Below, in pieces: positions 1-44,045 of a DNA stretch of 44,045 nucleotides (within the stretch, counting starts at the first letter, position 1; the number at the start of each line of letters is the position of its first letter). The translations under genes were made by a program, and so were the position numbers. Origin of the DNA: Dysgonamonadaceae bacterium (GTDB lineage Bacteria; Bacteroidota; Bacteroidia; Bacteroidales; Azobacteroidaceae). The DNA is taken from positions 1-44,045 of the forward strand of contig JAISUN010000062.1 in assembly GCA_031272085.1 (NCBI GenBank). The letters run 5' to 3'. The notes under the pieces were generated by a model. It made no database searches and was not told the DNA's origin. It was given only the letters and a program-made list of their open reading frames with translations.

Positions 1-121
<121 letters not shown>

Positions 122-166
122 TTAAACATTTTTTTGACTAAAAAAACTAATACCTGATTATTGTTA

Positions 167-182
167 ATCAAAGTCTGTACCA
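167..182 (-). promoter_or_regulatory. Sigma-54 (RpoN)-like -24/-12 promoter element for nifH
   Basis: On the minus strand the sequence reads TGGTACAGACTTTGAT. Compared with the sigma-54 consensus TGGYACR-N4-TTGCW it matches every position except the -12 C, which is A here. GG and GA are ten bases apart, as required. A start site about 12 bp downstream would give a leader of roughly 39 nt before the nifH ATG. nif promoters in many diazotrophs use sigma-54, so the placement makes sense; that the host uses RpoN here is inference. Confidence 0.5.
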
Positions 183-294
183 TTTGACAAAAAAACGTTA
201 TTCAAACCAATGAATAACGGCATTAAATAACTGATTATTAATAAAATATTGTTAAAACAAAATTTATTGGAAAATTGTCATTTTTATTGAAAAA

Positions 295-338
295 GTTACA
301 TTTTTGTAACATATTTTGCAATAAATTACAAAAATGTA
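295..338. promoter_or_regulatory. Pair of related palindromes, candidate operator
   Basis: GTTACA-TTTT-TGTAAC (295-310) has perfect 6-bp arms. TACA-AAAA-TGTA (327-338) repeats the same core with 4-bp perfect arms. The centres are 30 bp apart, close to three helical turns, so both would face the same side of the DNA. The N4-spaced TTACA/TGTAA half-sites resemble the symmetry of CRP/FNR-family or small dimeric HTH regulator sites. The pair lies upstream of the sigma-54-like element of nifH and of the rightward promoter, so it could serve either gene. Confidence 0.35.
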
Positions 339-402
339 GGATTTTTGCATTTACTTGCTTAAAAAACTTGCAAAGACAATGATTTTTAAAAATAAAAATT
401 TT

Positions 403-434
403 ATTGCACAATAAATAAATTTTATTTATCTTTG
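403..434 (+). promoter_or_regulatory. Bacteroidota-type promoter for the DUF2089-like gene
   Basis: A -33 box ATTG (403-406) is followed after 20 bp by the -7 box TATCTTTG (427-434), a full match to TAnnTTTG. The predicted start site is around 440, giving a leader of about 35 nt before the ATG at 476. Confidence 0.6.
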
Positions 435-475
435 CAGCAATTATTTTAATTACTTGTTTAATAATATTAAAGAAT

Positions 476-751
476 ATGTTACCTTCAAAATGTCCAAGTT
501 GCAATAATGCGCTGAAAGTGAAAGCATTGTATTGCCCGAAGTGCCGAACGGAAGTTTCCGGTTTGTACGAACTTCCTGTGTTTGTGCAACTTACGGAAGA
601 AGAGCAGCAATTTCTGCTGGATTTTGTGAAATTCAGCGGCAGCATCAAGGAAATGGCTGCAAAAATGCACAAAAGTTATCCATTTGTACGGAATTTTTTG
701 GATGAAATTATTGAAAAAATCAAAAAATATGAACAAAATGAAAGTATTTAG
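476..751 (+). CDS. DUF2089-like zinc-ribbon/helix-turn-helix protein
   Basis: A 91-residue protein with an N-terminal zinc ribbon made of two CxxC pairs (CPSC at residues 6-9 and CPKC at about 20-23). A short helical part follows, with LTEEEQQFLLDFVKFSGSIK and then a YPFVRNFLDEI segment resembling the recognition part of a helix-turn-helix. This order (CPxC...CPxC, ELP, L[ST]xEEQxFL, YPTVRNxLDE) is what is known of the DUF2089 family, small presumed transcription factors. It overlaps the start of the next gene, which suggests translational coupling. Its target is unknown; the membrane partner and the palindromes upstream are candidates. Confidence 0.75.
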   Translation: MLPSKCPSCNNALKVKALYCPKCRTEVSGLYELPVFVQLTEEEQQFLLDFVKFSGSIKEMAAKMHKSYPFVRNFLDEIIEKIKKYEQNESI

Positions 752-1346
752 TTTGGTAGTCAACCCTTTTGAGCGGGTTGCTGGCGCAAAGTCCCTTATT
801 ATCGGACTTGCAGTGATGGTTGCCGCAGGATTTGTCGGCACATTTTCCGCGACGTATTTCGACGGCGTTTTGGATGCGCACGTCGGAGCAAGCAGCAATT
901 TTTTGCACTCTTTTGTGTGTTTGGCGATTGACTGGGCGGCCTTGGCTGTCGTTTTCGGCATTTCGGCGGTAATTTTTGCCAGAAACAGCCGCTTGATTGA
1001 CTTGTTCGGCACTTTTGCGCTAGCGCAAACGCCGCGTTTATTGATGGCTTTTTGCGGTTTTTTGTTGCCGCAATCCATCGTCGAACTCAATAAGGCAGCC
1101 GAAACAGAACCGCTCGAAAGCGTGATTGCAAGCGCTCAAACAATTATGAGCCAACCGGGCGTTTTGGCGGCTTTAACGCTGTTTGCGGCGCTGTCCATCG
1201 TGCTGATTGCGTGGTTAGTGGCATTGTATTACAACGCCTTCCGCATTTCGACGAACCTGAAACAACCAAAAATTGTTATCATTTTCATCTTGGGGCTGCT
1301 CGTTGCAGAAGTCGTGTCGAATATTGCGATTGGAATGGTTTTGTAA
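729..1346 (+). CDS. Yip1-like multi-pass membrane protein
   Basis: The protein is 205 residues from the ATG at 729 (MNKMKVFSLVVNPFERV); an ATG at 738 is equally possible. The open frame extends back to 684, but the longer start would lie deep inside the upstream gene. After a short VVNPFERV opening there are about five hydrophobic segments (around residues 22-42, 62-85, 95-118, 148-175 and 182-203). The NPF...ER opening and the multi-pass layout fit the Yip1 (PF04893) family, bacterial members of which are integral membrane proteins of unknown role. It overlaps the DUF2089-like gene by 23 bp, so the two are probably one transcript and may act together. Confidence 0.65.
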   Translation: MNKMKVFSLVVNPFERVAGAKSLIIGLAVMVAAGFVGTFSATYFDGVLDAHVGASSNFLHSFVCLAIDWAALAVVFGISAVIFARNSRLIDLFGTFALAQTPRLLMAFCGFLLPQSIVELNKAAETEPLESVIASAQTIMSQPGVLAALTLFAALSIVLIAWLVALYYNAFRISTNLKQPKIVIIFILGLLVAEVVSNIAIGMVL

Positions 1347-1381
1347 AAGCCGCAAATATTTAGGGTAGATAGGTTATTTCC

Positions 1382-2032
1382 TTAAATATAATATTCCGTA
1401 GCGTCCACCAAGCCCGAACGCAACGCATATTTGGTCGCTTCGTAAACGTTATTGACCTCCAATTTGCGGAAAATATTTTTTTTGTGGGTAGTAATCGTGT
1501 GGATGCTCGAAAAGCGTTCTTCGGCAATTTCCTTTACCGATTTGCCGAGGGCGATAAGTTTCAAAATTTCTTTTTCCGAAGACGTAAGCAACTGTTTTTC
1601 AGATTCTTTGCTTTCAATAAAATCTAAAATAAACTGTTTCAGCCGCGGACAAACGTAACGTTTCCCACGCAGGACATTGCGCAAGGCTTCGCGGATTTCT
1701 TCGTCGGAAGAATTTTTCAGCAATATGCCGAAAGCCTCTTCAATACTGATTCTTTTAAGAAAAGGCAGGGCAAGTTCGTCGGAAAACAGCAGCCAGTCGA
1801 TAGCAGGAAATCGGGAAGCGACAATCAGCAGTTCTTCTATGTTGTTGAAATCGAGGTTGGTATAGTCGAGAACTACGGCGGCGTCGGAAAATTCCGAAAC
1901 GAGGGAAATCAGTTCTTTTTTAGTCGGGGCTTCCATTATCCGGTCGGCAAAACCGCATTCTTTCAGCAAGAACCGTATCCCGGCTTTGCTGATTGCCTGG
2001 TTGTCCGCTATTATAAAAACCGAGTGTTCCAT
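1382..2032 (-). CDS. NarL/LuxR-type response regulator
   Basis: A 216-residue two-domain regulator. The receiver domain covers roughly residues 1-120: D10 in IIADN, the likely phosphoacceptor D56 in VVLDYTN, S84 in LLFSDE and K106 in ILLKNSS. The LuxR/GerE helix-turn-helix covers about 147-212, with LTSSEKEILKLIALGKSVKEI, then SIHTITTHKKNIFRKL and a YALRSGL ending, the usual sequence of this fold. No histidine kinase is adjacent, so the partner must be elsewhere. It is divergent from cysK and the two share a 121-bp control region. A 12-mer (ATATTTAGGGTA) lies just past its stop and recurs inverted in that control region, which hints at control of cysK or of itself; this is inference. Confidence 0.85.
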   Translation of the reverse strand: MEHSVFIIADNQAISKAGIRFLLKECGFADRIMEAPTKKELISLVSEFSDAAVVLDYTNLDFNNIEELLIVASRFPAIDWLLFSDELALPFLKRISIEEAFGILLKNSSDEEIREALRNVLRGKRYVCPRLKQFILDFIESKESEKQLLTSSEKEILKLIALGKSVKEIAEERFSSIHTITTHKKNIFRKLEVNNVYEATKYALRSGLVDATEYYI

Positions 2033-2051
2033 TTTGCTGCGTTAGATTGTG

Positions 2052-2059
2052 CAAAGATA
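2052..2059 (-). promoter_or_regulatory. -7 box of the response-regulator promoter
   Basis: On the minus strand TATCTTTG is an exact TAnnTTTG box, 20 bp before the ATG at 2032. The -33 region, about 20 bp further back, is T-rich (TTT) without a clear TTG, so the promoter is only half supported. Confidence 0.4.
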
Positions 2060-2080
2060 CGGTTTTTATTTTTCCGAAAA

Positions 2081-2100
2081 AATACCCTAAATATGGTATT
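2081..2100. promoter_or_regulatory. Palindrome overlapping the cysK -33 box, candidate operator
   Basis: AATACC-CTAAATAT-GGTATT has perfect 6-bp arms and an 8-nt centre, and its right arm overlaps the cysK -33 box at 2099-2101. The part TACCCTAAATAT (2083-2094) recurs as its exact reverse complement at 1356-1367, just downstream of the response regulator. A dimeric regulator bound here would touch the cysK promoter. Confidence 0.4.
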
Positions 2101-2129
2101 GTTTAAAAACGGAAAAAACTTTATCTTTG
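2099..2129 (+). promoter_or_regulatory. cysK promoter
   Basis: TTG (2099-2101) is followed after 20 bp by TATCTTTG (2122-2129), a full match to the Bacteroidota -7 consensus. The predicted leader before the ATG at 2154 is about 18-20 nt. Confidence 0.6.
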
Positions 2130-2153
2130 TACCAAAATAAATATTAGCAAATT

Positions 2154-3101
2154 ATGGCAAAAATAGCAAAAAAACTTACAGATTTAATCGGGAATACTCC
2201 GCTGCTGGAACTCTCGAATTTCAACCGCATTCACGGCGCACAGGCTCGGATTGTCGGCAAGTTGGAGGCGTTCAATCCCGCATCCAGCGTGAAAGACCGC
2301 ATTGCTCTGGCGATGATTGAAGACGCCGAAGCGAAAGGAATCCTAAAACAGGGAGTGGAACTGATTGAGCCGACAAGCGGCAATACCGGCATAGGTCTGG
2401 CTTTCGTGAGCGCGGCCAAGGGCTACAAACTAACGCTCACGATGCCCGAAACGATGAGCATCGAACGCCGCAACCTCTTGAAGGCTCTGGGTGCAAACCT
2501 TGTGCTGACGCCGGGCGCCGACGGGATGAAAGGCGCGATAGCAAAGGCTGTGGAACTGAAAGAGGCCAATCCGAAAGCAATTATTTTACAGCAGTTTGAA
2601 AATCCCGCCAATCCCGAAGTTCACAAGCGGACGACCGCCGAAGAAATCTGGCGCGATACCGACGGAAAAGTGGATATTTTTGTGTCGGGAGTTGGCACAG
2701 GCGGTACTGTCAGCGGAGTTGGCGAAGTCCTGAAAAAGCGCAATCCGAAAGTTCAGATTGTAGCCGTCGAACCTGCCGAATCGCCCGTACTTTCAGGCGG
2801 AAAATCAGGCCCTCACAAGATTCAGGGAATAGGCGCAGGTTTTGTTCCGAAAACTTACAACGCAAGCGTGGTGGACAAAATAATTCAGGTCGGCAACGAC
2901 GACGCAATCCGCACCGGACGCGAACTTGCCAAACAGGAAGGACTTTTGGTCGGCATTTCGTCGGGAGCGGCGGCTTTTGCTGCCCTGCAATTAGCCAAAC
3001 AGCCGGAAAATGCAGGCAAAACAATAGTCGCAATCCTGCCCGACACAGGCGAGCGTTATTTATCGACCGTTCTTTTTGCTTTTGAAGAATATCCGTTGTA
3101 A
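2154..3101 (+). CDS. cysK: Cysteine synthase A (O-acetylserine sulfhydrylase)
   Basis: A 315-residue PLP enzyme that makes cysteine from O-acetylserine and sulfide in the cytoplasm. The opening [13 protein letters not shown] is the family signature. The PLP lysine is K47 in [11 protein letters not shown], the substrate loop is [12 protein letters not shown] (about 72-83), and the phosphate-binding glycine loop is [11 protein letters not shown] (about 178-188). [12 protein letters not shown] near the end is also typical. The length matches the A-type enzyme. It stands alone after its own promoter. Cystathionine beta-synthase-like relatives share the fold, but the ERYLST ending and length favour CysK. 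Confidence 0.95.
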
Positions 3102-3147
3102 GAAAATATTTTGTACCTTTGCACCTGAATAAATTATTCTTGTGCTT

Positions 3148-4494
3148 ATGGAAACTCAAAAAGTTCCCCTCGGACTGGGGAAGGACGACATAGGGAAGTT
3201 GTTGATGCAGTATGCAATTCCGGCGATTATCGCCACAACTGCTTCCTCGCTTTATAACATTACCGACAGCATTTTTATCGGACACGGGGTAGGGCCTCTG
3301 GCTCTGTCGGGGCTGGCTATTTCGTTTCCGCTTATGAACCTGACTGCCGCTTTCGGCTCTATGGTCGGCGTGGGCGCATCCACCCTGCTCTCAATCAGGA
3401 TGGGGCAAAAAGACTACGATACGGCCAATAATATTCTCGGTAACGTGCTGGTTATGAATCTCATAATGGGCGTTATCGTTACCGCTGTAATGCTGCCTTT
3501 TCTGAAACCAATCCTTATTTTTTTCAGCGCAGGCGCGGAAACTCTGCATTATGCCGAAGAATTTATGACGATTATCCTTTGCGGAAACGTCGTAACCCAC
3601 ATGTATTTCGGCCTGAACGCCCTGATTCGCTCGTCGGGAAATCCTCGCAAGTCGATGATGGCTACAATTATGACTGTTTGTATCAACTTGGTACTCAATC
3701 CATTATTTATTTTCGGATTTCATTGGGGAATAAAAGGGTCGGCTATTGCAACGGTCATTTCGCAGGTAATAGTTCTCTGCTGGCAAATACATCTGTTCAA
3801 CAACAAAGATTTCTTTATCCATTGGAAAAGAGGAATTTACCGGCTTAAAAAGAATATCGTTTCCGATTCGCTGTCTATCGGGCTTGCGCCGTTTTTGATG
3901 AATGCGGCGAGTTGCCTGATTGTCATTCTGATTAATAAGCAGTTAATTCGGCACGGAGGCGATTTGGCGGTAGGCGCTTACGGCATCGTGAACCGCGTTT
4001 CTTTCCTGTTTGTGATGATTGTTATAGGCTTGAATCAGGGAATGCAGCCGATTGCGGGCTACAATTACGGGGCGAAACTTTATCCCCGCGTGCTGGAAGT
4101 GCTGAAAAAGGCGGTTTTTTTCGCCACAATAGTAATGGTTACCGGATTTGCGGTTGTGGAATTGTTTCCCCACGCCGTGGCCTCGGTTTTCACGAAGGAA
4201 GAGTCGCTGATAAATCTGGCTGTGGAAGGCCTACGGTGGGTATTTTACATCTATCCGCTGGTAGGATTCCAGATGGTCAGTTCGGCCTTTTTCCAGAGTA
4301 TCGGCAAGGCTCAAAAGTCGATTATCCTCTCTATGTCGCGGCAAGTGCTGCTTTTAATCCCGTTTTTGCTCATTTTCCCGAATATTTGGAAAATCGACGG
4401 CGTTTGGGCGAGCATCACGGTTTCGGACGCTTTATCGGTTTTGATTGCCGGATTTTTGCTCTGGCGCGAACTGCGTAAATGGAATAAAAAATAA
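3148..4494 (+). CDS. MATE family efflux transporter
   Basis: A 448-residue inner-membrane protein with about twelve hydrophobic helices in two similar halves. The motif YNITDSIFIGHGVGPLALSGL near residues 33-53 is the hallmark of the MATE family (compare NorM/DinF), and GLNQGMQPIAGYNYGA at about 290-305 is the matching loop of the second half. MATE proteins export cationic drugs or metabolites using Na+ or H+; the substrate cannot be read from sequence. The frame opens at a GTG at 3142, but the ATG at 3148 is the better start. A TACCTTTG box (3114-3121) precedes it without a well-placed -33 box. It probably forms an operon with the next two genes (26 and 11 bp gaps). Confidence 0.9.
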   Translation: METQKVPLGLGKDDIGKLLMQYAIPAIIATTASSLYNITDSIFIGHGVGPLALSGLAISFPLMNLTAAFGSMVGVGASTLLSIRMGQKDYDTANNILGNVLVMNLIMGVIVTAVMLPFLKPILIFFSAGAETLHYAEEFMTIILCGNVVTHMYFGLNALIRSSGNPRKSMMATIMTVCINLVLNPLFIFGFHWGIKGSAIATVISQVIVLCWQIHLFNNKDFFIHWKRGIYRLKKNIVSDSLSIGLAPFLMNAASCLIVILINKQLIRHGGDLAVGAYGIVNRVSFLFVMIVIGLNQGMQPIAGYNYGAKLYPRVLEVLKKAVFFATIVMVTGFAVVELFPHAVASVFTKEESLINLAVEGLRWVFYIYPLVGFQMVSSAFFQSIGKAQKSIILSMSRQVLLLIPFLLIFPNIWKIDGVWASITVSDALSVLIAGFLLWRELRKWNKK

Positions 4495-4520
4495 AAAATA
4501 CCTGAAAAATATATAGAAAA

Positions 4521-5135
4521 ATGAAAAATTATGTGATAACGATAGGTCGGCAACTCGGCAGCGGTGGAAAAGCGGTAGGCGAAAAACTTGCTAACGAACT
4601 CGGAATCAGTTGCTACGACAAGGAACTCCTGCTGCTGGCTTCGCAGGAAAGCGGACTTTGTACGGAATGTTTTGAGGCTTCCGACGAGAAAAACGCCAAA
4701 AGTTGGTTCGGGAGTTATTTCGGCTTCCGGTCGGGCTTTATGGGCTTCAATACGGGCAATTACCTGCGCAGCGAGACGTTTTTCAAGATTCAGAGCGATA
4801 TTATTCTCGACCTTGCCGAGAAATCCTCCTGCATTTTCGTAGGCCGTTGCGCCGATTATATTTTGAGGAAACATCCTCGGCGTTTGAGTATTTTTATCAG
4901 CGCTTCCGATAAAGACCGGATTGCGCGGTTAGTGCGAAACAACGGCATTTCGGAAAAGGAAGCGAAAGCGCAAATAGAGCAGGCCGACCGTACCCGCGCC
5001 TCCTATTACAACTATTATAGCGCCAAAGTCTGGGGAATGGCCGCTTCTTACGACATTTGTTTCAATTCATCGCTGTTTGACGAGGACGAGATAACGGCCT
5101 ACATCCGCGATTACGTTAAAAAGAAATTTCTTTAA
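4521..5135 (+). CDS. Cytidylate-kinase-like P-loop protein
   Basis: A 204-residue protein beginning MKNYVITIGRQLGSGGKAVG, the modified P-loop of the cytidylate kinase-like family (PF13189). ELGISCYDKELLLLAS follows at about residues 28-43. Later come FVGRCADYIL (about 107-116) and a lid-like RIARLVRNNGISEKEAKAQI stretch followed by DRTRASYYNYYSAKVWG, also family features. These stand-alone proteins are common in Bacteroidota and Firmicutes beside transporters. Their substrate is not established, and a genuine cmk would normally be about 230 residues with a different nucleotide-binding region. Downstream of the MATE gene and 11 bp before the metallophosphoesterase gene. Confidence 0.8.
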   Translation: MKNYVITIGRQLGSGGKAVGEKLANELGISCYDKELLLLASQESGLCTECFEASDEKNAKSWFGSYFGFRSGFMGFNTGNYLRSETFFKIQSDIILDLAEKSSCIFVGRCADYILRKHPRRLSIFISASDKDRIARLVRNNGISEKEAKAQIEQADRTRASYYNYYSAKVWGMAASYDICFNSSLFDEDEITAYIRDYVKKKFL

Positions 5136-5146
5136 CCTCCGGAAAA

Positions 5147-6274
5147 ATGTTTGGATTTTTTGTCTTCATTTTTGCTGTTTATGCGGTTTTTAATCTTTAT
5201 GTGATTCGGAAACTGATGAAATCGCTTCCGCAACGGCCTTCGCTCTTGAAGTCCGCTGTGTTGGCGGTTTTTATTTTCCTGTTTGCCGCATTTCCGCTTG
5301 CAATGCTGCTTCGCAACCTGTTGCCGCTGCCTGTTCTGAAAGCGCTTTATATGCCCGGAACTTTTTGGCTGGCTGTAATGATGTATTTGCTTGTATATCT
5401 TGTTGTTACGGATATTCTGTTTTTGCTGTTGAGGCTTTTTGGCGCGATTCCCAAAAATTCGAGGGCAAAATGGAGCAGCGTCCGCGTTTCAATAGGCGTT
5501 GTTTTCATTGCCGGACTGCTGATTTACGGTTATTGGAATTTTACTCATCCTGTTGTGGTTGAGCGTGTTATAGAGATAGACAAGCCTGCCGGAAAGTTTT
5601 CGGAATTGAAAGTCGTCGCCGTCAGCGACCTTCATCTCGGGGCCAATATCGACCGCGCCCGCCTGACGAAATACGTCGATTTGATAAACGCTCAAAACCC
5701 TGATATTGTGCTGATTGCGGGCGATATTGTCGATAACAGCGCCCGCCCTTTGAACGAGGAGCGGATGGAGGAGGAAATCAACCGCATAAACGCGCATCTG
5801 GGTGTGTATTTTTGCCTTGGAAATCACGAATATTTGTCCGGAATCGAGGAAAGCCTCGATTTCCTGAAAAAAACAAAAATGCACTTGTTGATAGATGATA
5901 ATGTGCTTATTGACAGCAGTTTATATGTTATCGGACGGGACGATTCAAAACTGAATCCCGACAGAAAAACATTACAGGAATTGGTTGCGGCGGCGAATCT
6001 GGATTTGCCCTTAATCCTGCTCGACCACGAGCCATACGGGTTGGAAGAGGCCGCGCAGTGCGGCATCGACCTGCAAATTTCCGGCCATACGCATAATGGG
6101 CAAATCTGGCCGGGAAACCTGATTGCAGCCGCTATTTTTGAACTTCCTTACGGTTTCGCCAAAAAAGGCTCGACAAATTATTGCGTTTCTTCCGGCCTCG
6201 GACTGTGGGGGCCGATGCTGCGAATCGGCACTCAATCGGAAATTGTTGTTATTCGTTTGAAGTTTAAAAATTAA
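5147..6274 (+). CDS. Membrane-anchored metallophosphoesterase (YkuE/YaeI-like)
   Basis: A 375-residue protein. The first about 130 residues hold four hydrophobic segments; the rest is a calcineurin-like phosphoesterase domain. Metal ligands are visible in order: D161 and H163 in AVSDLHLGAN, AGDIVDN near 196, LGNHEYLSG near 224, LLDHEP near 285 and SGHTHNGQIWPGN near 312. In known relatives this domain binds two metal ions and hydrolyses phosphoesters, for example in UDP-diacylglucosamine or other lipid-linked substrates. The catalytic domain follows the last helix, and its side of the membrane depends on topology (probably external). Third gene of the MATE operon. Confidence 0.85.
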   Translation: MFGFFVFIFAVYAVFNLYVIRKLMKSLPQRPSLLKSAVLAVFIFLFAAFPLAMLLRNLLPLPVLKALYMPGTFWLAVMMYLLVYLVVTDILFLLLRLFGAIPKNSRAKWSSVRVSIGVVFIAGLLIYGYWNFTHPVVVERVIEIDKPAGKFSELKVVAVSDLHLGANIDRARLTKYVDLINAQNPDIVLIAGDIVDNSARPLNEERMEEEINRINAHLGVYFCLGNHEYLSGIEESLDFLKKTKMHLLIDDNVLIDSSLYVIGRDDSKLNPDRKTLQELVAAANLDLPLILLDHEPYGLEEAAQCGIDLQISGHTHNGQIWPGNLIAAAIFELPYGFAKKGSTNYCVSSGLGLWGPMLRIGTQSEIVVIRLKFKN

Positions 6275-6328
6275 TGCTTATATTTGTGGCGGAAAATTTT
6301 AAAAATATTTCAAATCTAATATTTACCG

Positions 6329-6359
6329 ATTGGACTGTTGTATAATTAAAGTAACTTTG
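6329..6359 (+). promoter_or_regulatory. Promoter for the membrane/heme-propeller gene pair
   Basis: ATTG (6329-6332) is followed after 19 bp by TAACTTTG (6352-6359), an exact -7 box. The expected start site (about 4-8 bp downstream) falls at or next to the ATG at 6366, so the transcript would be nearly leaderless if this start codon is right. Confidence 0.5.
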
Positions 6360-6365
6360 TCTATT

Positions 6366-8111
6366 ATGAAACATAAATCCACAATTTTTTGGCTCGCAAT
6401 TTTGGCCGTTCTGTTTGCTTTTTTGCAAATCAGGCATGAGTTCCATTTCTATTATGTGGAGCAGAATCAACTGTTTCAGAACGATTTCGCTTTTGTTGCC
6501 GATATGCTGTTTAATGTCGGCGGATTGGCTGCGGCGCTTGCAGAATTTTTGGTTCAATTTTTCATTTATCCCTTTGCAGGAGCGGCTATTACGGCTGTTT
6601 TGCTGACTGCGGCGGGTTGGCTTTGCCATTCCTTGGTTAAAAAACTGTCGCCTGATTCAAATTTGGCGGTATTTTGCCTTTTGCCGGTTGCAGCGCTGCT
6701 TTTTGTGCATCTGGATTATATTTATCTCATTTCGGGGACTGCGGCTTTTATTTTTGCGCTCCTGTCGCTGCGTTTAGTTTTGCAAATCCGGGATTTTTAC
6801 GCGAGGCTCGCTGTTGAAGCGGTATTGACGGTTGTTTTGTTCCTTATCGCGGGTTCTGTTTTTGCACTTTTTGCCTTGCTTGCCGTTCTTATTGAGATTT
6901 TGTTTTTTAAATCCGGGGCGAAGCGGTTTCTCGTGCTGATTCTCGCAGTGGAAGCGGTTTTTATTGCGTGGTTGAGCATAAAATGTTCTGTTTATGGCGA
7001 ATATCGTTTTGCCGTCTTGCCCGACCTCTATTATAACTCGCAAATAAAGCCCGGTTCGGTGGTGCATTTTTCTTGGATTTCGATGGTAATTCTGATTATT
7101 GCAGCGCGGTTATTTAAATTCCGTACCCGCTTGCTAAATTGGATTTCCCTTGCAGTTCAGGCAGTTATAATAATTATAGTTTGCCGGATAGGACTTCCGA
7201 AATATGAATTTCGTAATTCTTACGAAACCAAAAAGTTTGATTATTATTGCCGCACCGAGCAATGGAATAAAATCCTCGAAGAGGGTAGGGGAAAGATTAC
7301 TAACTACCTGAAACTATGCTACATAAATCTTGCGCTTTCGGAGCGTGGCGAACTTGCCGAGCGGATGTTCGATTTCGACCAGCGCGACCCCAAAGGATTG
7401 ATGGCCGAATGGAACAAAACAACCGGCATCTCTCTGCTGAACAGCGATATAGCCTATTCCATGAACTGCATTGCGCTGTCGCAGGAAATGGCTTTTGAAG
7501 CCCACATCGGCGCGGTTGACGGCGGAAATCCGAGGGCTTTGAAGCGTTTAGTCGAGACAAATCTTATTTTTGGGGCTTATCCGGTGGCGGAAAAATATAT
7601 TGCCGTATTGGAAAATACGCTTGCTTACCGCGATTGGGCAAAGTCGCAACGCCGTTTCCTGTACGACGACAGCGCAGTTGAAAACGACGCCGCGCTTGGC
7701 GTTAAACTCCGTTCAATCCCCGATACGAACAGCCTTTCGGCGATTGCCGGATTGGATGTTGAACTGCAACAAATAGCCGAAAAAAATCCGGATTCCCGTT
7801 CCGCAATCGAATATTTGGGCGCTCTTCTGCTGTTAGCCAAGGATTTTAATGGTTTTAAATCGATGATTGAACGTTACAGCGGTACGCCTGTTTTGCCCCG
7901 TTTGCCCCGCAGTTTTCAGGAGGCTGTTTGCGTTCTTAACGAAGCAAATCCTTCGGCGTGGGCAAGTTACGGCGTTTCGGACGATACGGCAAGCCGTTTT
8001 AACCGCTTCAAACAGACTGTTTTAGCCAATAAAAACAACCGCGGCGGACTTCCCTCTATTTTGGCTCCGCAATTTGGAAATACATATTGGTATTTTGTTA
8101 TGTTTAAGTAA
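6366..8111 (+). CDS. Multi-pass membrane protein with soluble C-terminal half (DUF6057-like)
   Basis: Read from the ATG at 6366 the protein has 581 residues; the open frame reaches back to 6330, but that stretch is the promoter. The N-terminal about 285 residues carry eight to ten hydrophobic helices. The C-terminal 300 residues are soluble and helical with TPR-like character (for example YLKLCYINLALSERGELAERMF and SAIEYLGALLLLAKDFNGFKSM). This layout recalls a Bacteroidales family I remember as DUF6057, found next to propeller lipoproteins, but I cannot verify the name. Function unknown. It sits 11 bp before the heme-propeller lipoprotein gene, so the two are co-transcribed and probably work together at the inner membrane. 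Confidence 0.6.
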   Translation: MKHKSTIFWLAILAVLFAFLQIRHEFHFYYVEQNQLFQNDFAFVADMLFNVGGLAAALAEFLVQFFIYPFAGAAITAVLLTAAGWLCHSLVKKLSPDSNLAVFCLLPVAALLFVHLDYIYLISGTAAFIFALLSLRLVLQIRDFYARLAVEAVLTVVLFLIAGSVFALFALLAVLIEILFFKSGAKRFLVLILAVEAVFIAWLSIKCSVYGEYRFAVLPDLYYNSQIKPGSVVHFSWISMVILIIAARLFKFRTRLLNWISLAVQAVIIIIVCRIGLPKYEFRNSYETKKFDYYCRTEQWNKILEEGRGKITNYLKLCYINLALSERGELAERMFDFDQRDPKGLMAEWNKTTGISLLNSDIAYSMNCIALSQEMAFEAHIGAVDGGNPRALKRLVETNLIFGAYPVAEKYIAVLENTLAYRDWAKSQRRFLYDDSAVENDAALGVKLRSIPDTNSLSAIAGLDVELQQIAEKNPDSRSAIEYLGALLLLAKDFNGFKSMIERYSGTPVLPRLPRSFQEAVCVLNEANPSAWASYGVSDDTASRFNRFKQTVLANKNNRGGLPSILAPQFGNTYWYFVMFK

Positions 8112-8122
8112 TTGATAATGAG

Positions 8123-9589
8123 ATGAAAAGACTGTTATATGTCATTTTTGCAGCAATGCTCGCCGCCTGTTCGCCGCAGGTTCCCGAAGGCCGTCTGATT
8201 GACGAAAAGCCTGCTATTTTCCCTGATTATGCCGATGTTACCGTTCCGCCGAATATTGCGCCTCTGCATTTTGCTTTGAGCGAACCTGCGGACGAGGCTT
8301 TTGCCGTTTTTTCGTTTGAAAATGAATCGGTTGCGGTAAAATCATCGAAAAGCGGATTTAAAATTTCGGAAAAAGATTGGAAACATTTACTTAAAAAGGC
8401 TGTGGGACAGTCAATTACAGTATCTGTAACGGCGCGGAAAAAGGGTAGGGGAGCGGAAACGTTTTTGCCGTTTAACATTTTTGTTGCAAAGGAGCCAATC
8501 GACCCCTATATTGCATACCGCCTGATTGCGCCGGGTTACGAACTTTGGAATCAAATGGGAATTTACCAGCGGAATTTGGAAAATTTTGCTCAAACGCCGA
8601 TTCTCGAAAACCGCCTGACCGGCAACAACTGTATGAATTGCCATTCGTTTTGTATGCAAAATCCCGGAAAAATGTTGTTCCATACGAGGGCAAAATATGC
8701 CGGAACCTTTATCGTCAGCGGGAAACAGATTGAAAAACTGAATACAAAAACTCCCGAAACAATCTCTAATTTGGTGTATCCTTCGTGGCATCCGTCGGGA
8801 AAATTTGTCGCTTTTTCGGTAAATAAAATCAAACAATCATTTCACAATGCCGACCCGAACCGGATTGAGGTTTACGACGAGGCTTCGGATGTGGTGGTGT
8901 ATGATGTTGAAAATCACGAAATTATAAGCGATACCCTGATTTTTTCGGATTCTGCTTATGAAACTTTTCCAACTTTTTCGCCCGACGGCCGGACGCTGTA
9001 TTTTTGCTCTGCAAAGGCGCTTCCGATGCCTCAATCGTACAGGGATGTGCATTACAGCCTGTGTTCCATCGCTTTTAATCCCGAAAACAGAAGTTTCGGC
9101 GACAGGGTAGATACTTTGTATAATGCTGAAACAGAGGGCAAAAGCGTATCGTTTCCGCGGGTTTCGCCAGACGGAAAATATTTGGTTTATACCCTGTCTG
9201 CTTACGGCAATTTTTCAATCTGGCACAAAGACGCTGATTTGTATATTGTTGATTTACAGACAAAAATGAGCCGGGCATTGGATGTTTTAAATTCCGGCGA
9301 CGTAGAAAGTTATCATTCGTGGAGCAGCAACAGCCGCTGGCTTGTTTTCAGCAGCCGCCGTTTGGACGGGCTTTACACGCGGCCTTTTTTTGCCTACGTC
9401 AACGAGCGCGGCGAGACTTCCAAGCCGTTTTTGCTGCCACAAAAGCAGCCGGATTTTTACACTTTCCTGATGCAATCCTATAATATTCCTGAATTTGTGA
9501 AGGGAAAAGTAGAGGCCGGCAGCGCCGATTTGGCCGATAAAGTGCGGAACGACAAGGGAATAGACCTGAAATTCGCCGGCCTGAAATGA
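8123..9589 (+). CDS. Lipoprotein with a c-type heme motif and PD40/TolB-like beta-propeller
   Basis: A 488-residue exported protein. The signal peptide ends in LAAC (lipid cysteine C16). A CxxCH motif, CMNCH (C170, C173, H174), is the covalent attachment site of a c-type heme; a possible methionine ligand lies in the following MQNPGKM segment. The C-terminal two thirds contain PD40-type propeller repeats: YPSWHPSGKFVAFS, FPTFSPDGRTLYFCS, FPRVSPDGKYLVYT and YHSWSSNSRWLVFSSRR. No acidic export signal follows C16 (CSPQVPEG), so a periplasmic location is likely. The combination suggests a redox or sensing role, but the partner and reaction are unknown. Co-transcribed with the membrane protein upstream. 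Confidence 0.75.
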   Translation: MKRLLYVIFAAMLAACSPQVPEGRLIDEKPAIFPDYADVTVPPNIAPLHFALSEPADEAFAVFSFENESVAVKSSKSGFKISEKDWKHLLKKAVGQSITVSVTARKKGRGAETFLPFNIFVAKEPIDPYIAYRLIAPGYELWNQMGIYQRNLENFAQTPILENRLTGNNCMNCHSFCMQNPGKMLFHTRAKYAGTFIVSGKQIEKLNTKTPETISNLVYPSWHPSGKFVAFSVNKIKQSFHNADPNRIEVYDEASDVVVYDVENHEIISDTLIFSDSAYETFPTFSPDGRTLYFCSAKALPMPQSYRDVHYSLCSIAFNPENRSFGDRVDTLYNAETEGKSVSFPRVSPDGKYLVYTLSAYGNFSIWHKDADLYIVDLQTKMSRALDVLNSGDVESYHSWSSNSRWLVFSSRRLDGLYTRPFFAYVNERGETSKPFLLPQKQPDFYTFLMQSYNIPEFVKGKVEAGSADLADKVRNDKGIDLKFAGLK

Positions 9590-9598
9590 ATTTTTGAG

Positions 9599-10204
9599 AT
9601 GAGCGATTTGTACAAAACCATATCCGGCATTTCGGAAGGCTACTATACCGAATTGAGAAGCAAATTTATCTCTTTTGCGCTGCCGGTACGGACTGCCGAC
9701 GAGGTAAAAGAGCGGGTCGAGGCTTTCAGAAAGCAATATTACGACGCCCGCCACGTCTGCTGGGCTTATATGCTGGGGCCTGAACGCGAACAGTTTAGAG
9801 TCAACGACGACGGCGAACCTTCATCCACAGCCGGAAAGCCGATTCTGGGAGTTGTCAATTCAAATGAACTGACTGATATTCTGATAGTTGTAATCCGATA
9901 TTTTGGCGGAGTAAAACTCGGAACAAGCGGACTGATTGCGGCTTACAGGGCTGCCGCGCAGGATGCGGTCGCCAATGCCGAAATTGTCGAAAAAACGGTT
10001 GACGAGCAGTTTGCCATTGCCTGCGAATATCCGTTTGTGAACGGCATAATGAAGATAATCAAGGACTTGTCGCCCGAAATAGTTGCTCAAAAGTTCGATA
10101 TGGACTGCGAATTTACGCTGCGAATCCGCAAGAGCGAAGCGGCGCAGTTGCGTGAAAGGCTGCTGAAAGTCGAAACGGCGAGGGAAATTATTTCTTCTTC
10201 CTGA
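9599..10204 (+). CDS. YigZ/IMPACT (UPF0029) family protein
   Basis: A 201-residue protein. The signature DDGEPSSTAGKPILGVV at about residues 69-85 and VVIRYFGGVKLGTSGLIAAY at about 97-116 are diagnostic of the UPF0029/IMPACT N-terminal domain. A DUF1949-like ferredoxin-fold tail follows (about 135-200). Bacterial YigZ is thought to bind nucleic acid or to modulate translation, but its biochemical role is unsettled. The gene starts 9 bp after the heme-propeller gene, which would place it on the same transcript. Its last 17 bp overlap the end of the flavin reductase gene on the other strand. Confidence 0.92.
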   Translation: MSDLYKTISGISEGYYTELRSKFISFALPVRTADEVKERVEAFRKQYYDARHVCWAYMLGPEREQFRVNDDGEPSSTAGKPILGVVNSNELTDILIVVIRYFGGVKLGTSGLIAAYRAAAQDAVANAEIVEKTVDEQFAIACEYPFVNGIMKIIKDLSPEIVAQKFDMDCEFTLRIRKSEAAQLRERLLKVETAREIISSS

Positions 10205-10760
10205 CGCTCCACCCGAATTTCCCGATAAAATCGCCGAGGCCGTAGTAGTTGCCGTGGGAATAGACTAACAGACGCGCTTTTTCCATATCGAAAGCGCCGG
10301 TTTTGGGGTCGATATACTGCTCGTCGGCAAGGATATTCACCACTTCGGCTATGAACATATCGTGAGTTCCGAGGGCTACGATTTCCTTTACGCGGCACTC
10401 GATGCAGAGCGGCGATTCGTCGATGTAAGGCGCATCCACGACGTGGGCTTTTACCGGCGTGAGGTTCATCTCGCGGAACTTGTCGTAATCTTTTCCCGAA
10501 CGCACGCCGACCCAGTCGGTTTGCCGCGCTAAGGCTTCGGTTGTGAGGTTGATTACAAACTCCATATTTTTCTTCAAAACGGGGTAGGAGTGCCGCCCCG
10601 GACGCACTGATATATAGCACATTGCGGGGTCGGAGCAGATTGTTCCCGTCCAGGCGACGGTCAGGACGTTGTATTCCGATTCGTCGCGGCCGACAGTTAC
10701 CATAACAGCCGGAAGCGGGTAGAGCAGGGTGCCGGGGCGCCAGTCGATTTTTGTTGCCAT
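10188..10760 (-). CDS. Flavin reductase family protein (FMN-binding split barrel)
   Basis: A 190-residue protein of the FMN-binding split-barrel family (PF01613). Features include the opening WRPGTLLYPLPAVMVTVGRD, then NVLTVAWTGTICSDPAMCYISVRPGRHSY (about residues 29-57) and the FVINLTTEALARQTDWVGV segment. Members reduce free flavin or act as flavin-dependent oxidoreductases in the cytoplasm; the substrate is not readable. It begins 1 bp after pyrI ends, so it is the third gene of the pyrB-pyrI transcript, although no link to pyrimidine synthesis is established. Its last 17 bp overlap the convergent yigZ-like gene. Confidence 0.85.
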   Translation of the reverse strand: MATKIDWRPGTLLYPLPAVMVTVGRDESEYNVLTVAWTGTICSDPAMCYISVRPGRHSYPVLKKNMEFVINLTTEALARQTDWVGVRSGKDYDKFREMNLTPVKAHVVDAPYIDESPLCIECRVKEIVALGTHDMFIAEVVNILADEQYIDPKTGAFDMEKARLLVYSHGNYYGLGDFIGKFGWSVRKKK

Positions 10761-10761
10761 A

Positions 10762-11223
10762 TTATAATAGGAGTATGTCTTCTTTTTTGATTTTCAGTTC
10801 GCAATATTCGCACCGTAAGGTAACGTTCTCTTTATCAATTACTTGAAAGCGGGTTCTCATAGGTTCGTTGTTTGTGATGCACTTTGGATTGTTGCATTTC
10901 ACGATGCCGCTTATTTCGTCGGGCAGGTGGACAAGTTTTTTTTCCACCACTTCGTAGTCGCGGATAATATTGAGTTTGACCGAAGGGGCTATCAGCGAGA
11001 TTCGGTTTATTTCGTCCTGCTCGAAGAATTTTCCGGCGATTTTCAGGATTCCTTTTTTGCCCATTTTTTTGCTGTCTAAGTTGTAGCCTATTGTTACGGG
11101 CGTTTTCAGGTTTTCGACGCCGAGCAGGCTGACCACCTTGAACAGTTGTTCCGAGGGGATATGGTCGATGACCGTTCCGTTTTCTAATGCCGCTATTTGC
11201 AGTTCCCGTTTATTATTTTCCAT
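10762..11223 (-). CDS. pyrI: Aspartate carbamoyltransferase regulatory chain
   Basis: A 153-residue protein. The N-terminal allosteric domain shows GTVIDHIP (about 16-23) and the nucleotide-binding region. The C-terminal zinc domain has the four ligands C110, C115, C138 and C141 (KCNNPKC and RCEYC). PyrI binds ATP or CTP and tunes the PyrB catalytic trimers in the first committed step of pyrimidine synthesis. The length is normal for the family. It follows pyrB by 48 bp and is followed almost immediately by the flavin reductase gene. Confidence 0.95.
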
Positions 11224-11271
11224 TTTTAAATATATTTAAAAATTTTTTAAAAGAATTTAATAATTAAAAAT

Positions 11272-12183
11272 TCAGCCGACGCCGAGTACGTCGCTGATTA
11301 TTGCCTGACGGGCGTACACTCCGTTTTTGGCCTGCTCGAAATAGTAGGCTTTCGGGTTGTCGTCCACGTCGTAGGCTATTTCGTTCACTCTCGGCAGCGG
11401 GTGCAGGATTCGCAGGTTGGGTTTGCTTTCGGCCAGCATGCAGTTTTTGAGGATATATACGTTTTTCACCTTTTCGTATTCCATCAGGTCGGTGAAGCGT
11501 TCGCGCTGGACGCGGGTCATATAGAGTATATCCGACTGATTGATAACCTCTTCCGAGAAATCGACATATTCTTCGTAGGGCAAATTGTGTTCGTCCATAA
11601 ACTGTCGGTAAATGTCGGGAAGCCGGAGTTCTTCGGGCGCAATAAATTTGAAATGCGGCTTGAAATGCGACATTCCCACAATCAGCGAATGGACGGTGCG
11701 TCCGTATTTCAGGTCGCCGACCATTGTGATGACGAGGTTTTCGAGCCGTCCCTGCGTTTTATAGACAGAGTAGAGGTCGAGCATTGTCTGCGAGGGGTGC
11801 TGGTTGGCTCCGTCGCCGGCGTTGATGATGGGAACGTCGGTAATTTCGGCCGCATACCGGGCGGCTCCTTCGAGGTGGTGGCGCATAATAATAAGGTCGG
11901 CGTAATTGCTGACCATTTTTATTGTGTCTTTCAGGGTTTCGCCTTTCGACGAACTGGTGGTTGCGGCGTCGCTGAATCCGATAACTTTGCCGCCAAGCCG
12001 GTTTACGGCTGTTTCAAAACTCAATCTGGTGCGGGTTGAAGGCTCGAAAAAAAGCGTTGCGCAGACTTTTCCGGCGAGGATATTCCTATTCGGCTCTTTT
12101 TCAAACGATTCCGCTTTCCGCATAAGGCGCAGGATGTCGTCTTTCGACAAATCGGCGACCGAAACAAAGAAATTTTTATTCAT
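11272..12183 (-). CDS. pyrB: Aspartate carbamoyltransferase catalytic chain
   Basis: A 303-residue enzyme that joins carbamoyl phosphate and aspartate. Carbamoyl-phosphate contacts are in [13 protein letters not shown] (STRTR at about residues 49-53) and the [10 protein letters not shown] loop (77-86). The aspartate side is visible in the later HPLPRVNEI motif. I chose the ATG at 12183 because a strong promoter (12208-12240) lies just upstream; the longer frame from 12210 would begin inside the -7 box. First gene of the pyrB-pyrI-flavin reductase transcript and divergent from the FAS1 gene. Confidence 0.95.
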
Positions 12184-12207
12184 AAAAAAACAGCATTTTT
12201 TGAGATA

Positions 12208-12240
12208 CAAATATAGATATAATTTGTTTAAATTATCAAA
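12208..12240 (-). promoter_or_regulatory. pyrB promoter
   Basis: On the minus strand TTTG (12240-12237) is followed after 21 bp by TATATTTG (12215-12208), a full match to both boxes of the Bacteroidota promoter. The predicted leader is about 20 nt, too short for an attenuator. It is back to back with the promoter of the FAS1-SusCD locus. Confidence 0.65.
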
Positions 12241-12263
12241 AAAAGTTAATTTTTTAAGTTTTT

Positions 12264-12295
12264 TTTGGTTTTTCTAAAAAATTATTGTAATTTCG
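12264..12295 (+). promoter_or_regulatory. Likely promoter of the FAS1-SusCD-M60 locus
   Basis: TTTG (12264-12267) is followed after 20 bp by TAATTTCG (12288-12295), one mismatch from TAnnTTTG. The start would fall near 12301, leaving a leader of about 60 nt before the ATG at 12361. No anti-sigma or sigma-factor pair and no hybrid two-component gene is nearby, so control of this locus is not evident. Confidence 0.5.
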
Positions 12296-12360
12296 CATCG
12301 CTGTTGTGGAATAATCTTCGTTATTATTTCAGTAAGTATAAAACTTTAACACACACATAT

Positions 12361-14853
12361 ATGATGAAAATAACTAGCATTGTATTTTCATTTCTTACTA
12401 TCGGTTTAACCCTTGTTTCTTGCCGTGATGAGTACGATTACAACGACAGGGAGCCGGATAAGACAATGGTAGGAAATAGTATTTATGATTGGCTAACTGA
12501 TGACGGGAATTTTACCTATTATCTGCGAATCGTAGAATCCATTCAGGATGCGGGAGTCAATTATGCAGAAGTTTTGAAAACGACCGGTACGAAAACTGTG
12601 TTTGTGGCCGACGATGCTGCTTTTGAAGCATTTTTCGCCAACAATCCTTATGGTATCCGGAAGTTTGAAGATTTTACTGCTTCCCAAAAACGGGCGATTT
12701 TCTTTTCCTGCATGCTTGACGACGCATATCTCGTAGAGATGATGTCAAGCACGCCCGGAGCCAGCGGCTCGAAACCGAATCAGGGACAGGCCATGCGGCG
12801 GACTACTTCGTGGTCGGCGCTCGATTCCATTCCCTTTGAAAAGGGAAGCGGTTTGCCCGACAATCCTGCTTGGGAACAGTACCGCGAATCAGGTATTTAT
12901 GTCTTGAAAGACAATGCCCAGTGGACAATGGTTCATTTTTTGGAACCGCAAATGCGGCTTCAAGGCATTACCGGCGAAGATTTCCGTATTTTAACCAAGA
13001 CGCAGGATAATCCGGCGGGAATGACCTGGGATTCCAATTCGGCCTACATTTTCAACACGAAGATTGTCCGCAAGGATATAACCTGTAAAAACGGCTATAT
13101 CAACGTGTTGGAAAAAGTGATTTTCCCGGCCGACAATATGGCCGAATATATGCGAAAAAATCCCGAAACCACGCTGTTCAGCCGGTTTATGCACCGTTTT
13201 TGCGCTCCGTATTACGACGCTGAAATAACCAACACCTACCGGCAGTTGCATCCCGATTTTCAGGATAAGATTTACGTAAAGCGCTTTTTTACAGCCTCGA
13301 ACACGTATTGGCCTAATGCCGAAGGAATTGCAGACGCCAATCATAAGGTGGACGCATATTTAAAATACGACCCGGGCAAAAACGACTATTCGCCTAACAC
13401 GGTGCAGAGCGATATGGGCGCAATGTTCATCCCCACCGACGCCGCTCTGACAGAGTTCTTTAACGAAGGCGGCGGCAAGTTTCTGAAAGAACGCTATCAG
13501 GTTTGGGACAGTATCCCCGACAACGTGATGAGCCTGCTTCTGAACAACCATCTTCATTCGTCGTTTCTGCAAACTACGCCGGAACGCTTTTCGAGTTTGA
13601 CCAACCAGATGGGTACTTCCTTGAATATCAAGAAAGAAGACGTGCTTTACTCCGAAATTTGCAGCAACGGAGTCGTATATATAGTAAATAAGGTGTATCC
13701 GCCCAGCGATTACGCTTCGGTTCGCGGCCCGATTCTTGTGAACGAGAATACCAAAATAATGAATTATGCCGTCGAAAAACTCGGATTCAAACTTTATTTG
13801 CTTTCCTTGGAAAACAAGTTCAGTTTCATAGTCCCGACCGACGACGTGTTCGACAATTATATCGCTCCGGCTTCTGTCGGCGCGGCAATGCCCGAACGCT
13901 GGAAGTTTTATATGAAAAACAATCAGGTAGCGGCAACCCGTTACAGCCTTACAACCGGCGACAGCATCGGAACGGTAACAACCTCGTTAGTCGAAAATGC
14001 GCTTGCCGATATTGTTGATAATCATATAGTTGTTGGCGACATCGAAGATGGCAGGACATACTATCAGACCAAAGGCGGCGCAATGCTTAAAGTTACCGGC
14101 AAAGGCGTAGGAATGACGCTCGACAGCGGCGGCAATGGCGAACAGGGCGAAACAGTTACCGTTGCTAACGTTTATAATCAGGACAACGGTAAGACTTATC
14201 TTGTAGATAAAATAATTCAGACGCCTACAAGTTCGGTTTATTCCGTACTCGAAAACCACGATGAATTCAGCGAATTTTTCGCGCTTTGCCGCGACGTGTA
14301 TCCCATTCAGTGGAACGGAATCACCTACGGCGGAAGTATTTTCGTGAACGACCAGTCGGGACGCGGAATTACGATGAATGTAGGATTTTTCAATACATTT
14401 AACTATACGGTTTACGTGCCTACTAACGAAGCCCTGCAAAAGGCTCACAGCCAGGGGCGTTTCAAAACTCCGGACGAGATTGAGGAATTAGACGCCGACA
14501 GTCAGGGGCCGGAAATGCAGAAACTGTACGAATTTTTGCGCTATCATTTCCAGGATAATTCGGTTTACATTGGCGGACAGCAATATAACGACGAATGGTT
14601 TGAGACGGCCGCATTAGACGATTCGGGCAAGAAATTCCGCCGTCTGTGGGTAACGAATACCGGCTCGCAAATGACTGTCAGAACTGCCGAAACAGGCGGA
14701 ATAACTGCGCAGGTAGTAACCGGCGGCGGCCTTTACAACATTATGACGCGCGACTACAAGTTCAGTTCGGGCGCCGTAACGCCTAACTCGTCGATAGTTA
14801 CTTCGTCGTATGCAGTTGTTCATCAAATAAATACCGTTTTGGACTTTCAATAA
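12361..14853 (+). CDS. Surface lipoprotein with four tandem FAS1 (fasciclin) domains
   Basis: Read from ATG 12361 the protein has 830 residues; the open frame extends to 12265, but the predicted promoter lies inside that extension. The signal peptide ends in LVSC (C21), followed by RDEYD, an acidic stretch like the export signal of Bacteroidota surface lipoproteins. Four FAS1 repeats are marked by their H1-type motifs: TVFVADDAAFEAFF (about 80), AMFIPTDAALTEFF (about 353), SFIVPTDDVFDNYI (about 487) and TVYVPTNEALQ (about 682). The first repeat carries a large insertion. FAS1 domains are known adhesion modules; a role in binding host or microbial glycoprotein is inference. It opens the locus, 6 bp before susC-like gene 1. 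Confidence 0.85.
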   Translation: MMKITSIVFSFLTIGLTLVSCRDEYDYNDREPDKTMVGNSIYDWLTDDGNFTYYLRIVESIQDAGVNYAEVLKTTGTKTVFVADDAAFEAFFANNPYGIRKFEDFTASQKRAIFFSCMLDDAYLVEMMSSTPGASGSKPNQGQAMRRTTSWSALDSIPFEKGSGLPDNPAWEQYRESGIYVLKDNAQWTMVHFLEPQMRLQGITGEDFRILTKTQDNPAGMTWDSNSAYIFNTKIVRKDITCKNGYINVLEKVIFPADNMAEYMRKNPETTLFSRFMHRFCAPYYDAEITNTYRQLHPDFQDKIYVKRFFTASNTYWPNAEGIADANHKVDAYLKYDPGKNDYSPNTVQSDMGAMFIPTDAALTEFFNEGGGKFLKERYQVWDSIPDNVMSLLLNNHLHSSFLQTTPERFSSLTNQMGTSLNIKKEDVLYSEICSNGVVYIVNKVYPPSDYASVRGPILVNENTKIMNYAVEKLGFKLYLLSLENKFSFIVPTDDVFDNYIAPASVGAAMPERWKFYMKNNQVAATRYSLTTGDSIGTVTTSLVENALADIVDNHIVVGDIEDGRTYYQTKGGAMLKVTGKGVGMTLDSGGNGEQGETVTVANVYNQDNGKTYLVDKIIQTPTSSVYSVLENHDEFSEFFALCRDVYPIQWNGITYGGSIFVNDQSGRGITMNVGFFNTFNYTVYVPTNEALQKAHSQGRFKTPDEIEELDADSQGPEMQKLYEFLRYHFQDNSVYIGGQQYNDEWFETAALDDSGKKFRRLWVTNTGSQMTVRTAETGGITAQVVTGGGLYNIMTRDYKFSSGAVTPNSSIVTSSYAVVHQINTVLDFQ

Positions 14854-14859
14854 AGAATA

Positions 14860-17800
14860 ATGAAAAGAAATTTATTATATATCTGTCTGATTGGATTCCT
14901 TTACTGTTTCCAATCGGCTCTCGCACAGGAAAGCGGCGAGATGATTCGCGGAAAAGTGCTGTCCGATATGGGCGAGGAATTAGTTTCCGCTACCGTTCTG
15001 GAAGTTGACGCTACCGGACGTGTCATAACCGACGCAATAACAGACCTTAACGGGGAATTTTCGATGAAGATAAAAAACTCCCGCAACAAGTTGAGGTTCA
15101 GTTACCTCGGTTATATTACGCAGGATGTGGCGATAGGCCAGAAGCGCAGTTTCGACATAATGCTGAAAGAAAACAATACGCTGACCGAGGTTGTAGTAAC
15201 CGGCCGGAAAACCGTATCGAGCGGCGGAATGGAAATTGCGTACAACGAAGTGCCGTTTGCGATGCAGCGCATCTCTACGGCGCAGTTCGAGGGGATGTCG
15301 ATTTCCTCAATCGACGACGCATTGCAAGGCCAGATTGCCGGCCTCGACATTGTAGGTTCGGGAAATGTGGGCGTAGGCTCGCAGATGCGACTCCGAGGCA
15401 TTTCGTCGCTGAGTTCCAATTCCAATCCTCTGATTGTGATTAACGGCGTTCAGCGTCCCGACATCGCAACCACCGATTTCGACTTCAATGCCGCAACCGA
15501 ACAGCAGTTTGCCGACCTCTTGATGTTGAATCCCGATGATATTGAGGATGTTACGGTGCTGAAAGACGCAGGAGCGACGGCCGCTTACGGTTCGCGCGGA
15601 GCGTCGGGCGTTTTGCTTATTTCGACCAAGAAAGGCGTAACCGGCCCTACCAGAGTAAATTACACATACAAATATTCGGGTTCCAAACAGCCTGCCGGAC
15701 TGAAAATGCTGAACGGAAACGACTACACTATGCTTATGAAGCAGGCGCGGTTTAATCCCAACCAGAGCAGTTCGGCCTCCGATATTCCGGAGTTCACTTA
15801 TGACCCCAATTTTTCGGAATACCGCTATTACAACAACAATACCGACTGGCGCGACGCTGTGCTGCAATACGGAAGCACACACGACCACTATTTGGCGATT
15901 TCGGGCGGCGGCGAACGCGCAAAGTTCCGAATCACAGGCGGTTATCTGTCGAAAGAAGGTACTGTCATCGGCCAGAAATGGGACAGATTGACTTCGCGGA
16001 TGAACCTCGATTACCGCGTTTCGTCGAGAATCCTGTTTTCAACCGATTTCTCGTTTACCTATTCCGACAACGACCAGAACTGGTCGGATTCGCGTAGCGA
16101 CAACGGTTACATAAACGGGAAAAGCATCCTGTATTTGGCATATAAGAAAATGCCGAATATGAGCATTTACGAAAAAGACGCCGACGGAAACGACCTTTCC
16201 ACCTATTATAATATGCGCAAAGATTCAAAACTCGCGAGCGGCGAACAGGGATATTTGCGGAATCCGGTTGCTCTGGCTCGTTTGGCGGTAAATAACGATA
16301 AATCTTACGATATTTTGCCGACCTTGCGTTTGCAGTACGATTTGCTCGACCCTTCGGAACAGACTTTGCGTTACGACGTTTACGTTTCGTTTGATATGAA
16401 TAACAGCAAGTCGCACAAGTTTTTACCGAAGGAAGTTGCTGCCAATCTCTGGTCGAGCGCCGACGTGAACCGCGCCGAAGACAACGATTCGGAAAGTTTC
16501 GGCATCCAGTCGGAAAACAAGATTCAGTGGAAGCCGAATCTCGGCCGCGACCATTCGGTGAGCCTTTTTGCTTCGCTATACACTTCTTCGGGAACTACCA
16601 ACCGCCAACATTTGCTGGCTACGGGCTATCCCAACGGGCATATTTCCGACCCCTCGGCCGAAGGCTACGTCCGCGAACTGACCAGCGGCGTTGACCAGTG
16701 GCGGACAATGGCGTTCAACGGGCAGTTGCTTTATTCCTACCGCTCGAAATATATTATGTACGCGACTTTGCGCCGCGAAGGTTCGACCCGCTTCGGAAAA
16801 GACAACAAATGGGGATTTTTCCCCGGCGTTTCGCTCCGATGGAATATTGCGGAAGAAAATTTCTTCAAACGGGCGAAAGATTATGTCAATATCCTTGCAA
16901 TCCGCCCCAGTTGGGGTATTACCGGCAAGGCTCCCGACCGCGAATATCTGCATTTCAGTTCCTACGCTCCTTGGAGCAGTTACGGCGGCGTTTCGACCAT
17001 CCGGCCTGAAAACCTGCGCCTCTCGAACCTGAAATGGGAAACGACAAACGAATACAACCTCGGTTTCAATTTGGAAGCATTTAACAGCAAATATGCGGTT
17101 GAAGGCAACTTTTTCTACCGAAAAGTTACCGATTTGCTTTCAAAAGAAGCGCCTTTGCCTACTACAACCGGCTACGACAAACTTTCGTACCGCAATGTCG
17201 GTTCGATGAAAACTCTGGGCTGGGACGTGAACATCCGCGCAAACCGCTTTGTAAAAGCGGGCGATTTTTCGGCTGACGCTTACCTCAATCTTGCGAACGA
17301 CGTGAACACGCTGGTTTCGCTCGACGAAGGCGTTTTGAGGAATTACAATAAAGATTTCACATACGACAACCGCAATGCCGATTATTTGCAGCGTTTGCAG
17401 GTAGGACACGCTTACGGTTCGATATACGGATTCCGCTACAAGGGCGTTTATCAGTACAGCATCGACAATCCCAATTTGGTTGCGAGTGGCTATACGCTCG
17501 GCACTGCGCCGGTTGTACGTAATGCCGACGGCGGAATTATCTACGACAGCAAGGGGAAACCCCTGCCGATGTACTACAATTACGGGCCTACCGGCATCAA
17601 CTACCAGTTTCAGGGCGGCGACGCGATTTACGAAGACATTAATCACGACGGAAGCATTGACGAACTCGACATTGTTTATCTCGGAAACTGTAATCCTAAA
17701 TTGAGCGGCGGTTTTGGAATGACCTTCCGATGGAAATCGCTGTCGGTTAATACTCATTTCACTTTCCGCTACGGGAACAAGATTATCAACACCACCCGCC

Positions 17801-18183
17801 GCGAAGCCGAAAATATGCTGACCGACAACAACCAGAGCATTGCCACCAACTGGCGCTGGCGCCGCGAAGGCGACGTTACGACTATGCCCCGCGCTCTGCA
17901 CGCTTACGGCTACAACTCGCTGCCGAGCGACCGCTACGTGGAAGACGGTTCGTTTACGCGATTCAAAAACATCACGCTGAACTACCAGATTCCTAACGAA
18001 TTAGTCAGAAAATACAACATCAAGCAGTTGAACCTTTATATGACCGTCAACAACCTGCTGTGTTTCAGCAAATATGAGGGCGTTGACCCCGAAATCGGCT
18101 ACGGCAGCATGGGTTTGAGTAAAGACGAATCAATCACGCCGCGCTCGAAGGATTTCACTGTTGGACTTACTATTGGTTTTTAA
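14860..18183 (+). CDS. SusC/RagA-family TonB-dependent outer membrane transporter (copy 1)
   Basis: A 1107-residue protein with signal peptide (cleavage near ALAQES, about residue 23). Domains in order: a carboxypeptidase-D regulatory-like domain (about 30-105), a TonB box region TEVVVTG (about 110), plug (about 125-265) with the SusC marks PLIVINGVQ and LLMLNPDDIEDVTVLKDAGA followed by AAYGSRGASGVLLIST, then the beta-barrel to the end. It should form an energy-dependent import channel with the SusD-like lipoprotein 27 bp downstream. In known systems SusC imports oligosaccharides, but RagA imports peptides, so the cargo here is open. Confidence 0.95.
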   Translation: MKRNLLYICLIGFLYCFQSALAQESGEMIRGKVLSDMGEELVSATVLEVDATGRVITDAITDLNGEFSMKIKNSRNKLRFSYLGYITQDVAIGQKRSFDIMLKENNTLTEVVVTGRKTVSSGGMEIAYNEVPFAMQRISTAQFEGMSISSIDDALQGQIAGLDIVGSGNVGVGSQMRLRGISSLSSNSNPLIVINGVQRPDIATTDFDFNAATEQQFADLLMLNPDDIEDVTVLKDAGATAAYGSRGASGVLLISTKKGVTGPTRVNYTYKYSGSKQPAGLKMLNGNDYTMLMKQARFNPNQSSSASDIPEFTYDPNFSEYRYYNNNTDWRDAVLQYGSTHDHYLAISGGGERAKFRITGGYLSKEGTVIGQKWDRLTSRMNLDYRVSSRILFSTDFSFTYSDNDQNWSDSRSDNGYINGKSILYLAYKKMPNMSIYEKDADGNDLSTYYNMRKDSKLASGEQGYLRNPVALARLAVNNDKSYDILPTLRLQYDLLDPSEQTLRYDVYVSFDMNNSKSHKFLPKEVAANLWSSADVNRAEDNDSESFGIQSENKIQWKPNLGRDHSVSLFASLYTSSGTTNRQHLLATGYPNGHISDPSAEGYVRELTSGVDQWRTMAFNGQLLYSYRSKYIMYATLRREGSTRFGKDNKWGFFPGVSLRWNIAEENFFKRAKDYVNILAIRPSWGITGKAPDREYLHFSSYAPWSSYGGVSTIRPENLRLSNLKWETTNEYNLGFNLEAFNSKYAVEGNFFYRKVTDLLSKEAPLPTTTGYDKLSYRNVGSMKTLGWDVNIRANRFVKAGDFSADAYLNLANDVNTLVSLDEGVLRNYNKDFTYDNRNADYLQRLQVGHAYGSIYGFRYKGVYQYSIDNPNLVASGYTLGTAPVVRNADGGIIYDSKGKPLPMYYNYGPTGINYQFQGGDAIYEDINHDGSIDELDIVYLGNCNPKLSGGFGMTFRWKSLSVNTHFTFRYGNKIINTTRREAENMLTDNNQSIATNWRWRREGDVTTMPRALHAYGYNSLPSDRYVEDGSFTRFKNITLNYQIPNELVRKYNIKQLNLYMTVNNLLCFSKYEGVDPEIGYGSMGLSKDESITPRSKDFTVGLTIGF

Positions 18184-18210
18184 TTGTTAATGACTGTAAT
18201 ACAACGAAAT

Positions 18211-19842
18211 ATGAAAAATAAATTAATAAGATATGCAGCAACGGCGCTTGTTCTGATTTTCTCTGCTTCCTGTTCCGATTTTTTGGACATCAAGCCATTG
18301 GACAAGATGGTGCTGGAAGATTACTGGAAAACGCAGAGCGACGTTGAATCGACCGTTTTGGCCTGCTACCGCGCAATGCAGGAAGACGGCTATATGGAAC
18401 GCATCATTTTAGCGGGCGAACTTCGCTCCGACAACGTGATTGTCGATGAGTCGAAACTCTCGACCCCCGCCGATATTGTTCACATCAACGACCTGACTAT
18501 CAAGCCGACAAACGGATACCTGAAATGGCAGGATTTCTACCGCGTCATCAACTATTGCAACGCAGTGATAGAGTTTGCCCCCGGCGTGGCCGAAATCGAC
18601 CCGAACTATACGGCAGGTTTTATGCGCTCGCATTTGGCCGAAGCGACGACAATCCGCGCACTGACCTATTTCTATTTGGTCAGGATTTATCGCGACGTGC
18701 CTTACATCGACTTTCATTATAAAGACGATACACAGCCGATGCAGATTCCCCAAACTTCGGGAAAGGAAATCCTGAAAAAATTAGTCGAACAGTTGGAAAC
18801 AGCCGAGCGTTACGCCCTCACTTCGTGGGGACAGAATACGGTATGGCAAAAAGGCCGCGTTACGAAAAACTTTGTCCGCGCTCTGGAAGCCGATATTTAC
18901 CTCTGGCTGGGCGAATACGACAAGTGTATCGCCGCCTGCGAACGCATCGAACCCGATATTCTGGGCGAAAACGACATTCTGAATCCGGAACTTGCTACCG
19001 GAGCCGAATTGCGCTTTATTTCCAATAAAACAAACGCCCTCAATGCCCTGTCGCTGATTTTCCTCGGCGAAAACAGCGCCGAAAGCATTTTTGAACTGCA
19101 ATTCGATTCCTACGGACAGGCAAACAATAAACTCAACTCGCTGTATTACGGCTCCTCGACCGGTATCGGGCAGTTGGCGGCCGCTACGTTCAGCAGTTAC
19201 GACGACGGAAAATTTTTCGACGCAAAAGACGTCCGCGGACAATCTTCGTTTTCCCCGCTCTCGAAATCGGGAAGCGCACAGGGATTCTCGAAAATCGTAA
19301 AATATTATTCGGTAATGACGCTTAACGACGACGGAACTGTTGCCACAACCACTTCAAAAAATGTGGACAACAATCCGCCCAACTGGGTGCTTTACCGCGT
19401 GGCCGACGTCTATCTGATGAAAGCCGAAGCCCTGGTAGAACGCAATCAGGCAGGCGATTTGGAAAAGGCTCTGGAACTTGTAAACACGACATTTTTGCGC
19501 TCGGCTCCCGAAGGCGTGCAGTTCCTTATGGACGACTACAACAGCCAGGCGGCAATGCGGAAACTCGTTCTCGACGAACGCCAGCGCGAATTTCTGTTTG
19601 AAGGCAAACGCTGGTTCGACCTTGTACGCTCGGCGCTCCGCGAAGACGACCGCAACGGCGGGCCGGACAATCATCCGCTCACGCTGAACTATATTATTCG
19701 GAAATACACCTACAACGGCGAGGTAATCCGAAGCAAACTGATACACACCGACGCTTTGTATCTGCCGATTCATTCCGACGAGTTGATTAACAATCCGACT
19801 TTGGTGCAGAATCCGTATTACGAAGTAAATATGAGCAAATAA
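18211..19842 (+). CDS. SusD/RagB-family surface lipoprotein (copy 1)
   Basis: Starting at ATG 18211 the protein has 543 residues; the frame opens upstream at a TTG (18184). The signal peptide ends in SASC (C21), followed by SDFLD as in SusD. The family signatures are DFLDIKPLDKMVLEDYW, the TPR-like helices around residues 90-240, YLMKAEALVERN (about 405) and LDERQREFLFEGKRWFDLVRS (about 460). It is the lid and substrate receptor for SusC copy 1. Its residues differ greatly from the second SusD in the locus, so the two pairs probably bind different ligands. Confidence 0.93.
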   Translation: MKNKLIRYAATALVLIFSASCSDFLDIKPLDKMVLEDYWKTQSDVESTVLACYRAMQEDGYMERIILAGELRSDNVIVDESKLSTPADIVHINDLTIKPTNGYLKWQDFYRVINYCNAVIEFAPGVAEIDPNYTAGFMRSHLAEATTIRALTYFYLVRIYRDVPYIDFHYKDDTQPMQIPQTSGKEILKKLVEQLETAERYALTSWGQNTVWQKGRVTKNFVRALEADIYLWLGEYDKCIAACERIEPDILGENDILNPELATGAELRFISNKTNALNALSLIFLGENSAESIFELQFDSYGQANNKLNSLYYGSSTGIGQLAAATFSSYDDGKFFDAKDVRGQSSFSPLSKSGSAQGFSKIVKYYSVMTLNDDGTVATTTSKNVDNNPPNWVLYRVADVYLMKAEALVERNQAGDLEKALELVNTTFLRSAPEGVQFLMDDYNSQAAMRKLVLDERQREFLFEGKRWFDLVRSALREDDRNGGPDNHPLTLNYIIRKYTYNGEVIRSKLIHTDALYLPIHSDELINNPTLVQNPYYEVNMSK

Positions 19843-19853
19843 AAACAGGAAAA

Positions 19854-21797
19854 ATGAAAAAAACAGGATACATTATGAATAAAAGAATCATTATGGCGGC
19901 TTTGCTGTTCATCGGTCTGGCTTTTCAGGCCTGTATGGACGATGCAGTTCAGAATTTCAGAACGGCGGAAGAAGACGGGATTACCTCGTATCTTCGCAAA
20001 GACCCTGACCGCTACTCCGAATTTTTGAAGTTGATGGAAGCCGTCGGAATCGACAATTTGCTCGACGCTCGCGGCAATTACACTTGCTTTATTCCTATTA
20101 ACGAGGCCGTAACCCGATATTATCAGGAAAAAGGCATTACCTTCGACCAGATGACGAATGAGGCTATCGAAGAAATAGTTTACAGCCATATAATCCGTTT
20201 GGAAAGTCCGACCGACGAGCCGATAACTACCGACTTATTTCCCAACGGCACAATAGGTTACGCCAATATGCTGGGCAAATTTATCCAGACTACTTACGAT
20301 TCCATAGGGAATATTTACGTAAACCAGACGGCAAAAATCCTCATCCCCGACCAGGACAAGGAAACCTACAAGATTTTCAACGGAGTAATCCATACCATCG
20401 ACCGCGTGCTGGAACCTTCCCGCGGACGGCTTTCGGGACTGATTGAAGCGCAGGAACGCTATTCGCTCTTCGCCGAAGCCCTGAAAGAAACCGGACTGCT
20501 CGATTCTTTAGAAGCATATATCAACGAAGATTACGACCGTCGTTACAAAGCCGGCGAAATTGCCGACGAAATGGTTTCTTTAAGTACCTTCAACAACGAG
20601 GGCAACTACACCAATAAAGGCGGAAAACTGAAAACACCCGCTTCGTGGAACATCGGATTTACCGCGCTTATGGAAAGCGACGAAGTTTATGCGCAGGCAG
20701 GGATACGGACGCTCGACGATTTGCGGAAATACGCCGAAGAACACGTAGTTCCGAAAATCGCAAGCGCATACAACGATATGAAAAATCCGAATAACAGCCT
20801 GCGACGCTTTATCGGGTACCATATTCTCGACCGGACGATGGACGTCAGCGATTTCATCCCCAAAGTCTGGACTGATTCTTATTACACGAAAGACGCCGAC
20901 GCTCTGGGCGTGATTGTCGATTATTCAGGCACTCTCGACCCCTACGGAATTGTTGAAATCCGCCGCGACTCAAAAGGGCCGATTCTCAACCGTCGCAGCG
21001 ACGGGACGGCTGTCCGCGTGCTGACCGAAACCGGAAACGTAGCGGAAAACGGTATGTTTCACGGCCTTGACCGCATTTTGGTTTACGACGGGGGCGTAGA
21101 ATCGGACGTTTTGAACAAACGCCTCAGAATGGACGCAACCTCGCTGCTGCCCGAAATGCACACCAACCGTCTGAAAGGCAACGCGCCTTACGGCAAAGGC
21201 CTGATTTTCCCGCAGGGTTATCTGAAAAATCTTGTTCAACTCACTCCGGAAACTCAAATACAGTACGGCGGTGCAATGTCGTCAGGCTGGGCCGACCTTC
21301 ATCTCGACGAAATCCTGATTTCCGGAAAATACGACGTGATGCTGAAACTGCCGCCCCTGCCCGAAGGAACTTACGAAATCCGCCTCGGATATACGGCCAA
21401 CGCCAAACGCGGAGTGCTGCAAATAAGCCTCGACGGAACGCCCCTCGGAATCCCGCTCGATATGACCAAACAGGCTAATGACCCGAATATCGGCTACGTC
21501 CGTCCGGGCGACAACGCCGACGACCCCGACGGCATAGAAAACGACAAGATGATGCGTAACCGCGGCTATATGAAAGGCCCGAACACCATTCTGACTTCGA
21601 TGTCGGGTTCACAGGTTTTGAGAATGTATCAAGGCTCAATCCGCAGAATCCTTACCACTTCCCGCCTCAACCGCGGCGAACACTGGCTGCGCTTCAAATC
21701 GGTGGAAGATATTGATACCCGCGAATTTATGTTCGACTATCTCGAACTCGTGCCGTCATCGGCTTATCCCGACCGCAACGACGAAGGAATAGAATAA
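19854..21797 (+). CDS. FAS1-domain lipoprotein with C-terminal beta-sandwich
   Basis: A 647-residue lipoprotein, signal peptide ending in FQAC (C27) followed by MDD. An AGGA motif precedes the ATG at 19854; ATG 19875 is a possible alternative. One clear FAS1 domain (about residues 45-185) has CFIPINEAVTRYY and HTIDRVLEP. A second, diverged one (about 190-430) ends at GMFHGLDRILVY. The C-terminal about 190 residues look like a galactose-binding-type beta-sandwich: EIRLGYTANAKRGVLQISLDG, then LNRGEHWLRFKS and FMFDYLELVPS. A similar ending closes the next FAS1 protein. Function inferred as surface binding. Confidence 0.8.
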   Translation: MKKTGYIMNKRIIMAALLFIGLAFQACMDDAVQNFRTAEEDGITSYLRKDPDRYSEFLKLMEAVGIDNLLDARGNYTCFIPINEAVTRYYQEKGITFDQMTNEAIEEIVYSHIIRLESPTDEPITTDLFPNGTIGYANMLGKFIQTTYDSIGNIYVNQTAKILIPDQDKETYKIFNGVIHTIDRVLEPSRGRLSGLIEAQERYSLFAEALKETGLLDSLEAYINEDYDRRYKAGEIADEMVSLSTFNNEGNYTNKGGKLKTPASWNIGFTALMESDEVYAQAGIRTLDDLRKYAEEHVVPKIASAYNDMKNPNNSLRRFIGYHILDRTMDVSDFIPKVWTDSYYTKDADALGVIVDYSGTLDPYGIVEIRRDSKGPILNRRSDGTAVRVLTETGNVAENGMFHGLDRILVYDGGVESDVLNKRLRMDATSLLPEMHTNRLKGNAPYGKGLIFPQGYLKNLVQLTPETQIQYGGAMSSGWADLHLDEILISGKYDVMLKLPPLPEGTYEIRLGYTANAKRGVLQISLDGTPLGIPLDMTKQANDPNIGYVRPGDNADDPDGIENDKMMRNRGYMKGPNTILTSMSGSQVLRMYQGSIRRILTTSRLNRGEHWLRFKSVEDIDTREFMFDYLELVPSSAYPDRNDEGIE

Positions 21798-21820
21798 TTA
21801 ACTGTAAAACATCATAGAAA

Positions 21821-23473
21821 ATGAAAGATATAAAAACTAAAATATTTTGCAGTTTTGCAGCCCTGCTCATTATGTTCGGCGCAGCGGTTTCGTGCAGCGA
21901 GGCCGACGAACATTACGGGGCTTCGGACGAAGTGAAAGGCCGCGTTTCGCTCTGGGAAATGATTTCCCAGAATCCGGAATTGAGCGTTTTCGCTTCCATG
22001 CTGCAACATTATTCCTACGATAAACTCCTGTCGGGCGACCAGACTTACACTGTTTGGGCTCCCGCAAACGAGTTCCTCGGCGGAATAAGTATCGACGATT
22101 CGCTGACAGTTGCACGAATCATAACATCGCACATAGCCCGTTATTCCTATCCGGCTTCGGAAAAAACTTCCGAAAATTCGGATATCTATATGTTAAATGC
22201 TAAAAAACAGGCATTTACACATTCCGGAGCCGCTTATTTGATGGGCGGCGTGGAACTGCAATCGGCTAATATGGCCGCAAATAACGGAATTTTGCATATC
22301 CTGAACGGGAAAATCCCGTTTTTCCCGAATATTTGGCAAACAATGGAAGAATCGCGCTTCGATTCCATCCGCAACTATCTGTATTCTTTCAACAAACGCG
22401 AGTTTTTGCGCAGCGCTTCGCAACAGATTGACATCAACGAAGAAGGGATGATTGTTTACGATTCGGTTTTTTCCGTTCAAAACACGATGTGGTACGTTTA
22501 CAACGGAGCAAAAGGCATCGGCTGGCTCAACAACGAAGACAGCCTCTACACGATGGTTTTGCCCGACAATAACGCCTGGCGCGAAACATACGAGAAATAT
22601 TATCCCCTGTTTTTGCCCGACCCTTCGCTCGAACAGCAGGATTCTATGCAGGCAGCCAATACGCGCTACGCAATAGTTCAGGATTTGGTTTTCCGCGGCG
22701 AGATAGCAAATCCGGGAATTTTCTCGACAAACGATTCCTTAATTTCCACCCGCGGAGCGGTAATCCACAATCCGGCGCATATTTTCGGCGGAAACGAAGC
22801 GGTGCATACCAGCAACGGCTGGGTTTATCCTACCTCGAACCTGCAATACGACATGACGGATTCTTATGTAAAACATATAAAAATAGAGGCGGAAATTTAT
22901 TCCGGCCGTCTGCACGACGAATCGCGCGATATGAGTACAATTTCAAACCAGTGGGAAACCTCGATTCCGGGAATCTCTAACAACGGCTATCTGTTTGTCC
23001 GCAATCTGGGAAAAAGTTCCAGCGAAACTCCCACCATTTCCTTTGAAATTCCGGGCGTTTTGCATACCGAATACGATATTTACGCCGTCTTCCTCTCGCC
23101 TTCGTTTGTGAAGCCTGCGAGCCAGGATACTTCGGTTACGCGCGTGAAGTTTGAAATTCAGCAGTGGAACCGCCTCGGCCCGAAATCCGACGACCGCTTC
23201 TGGGGCAACGGCAAAAACTGGGGACCCGGCTACACTCTGGCTTCTTTCAGCGGCACCGGCCCCGAATGGGTAACAGAGAAACGCGGAATTACCGTCATCA
23301 AGGCGGCAGAACGCTACGTATTTCCGTTCGCTAACGTGAATGAGACTGACAACGTATTCAGAATCAGGGTGATAAGCGCCCCTTCGCGAACAGATACTAA
23401 CAGTAAGGATAATAAATTTAACAAAGAAATGCGAATCGATTACCTGTTGTTGGTTCCTTCGCCTTCAAACTAA
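21821..23473 (+). CDS. FAS1-domain lipoprotein with C-terminal beta-sandwich (second)
   Basis: A 550-residue lipoprotein with signal peptide ending in AVSC (C25) followed by SEADE. The first FAS1 domain covers about residues 40-165, with TVWAPANEFLGGI and GILHILNGKIPF. A second FAS1-like domain (about 170-330) has TMVLPDNNAWRETY and VYPTSNL. The C-terminal about 190 residues form a predicted beta-sandwich ending RIDYLLLVPS, closely like FDYLELVPS of the previous gene. It lies 15 bp before susC-like gene 2 and so precedes the second transporter as the four-FAS1 lipoprotein precedes the first. Confidence 0.8.
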   Translation: MKDIKTKIFCSFAALLIMFGAAVSCSEADEHYGASDEVKGRVSLWEMISQNPELSVFASMLQHYSYDKLLSGDQTYTVWAPANEFLGGISIDDSLTVARIITSHIARYSYPASEKTSENSDIYMLNAKKQAFTHSGAAYLMGGVELQSANMAANNGILHILNGKIPFFPNIWQTMEESRFDSIRNYLYSFNKREFLRSASQQIDINEEGMIVYDSVFSVQNTMWYVYNGAKGIGWLNNEDSLYTMVLPDNNAWRETYEKYYPLFLPDPSLEQQDSMQAANTRYAIVQDLVFRGEIANPGIFSTNDSLISTRGAVIHNPAHIFGGNEAVHTSNGWVYPTSNLQYDMTDSYVKHIKIEAEIYSGRLHDESRDMSTISNQWETSIPGISNNGYLFVRNLGKSSSETPTISFEIPGVLHTEYDIYAVFLSPSFVKPASQDTSVTRVKFEIQQWNRLGPKSDDRFWGNGKNWGPGYTLASFSGTGPEWVTEKRGITVIKAAERYVFPFANVNETDNVFRIRVISAPSRTDTNSKDNKFNKEMRIDYLLLVPSPSN

Positions 23474-23488
23474 ATTAAACTAATTAGA

Positions 23489-26400
23489 ATGAAAAAATAT
23501 AATCTCATAGATGCGTTTAGACCGGCAGTTATCGCCTCGATGCTCTTTTGCGGACTTAATTTGCAGGCGCAGGACAGGACAGTTTCGGGCGTGATTCGCG
23601 ACGCCGTTACAGGGCGGCCGCTGATGGGCGTGCAAGTGAAAACTGCCGACGGACGAGCCGTTGCAATATCCGATACGGCCGGCGTCTATACTATTAAAAC
23701 AGGCTCTGTTTCAGATGTTTTGCTCATCAATGCTCCCGATTATTCGCTTCGCGAAATCCCATTGCAGGGCAGGCAAACGGCCGATGTAAATCTTTATTCC
23801 AGCCGCTTCTCGTCGGGATACGGAAATGTAGAATCTCTATCGGGAAGTGTCAGGAAAACTACTGATATTCAGGCAGTTAATCAGGCTTCGGATTTTTGGT
23901 CAACCACTGCGGTTTCCATCGATTCAAAACTGCAAGACCTGCTTGGCGGCGACGTCCGCGCCATTCACCGTTCGGGTCAGACGGGCGCCGGAACTGCGCT
24001 GTTCATCCGCGGAATCAACTCCCTGAACGCTTCGGCGCAACCGCTTATTGTCGTTGATGGAGTGGTTTGGGACAATCAGTTGGATGGAGTTTCGATTCAC
24101 GAGGGATTTTTCTCGAATCCGCTTGCCAACATCAACTCCAAAGATATTGAAAGCATTACCGTGCTGAAAGACGGAAACACGATTTACGGCAGCAAAGCAG
24201 CAAATGGAGTGATTCTGATAAAAACTGTCCGCGCAAAGGAAAAAGCCACCAAAATTACGGCCAATCTCTCGTGGGGACTTAATATGAAACCCGAACTGCC
24301 CAAAATGCTCGATGCAGCGCAATACAAGCGTTACGCCAGCAATCAGGTTTTGGGATGGTACCAGTCGAGGCAAACCACTGTTCCTTCGGAAGAAACGCTT
24401 ATCAGCGTTTTCCCCTTCCTGAACGAAAATGCGGCTTCGACTTCCTACCTCGATTATCACAACAACAGCAACTGGGCAAATGAAATTTACCAAAACGGCC
24501 TTGTACAGGACTATTCGGTAGGCATCAGCGGCGGCGACGACGTGGCTCTGTTTAACTTGGCAATGAGTTACAGCACAAACGACGGAGTAATCCGAAATAC
24601 TGATATGGAGCGCTTTACGGTTCGTTTCAATTCCGATATTAAAATGTCGTCGAAACTGTTTGCAAACGTTGACCTCGCAGTGGGAAAAACTTCCCGCAAC
24701 CTGCGCGACGACGGCGTGGATGACGTTACATCGCCCGGATTCCTCGCTCTTGTGAAATCACCGCTCATTGCGCCGTATATGCGGAACAAGACTACCGGCG
24801 AATTTTCACCCACCCTGTCGGATTACGACAAGATTGACCCGCTGGCGCCCCTGTCGAATCCCCGCGCCCTGACCGACGTTGCAACCGGCAGTTCCTCGCG
24901 GATGAATTTCCTGCTGCATCTGAATCCTTATTTCAAATTCAGCAAAAACCTGCTTGCCGGAACGGTTTTCTCTTATAAACTCGACCGTGTGAAGGAATCG
25001 TTTTTCATTCCCAACAAAGGCGTTGCGCCCCGCGAATTATCGTTTGGAATCGGCATTTTGAGCAATGAAGTGCGCGACTTGGCTCAACGTCAGTCTTCCA
25101 TTTTCAGCGATACTTACGTAAAATGGAATCCGAATTTCGGCGAACACAGGCTTGCCGTTCTGGGCGGATACCGCTATATGACAGACGATTACGAATGGGA
25201 TTTGCCTTCGGGATACAATACCGGAAACGATAACATCAAGGTTTTGACAAACGGACTTGGATACCGTTCAATAGTTGGCGAACAGCGGCAATGGAAATCA
25301 ATGTCGTGGTACGCAAGCGCCGATTACGACTATCTGCAAAAATATATCCTTTCGGTTTCGGCCTCTGCCGACGCATCTTCGCGTTTCGGACAGCAAACCG
25401 AAGGCGGAGTAAAAATAGGAGGCGTAAACTGGGCTTTGTTTCCCTCTGTGGGAGCGGCCTGGATAGTTTCTTCCGAAGAATTTATGAATAACGTCAGCCT
25501 TATCGACCTGCTGAAATTGCGCGTTTCATACGGATTGACCGGAAACGACGGAATAGATGTGAACGCCAACCGTTCCTATTTCAACTCCGTTTATTATATG
25601 GGCGGCGCGACCGGTCTGCAACTCGGAAATATCCAAAACCGGCAAGTAGAGTGGGAAACTTCCCGCAAACTCGGAGCCGGAATCGACCTTCATTTGCTCG
25701 ACGAACGCTTAATGCTGTCGGCCGACGTTTTCAGCAGCCATACCGATAACTTGCTCACACAGAAAACATTAAAATCCATTTCCGGAATGGATGTTTATTG
25801 GAGCAACGGCGGAGCGCTCAAAAACAAAGGTTTTGAAGTAAGCATCGACGCGAAAGCCGTCAATACAAAATCTTTCAAATGGGAAGTCGGCGCAAGCGCA
25901 GGCCATTACAAAAACGAAATCACCGCTTTGCCCGACGGAGCCTATATCACGGAAATCCTGAACGGAAACATCCTGACAGCCGTAGGCAGCCCGGCCGGAG
26001 TATTTTACGGATACAAAACCAAAGGAGTTTTTTCGACTTCCGAACAGGCGAAAGCGGCCAATCTCTCGAAACTGAACACCAACGGCACGCTTACCTCTTA
26101 CGGAGCAGGCGACGTGTGGTTTGAAGATACCGATGGAAACGGGATAATTTCTTCTGTTTCAAGCGGTTCGATTTGGACAGCCGATGGAGTGAAAACGCTG
26201 AATGACGACCGCCAAGTAATCGGCGACCCCAATCCCGACTATTACGGAACGTTTTCCAACCGCTTCTATTTCAAGCGTTTTTCGCTCGACGCACTTTTCT
26301 CGTGGTCTTACGGCAACGACGTTTACAATTACCTGCGCTCGCAACTCGAATCGGGAGCGACATTCTACAACCAGACGGCGGCTATGGAAAACCGCTGGAC

Positions 26401-26722
26401 AGCCGAAGGACAGACGACCAACGTTCCCCGCGCAGTTTACGGCGACCCGATGGAAAACAACGTTTTTTCCGACCGCTGGATTGAAGACGGCTCGTATTTC
26501 CGCCTGAAAACGCTGACGCTCTCTTACGAAATCCCGATTACTTCGCTTTATCTGCAAGGAATCACGCTCTGGGCTTCGGCCAACAACCTGTTTACCCTGA
26601 CGAAATATCTGGGCAGCGACCCCGAATTTTCCATGGGCAACGGCGTTCTGTATCAGGGAATTGACGCAGGATTGCTGCCTCAAAGCCGCAGTTATTTCTT
26701 CGGAGTAAAAATTAACCTGTAA
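23489..26722 (+). CDS. SusC/RagA-family TonB-dependent outer membrane transporter (copy 2)
   Basis: A 1077-residue protein with signal peptide (AQDRTVSG junction at about 27-30). A carboxypeptidase-D regulatory-like domain (about 30-105) is followed by the plug (about 125-245) with ALFIRGINSLNASAQPLIVV, then INSKDIESITVLKDGN and IYGSKAANGVILI; the rest is beta-barrel. The usual TonB box (TEVVVTG-like) between the regulatory domain and the plug is not visible; the linker reads SGYGNVESLSGSVRKTTDIQ. Either the box is unrecognisable or energising differs from copy 1. It pairs with the SusD-like protein 13 bp downstream. Sequence similarity to copy 1 is limited to family motifs, so this is an old or independent pair. 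Confidence 0.93.
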   Translation: MKKYNLIDAFRPAVIASMLFCGLNLQAQDRTVSGVIRDAVTGRPLMGVQVKTADGRAVAISDTAGVYTIKTGSVSDVLLINAPDYSLREIPLQGRQTADVNLYSSRFSSGYGNVESLSGSVRKTTDIQAVNQASDFWSTTAVSIDSKLQDLLGGDVRAIHRSGQTGAGTALFIRGINSLNASAQPLIVVDGVVWDNQLDGVSIHEGFFSNPLANINSKDIESITVLKDGNTIYGSKAANGVILIKTVRAKEKATKITANLSWGLNMKPELPKMLDAAQYKRYASNQVLGWYQSRQTTVPSEETLISVFPFLNENAASTSYLDYHNNSNWANEIYQNGLVQDYSVGISGGDDVALFNLAMSYSTNDGVIRNTDMERFTVRFNSDIKMSSKLFANVDLAVGKTSRNLRDDGVDDVTSPGFLALVKSPLIAPYMRNKTTGEFSPTLSDYDKIDPLAPLSNPRALTDVATGSSSRMNFLLHLNPYFKFSKNLLAGTVFSYKLDRVKESFFIPNKGVAPRELSFGIGILSNEVRDLAQRQSSIFSDTYVKWNPNFGEHRLAVLGGYRYMTDDYEWDLPSGYNTGNDNIKVLTNGLGYRSIVGEQRQWKSMSWYASADYDYLQKYILSVSASADASSRFGQQTEGGVKIGGVNWALFPSVGAAWIVSSEEFMNNVSLIDLLKLRVSYGLTGNDGIDVNANRSYFNSVYYMGGATGLQLGNIQNRQVEWETSRKLGAGIDLHLLDERLMLSADVFSSHTDNLLTQKTLKSISGMDVYWSNGGALKNKGFEVSIDAKAVNTKSFKWEVGASAGHYKNEITALPDGAYITEILNGNILTAVGSPAGVFYGYKTKGVFSTSEQAKAANLSKLNTNGTLTSYGAGDVWFEDTDGNGIISSVSSGSIWTADGVKTLNDDRQVIGDPNPDYYGTFSNRFYFKRFSLDALFSWSYGNDVYNYLRSQLESGATFYNQTAAMENRWTAEGQTTNVPRAVYGDPMENNVFSDRWIEDGSYFRLKTLTLSYEIPITSLYLQGITLWASANNLFTLTKYLGSDPEFSMGNGVLYQGIDAGLLPQSRSYFFGVKINL

Positions 26723-26735
26723 AAACAAAATTTTT

Positions 26736-28481
26736 ATGAAAAATATAATAAAATCTCGTTTCCTGCCCCTTTTGCTCTGTATGGCAATAGTTTTGCCGTC
26801 CTGCAAAGATATGCTGGATACCAACTCCAACACCTATCTGAATACCGACGATAACCTGCTCCAATCGGCAAACGATTCGCTGTATTCGGTTATCGGAATT
26901 GTGCAGAAAATGGAGCAGTTGGGCGAACGATACGTCGCGCTGGGCGAACTGCGCGGCGACCTGATGGACGTTACCAAAAACGCAAGCATGGACTTGCAGG
27001 CTGTGGCCGATTTCACGGCAACGGCCGACAATCCATATCTTTCTACGAAAGAATATTACGCAGTAATAAACAACTGCAACTATTATTTGCAACACGTTGA
27101 TACATCCATAGTTTCGGCCGGACGAAAAGTTATGCTCGGCGAATACGCCTTAGTAAAAACACTGCGTGCGTGGACTTATCTGCAACTCGGCCTCAATTTC
27201 GGAAAAGTTTTCTGGATTGAAGAACCGGTGCTGACTATCGACGATATGAACCGCCAATATCCCGAAATTTCGGTCGAGGAACTTGTTCCGCGCCTGATTA
27301 GCGATATTGAACCTTTTGTTGGCCTCGAAGATTATCCGTCATACGGCTCCATCAACGGGCTTTCGATAAATGCTTCGCTGATTCCCGTTCCGGTAATGCT
27401 TGCCGAACTCACGATGTGGAATGCAACTTTCACCGGCAGCGTTGCGGAATACGAAAAAGCGGCGCGGCTGTACTACCACTATTTTACTACTTCGAGCGCT
27501 TACCGTGCTTGCACACAGTACAACCAGTATTACGACAGCGAGTTTAAGGAAATAAGCGGCGCCTCTACGTGGTTTAGTTACTTTACGGCGCTGAACGAAA
27601 CTGTAAGTTGCATCCGCTACAATTATAATTTTTCAGAATCGCCTGTGATTCCGCCTTTGGCCCTGCTTTGCCTGCCGTCGAATATGTCCGATACATACAA
27701 AGTCCAGCCTTCGCAGGCGGCTATCAGCCTGTGGAACAATGAGATATACGCATTTTACCGCAGTTCGCAAAAAGACGTAGTTTATAATTACGGCGATTTG
27801 CGCGGAAATCCCGGAAGTACCATGGCAACAGGTTCTTACAGTTACGCCAGCACAAACGAAGCCGATTCGCTGCCGTATATCACAAAATACGGTTATTTAA
27901 GAGGCAGTTCGGCAAACATACTCTATTTCGTAAATCTTTTCCGCGAAGGGAAGATGTATCTTCGTTATGCCGAAGCCCTGAATATGGCCGGAAAGCCCTC
28001 GCTGGCTTTCGCCGTGCTGAAATACGGACTTAAATACGAAGTGCTGACCGACCCGGCAAAGGTCTCGCCCGACGAGATTACTCCTTTCCCGGATTATTGC
28101 GATTTCACTTCGGACACGTATTCTACATATTCTTCCAATCGCGGACTGCACAGCCGCGGCTGCGGAAATGTCGATTACGATACCGTCTATTACGCTTTCA
28201 CGCCGGAAACTCTGAACGAAAACCGCGCTTACTACGGTTTTCCCGAAACTCTGGATACGAAAACCGACTCGATGCAGTTTGTTAATGTGATGATTTGTAA
28301 AGAGTTAGGCTTGGAAACGGCATTTGAAGGCAATCGGTTTCACGACCTGATGCGCCTCTCAAAAGTTCACGAAAGGCTGACCGGAAAATCCGATTTTCTC
28401 GCCCGCTGGGTAGGACGCAAAAATCCCGCTCTGGAAGCGAAACTCGAAAATCAGGCCAACTGGTTTTTACCCTTCAAATAA
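26736..28481 (+). CDS. SusD/RagB-family surface lipoprotein (copy 2)
   Basis: A 581-residue lipoprotein with signal peptide ending in LPSC (C23) followed by KDMLDTNSN. It shows the family features LGELRGDLMDVTKNAS (about 70), EYYAVINNCNYYL, the helix RAWTYLQLGLNFGKVFW (about 145), YLRYAEALNMAGKPSLAF (about 405) and the late ELGLETAFEGNRFHDLMRLSK. It should cap SusC copy 2. The following gap (53 bp) is the first wider spacing in the locus and contains an imperfect AATCTTTG box, so an extra promoter for the next genes is possible but weak. Confidence 0.92.
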   Translation: MKNIIKSRFLPLLLCMAIVLPSCKDMLDTNSNTYLNTDDNLLQSANDSLYSVIGIVQKMEQLGERYVALGELRGDLMDVTKNASMDLQAVADFTATADNPYLSTKEYYAVINNCNYYLQHVDTSIVSAGRKVMLGEYALVKTLRAWTYLQLGLNFGKVFWIEEPVLTIDDMNRQYPEISVEELVPRLISDIEPFVGLEDYPSYGSINGLSINASLIPVPVMLAELTMWNATFTGSVAEYEKAARLYYHYFTTSSAYRACTQYNQYYDSEFKEISGASTWFSYFTALNETVSCIRYNYNFSESPVIPPLALLCLPSNMSDTYKVQPSQAAISLWNNEIYAFYRSSQKDVVYNYGDLRGNPGSTMATGSYSYASTNEADSLPYITKYGYLRGSSANILYFVNLFREGKMYLRYAEALNMAGKPSLAFAVLKYGLKYEVLTDPAKVSPDEITPFPDYCDFTSDTYSTYSSNRGLHSRGCGNVDYDTVYYAFTPETLNENRAYYGFPETLDTKTDSMQFVNVMICKELGLETAFEGNRFHDLMRLSKVHERLTGKSDFLARWVGRKNPALEAKLENQANWFLPFK

Positions 28482-28534
28482 AAATTTGAAATGAGATTTT
28501 TTAACATAATTATTAACAATTAAATCTTTGTTTT

Positions 28535-30928
28535 ATGAATAAAGTATTTACTTTCGGCGTACTTTTCCTGCTGTCGATGCTGACAACAGTAAGTTTCGCT
28601 ACGAACAACGCCAAGAGAAACGCCCAACTGCGAGACGGTTCGGCCGATTTGGTAGCCCCGAATTTCAGTTCGGCCGACGATTCAAATGAAAACTGGTATT
28701 ATATCCGTTTCAAACGTCAGGCAACAAACAATCTGGTTTGGACAACCGATTACCCTACTAACAACGCTTCTTGGGGTATCAAGCAACTTGCACAGTCCGA
28801 ATCTGCTTCGGGAAAATTAGCGCAGCAATGGAAACTGGTCGGCAGCGCCGAATCGTTTTCCATCGTCAACCGTGCAACCGGTTTTTCGGTTGCTTATGCA
28901 GCGGCAGAAGATGCTGAAAAAGGCATCCGCGGCAGCAATTACGTAGTTGGCGTAGACCCCTCGACATATCCGGCAGCCGACCTCGTTCTGGAACGCAGCG
29001 ACGCCAATCTGGATACCTATTGGGCTAATCCTCCCTCGCTGGGATGGGTAATTTACAACCCCTCTATCAGCATCCACGCATTTATTAACGACCGACAAAC
29101 AACGACTAATTATCCTTGGCGCGACGCTTGCTACTATTATTATATGGATGCAGGCGACATCATCGAATTTGTAGATGCAGTAAAACAGACCATCGTTGTT
29201 GCTACCGACTCTGTCGGAATCGAAACCCTCGAAGGCGGACATACCGGACAGGCTGTATTCAGCGGCATTACGAACTTCAACCTCGACGGCGCGATTACCG
29301 CTACCATCGAAGGTCCCGACGCTGCAAACTTCGGATTCCTGAACGACGTAAACACCTTGCCCTCCGGCAGCGGTTCGCTTACTATCACTTTCACACCGCA
29401 AGAATCGAGAACTTACCGCGCTACTCTGGTTCTGAACGGCGGAACAGCCGCTCCTGTCAGCGTTATCCTCAACGGTACTGCTTTCAGCAGCGAACTGATG
29501 CCGAAAATCAGCGACGAAAACGAAGAACACTGGTATTTCATCCAGACTTACCGCCGCGCTGCCGCCAACACCGTTTGGTCGTTGAGCGACACCACGCTGA
29601 TGATTGTTCAGGATACCCTGAAACCGGCTAATATCCGCGACGACCAGAAATGGAAAATCGAAGGAACATGGGAAGACGGATATTATTTCGTCAATAAAGC
29701 CGGATACGAAATGGTTTACAACGAAACGAAATCGGACGACGGAACCCGTCCCGCCGACCGTTACCTCCGCGCTGGCCTCGGTTACGGCGACCTCTTTGAA
29801 TTTACCCGTTTCCGCGTAAGCGAAGGCGTATATCAAGACTGGCAACTTCTCAACCGCACATTTGTAAACGACAAACCGACAACAACTTACAAATATTTGA
29901 ACGACCAGCAGGGACGTTTCCTCTGCCAGTACGTAATCAACGACGGCGGAAACCGTATGGTATTCATTCCTGCCGACGAGCCGATTATCAAATCGCCGAC
30001 CGCATCGCTCGCTCTGGAAATTCCTGCCGGCGCTACTGTTAGTTCGACGATTTCTGTACTCGGCCTCAACTTGGCAGGCGAAATTACCGCTACAATCACC
30101 GGAGCCGACAAAGATGTTTTCGGTTTTGGCGAAGAAGGAGCAACTCTGCCCGGCGTTGGCGGAAAACTGACTGTTACTTTCAATCCCGTTGATGTTAAAT
30201 CACATTCGGCTACTCTCACGCTCACCAGCGGAACCGCTACGCTCGATATTCCTCTGACAGGAAATTCCGACCTCGGCTTGCCGATTTTCAATCCGACCGG
30301 CAATGAAGGATGGTATCAGATTTCGTTCAACAGAAACACAACGAAAGCAGCGCTCGCTATCACCGCTGTTCCCGATGCACTCGGAAACCGCTACGATACC
30401 CAGGTTATGCAGACCCCGAAAGACGCTTCAAACCGCGACCAGTCGTGGAAATTCGTCGGAAACTGGACTGACGGCTTCCAAATCATCAACCGCAACGGCG
30501 GCGCTTTGAGTTTCGATGCCATCAATACCCAAAGATTCCTCCTCATCGAAGAAGAAGCATTCGGCGACAAGTTCCTTTTCTATCGTCAAAATTCGACCTC
30601 GAACTGGCAACTCAACTGCGTGGGCAAATGGGCTGACGACGATGTCGACGAAACTTACATGAACGACTGGAACGGAAACGCAGGCGACGGCAGCGTTAGC
30701 CTCTATTACGTGAACGACGGCGGCAACACGCTGATTTTCACTCACGTATTGGAAGACGCAATCAATGCGCCGGCTATCGACGCTAACGACAAAGTCGTTT
30801 CGGTTAAATACTACAACCTGCTCGGCGCTCAAATCCAGCGTCCGACCAAGACCGGAATATATGTTGTTCAAAACACGTATGCTTCGGGCAAGGTAAAAGC
30901 AGTAAAGCAGTTGTTCATCATTAAGTAA
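28535..30928 (+). CDS. Secreted repeat protein: three lectin-like and two ASH-like domains with a T9SS-type tail
   Basis: A 797-residue exported protein (signal peptide to about FATNNA, residue 25). A domain of about 140-170 residues recurs three times, each opening with W-Y-x-I/F and closing on a Q-x-W-K...G...I/V-N motif: NENWYYIRFKRQA (about 49) to QQWKLVGS, EEHWYFIQTYRRAAANTVWS (about 330) to QKWKIEGTW, and NEGWYQISFNRN (about 590) to QSWKFVGNW. These look like ricin-type/lectin beta-trefoils. Between them lie two about 85-residue ASH-like beta domains (ITATIEGPDAANFGF and ITATITGADKDVFGF). The end VKYYNLLGAQIQRPTKTGIY resembles a shortened Por (T9SS) sorting domain. Probable surface or released glycan-binding protein. 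Confidence 0.65.
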   Translation: MNKVFTFGVLFLLSMLTTVSFATNNAKRNAQLRDGSADLVAPNFSSADDSNENWYYIRFKRQATNNLVWTTDYPTNNASWGIKQLAQSESASGKLAQQWKLVGSAESFSIVNRATGFSVAYAAAEDAEKGIRGSNYVVGVDPSTYPAADLVLERSDANLDTYWANPPSLGWVIYNPSISIHAFINDRQTTTNYPWRDACYYYYMDAGDIIEFVDAVKQTIVVATDSVGIETLEGGHTGQAVFSGITNFNLDGAITATIEGPDAANFGFLNDVNTLPSGSGSLTITFTPQESRTYRATLVLNGGTAAPVSVILNGTAFSSELMPKISDENEEHWYFIQTYRRAAANTVWSLSDTTLMIVQDTLKPANIRDDQKWKIEGTWEDGYYFVNKAGYEMVYNETKSDDGTRPADRYLRAGLGYGDLFEFTRFRVSEGVYQDWQLLNRTFVNDKPTTTYKYLNDQQGRFLCQYVINDGGNRMVFIPADEPIIKSPTASLALEIPAGATVSSTISVLGLNLAGEITATITGADKDVFGFGEEGATLPGVGGKLTVTFNPVDVKSHSATLTLTSGTATLDIPLTGNSDLGLPIFNPTGNEGWYQISFNRNTTKAALAITAVPDALGNRYDTQVMQTPKDASNRDQSWKFVGNWTDGFQIINRNGGALSFDAINTQRFLLIEEEAFGDKFLFYRQNSTSNWQLNCVGKWADDDVDETYMNDWNGNAGDGSVSLYYVNDGGNTLIFTHVLEDAINAPAIDANDKVVSVKYYNLLGAQIQRPTKTGIYVVQNTYASGKVKAVKQLFIIK

Positions 30929-30951
30929 ATATTGCTTTTTGATTTCTAATC

Positions 30952-30983
30952 AAAGTGTAGAGTCTTTTGGACTCTACACTTTT
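30952..30983 (+). terminator. Strong intrinsic terminator inside the locus
   Basis: AAAGTGTAGAGTC (30952-30964) and GACTCTACACTTT (30970-30982) pair perfectly over 13 bp around a TTTTG loop and run into T residues. A smaller hairpin (TTTGATT-TCT-AATCAAA, 30938-30954) directly precedes it and shares its first bases, so the two would compete. It should stop or reduce transcription between the two lectin-like genes. Confidence 0.8.
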
Positions 30984-31022
30984 GAAATTTATGATAATTA
31001 CTTGTAACACACTAAATTAAAT

Positions 31023-32204
31023 ATGAAAAAAAGACTATTTTCAGGGCTTCTTTTAAGCATTATCTGCTGTCTGAACCTGCTGGCTCAATCTTCCTCGACC
31101 GAAGCGAATCCGAAATGGTATTACATTCAGGTTAAAGGACTTGGATTGAACGCAAACCGCGTTCTTACCGACCTCGGCGACCAGGTAAGCGGACAGCCAC
31201 TCGCTACGACCGACGTTGACGCCGTAAGCCGCCAACTCTGGCGTTTCGAGATTGCGCAGGGAGCCTCGGGATATACCGTTATCAACAAATATTCCAAAAA
31301 GCAGTTGTCCGTCGCCTTCGACGGCAGCGTGCGCCGACCGGTTATGGCCGAATCTTCGCCGTATGTCTGGTCGTTTACAACATCCACCGTTTCGGGATAT
31401 AAATACGTCAAAATCCTGAACGAACCGCAGGAAGGAACAAAAGGCGACATCTATCTTTCGCAGACTTTCTATCAGAATTATGCCTTAAAATTGGTGTCGG
31501 AATCTGACCGCGTAACCGACAGCGAAGTTTTCCGCTGCGTGCTGAACGAAATTCCCGTTCCAAGCACCGACGACGCTGTTGTCTGGATGACAATCCGCAA
31601 TCCGAAAACGGATAAATATCTGACCGACGGCTCATCGTCTGTCGGCACAAACTTTATTTTGGAAGCCAAAAACGGCTCGCAAGCGCAACAATGGAAAATG
31701 CAGGCCAAAGAAAACGGAAATTACGATTTCGTAAACCGCGCAACCGGCAGCATTATTTCCACAGTTACAAATCTGAACCGCTACTATTACCTCAATAACG
31801 CCGCAAATACCGACCAGAGCGCAGGCTGGAAATTCGCTCCGGTAAACGCACAATCTAATCAGTATGAAATATCTGCGACAGACGAAAAAGGCGTAATCAG
31901 TTACTGGAACGCTACTACCGACGGACAGGCTCCCGAGGTTTATTCTAACGGAAATTCGTTAAACTCAACATATTCGTGGATTTTTACCTGGGTGGAAGAA
32001 ATTCATACCGGCCTCAATCAGCCGACCATCGTTGCCGACAACATCCGCGTTTATTCGATGAACCGGCGGATTTACGTTGACGGCTGCGACGAATACCGCA
32101 TCACATCGCTTTCAGGGCTTCCGGTACGGAAGAATGTAGAATTGCCGACAGGAATTTATTTAGTTACGGCAAAATCAAAAACTGTAAAAATCCTTGTAAA
32201 ATAA
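31023..32204 (+). CDS. Secreted lectin-like protein with T9SS-type C-terminal sorting domain
   Basis: A 393-residue exported protein with signal peptide ending near LLAQSSS (about 22). It carries two copies of the lectin-like repeat seen in the previous gene: PKWYYIQVKGLGLNANRVLTD (about 30) to RQLWRFEIAQGASGYTVINKYS, and VVWMTIRNPKTDKYLTDG (about 182) to AQQWKMQAKENGNYDFVNRATG. The tail from about 340 (IRVYSMNRRIYVDGC, then YRITSLSGLPVRK and LPTGIYLVTAKSKTVKILVK) matches the pattern of a type A Por sorting domain, so export by a type IX system is likely. It is separated from the previous gene by a terminator and lies 5 bp before the M60-like gene. Confidence 0.7.
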   Translation: MKKRLFSGLLLSIICCLNLLAQSSSTEANPKWYYIQVKGLGLNANRVLTDLGDQVSGQPLATTDVDAVSRQLWRFEIAQGASGYTVINKYSKKQLSVAFDGSVRRPVMAESSPYVWSFTTSTVSGYKYVKILNEPQEGTKGDIYLSQTFYQNYALKLVSESDRVTDSEVFRCVLNEIPVPSTDDAVVWMTIRNPKTDKYLTDGSSSVGTNFILEAKNGSQAQQWKMQAKENGNYDFVNRATGSIISTVTNLNRYYYLNNAANTDQSAGWKFAPVNAQSNQYEISATDEKGVISYWNATTDGQAPEVYSNGNSLNSTYSWIFTWVEEIHTGLNQPTIVADNIRVYSMNRRIYVDGCDEYRITSLSGLPVRKNVELPTGIYLVTAKSKTVKILVK

Positions 32205-32209
32205 AAAAT

Positions 32210-34210
32210 ATGCTTCTGAAAAATATATTCAAAATAACGTTCGCAACTCTGTTTGCTTTATGCAGCGTTTCGGCAGGAGCGCAACAGTCTTTCCTGACGG
32301 CGATTCCTACCGAATCTTCGCTGGCAGCCTCTATCGAGGGCGATATTGCCGTCCGTCCCAAGAGCGCTTACGCTTCCAACTATCAAAACGGCACATCGGA
32401 AGGCCCTATCGCGCTGTCTATCGACGGAGATTTAAGCACAATCTACCACTCGTCGTGGAGCAATACAGTATTTCCAATTACTCTGGAATATTATTTCGAT
32501 TCCTCTGTCGACCAGATTGATTACCTGATTTATTATCCGCGCACTTCCGGCACAAACGGGAATTTCAAAACTCTGGAAGTCTGGTACGAAGCCGACGGAA
32601 ACACAATGACAAAATACGGCGATTTCGATTTTCAGGGAACTTCCGAGCCTAAAACCGTAACTTTCGAACCGGCAATCAAGAATCCCAAAACAATCCGCTT
32701 CGTAGTGAAATCGGGCGTTGGCGACAATGGAACCGGATATGCAAGTTGCGCCGAAATGGAATTTTATAAACGAAATCCCAACAGTTTCGACTATACTGCC
32801 GTCTTTACCGATGAAACCTGCTCCGCTCTGAAACCGGGCGTCACGCTCGACGAAATCAACAATATAAGCGACGGTTTCTACCGCAAACTGGCTTCCGACA
32901 TCTACAACGGATTCTATAATACCGAATTTCGCGTTCAGGAATACCGCGCTTGGGAACATCCTGACGTTAAGGCCGCTGTAAATAAAACATCGCCTTACAG
33001 CCTGCGCGACAACCCCTCCGGAATTTATGTTTCCTCGGGCGAAGACCTGATTGTTTTTGTCGGCGACACGCACGGACAAAACATTTCCCTTATCACACAA
33101 GACCTCTCGACAGGCGGTCAGGGAACGCAAAAAACTTACGTGCTGAAACGCGGCATCAATAAATTGCGTATGTCCTTCAAAGGCCTGGTTTACGTGCAGT
33201 ATTACAACAGTCTGGGCGCGGCGGCTCCGAAAGTGAAAATCAATTTTGTTACCGGCGCCGTAAACGGATATTTCGACAGCCAAAAACATCAGGCTTCGGA
33301 CTGGAACCGCCTCATTAACGCCGCGGTAGCCCCCGATTTCGACGTACTCGGACAGTTTGCCCACCTCACTTTCCCTGTTGCAAATTTCAAAACGCTGACC
33401 GACGGAAAGGCTTATATCGATAACTGGGATACTCTGGTGTATTACGAACACGAATTTATGGGACTTTACAAATATCCCCAATATAAATTTCAAAACCGCA
33501 TTTATTGCCACGCCGATTACAATCCCGATGCTTCGTGGATGTATGCAACTTCTTACCGCACAGCATATTCGCCCGGAACTTGGAGCGATGTTGTCGCACA
33601 AAACTGGCAACATACCGGAACCGTCTGGGGGCCTGCTCACGAAATAGGCCACTGCAATCAGGTGCGTCCCTCATTTAAATGGCTGGGAATGACCGAAGTA
33701 ACGAATAATATTTATTCGCTCTACGTGCAGACTTCCTTCGGAAACACTTCGCGCCTCATCAGCGACGGCATTTATGCAAGGGCGTTCAGCAAAAACAATA
33801 CCGGAGTTTCGCACCAGGATTTGGGCGACGTATGGTTTCAACTCGTGCCTTTCTGGCAGTTGAAACTTTACCTGCACGACTGCCTCGGCAAAACGGATTT
33901 TTATAAAGACCTCTATCAGTATTTCAGAACTCACGCCGACCCCACAACTCCCGCTACCGACGGGCGTTATCAGTTATATTTCGTGCGCGTGGCCTGCGAA
34001 GTGGCAAACCTCGACCTCACGGAATTTTTTGAAAAATGGGGCTTCCTGACGCCTGTAAACAAGACTATTAACGATTACGGCTCTGCGGCTTTTATCGTTA
34101 CCCAGGAGCAAATCGACGCTTTGAAAGCCGAAATAGCCGCAAAAAATTATCCCAAACCGACGAAAGATTTTTCGCGGATAACGGACGCAAATAAAGATAC
34201 TTATAAGTAA
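32210..34210 (+). CDS. M60-like (enhancin/mucinase type) metallopeptidase with N-terminal discoidin-like domain
   Basis: A 666-residue exported protein (signal peptide ending in SAGAQQ, about 25). A discoidin/F5-8C-like beta-sandwich (about 45-190) contains IALSIDGDLSTIYHSSWSN and IRFVVKSGVGDNG. The peptidase part (about 220-620) has the zinc motif H477-E478-I-G-H481 followed after 14 residues by E496 (HEIGH...TEVTNNIY), the HExxHx(8-28)E pattern of the M60-like family. Known members such as the Bacteroides BT4244 type cleave mucin-like O-glycosylated proteins. No lipobox and no sorting tail are seen; the protein stops at RITDANKDTYK, where related proteins may continue into another domain. 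Likely the active enzyme of this locus. Confidence 0.85.
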   Translation: MLLKNIFKITFATLFALCSVSAGAQQSFLTAIPTESSLAASIEGDIAVRPKSAYASNYQNGTSEGPIALSIDGDLSTIYHSSWSNTVFPITLEYYFDSSVDQIDYLIYYPRTSGTNGNFKTLEVWYEADGNTMTKYGDFDFQGTSEPKTVTFEPAIKNPKTIRFVVKSGVGDNGTGYASCAEMEFYKRNPNSFDYTAVFTDETCSALKPGVTLDEINNISDGFYRKLASDIYNGFYNTEFRVQEYRAWEHPDVKAAVNKTSPYSLRDNPSGIYVSSGEDLIVFVGDTHGQNISLITQDLSTGGQGTQKTYVLKRGINKLRMSFKGLVYVQYYNSLGAAAPKVKINFVTGAVNGYFDSQKHQASDWNRLINAAVAPDFDVLGQFAHLTFPVANFKTLTDGKAYIDNWDTLVYYEHEFMGLYKYPQYKFQNRIYCHADYNPDASWMYATSYRTAYSPGTWSDVVAQNWQHTGTVWGPAHEIGHCNQVRPSFKWLGMTEVTNNIYSLYVQTSFGNTSRLISDGIYARAFSKNNTGVSHQDLGDVWFQLVPFWQLKLYLHDCLGKTDFYKDLYQYFRTHADPTTPATDGRYQLYFVRVACEVANLDLTEFFEKWGFLTPVNKTINDYGSAAFIVTQEQIDALKAEIAAKNYPKPTKDFSRITDANKDTYK

Positions 34211-34232
34211 ATCTTCCCAATATTGCGGATTT

Positions 34233-34267
34233 GTAGGGGCGTATTTCGGTACGCCCCTACGTTTTTT
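34233..34267 (+). terminator. Intrinsic terminator ending the FAS1-SusCD-M60 locus
   Basis: GTAGGGGCGTA (34233-34243) and TACGCCCCTAC (34250-34260) form a perfect 11-bp GC-rich stem with a 6-nt TTTCGG loop, followed by GTTTTTT. The position 22 bp after the M60-like stop codon marks the end of the locus. The minus-strand side lacks a T-tract, so it does not serve trpB. Confidence 0.85.
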
Positions 34268-34339
34268 GTATGTTTTTATTTTGAAACAAACAGCGCTTCA
34301 ATAAATTTTACAGACACATTTTTGGTTTTTAAATCTTTT

Positions 34340-35701
34340 TCAGATAACTTTTTCGAGCGGAGCAATGCTCTTGTTCAGCGCTTCGTCGGTCATCTGGTAG
34401 TTTGTCAGGTCGCCTGCAAAATATGCGTCGTAGGAGGCCATATCTATCAGTCCGTGTCCCGAAAGGTTGAACAGGATTGTTTTTTGCTTGCCTTCGCGTT
34501 TCGCCTGCTCTGCTTCCGCAATGGCCGAGGCTATGGCGTGCGACGATTCCGGCGCGGGGATTATTCCTTCGACCTGCGCAAACAAAACTGCCGCCTTGAA
34601 TGCGTCAAGTTGTTCTATATCAACGGCTTCAATCAGATTGTCTTTTTTCAATTGGCTTACTATCGAGCCTGCTCCGTGATAGCGCAAACCGCCCGCGTGG
34701 ATGTGGGGTGGAGCAAAAGTATGTCCCAGCGTAAACATCGGAAGGTAAGGCGTATAGCCTGCTTCGTCGCCAAAATCGTACTGAAATACTCCCCTCGTCA
34801 GTTTCGGACAGCACGAGGGTTCGGCTGCTATAATGCGGATTTCCCTGCCACCGTTAAGTTTATGCCTCAAAAATGGGAAAGAAATGCCCGAAAAGTTGGA
34901 ACCGCCTCCAAAACAGCCTATTACAATATCGGGATATTCGCCCGCCATTTCCATCTGTTTTTCGGCTTCGAGGCCTATAACCGTCTGGTGCAGGCAAACG
35001 TGGTTCAGCACGCTGCCAAGCACGTACCGGCAATTCTCGGTCTGCATCGCAAGTTCGATGGCTTCCGAAATTGCAGTTCCGAGGCTTCCCATATAAGTAG
35101 GATTGTCGGTAATGATTTTCCGGCCTGCTTTGGTACTCATACTCGGCGATGCAATAACCTGTGCGCCAAATGTTTGCATTATTGAGCGGCGGTAAGGTTT
35201 CTGCTCGTAACTGATTTTAACCATATAAACGGCAAGTTCCAGCCCGAAAGCCTTTGCGGCATAAGCCATTGCGGCTCCCCACTGGCCGGCTCCCGTTTCG
35301 GTGGTAATGTTCGTAATCCCCTGCTGTTTGCAGTAATAGGCCTGCGCCAGGGCGGAATTGAGTTTATGCGAACCGACGGGGCTTACGCTTTCATTTTTGA
35401 AATAGATATGAGCGGGCGTGTCGAGCGCTTTTTCGAGGCCGAAAGCGCGGACGAGTGGCGTTGGTCGCCATATACGGTAAAGATTGCGCACTTCATCGGG
35501 AATCTCAATCCACGCATCGGTTTGATTCATTTCCTGATGAACGAGTTCCTTTGCAAAAAGCGGATAAAACGCTTCGGCCGAGAGAGGCTCTTTTGTGCCG
35601 GGGTTAAGCGGCGGAAGCGGCTTGTTTTTCATGTCGGCGGCTACGTTGTACCACGCAGTCGGAATGTCTTTTTCTTCGAGTAAAAATTTTTTTGTTGCCA
35701 T
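34340..35701 (-). CDS. trpB: Tryptophan synthase beta chain, TrpB2 type
   Basis: A 453-residue PLP enzyme, longer than the about 400 residues of classical TrpB1. The PLP lysine is K113 in NESVSPVGSHKLNSALAQAYY, followed by the TTETGAGQWGAAMAYA loop; the phosphate loop is CFGGGSNFSGI and the end has the NLSGHGLIDMASYDAY motif. The N-terminal extension (WYNVAADM, then PLPPLNP) and SPVGSHK rather than the TrpB1 form identify the TrpB2 group, which converts indole and serine to tryptophan and is often found alone, without trpA, as a salvage enzyme. No other trp gene is in the window. Confidence 0.92.
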   Translation of the reverse strand: MATKKFLLEEKDIPTAWYNVAADMKNKPLPPLNPGTKEPLSAEAFYPLFAKELVHQEMNQTDAWIEIPDEVRNLYRIWRPTPLVRAFGLEKALDTPAHIYFKNESVSPVGSHKLNSALAQAYYCKQQGITNITTETGAGQWGAAMAYAAKAFGLELAVYMVKISYEQKPYRRSIMQTFGAQVIASPSMSTKAGRKIITDNPTYMGSLGTAISEAIELAMQTENCRYVLGSVLNHVCLHQTVIGLEAEKQMEMAGEYPDIVIGCFGGGSNFSGISFPFLRHKLNGGREIRIIAAEPSCCPKLTRGVFQYDFGDEAGYTPYLPMFTLGHTFAPPHIHAGGLRYHGAGSIVSQLKKDNLIEAVDIEQLDAFKAAVLFAQVEGIIPAPESSHAIASAIAEAEQAKREGKQKTILFNLSGHGLIDMASYDAYFAGDLTNYQMTDEALNKSIAPLEKVI

Positions 35702-35730
35702 AACACTGTCTAATTAAGAATTATAGCGTG

Positions 35731-35761
35731 CAAAGTAAAACAAAAAAAATGGTTTTAGCAA
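35731..35761 (-). promoter_or_regulatory. Likely trpB2 promoter
   Basis: On the minus strand TTG (35761-35759) is followed after 20 bp by TTACTTTG (35738-35731), one mismatch from TAnnTTTG. The leader to the ATG at 35701 would be about 22-26 nt, which leaves no room for a trp attenuator. Confidence 0.45.
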
Positions 35762-35814
35762 CTATTTGTCAAAAATAATTTTTAGAAATTTTGATTTTAG
35801 AAAGTTTAAGCGTA

Positions 35815-35848
35815 TTTGAGGCCATTTAAACTTTTTTCCTTATATTTG
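35815..35848 (+). promoter_or_regulatory. Promoter of the GH2 gene
   Basis: TTTG (35815-35818) is followed after 22 bp, slightly more than usual, by TATATTTG (35841-35848), an exact -7 box. The leader to the ATG at 35878 is about 24 nt. Confidence 0.5.
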
Positions 35849-35877
35849 CAGCGGAAAACATAAAACAACATAAAAAT

Positions 35878-38800
35878 ATGAAATCAGCAAAGTTAAACCC
35901 CTTTTTTATCGGATTTTCGATTTTGGTTATGATGACCGCTTGCAATAAATCGCGGCAAAATCCCGCGCAGATTGGAAAATATCCGGGAAATCCCGCAGAA
36001 TCGTTTGCTCCTGAACTTGTTACAGGCAATTCCGACTATCGCAACGTGGCCGAACTGCGTGCCGCCCGCCATTCGTCGAGTTACGACTATAATCTTACGG
36101 CTCAACTCGTTACCGACGGAATTATCGCTTCCGAAGAACCGGCCTCAATCGGACTTTCCACGCAGGACGGAGCGGTAGAAAAACGCCGCCGCGAGCAGTT
36201 GTTCGACGGCAAGCCCGATTCACGGATTACCGTTCCCGGACAGGATATTTTCCTGCAATTAGACCTCAATAATATGAACATCGAAATTGACCGCTTCGTT
36301 CTGAAAGGTTATGCCATACTCGATTATATGAAGCCAAAGTCTTACGAGATAGTTGCTTACGGCTCAAACGACGGCCTGGAATGGACTGTCCTCAACCAGA
36401 AAAAAGCCTTCGGATTGGTGGGAAAAGACCGTCCGGCCTCGAAACCGTCCGCCCCAAAAAGCGCCATGAGGTCGAAAACCGCACAGGAAGAGGTAAAATC
36501 GCCTGTTATTTTTATGTACGACTACCAGCCGAAACCGGAAGAAACACCTCAAAATCCTTCCGTTTCCAACGCTCCGCAAAAAAAGACGATATACCGCATT
36601 CTCGCGCAGGAAGTGGTTTTGAAGGAACCGGCCTCTTACCGTCATTACAAGGTCGAGTTCAAATCGCCCTGCGCTATAGAATGGAATTTTACCGACTGGG
36701 ATTTTTACCGCGGCGAAACTCTGCTCGATATGCTGCCCTCCTTCGATTTCCACAGCGCGTGGATGAGCGCCGGAGCAGGCGAGGAGTGGGTTAGCGTCGA
36801 TTTTGGCGCTCCCGCTTCGATAGATAAAGTCAATCTGTTTTGGATTAATAAGGCAATTGAAGGCAAAATTCAGGCCTCGGACGACAATAAAAACTGGAAA
36901 GACGTCGCCTCATTGCCGGGCGGAAATCAAAAAAACGACGAGATAAAATTAGACCATAAAATAAAAACTCAATACCTGCGCTTGCTGATGACTAAATCGG
37001 AAAACGGCAATCCCTACATTTTAAGCGAGTTGCAGGCCTTCGGAAAAGGCGGGCTTACGGCGCGTCAAAAAGCCGAGCCGACGCCGACGGAACAGCGTCA
37101 AACATTGAGCGGGGGCGGTTGGAAACTTCAACGCGCTTCGCAGGTTTCCGCTTCCGGCGAACAGATTTCAAGCCCCGATTTCAAGCCCGAAAACTGGCTC
37201 GCAGCCACTGTTCCGGGTACTGTCCTCGCGAGTTACCTCAATGCCGGAGCCTTGCCCGACCCCAATTTTGCCGACAATATCAACTATATTTCCGAATCGT
37301 TTTTCTACTCAAATTTCTGGTACAGAAACGAGTTTGAAGTGCAGAATCCGGGCGAAACAACCTTGCTGAATTTCGACGGCATCAACTGGAAAGCCGATAT
37401 TTTCCTGAACGGACAGAAAATCGGAAATATCGACGGAGCCTTTATGCGCGGACGCTTCGACGTCAGCAAACTTGTCCGGCAGGGCAAAAACGTTCTGGCT
37501 GTGGAAATTATACGTCCCAACCATCCGGGCGCAGTGAAGGAAAAAACGGCATGGACTTCCGACCAGAACGGCGGAATACTCGGAGCCGACAACCCCACAT
37601 TCCACGCAAGCGTCGGCTGGGACTGGATTCCAACCGTCCGAGGCCGCAATATCGGCATCTGGAACGATGTTTTCCTGACTTTCAGCGGCGCGGTAACTAT
37701 CGAAGACCCCTTTGTGCGCACCGAATTGCCTTTGCCCGACACAACTTCGGCCTCAATTTTTGCCGAAATCAGCCTGAAAAACCACTCAAACAAGGAAGTA
37801 AAAGGCTTATTGAAAGGAACTTACGGCGAAACGGCATTTCAACGCGAAGTATCGCTCGCTCCGCAGGAATTGCAACTTGTAAAGTTCAGTCCGGAAACCG
37901 ACGCCAATCTTAACATCAAAAATCCAAAACTCTGGTGGCCAAGAGGTTACGGCGAGCCGAATCTTTACAATGTGTCATTTTCATTTGAAACCGGCGGAAA
38001 AGTTTCGGACAAAACAGAATTTAAATCCGGCGTCCGGCAAATGACTTTCGACGAGAGCGTTTATCAGCCTGTCGGCGGACTTGCAGGCGGGCCGTATTCA
38101 ACTCCCGGCGAGCAGCGCAGATTGAGCCTTTACATCAACGGACGGCGTTTTGTGGGCTTCGGCGGAAACTGGGGTTTTAGCGAGTCGAACCTCAATTACC
38201 GCGGCCGCGAATACGATATTGCTGTTGCCTACCACGCCGATATGAATTTTACGATGATTCGCAACTGGGTTGGGCAAATCGGCGACGAGGAATTTTACGA
38301 AGCCTGCGATAAATACGGGCTTATGATTTGGCAGGATTTCTGGTTGGCCAACCCCTGGGACGGCCCCGACCCCTATTATGACGATATGTTCAACGCCAAT
38401 GCCGACGATTATGTCAAGCGAATCCGCAACCATCCGTCGATTGGAATTTACGTCGGACGAAACGAGGGGAATCCTCCCGCCGACATCGACCAACATCTGC
38501 GAAACGCTGTTGCAACGCTTCATCCGGGTATTCATTATATTTCGTCTTCGGCAGGCGGAGTTGTCAGCGGAGGCGGCCCCTACCGTGCGCTTCCTCCCAA
38601 GGCTTATTTCAAAAATTACGGCCACGACAAGTTCCACAGCGAACGCGGAATGCCTAACGTGATGAATTACGAAAGCATGCTGCTCGCTTTCGGGAAAGAC
38701 GCTGTCGAACCGGTAAACACGCAGGATACGCCCAACAATATTTACGGATTCCACGATTACACGCTGGGCGGGCCGGGCGCATCATCGGCGCAGTCGGCCG

Positions 38801-39627
38801 CTTCGTTCAACGGAATTATCGAAAAGGCTTTCGGGAAGCCCAAAGACGCGCGTCAGTTCGCCGAATGGGCGCAGTGGGTCAATTACGACGGCTACCGCGC
38901 AATGTTTGAAGGGCGCAGCGAACATCGCCGCGGGCTTTTGCTCTGGATGAGCCATCCCTGCTGGCCGTCGATGGTTTGGCAAACTTACGATTATTATTTC
39001 GACCCGACGGCCGCATATTTCGGCTGCAAAAAGGCCTCGGAACCGCTTCATATCCAGTTCAATCCCATTCGCGAGGACGTCGAAGTCGTCAATTACCGCG
39101 CTTTCGACCGCAAAGATTTGACGGCAAAAGCCCAAATTATCAATCAGGACGGCAAAACAGCATGGGAAAAATCCATTTCCCTCGACATTGCGGAAGACCA
39201 AACTGTGGCTTGTTTCCCGCTCGAATTTCCGGAAAATCTGTCGAGCGTTTATTTCATAAAACTTATGCTGACGGACAAGGATGGCGCCATAGTTTCCGAT
39301 AATTTCTACTGGCGCGGACGCGAAGAAGGCAACCTGAAATCGCTGTTCGAACTGCCGAAAGTCCGCCTCGCACAGCGCACTTCGATGAAGAAAAACGGTG
39401 GCGAGTGGCTGTTGACAACTACTTTGAGGAACGATACGCAAACCCCGGCTCTGATGATTCGCCTGAAACTGACCGGCGACGGCGAAGAGCGCATTTTGCC
39501 GGCATTTTACAGCGAAAACTATTTCTTCCTGATGCCGGGCGAGGAAAAGACGGTAACAATCCGCTTTTCCGACAGCGACGCTCGCGGCGAAAGGCCGGAA
39601 ATCGTGGTTTCGGGATTTAATGTTTGA
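35878..39627 (+). CDS. GH2-family exo-glycosidase lipoprotein with discoidin-like domains
   Basis: A 1249-residue lipoprotein with signal peptide ending in MTAC (C22) followed by NKSRQ, without an acidic surface-export signal, so probably periplasmic. Two F5/8C-like regions (about 55-140 and 275-390) precede a GH2 sugar-binding domain (about 405-570: TVPGTVLASYL, then LLNFDGINWKADIFLNGQKIG), an immunoglobulin-like domain and the (beta/alpha)8 domain (about 740-1020). Catalytic pair: acid/base E863 in GRNEGNP and nucleophile E922 in HSERGMPN. The layout resembles beta-mannosidase or exo-beta-glucosaminidase branches of GH2. The exact sugar is uncertain; neighbours suggest a uronate-containing glycan. 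Confidence 0.88.
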   Translation: MKSAKLNPFFIGFSILVMMTACNKSRQNPAQIGKYPGNPAESFAPELVTGNSDYRNVAELRAARHSSSYDYNLTAQLVTDGIIASEEPASIGLSTQDGAVEKRRREQLFDGKPDSRITVPGQDIFLQLDLNNMNIEIDRFVLKGYAILDYMKPKSYEIVAYGSNDGLEWTVLNQKKAFGLVGKDRPASKPSAPKSAMRSKTAQEEVKSPVIFMYDYQPKPEETPQNPSVSNAPQKKTIYRILAQEVVLKEPASYRHYKVEFKSPCAIEWNFTDWDFYRGETLLDMLPSFDFHSAWMSAGAGEEWVSVDFGAPASIDKVNLFWINKAIEGKIQASDDNKNWKDVASLPGGNQKNDEIKLDHKIKTQYLRLLMTKSENGNPYILSELQAFGKGGLTARQKAEPTPTEQRQTLSGGGWKLQRASQVSASGEQISSPDFKPENWLAATVPGTVLASYLNAGALPDPNFADNINYISESFFYSNFWYRNEFEVQNPGETTLLNFDGINWKADIFLNGQKIGNIDGAFMRGRFDVSKLVRQGKNVLAVEIIRPNHPGAVKEKTAWTSDQNGGILGADNPTFHASVGWDWIPTVRGRNIGIWNDVFLTFSGAVTIEDPFVRTELPLPDTTSASIFAEISLKNHSNKEVKGLLKGTYGETAFQREVSLAPQELQLVKFSPETDANLNIKNPKLWWPRGYGEPNLYNVSFSFETGGKVSDKTEFKSGVRQMTFDESVYQPVGGLAGGPYSTPGEQRRLSLYINGRRFVGFGGNWGFSESNLNYRGREYDIAVAYHADMNFTMIRNWVGQIGDEEFYEACDKYGLMIWQDFWLANPWDGPDPYYDDMFNANADDYVKRIRNHPSIGIYVGRNEGNPPADIDQHLRNAVATLHPGIHYISSSAGGVVSGGGPYRALPPKAYFKNYGHDKFHSERGMPNVMNYESMLLAFGKDAVEPVNTQDTPNNIYGFHDYTLGGPGASSAQSAASFNGIIEKAFGKPKDARQFAEWAQWVNYDGYRAMFEGRSEHRRGLLLWMSHPCWPSMVWQTYDYYFDPTAAYFGCKKASEPLHIQFNPIREDVEVVNYRAFDRKDLTAKAQIINQDGKTAWEKSISLDIAEDQTVACFPLEFPENLSSVYFIKLMLTDKDGAIVSDNFYWRGREEGNLKSLFELPKVRLAQRTSMKKNGGEWLLTTTLRNDTQTPALMIRLKLTGDGEERILPAFYSENYFFLMPGEEKTVTIRFSDSDARGERPEIVVSGFNV

Positions 39628-39674
39628 CTTATTAAATAAATTTAAAAATATATTAAATAATTTTAAAATATACC

Positions 39675-40895
39675 ATGAAAAAACTATTTTTATTTTTTGC
39701 CGTTTTATTGGCAACTTCTGTGCTTTTTGCCCAAAAAGCAGAGAATTTAGCGCTCACTCCGCCCATGGGCTGGAACAGTTGGAACACTTTCGGAGTTGAG
39801 ATTAACGAGCAGTTAATCAAGGACATAGCCGATATTTTCGTTTCTACCGGCCTGAAAGAAGCCGGATATGAATATGTCGTTCTCGACGACGGATGGATGG
39901 ATATGCAGCGCGACGCGCATGGCAATCTGCTTCCTCATCCCGTCAAATTTCCAAACGGTATTAAGGCGGTGGCGGATTATGTTCATTCCAAAGGGCTTAA
40001 ATTCGGTTTGTATAATTGCGCCGGAAGCAAGACCTGCGCCGGTTATCCGGGCAGCCGCGGCCACGAATATCAGGATGCGGCAAAATATGCTGAATGGGGC
40101 GCCGACTTCCTGAAATACGACTGGTGCAATACCGAAAAACTCACTACCGAAGGCGCATACATGACAATGCGCGACGCCCTTTACGCTACCGGACGGCCTT
40201 TCCTGTTCAGCATTTGCGAATGGGGCGGTACCAGCCCCTGGCTTTGGGCGGCTCCAATCGGCCATATCTGGCGTTCTACCGGCGACATAGGCCCGCATTT
40301 CGGGGATTTTAAAAAGAATCCAAATTCTTGGAATCCAATGAGCGTGCTGGAAATCATCGACAAAAATCCCCAAAATGAAGTCAGGAAATATGCGGGAGCG
40401 GGGCATTGGAACGATATGGATATGCTCGAAGTCGGCAACGAAGGACTGGATTTGTACGAAAATCAGTCGCATTTCGCGCTTTGGGCAATGCTCAATTCGC
40501 CGCTGATGCTGGGCAACGATTTGAGGGAAATGACAAAAGAAACGCTTGCCATTTTGACGAATAAAGATATTATCTCATTGAATCAGGACAAGTTAGGTAT
40601 TCAGGGATTTATCTATGCGCAGGAAGGTGCTGTCCAAATTTTTGTCAAGCCGCTTGCAAACGGCGAATGGGCTGTGCAGTTCCTTAACCGCTCGGAAAAT
40701 CCGGCAGAACTGACTTTCGACTGGAACGGAAAAACTTTCAAAGACGAAATTTTCGGCTACGAAATTGCTTTCTCGAAAGATAATGTCCGTAAAATAAAGG
40801 ATTTATATCTCGGAAAAGAAATCGGTAAAACAAGCAGTCCGACAAAAATAAAATTGGCAAAACATCAGTCGTTAGTAGTCAGATTATTGAAATAA
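39675..40895 (+). CDS. Alpha-galactosidase, GH27 family
   Basis: A 406-residue exported enzyme (signal peptide ending in LFAQK, about 20). The mature protein begins with LALTPPMGWNSWNTFG, the GH27 start. The nucleophile is D149 in LKYDWCNT and the acid/base is D204 in WRSTGDIG. Also seen: YVVLDDGWMD (about 70), GLKFGLYNCAGSKTCAGYPGS (about 110) and HWNDMDMLEVGN (about 245), where M replaces the more usual P of WNDPDML. GH27 enzymes remove terminal alpha-linked galactose with retention. Absence of a lipobox suggests a soluble periplasmic enzyme. It lies 47 bp after the GH2 gene and probably shares its transcript. Confidence 0.93.
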   Translation: MKKLFLFFAVLLATSVLFAQKAENLALTPPMGWNSWNTFGVEINEQLIKDIADIFVSTGLKEAGYEYVVLDDGWMDMQRDAHGNLLPHPVKFPNGIKAVADYVHSKGLKFGLYNCAGSKTCAGYPGSRGHEYQDAAKYAEWGADFLKYDWCNTEKLTTEGAYMTMRDALYATGRPFLFSICEWGGTSPWLWAAPIGHIWRSTGDIGPHFGDFKKNPNSWNPMSVLEIIDKNPQNEVRKYAGAGHWNDMDMLEVGNEGLDLYENQSHFALWAMLNSPLMLGNDLREMTKETLAILTNKDIISLNQDKLGIQGFIYAQEGAVQIFVKPLANGEWAVQFLNRSENPAELTFDWNGKTFKDEIFGYEIAFSKDNVRKIKDLYLGKEIGKTSSPTKIKLAKHQSLVVRLLK

Positions 40896-40923
40896 GCCTG
40901 TTGCATTATGGGTTATTTTCCCA

Positions 40924-40963
40924 TTTTTGATAGACAAAAATACATTTTAATAGACAAAAATTC
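40924..40963 (+). repeat. Two tandem copies of a 20-bp motif upstream of the DUF4861 promoter, candidate regulator site
   Basis: Copies at 40924-40943 and 40944-40963 agree at 17 of 20 positions and share the exact core ATAGACAAAAAT. The 20-bp spacing (about two helical turns) and the location directly upstream of the -33 region (40970) fit a direct-repeat activator site, such as those used by AraC-type or hybrid two-component regulators of glycan genes. No copy was noticed elsewhere in the window by eye. Confidence 0.55.
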
Positions 40964-40969
40964 AAAATC

Positions 40970-41000
40970 TTCGGCAGGATAATTTTTTTTCGTAACTTTG
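40970..41000 (+). promoter_or_regulatory. Promoter of the DUF4861-uxaC-uxaB group
   Basis: TTCG (40970-40973), a weak -33 box, is followed after 19 bp by TAACTTTG (40993-41000), an exact -7 box. A weak -33 next to a direct repeat is the usual picture of an activator-dependent promoter. The leader to ATG 41030 is about 24 nt. Confidence 0.5.
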
Positions 41001-41029
41001 TGCATTGTTACTTAAATATCCTCTGAAAA

Positions 41030-42238
41030 ATGAAAAATATTCTTGCTCTAATTAGTGTATTTGCCCTGTCTGCAACGGTTTACGGGCAAAGCGTAACGCT
41101 TTCGCTGAAAAACACATCGGGAAAGGAAGTGGTCGATTATACCGCCGAATTTTCAACCGCAAAGTTAAAGCATTTGCCTGTCGGACAGTTAATTGCCGTA
41201 GTTGACGGCGAAACTGTTCCGGTAGAATTTATCCGAAATATTGACGGCGAAGAAAAAATCGTCTTCCCGATAGCCGCTTTCAAGGCGGACGAAACGAAAA
41301 AAGCCGTTCTGAAAGCCGGAAGCGCCGATAAATACCCGAAGCGGACTTATGCCGAACTTGCCCACAAAATAGGCGGACATTTTGAAGGCACAAAGTACGT
41401 CGGCGGCTATTCGTGGGTAAAACCCAATTATTTGCGGGTTCCCGACAATTTCCGCGACCACGCTTATTACATAAAATACGAAGGCCCCGGCTGGGAAAGC
41501 GACAAGGCGGCATTCCGTTTTTACCTCGACCAGCGCAATGCCATCGACGTTTTTGCGAAAAAAACTCCGCAAATCGTTTTGCCCTTTGTGGGCGTTGACG
41601 GTTACGATTCTTACCACGAAATGGCCGACTGGGGAATGGACAACACCAACGTCGGCAAGGCTCTGGGACTTGGTTCCATAGCATCGTGGGACGGCAAACA
41701 GGCTGTGCGCGTGGAAAAAACCGACAGCGTAATCTGCTACATTCCTGCCGACGGGAAAATCCGCTCGCAAGTGATGACCGTATATTACGGCTGGGATGCG
41801 GGAAGCGTGAAAACCACGCTCCGCTCGCTGATTTCGATAGACGCAGGCAGCCGCGCTTCGCACGTCGAACTGAAAACCGACCGGCCTGTCCTGAATCTCG
41901 CAACCGGAATCAATAAAGACGCGAGAACCGAGTTTTTCTACCGCAACGAGAAAGGCGAAAAGTGGTCGTATATCGCATCTTTCGGGCTTCAAAGCCTGAA
42001 CAAGGATAATCAGGGTTTGGCCGTTTTTGTAAGAACTGCACAACTGAAAGAAATCACATCCGATGCCCTGAACCATATCGTTCTGTTACAACCCGATAAG
42101 ACCGGTTATGCCGATTATTACATCCTCCCGACATGGGAACTCGACTGGCAGCCCGTAGTAACAAAAGATGACTTCATCCGTTGTATCGACGAGGTTTTGG
42201 CGCGGCTAAACTCTATTGAATTGAGAATTGAAAATTGA
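41030..42238 (+). CDS. DUF4861-like secreted protein of uronate/pectin loci
   Basis: A 402-residue exported protein with signal peptide ending at TVYGQS (about 20). The mature part is beta-rich: VTLSLKNTSGKEVVDY opening, then KRTYAELAHKIGGHFEG, YIKYEGPGWESDKAAFRFYLDQRNAIDVF (about 145-173), YHEMADWGMD and YILPTWELDWQP near the end. KYEGPGWESDKVAYRFYLDxRN and the DWGMD motif are what I associate with DUF4861, a family found beside uronate and rhamnose catabolic genes. Its biochemical role is not established, and a glycan-active enzyme (lyase or hydrolase) is possible. It lies 15 bp before uxaC and shares its promoter. Confidence 0.7.
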   Translation: MKNILALISVFALSATVYGQSVTLSLKNTSGKEVVDYTAEFSTAKLKHLPVGQLIAVVDGETVPVEFIRNIDGEEKIVFPIAAFKADETKKAVLKAGSADKYPKRTYAELAHKIGGHFEGTKYVGGYSWVKPNYLRVPDNFRDHAYYIKYEGPGWESDKAAFRFYLDQRNAIDVFAKKTPQIVLPFVGVDGYDSYHEMADWGMDNTNVGKALGLGSIASWDGKQAVRVEKTDSVICYIPADGKIRSQVMTVYYGWDAGSVKTTLRSLISIDAGSRASHVELKTDRPVLNLATGINKDARTEFFYRNEKGEKWSYIASFGLQSLNKDNQGLAVFVRTAQLKEITSDALNHIVLLQPDKTGYADYYILPTWELDWQPVVTKDDFIRCIDEVLARLNSIELRIEN

Positions 42239-42253
42239 AAAAAATAAAATATT

Positions 42254-43660
42254 ATGAAACAATTTTTAGACAAAAACTTCTGTTTACAGACAGAAACGGC
42301 AGAACGCCTGTATCACGAATACGCTGCCGGCAAGCCGATTATCGACTATCACTGCCACCTTGTGCCGAAAATGATTGCCGACAACCGCCGCTTCGACAAC
42401 CTCGGACAAATCTGGCTCGAAGGCGACCATTACAAATGGCGTGCAATGCGCACCAACGGCATCGACGAGAAATTTATAACCGGAAACGAAACGTCCGACT
42501 GGCAAAAATTTGAAAAGTGGGCGGAAACAGTGCCTTACACGATGCGAAACCCGCTTTACCACTGGACGCACCTCGAATTGAGCCGCGCTTTCGGAGTGGA
42601 AAAAATCCTGAAACCCGAAACGGCAAAAGAGATTTACGAGCATTGCACCGCCCTCCTCCAAACGCCCGAATACAGCGCACAGGGATTGATGAGGAAGTTC
42701 AACGTAAAGGTCGTTTGCACCACCGACGACCCGGTTGATTCGCTCGAATATCATATCGCCGTCAAAAAATCGGGTTTTGAAACAAAAGTGCTTCCCACTT
42801 GGCGGCCGGACAAGGCTATGGCTGTCGAAAATCCGCACGAATATCGGATTTACATAAATAAACTTTCGGAAGTTTCGGGCGTAAATATCGCTTCTTTCGA
42901 CACTTTGCTGCAAGCCCTGAAAGTGCGGCACGACTTTTTTGCAACTGTCGGATGCCGGCTTTCCGACCACGGATTAGAAGAGTTTTATGCCGAAGACTAC
43001 ACCCAACGCGAGGTTGAGGGCATTTTCGATAAGGTTTACGACGGTTCTGTCCTGACCGCTTCCGAAATTCTGAAATTCAAATCGGCAATGCTTTACGAAT
43101 TCGCCAAATTGGACTGGGAAAAAGGCTGGACGCAGCAATTCCACTACGGTGCGCTGCGCAACAACAACTCGCGAATGTTCAAGCGTTTGGGGCCTGATAC
43201 CGGCTACGATTCGATAGGCGACTGGAATGTCGCAAAAAGCCTCTCGAAACTGCTCAACCGCCTCGATTCGGAAGAAAAACTTGCGAAAACCATCCTCTAC
43301 AACCTCAATCCTCGCGATAACGACCTGATAGCCACGATGTTGGGTAATTTTCAGGACGGCTCGGTTGCCGGAAAAATCCAGTTCGGCTCCGGATGGTGGT
43401 TCCTCGACCAAAAATACGGAATGGAAGCGCAGATGAACTCGCTTTCGGTTTTGGGCTTGTTGAGCCGTTTTGTCGGTATGCTAACCGATTCGCGCAGTTT
43501 CCTGTCCTATCCCCGCCACGAGTATTTCCGTCGCATCCTCTGCAATCTTATCGGAAATGACGTCGAACAGGGCTTGCTTCCCGCATCGGAACTGCCTTTC
43601 CTCGGAAAAATGGTGGAGGATATTTCTTACAATAATGCAAATACTTATTTTGGGTTTTGA
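42254..43660 (+). CDS. uxaC: Glucuronate/galacturonate isomerase
   Basis: A 468-residue cytoplasmic enzyme. The opening IIDYHCHLVPKMIADNRRF (H33 and H35 as metal-site histidines of the amidohydrolase-like fold) is typical, as are ALRNNNSRMFKRLGPDTGYDSIGD (about 297-320) and the ending ISYNNANTYFGF. UxaC converts galacturonate to tagaturonate and glucuronate to fructuronate. Length agrees with the family. The gene is followed by uxaB, whose substrate is tagaturonate, so galacturonate is the probable natural substrate here. It is coupled to the DUF4861-like gene upstream. Confidence 0.96.
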   Translation: MKQFLDKNFCLQTETAERLYHEYAAGKPIIDYHCHLVPKMIADNRRFDNLGQIWLEGDHYKWRAMRTNGIDEKFITGNETSDWQKFEKWAETVPYTMRNPLYHWTHLELSRAFGVEKILKPETAKEIYEHCTALLQTPEYSAQGLMRKFNVKVVCTTDDPVDSLEYHIAVKKSGFETKVLPTWRPDKAMAVENPHEYRIYINKLSEVSGVNIASFDTLLQALKVRHDFFATVGCRLSDHGLEEFYAEDYTQREVEGIFDKVYDGSVLTASEILKFKSAMLYEFAKLDWEKGWTQQFHYGALRNNNSRMFKRLGPDTGYDSIGDWNVAKSLSKLLNRLDSEEKLAKTILYNLNPRDNDLIATMLGNFQDGSVAGKIQFGSGWWFLDQKYGMEAQMNSLSVLGLLSRFVGMLTDSRSFLSYPRHEYFRRILCNLIGNDVEQGLLPASELPFLGKMVEDISYNNANTYFGF

Positions 43661-43725
43661 TATTGTCTGAACTATTGTCTGAACCTTGATTTTAATAAGA
43701 TTTGTATGATTTATATGATTATAAG
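43661..43725 (+). repeat. 12-bp tandem duplication plus TATGATT-rich repeat in the uxaC-uxaB gap
   Basis: The 12-mer TATTGTCTGAAC occurs twice without a gap (43661-43672 and 43673-43684), starting at the base after the uxaC stop. It continues as CTTGATTTTAATAAGATTT and TATGATTTATATGATTAT, a string of near-periodic GATTT/TATGATT units that runs to the uxaB ATG. I recall similar TCTGAAC...TGATTT...ATGATT strings scattered between genes in Bacteroidota genomes, but this is memory, not a search result. The uxaB leader would consist of this element. Confidence 0.6.
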
Positions 43726-44045
43726 ATGAAAGAATTAAATAAAACAACAGTTGTAAAGCCCGAATTGCCGGTAAAAATCCTGCAATTCGGCGAAGGGAAT
43801 TTTTTGCGGGCATTCGTTGACTGGATGCTGCATAAGGCGAATGAGGCCGGAGTAATGAACCACGGCGTTGCAGCCGTTCAACCAATTGCGCAGGGTATGG
43901 CCGACGCCTTGAACAAACAGGACTGCCTGTATCACGTTTATCTTGAAGGAATTAAGGATAAACAACCGGTTAAGGAAGTAACTTTGGTCAAGAGTCTTGT
44001 CAAGGCGATAAATCCTTACGAGGATTACGAGGCCTACCGCGAAAT
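43726..44045 (+). CDS. uxaB: Tagaturonate reductase (altronate oxidoreductase), N-terminal part, cut by window edge
   Basis: The first 106 codons are present. The opening MKELNKTTVVKPELPVKILQ, then FGEGNFLRAFVDWMLHKANE (about residues 21-40) and the later KEVTLVKSLVKAINPYEDYEAY fit the mannitol dehydrogenase/UxaB family: the FGxGNFxRAF motif is the NAD-binding glycine loop. UxaB reduces tagaturonate to altronate with NADH, the step after UxaC. Related UxuB or mannitol dehydrogenases are possible, but the tagaturonate form is favoured by the LNK opening, the INPY segment and the neighbour uxaC. Confidence 0.88.
   Translation, partial: MKELNKTTVVKPELPVKILQFGEGNFLRAFVDWMLHKANEAGVMNHGVAAVQPIAQGMADALNKQDCLYHVYLEGIKDKQPVKEVTLVKSLVKAINPYEDYEAYRE

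Follow-up and report, generated by a model that had tools for sequence, protein, structure and literature searches.

Among the closest described counterparts of the locus studied here is the BT4240-50 PUL of Bacteroides thetaiotaomicron, in which a CBM32-bearing M60 O-glycopeptidase lies beside a SusCD pair and a glycan-binding lipoprotein, and which is proposed to bind, cleave and import mucin glycopeptides (PMC11992087). This PUL has one SusCD pair and GH2/GH109 enzymes, and its M60 enzyme is a surface lipoprotein. A second system of the same species, the RG-I locus, contains the SusCD pairs BT4164/65 and BT4168/69 with the surface glycan-binding protein (SGBP) BT4167 between them, as given by locus-tag order (PMC8002723), together with the lyase BT4170. 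In the levan and dextran utilisomes, one type of SusCD each is decorated by surface lipoproteins (SGBP, GH) to form a stable machine (PMC7618045), and White et al. pose as an open question whether the utilisomes of distant Bacteroidetes resemble those of gut Bacteroides (PMC7618045). Regarding the peptidases, the family of BcM60C is reported to require O-GalNAc (PMC13355702).

FAS1 domains, in turn, are regarded as adhesion domains (PMC6032426). In a flavobacterial symbiont, a FAS1 protein is among the top transcribed genes and was interpreted as serving adhesion (PMC10199937); the same source also reports, for that symbiont, two SusCD pairs on one contig, and draws no link between these and FAS1. 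FAS1 or fasciclin is not mentioned in the main text of the BT4240-50 paper (PMC11992087), and fas1 has 0 occurrences in the text matches from PMC7618045.

The ten-gene locus and its surroundings

The window (i.e., the whole stretch of DNA analysed, 44,045 nucleotides of contig JAISUN010000062.1) belongs to a draft genome of an uncultured Dysgonamonadaceae bacterium, which comprises 2.63 Mb in 139 contigs and is 82% complete. Ten closely packed genes, all on the + strand, occupy positions 12361-34210 in the order FAS1a, SusC1, SusD1, FAS1b, FAS1c, SusC2, SusD2, LecA, LecB and M60. Pfam, NCBIfam and the coordinates thus bear out the gene content and order given by an earlier sequence-only reading of this DNA. 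The locus fits a SusCD-type PUL with two adjacent SusC/SusD pairs, the degradative enzyme within the ten genes being the M60 peptidase; no RG lyase (PL9/PL11) or other pectinase was found among the ten with Pfam. Inspection of the signal sequences by eye revealed a lipobox-like Cys in all FAS1 and SusD proteins of the locus, and an ordinary signal peptide in LecA, LecB and M60.

FAS1a (12361..14853, +) is an 830-aa lipoprotein whose best start is the ATG at 12361 (PF02469, E 6.7e-18, scanned from 12265). Its AF2 model, with a pLDDT of 76.5 and a pTM of 0.70, presents four tandem FAS1 domains, and Foldseek aligned it over its full length to the four-FAS1 proteins TGFBIp/periostin with an E-value of 1e-22 and a low TM-score of 0.28. 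FAS1b (19854..21797, +; PF02469) is a lipoprotein modelled as two FAS1 domains followed by a C-terminal carbohydrate-binding-like (CBM-like) beta-sandwich, and the lipoprotein FAS1c (21821..23473, +; PF02469, E 1.3e-8) is its full-length homologue, with a profile match of E 3.5e-25. Given the domain composition of the FAS1b model and the homology of FAS1c to it, these two proteins are most likely surface glycan-binding proteins, while FAS1a, judging by its model, most likely serves SusC1 as a scaffold or spacer.

The TonB-dependent importers SusC1 (14860..18183, +) and SusC2 (23489..26722, +) match TIGR04056 with 700 and 614 bits, respectively, and are followed by the lid lipoproteins SusD1 (18184..19842, +; PF07980, E 2.7e-29) and SusD2 (26736..28481, +; PF07980, E 6.8e-8). 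Among PDB structures, both importers score best against 8aa4 (E 3.5e-93 for SusC1 and 1.7e-95 for SusC2) and far more weakly against RagA 6sli, which rules out RagAB as the nearest importer and contradicts the RagAB-type assignment made previously.

LecA (28535..30928, +) is a secreted protein with ricin-like and Ig-like parts, whose PF14200 match (E 4.6e-5, 24.5 bits) falls below the cut-off of 25.6 bits; LecB (31023..32204, +) is a secreted ricin-like protein whose match to the same family (E 9.8e-9, 36.2 bits) lies above it. Both have sorting-tail-like C-termini. The sorting tails formerly ascribed to them are in part upheld: the C-terminal tail is kept in homologues, yet neither LecA nor LecB matches the C-terminal sorting domain TIGR04183, of which the window genome has 39 matches at E <= 0.01, none of them on the window's contig.

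The M60 peptidase (32210..34210, +) consists of a CBM32 (F5/8C), an M60-like_N and an M60 catalytic domain (PF13402, E 2.5e-45). Its catalytic site is intact, HEIGHCNQVRPSFKWLGMTE, i.e., HEIGH...E (HExxH plus the downstream Glu). The best PDB match is the O-glycopeptidase BcM60C (9pl8, E 2.4e-115), and by similarity to it the enzyme is predicted to be an O-GalNAc-dependent O-glycopeptidase; as the closest PDB structures are proven O-glycopeptidases, the mucin-type activity proposed from the sequence finds support. The CBM32 is best matched by 7blg (E 1.4e-40). When the ligand residues of the BT4244 CBM32 (PMC11992087) were mapped on the 7blg alignment, the offsets did not all fit, and GalNAc binding is not claimed for this domain. 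Neither a lipobox nor a sorting tail is visible by eye in the window M60 or in five other cassette-linked M60 proteins. Cleavage at the surface, and hence cleavage before import, can therefore be offered as a proposal only, and the cleavage-then-import sequence of the former reading is not supported as it was stated. In a related genome, a single frame of 1096 aa (L073, 971-4258 of G005:C3) joins a LecB-like part, an M60 part and a sorting-tail-like end, linking both functions; its TIGR04183 match, with E 0.0013, is under the model cut-off.

Upstream of the locus, carbamoyltransferase and PyrI genes lie on the opposite strand. Directly beyond M60 follows a convergent TrpB-like gene (34340-35701), past which GH2, GH27, DUF4861 and UxaC genes occupy 35878..43660 (+); the GH2 protein has exo-glucosaminidase Ig-type domains, and UxaC is a glucuronate isomerase. 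This group is probably a separate unit, and the retrieved stretches around the other five M60-cassettes showed no homologues of GH2, GH27 or UxaC. The claim that glycoside hydrolases and regulators are lacking holds for the ten genes, although GH2 and GH27 lie past one convergent gene.

Conservation of the FAS1/double-SusCD cassette

The first seven genes, in the order FAS1a-SusC1-SusD1-FAS1b-FAS1c-SusC2-SusD2 on one strand, form a cassette that is present in the window and, with identical order and 23-36% identity, in a paralogous copy on another contig of the same genome (L010). Within the genus, twelve of the 19 cassette-bearing contigs present the complete order, six end at a contig edge (L045, L046, L052, L054, L060, L061), and L056 has no FAS1b.

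A scan of named genomes with an alignment of L010-like SusC1 yielded 470 relatives, and the analysis continued with the best 80. These 80 named loci represent the L010-like branch; the window's own branch was observed in the genus and in L082, L085, L089 and L092-L095. Among the best 80 of 470, FAS1a stands immediately 5' of SusC1 in every locus (80/80), and all seven genes occur in order in 73, with six loci broken by contig ends and one having a split SusC1. The association of FAS1 with SusCD noticed in the sequence-only reading is thus real and very conserved, and the conservation check that it had called for comes out in favour of genes 1-7. The relatives span from Marinilabiliaceae to Flavobacterium, Chitinophagaceae, Sphingobacterium and Echinicola, the hosts including Natronoflexus, Alkalitalea, Leeuwenhoekiella, Pedobacter, Pontibacter and Arcicella as well. 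One record, labelled MAG: Williamsia sp. isolate E01, an actinobacterial name, contains a typical Bacteroidota cassette (L163) and is probably a mislabelled or contaminated assembly.

For other Bacteroidales families, the complete order was found in 12 of 20 loci, selected non-randomly by the length of the FAS1 frame. These twelve include L087, in which FAS1a is cut by a contig end, and L090, which was counted as complete with a minus-strand frame beneath an equally long opposite frame as its FAS1b. Regarding the remaining eight, four are cut by contig ends (L081, L095, L097, L100), three are rearranged (L082, L093, L094) and one has no cassette (L099). In the three rearranged loci FAS1a or FAS1b is positioned elsewhere, so the order is not absolute.

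Of 117 loci considered for comparing divergence, 113 had SusC1 and 99 had all seven roles; in these 99 complete sets, the seven proteins agree in their pairwise distances with Spearman correlations of 0.86-0.94. Part of this agreement comes from the shared ancestry of the hosts, yet the two cassettes of the window genome differ in all seven genes. Given that the seven-gene order recurs across Bacteroidota, the arrangement is more than chance, and genes 1-7 are, on sequence evidence, an ancient cassette inherited as a unit. Among the frames of the 80 named loci, those with a lipobox-like pattern close to an early Met number 68/80 for FAS1a, 50/77 for FAS1b, 66/75 for FAS1c, 72/82 for SusD1 and 71/74 for SusD2, versus 13/87 for SusC1 and 9/77 for SusC2.

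The cassette is not universal: any FAS1 match at all was found in 16 of 38 genus genomes. FAS1 domains of any type occur in at least 71 of 295 genomes of the order sample, and FAS1c (profile E <= 1e-30) in at least 8 of 392 genomes of the phylum sample, the window's own counted, a lower bound with at most three candidates scored per genome. FAS1b-type genes also occur without SusCD, as a pair in L055 (9910-16392 of G025:C4) and singly in L058 (857-5546 of G013:C199), and in both places adjoin a protein of the S9 prolyl oligopeptidase family. Two FAS1a-size matches of equal score and opposite orientation on G005:C100 (2108-2365, -, and 8577-8834, +) would fit an inverted duplication or an artefactual palindrome of the assembly.

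Enzymes accompanying the cassette

Near the paralogous cassette of the window genome, on the opposite strand, lies a PL11 rhamnogalacturonan lyase. The cassette (L010, 276-19999 of G000:C40, continued in L011, 1-5205) is followed by a catalase gene, and the opposite strand holds the PL11 protein, which has PATR repeats, and a long divergent frame that matches no Pfam family; in L051, PL11 comes directly after SusD2. From the 80 genomes with an L010-like cassette, 50 were tested, and all 50 contain PL11 (PF21348). In 27 of the 50, PL11 and the locus share a contig and lie within 25 kb of each other, whereas about 1.7 would be expected under uniform placement; these figures cover cassette-bearing genomes. 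By coordinates alone linkage amounts to 33/50, and the 27 were kept where the contig size equals that of the locus contig, which left out L116, L118, L136, L143 and L178 (contig mismatch) and L111 (three contigs, none fitting). The PL11 of L158 fits at 34 kb only and on a different contig, and the linkage in L139 is backed by the similarity of the frame preceding FAS1a to the PL11 of L011. Neighbourhood inspection did not bear out PL11 as adjoining L083 and L090. The branch related to L010 thus shares its genomes, and frequently its loci, with PL11 lyases. The control Bacteroides, B. ihuae, has a PL11 match and no FAS1 match.

Cassettes nearer to the window have mixed cargo: GH95, GH92, GH43 and DUF3472, T9SS laminin-G proteins, and hybrid two-component sensors or sensor propellers; DUF4450 lies beside related cassettes. 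In L042 (16622-19999), a protein of at least 1126 aa without Pfam match stands right after SusD2. Since the cassette accompanies PL11 and other cargo, it is no glycoprotein device as such. A specificity of the FAS1/SusCD part for glycoproteins is ruled out by PL11, GH95/GH92/GH43, DUF3472 and DUF4450 beside related cassettes, and the glycoprotein capture system proposed for all ten genes has to be given up for this part.

The lectins and the peptidase are an addition within the genus. M60 lies 3' of the cassette in six loci of six genus genomes (the window, L049, L053, L056, L057, and L048 with L078), where SusD2 is followed by LecB and M60, with LecA interposed after SusD2 in three (the window, L053 and L048/L078); LecB adjoins M60 in the other five loci as well. 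LecA homologues 3' of SusD2 were found in L048/L078, L050, L052 and L053, and further M60-cassette loci would fit the split contigs of G005, G015 and G018. In the tree, from which L056, having no FAS1b, was left out, the M60/lectin-linked cassettes (the window, L048, L049, L050, L053, L057) go back to one ancestor with a support of 1.0, the only other member of this clade being L043, with different cargo. Many further M60 genes in the genus have no cassette next to them. In one genome, an M60-LecB-M60 set (L072, 659-16790 of G007:C83) lies near an ordinary SusCD pair and not near a cassette; the same genome also carries two cassettes with other cargo.

An M60 match with E <= 1e-20 was found in 17 of 295 genomes of the order sample, the window's own included. 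The cassette is absent from all 11 M60 neighbourhoods that were retrieved beyond the genus, namely L075, L076 and nine in L181-L195, and an ordinary SusC/SusD pair is close to M60 in 7 of the nine L181-L195 neighbourhoods. Within the examined sample, this suggests that cassette and M60 were joined in this lineage. The co-occurrence of M60 with FAS1 and SusCD that the sequence-only reading proposed to look for is therefore present in six genomes of the genus and missing in the eleven neighbourhoods beyond it. The lineage of the window's genus apparently acquired lectins and M60 in place of another enzyme part, in part of the genus.

Proposed function and comparison with known systems

In our view, the locus fairly probably represents a variant, directed at glycoproteins, of a FAS1/double-SusCD uptake cassette that is widespread in Bacteroidota. 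What we infer of complex formation, binding and substrate is as follows. LecA and LecB, together with FAS1b and FAS1c, would hold an O-glycosylated protein at the cell; in FAS1b and FAS1c, the FAS1 pair may be a stalk or docking part and the C-terminal sandwich the glycan grip. M60 would cleave the captured protein beside GalNAc-bearing Ser/Thr, either extracellularly or, after import of glycopeptides, in the periplasm, and both SusCD pairs would import (glyco)peptides or glycans.

Where M60 acts bears on a periplasmic version, in which long glycopeptides or pieces of glycoproteins enter through the importers, the CBM32-M60 protein cuts them in the periplasm and the lectins serve for capture only. 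The signal peptides of the window M60 and the five cassette-linked ones, with no lipobox or sorting tail visible by eye, agree with it, although BT4244, a functional analogue, is a surface lipoprotein (PMC11992087) and the sorting-tail-like end of the LecB-M60 fusion in L073 points outward; we regard this version as a serious possibility, slightly disfavoured. Alternatively, the locus could still serve the plant cell wall, the cassette importing fragments of pectin type or of arabinogalactan proteins and M60 and the lectins merely opening plant or microbial glycoproteins there. The occurrence of a related cassette with PL11, a GH106 alpha-rhamnosidase directly 5' in the M60 locus of G004 (L067), and the GH2, GH27 and UxaC genes near the window locus are in line with this, yet the ten genes contain no pectinase, and the top solved M60 structures are O-glycopeptidases of a family that requires O-GalNAc (PMC13355702), which makes a role in the plant wall unlikely.

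The FAS1 proteins might also be independent adhesins that travel with the importers, being neither importer subunits nor nutrient binders. This would accord with the view of FAS1 as an adhesion domain (PMC6032426), with the adhesive role given to the symbiont protein (PMC10199937) and with the FAS1b-type genes that lie beside an S9 peptidase without SusCD (L055, L058). However, the placement of FAS1 genes ahead of and between the SusCD pairs, the same in 73 of the 80 loci (best 80 of 470), and the CBM-like C-terminal domain modelled for FAS1b argue against it, and we hold it to be improbable. The glycoprotein-targeting variant of the uptake cassette remains the preferred explanation.

A bolder reading, put forward tentatively and with more doubt than trust, is that the seven genes encode an obligate twin machine, in which three FAS1 lipoproteins would tie two non-identical SusCD importers together and cover them like a roof. 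Bacteroidota would then have a general chassis that is switched to another diet by swapping the enzyme genes that accompany it, rhamnogalacturonan lyases in one case and the lectin/O-glycopeptidase set in another. No published description of such a twin utilisome architecture (two SusCD and a FAS1 roof) was found in the literature searched. Likewise, searches for FAS1 with SusCD, TonB, PUL or pectin found no published description of the cassette, which is weak evidence given a partial literature coverage (open-access-leaning, no bioRxiv). The presence of the cassette in Bacteroidales, Flavobacterium, Chitinophagaceae, Sphingobacterium and Echinicola assigns to FAS1 proteins in Bacteroidota a role at SusCD importers that can be tested, and named hosts (e.g., Flavobacterium, Echinicola, Natronoflexus) make the question of White et al. 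testable too. The window locus, for its part, indicates how an importer set may switch from pectin to glycoprotein.

In comparison with the levan and dextran utilisomes, which likewise have lipoproteins at SusCD and contain one SusCD type each, the window cassette offers conserved gene order and correlated divergence as signs of a putative complex. The RG-I locus resembles it in having two SusCD pairs with a binding protein between them; its lyase has a parallel in the rhamnogalacturonan lyases that occur with L010-like cassettes, whereas the window has none. The window M60 is like BcM60C and BcM60K of B. caccae in its catalytic domain, and the spacing from HExxH to Glu is the same in the BcM60C alignment, where the residue preceding MYAT/MYAS is Trp in the window M60 and Phe in BcM60C. 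As in the BT4240-50 PUL, a SusCD pair lies next to M60 and candidate glycan-binding proteins, with SusC2/SusD2, LecA, LecB and M60 being consecutive. In contrast to that PUL, with its surface-lipoprotein M60, the window M60 has no lipobox visible by eye and is apparently unanchored, and the locus has two SusCD pairs, three FAS1 lipoproteins and ricin-like proteins.
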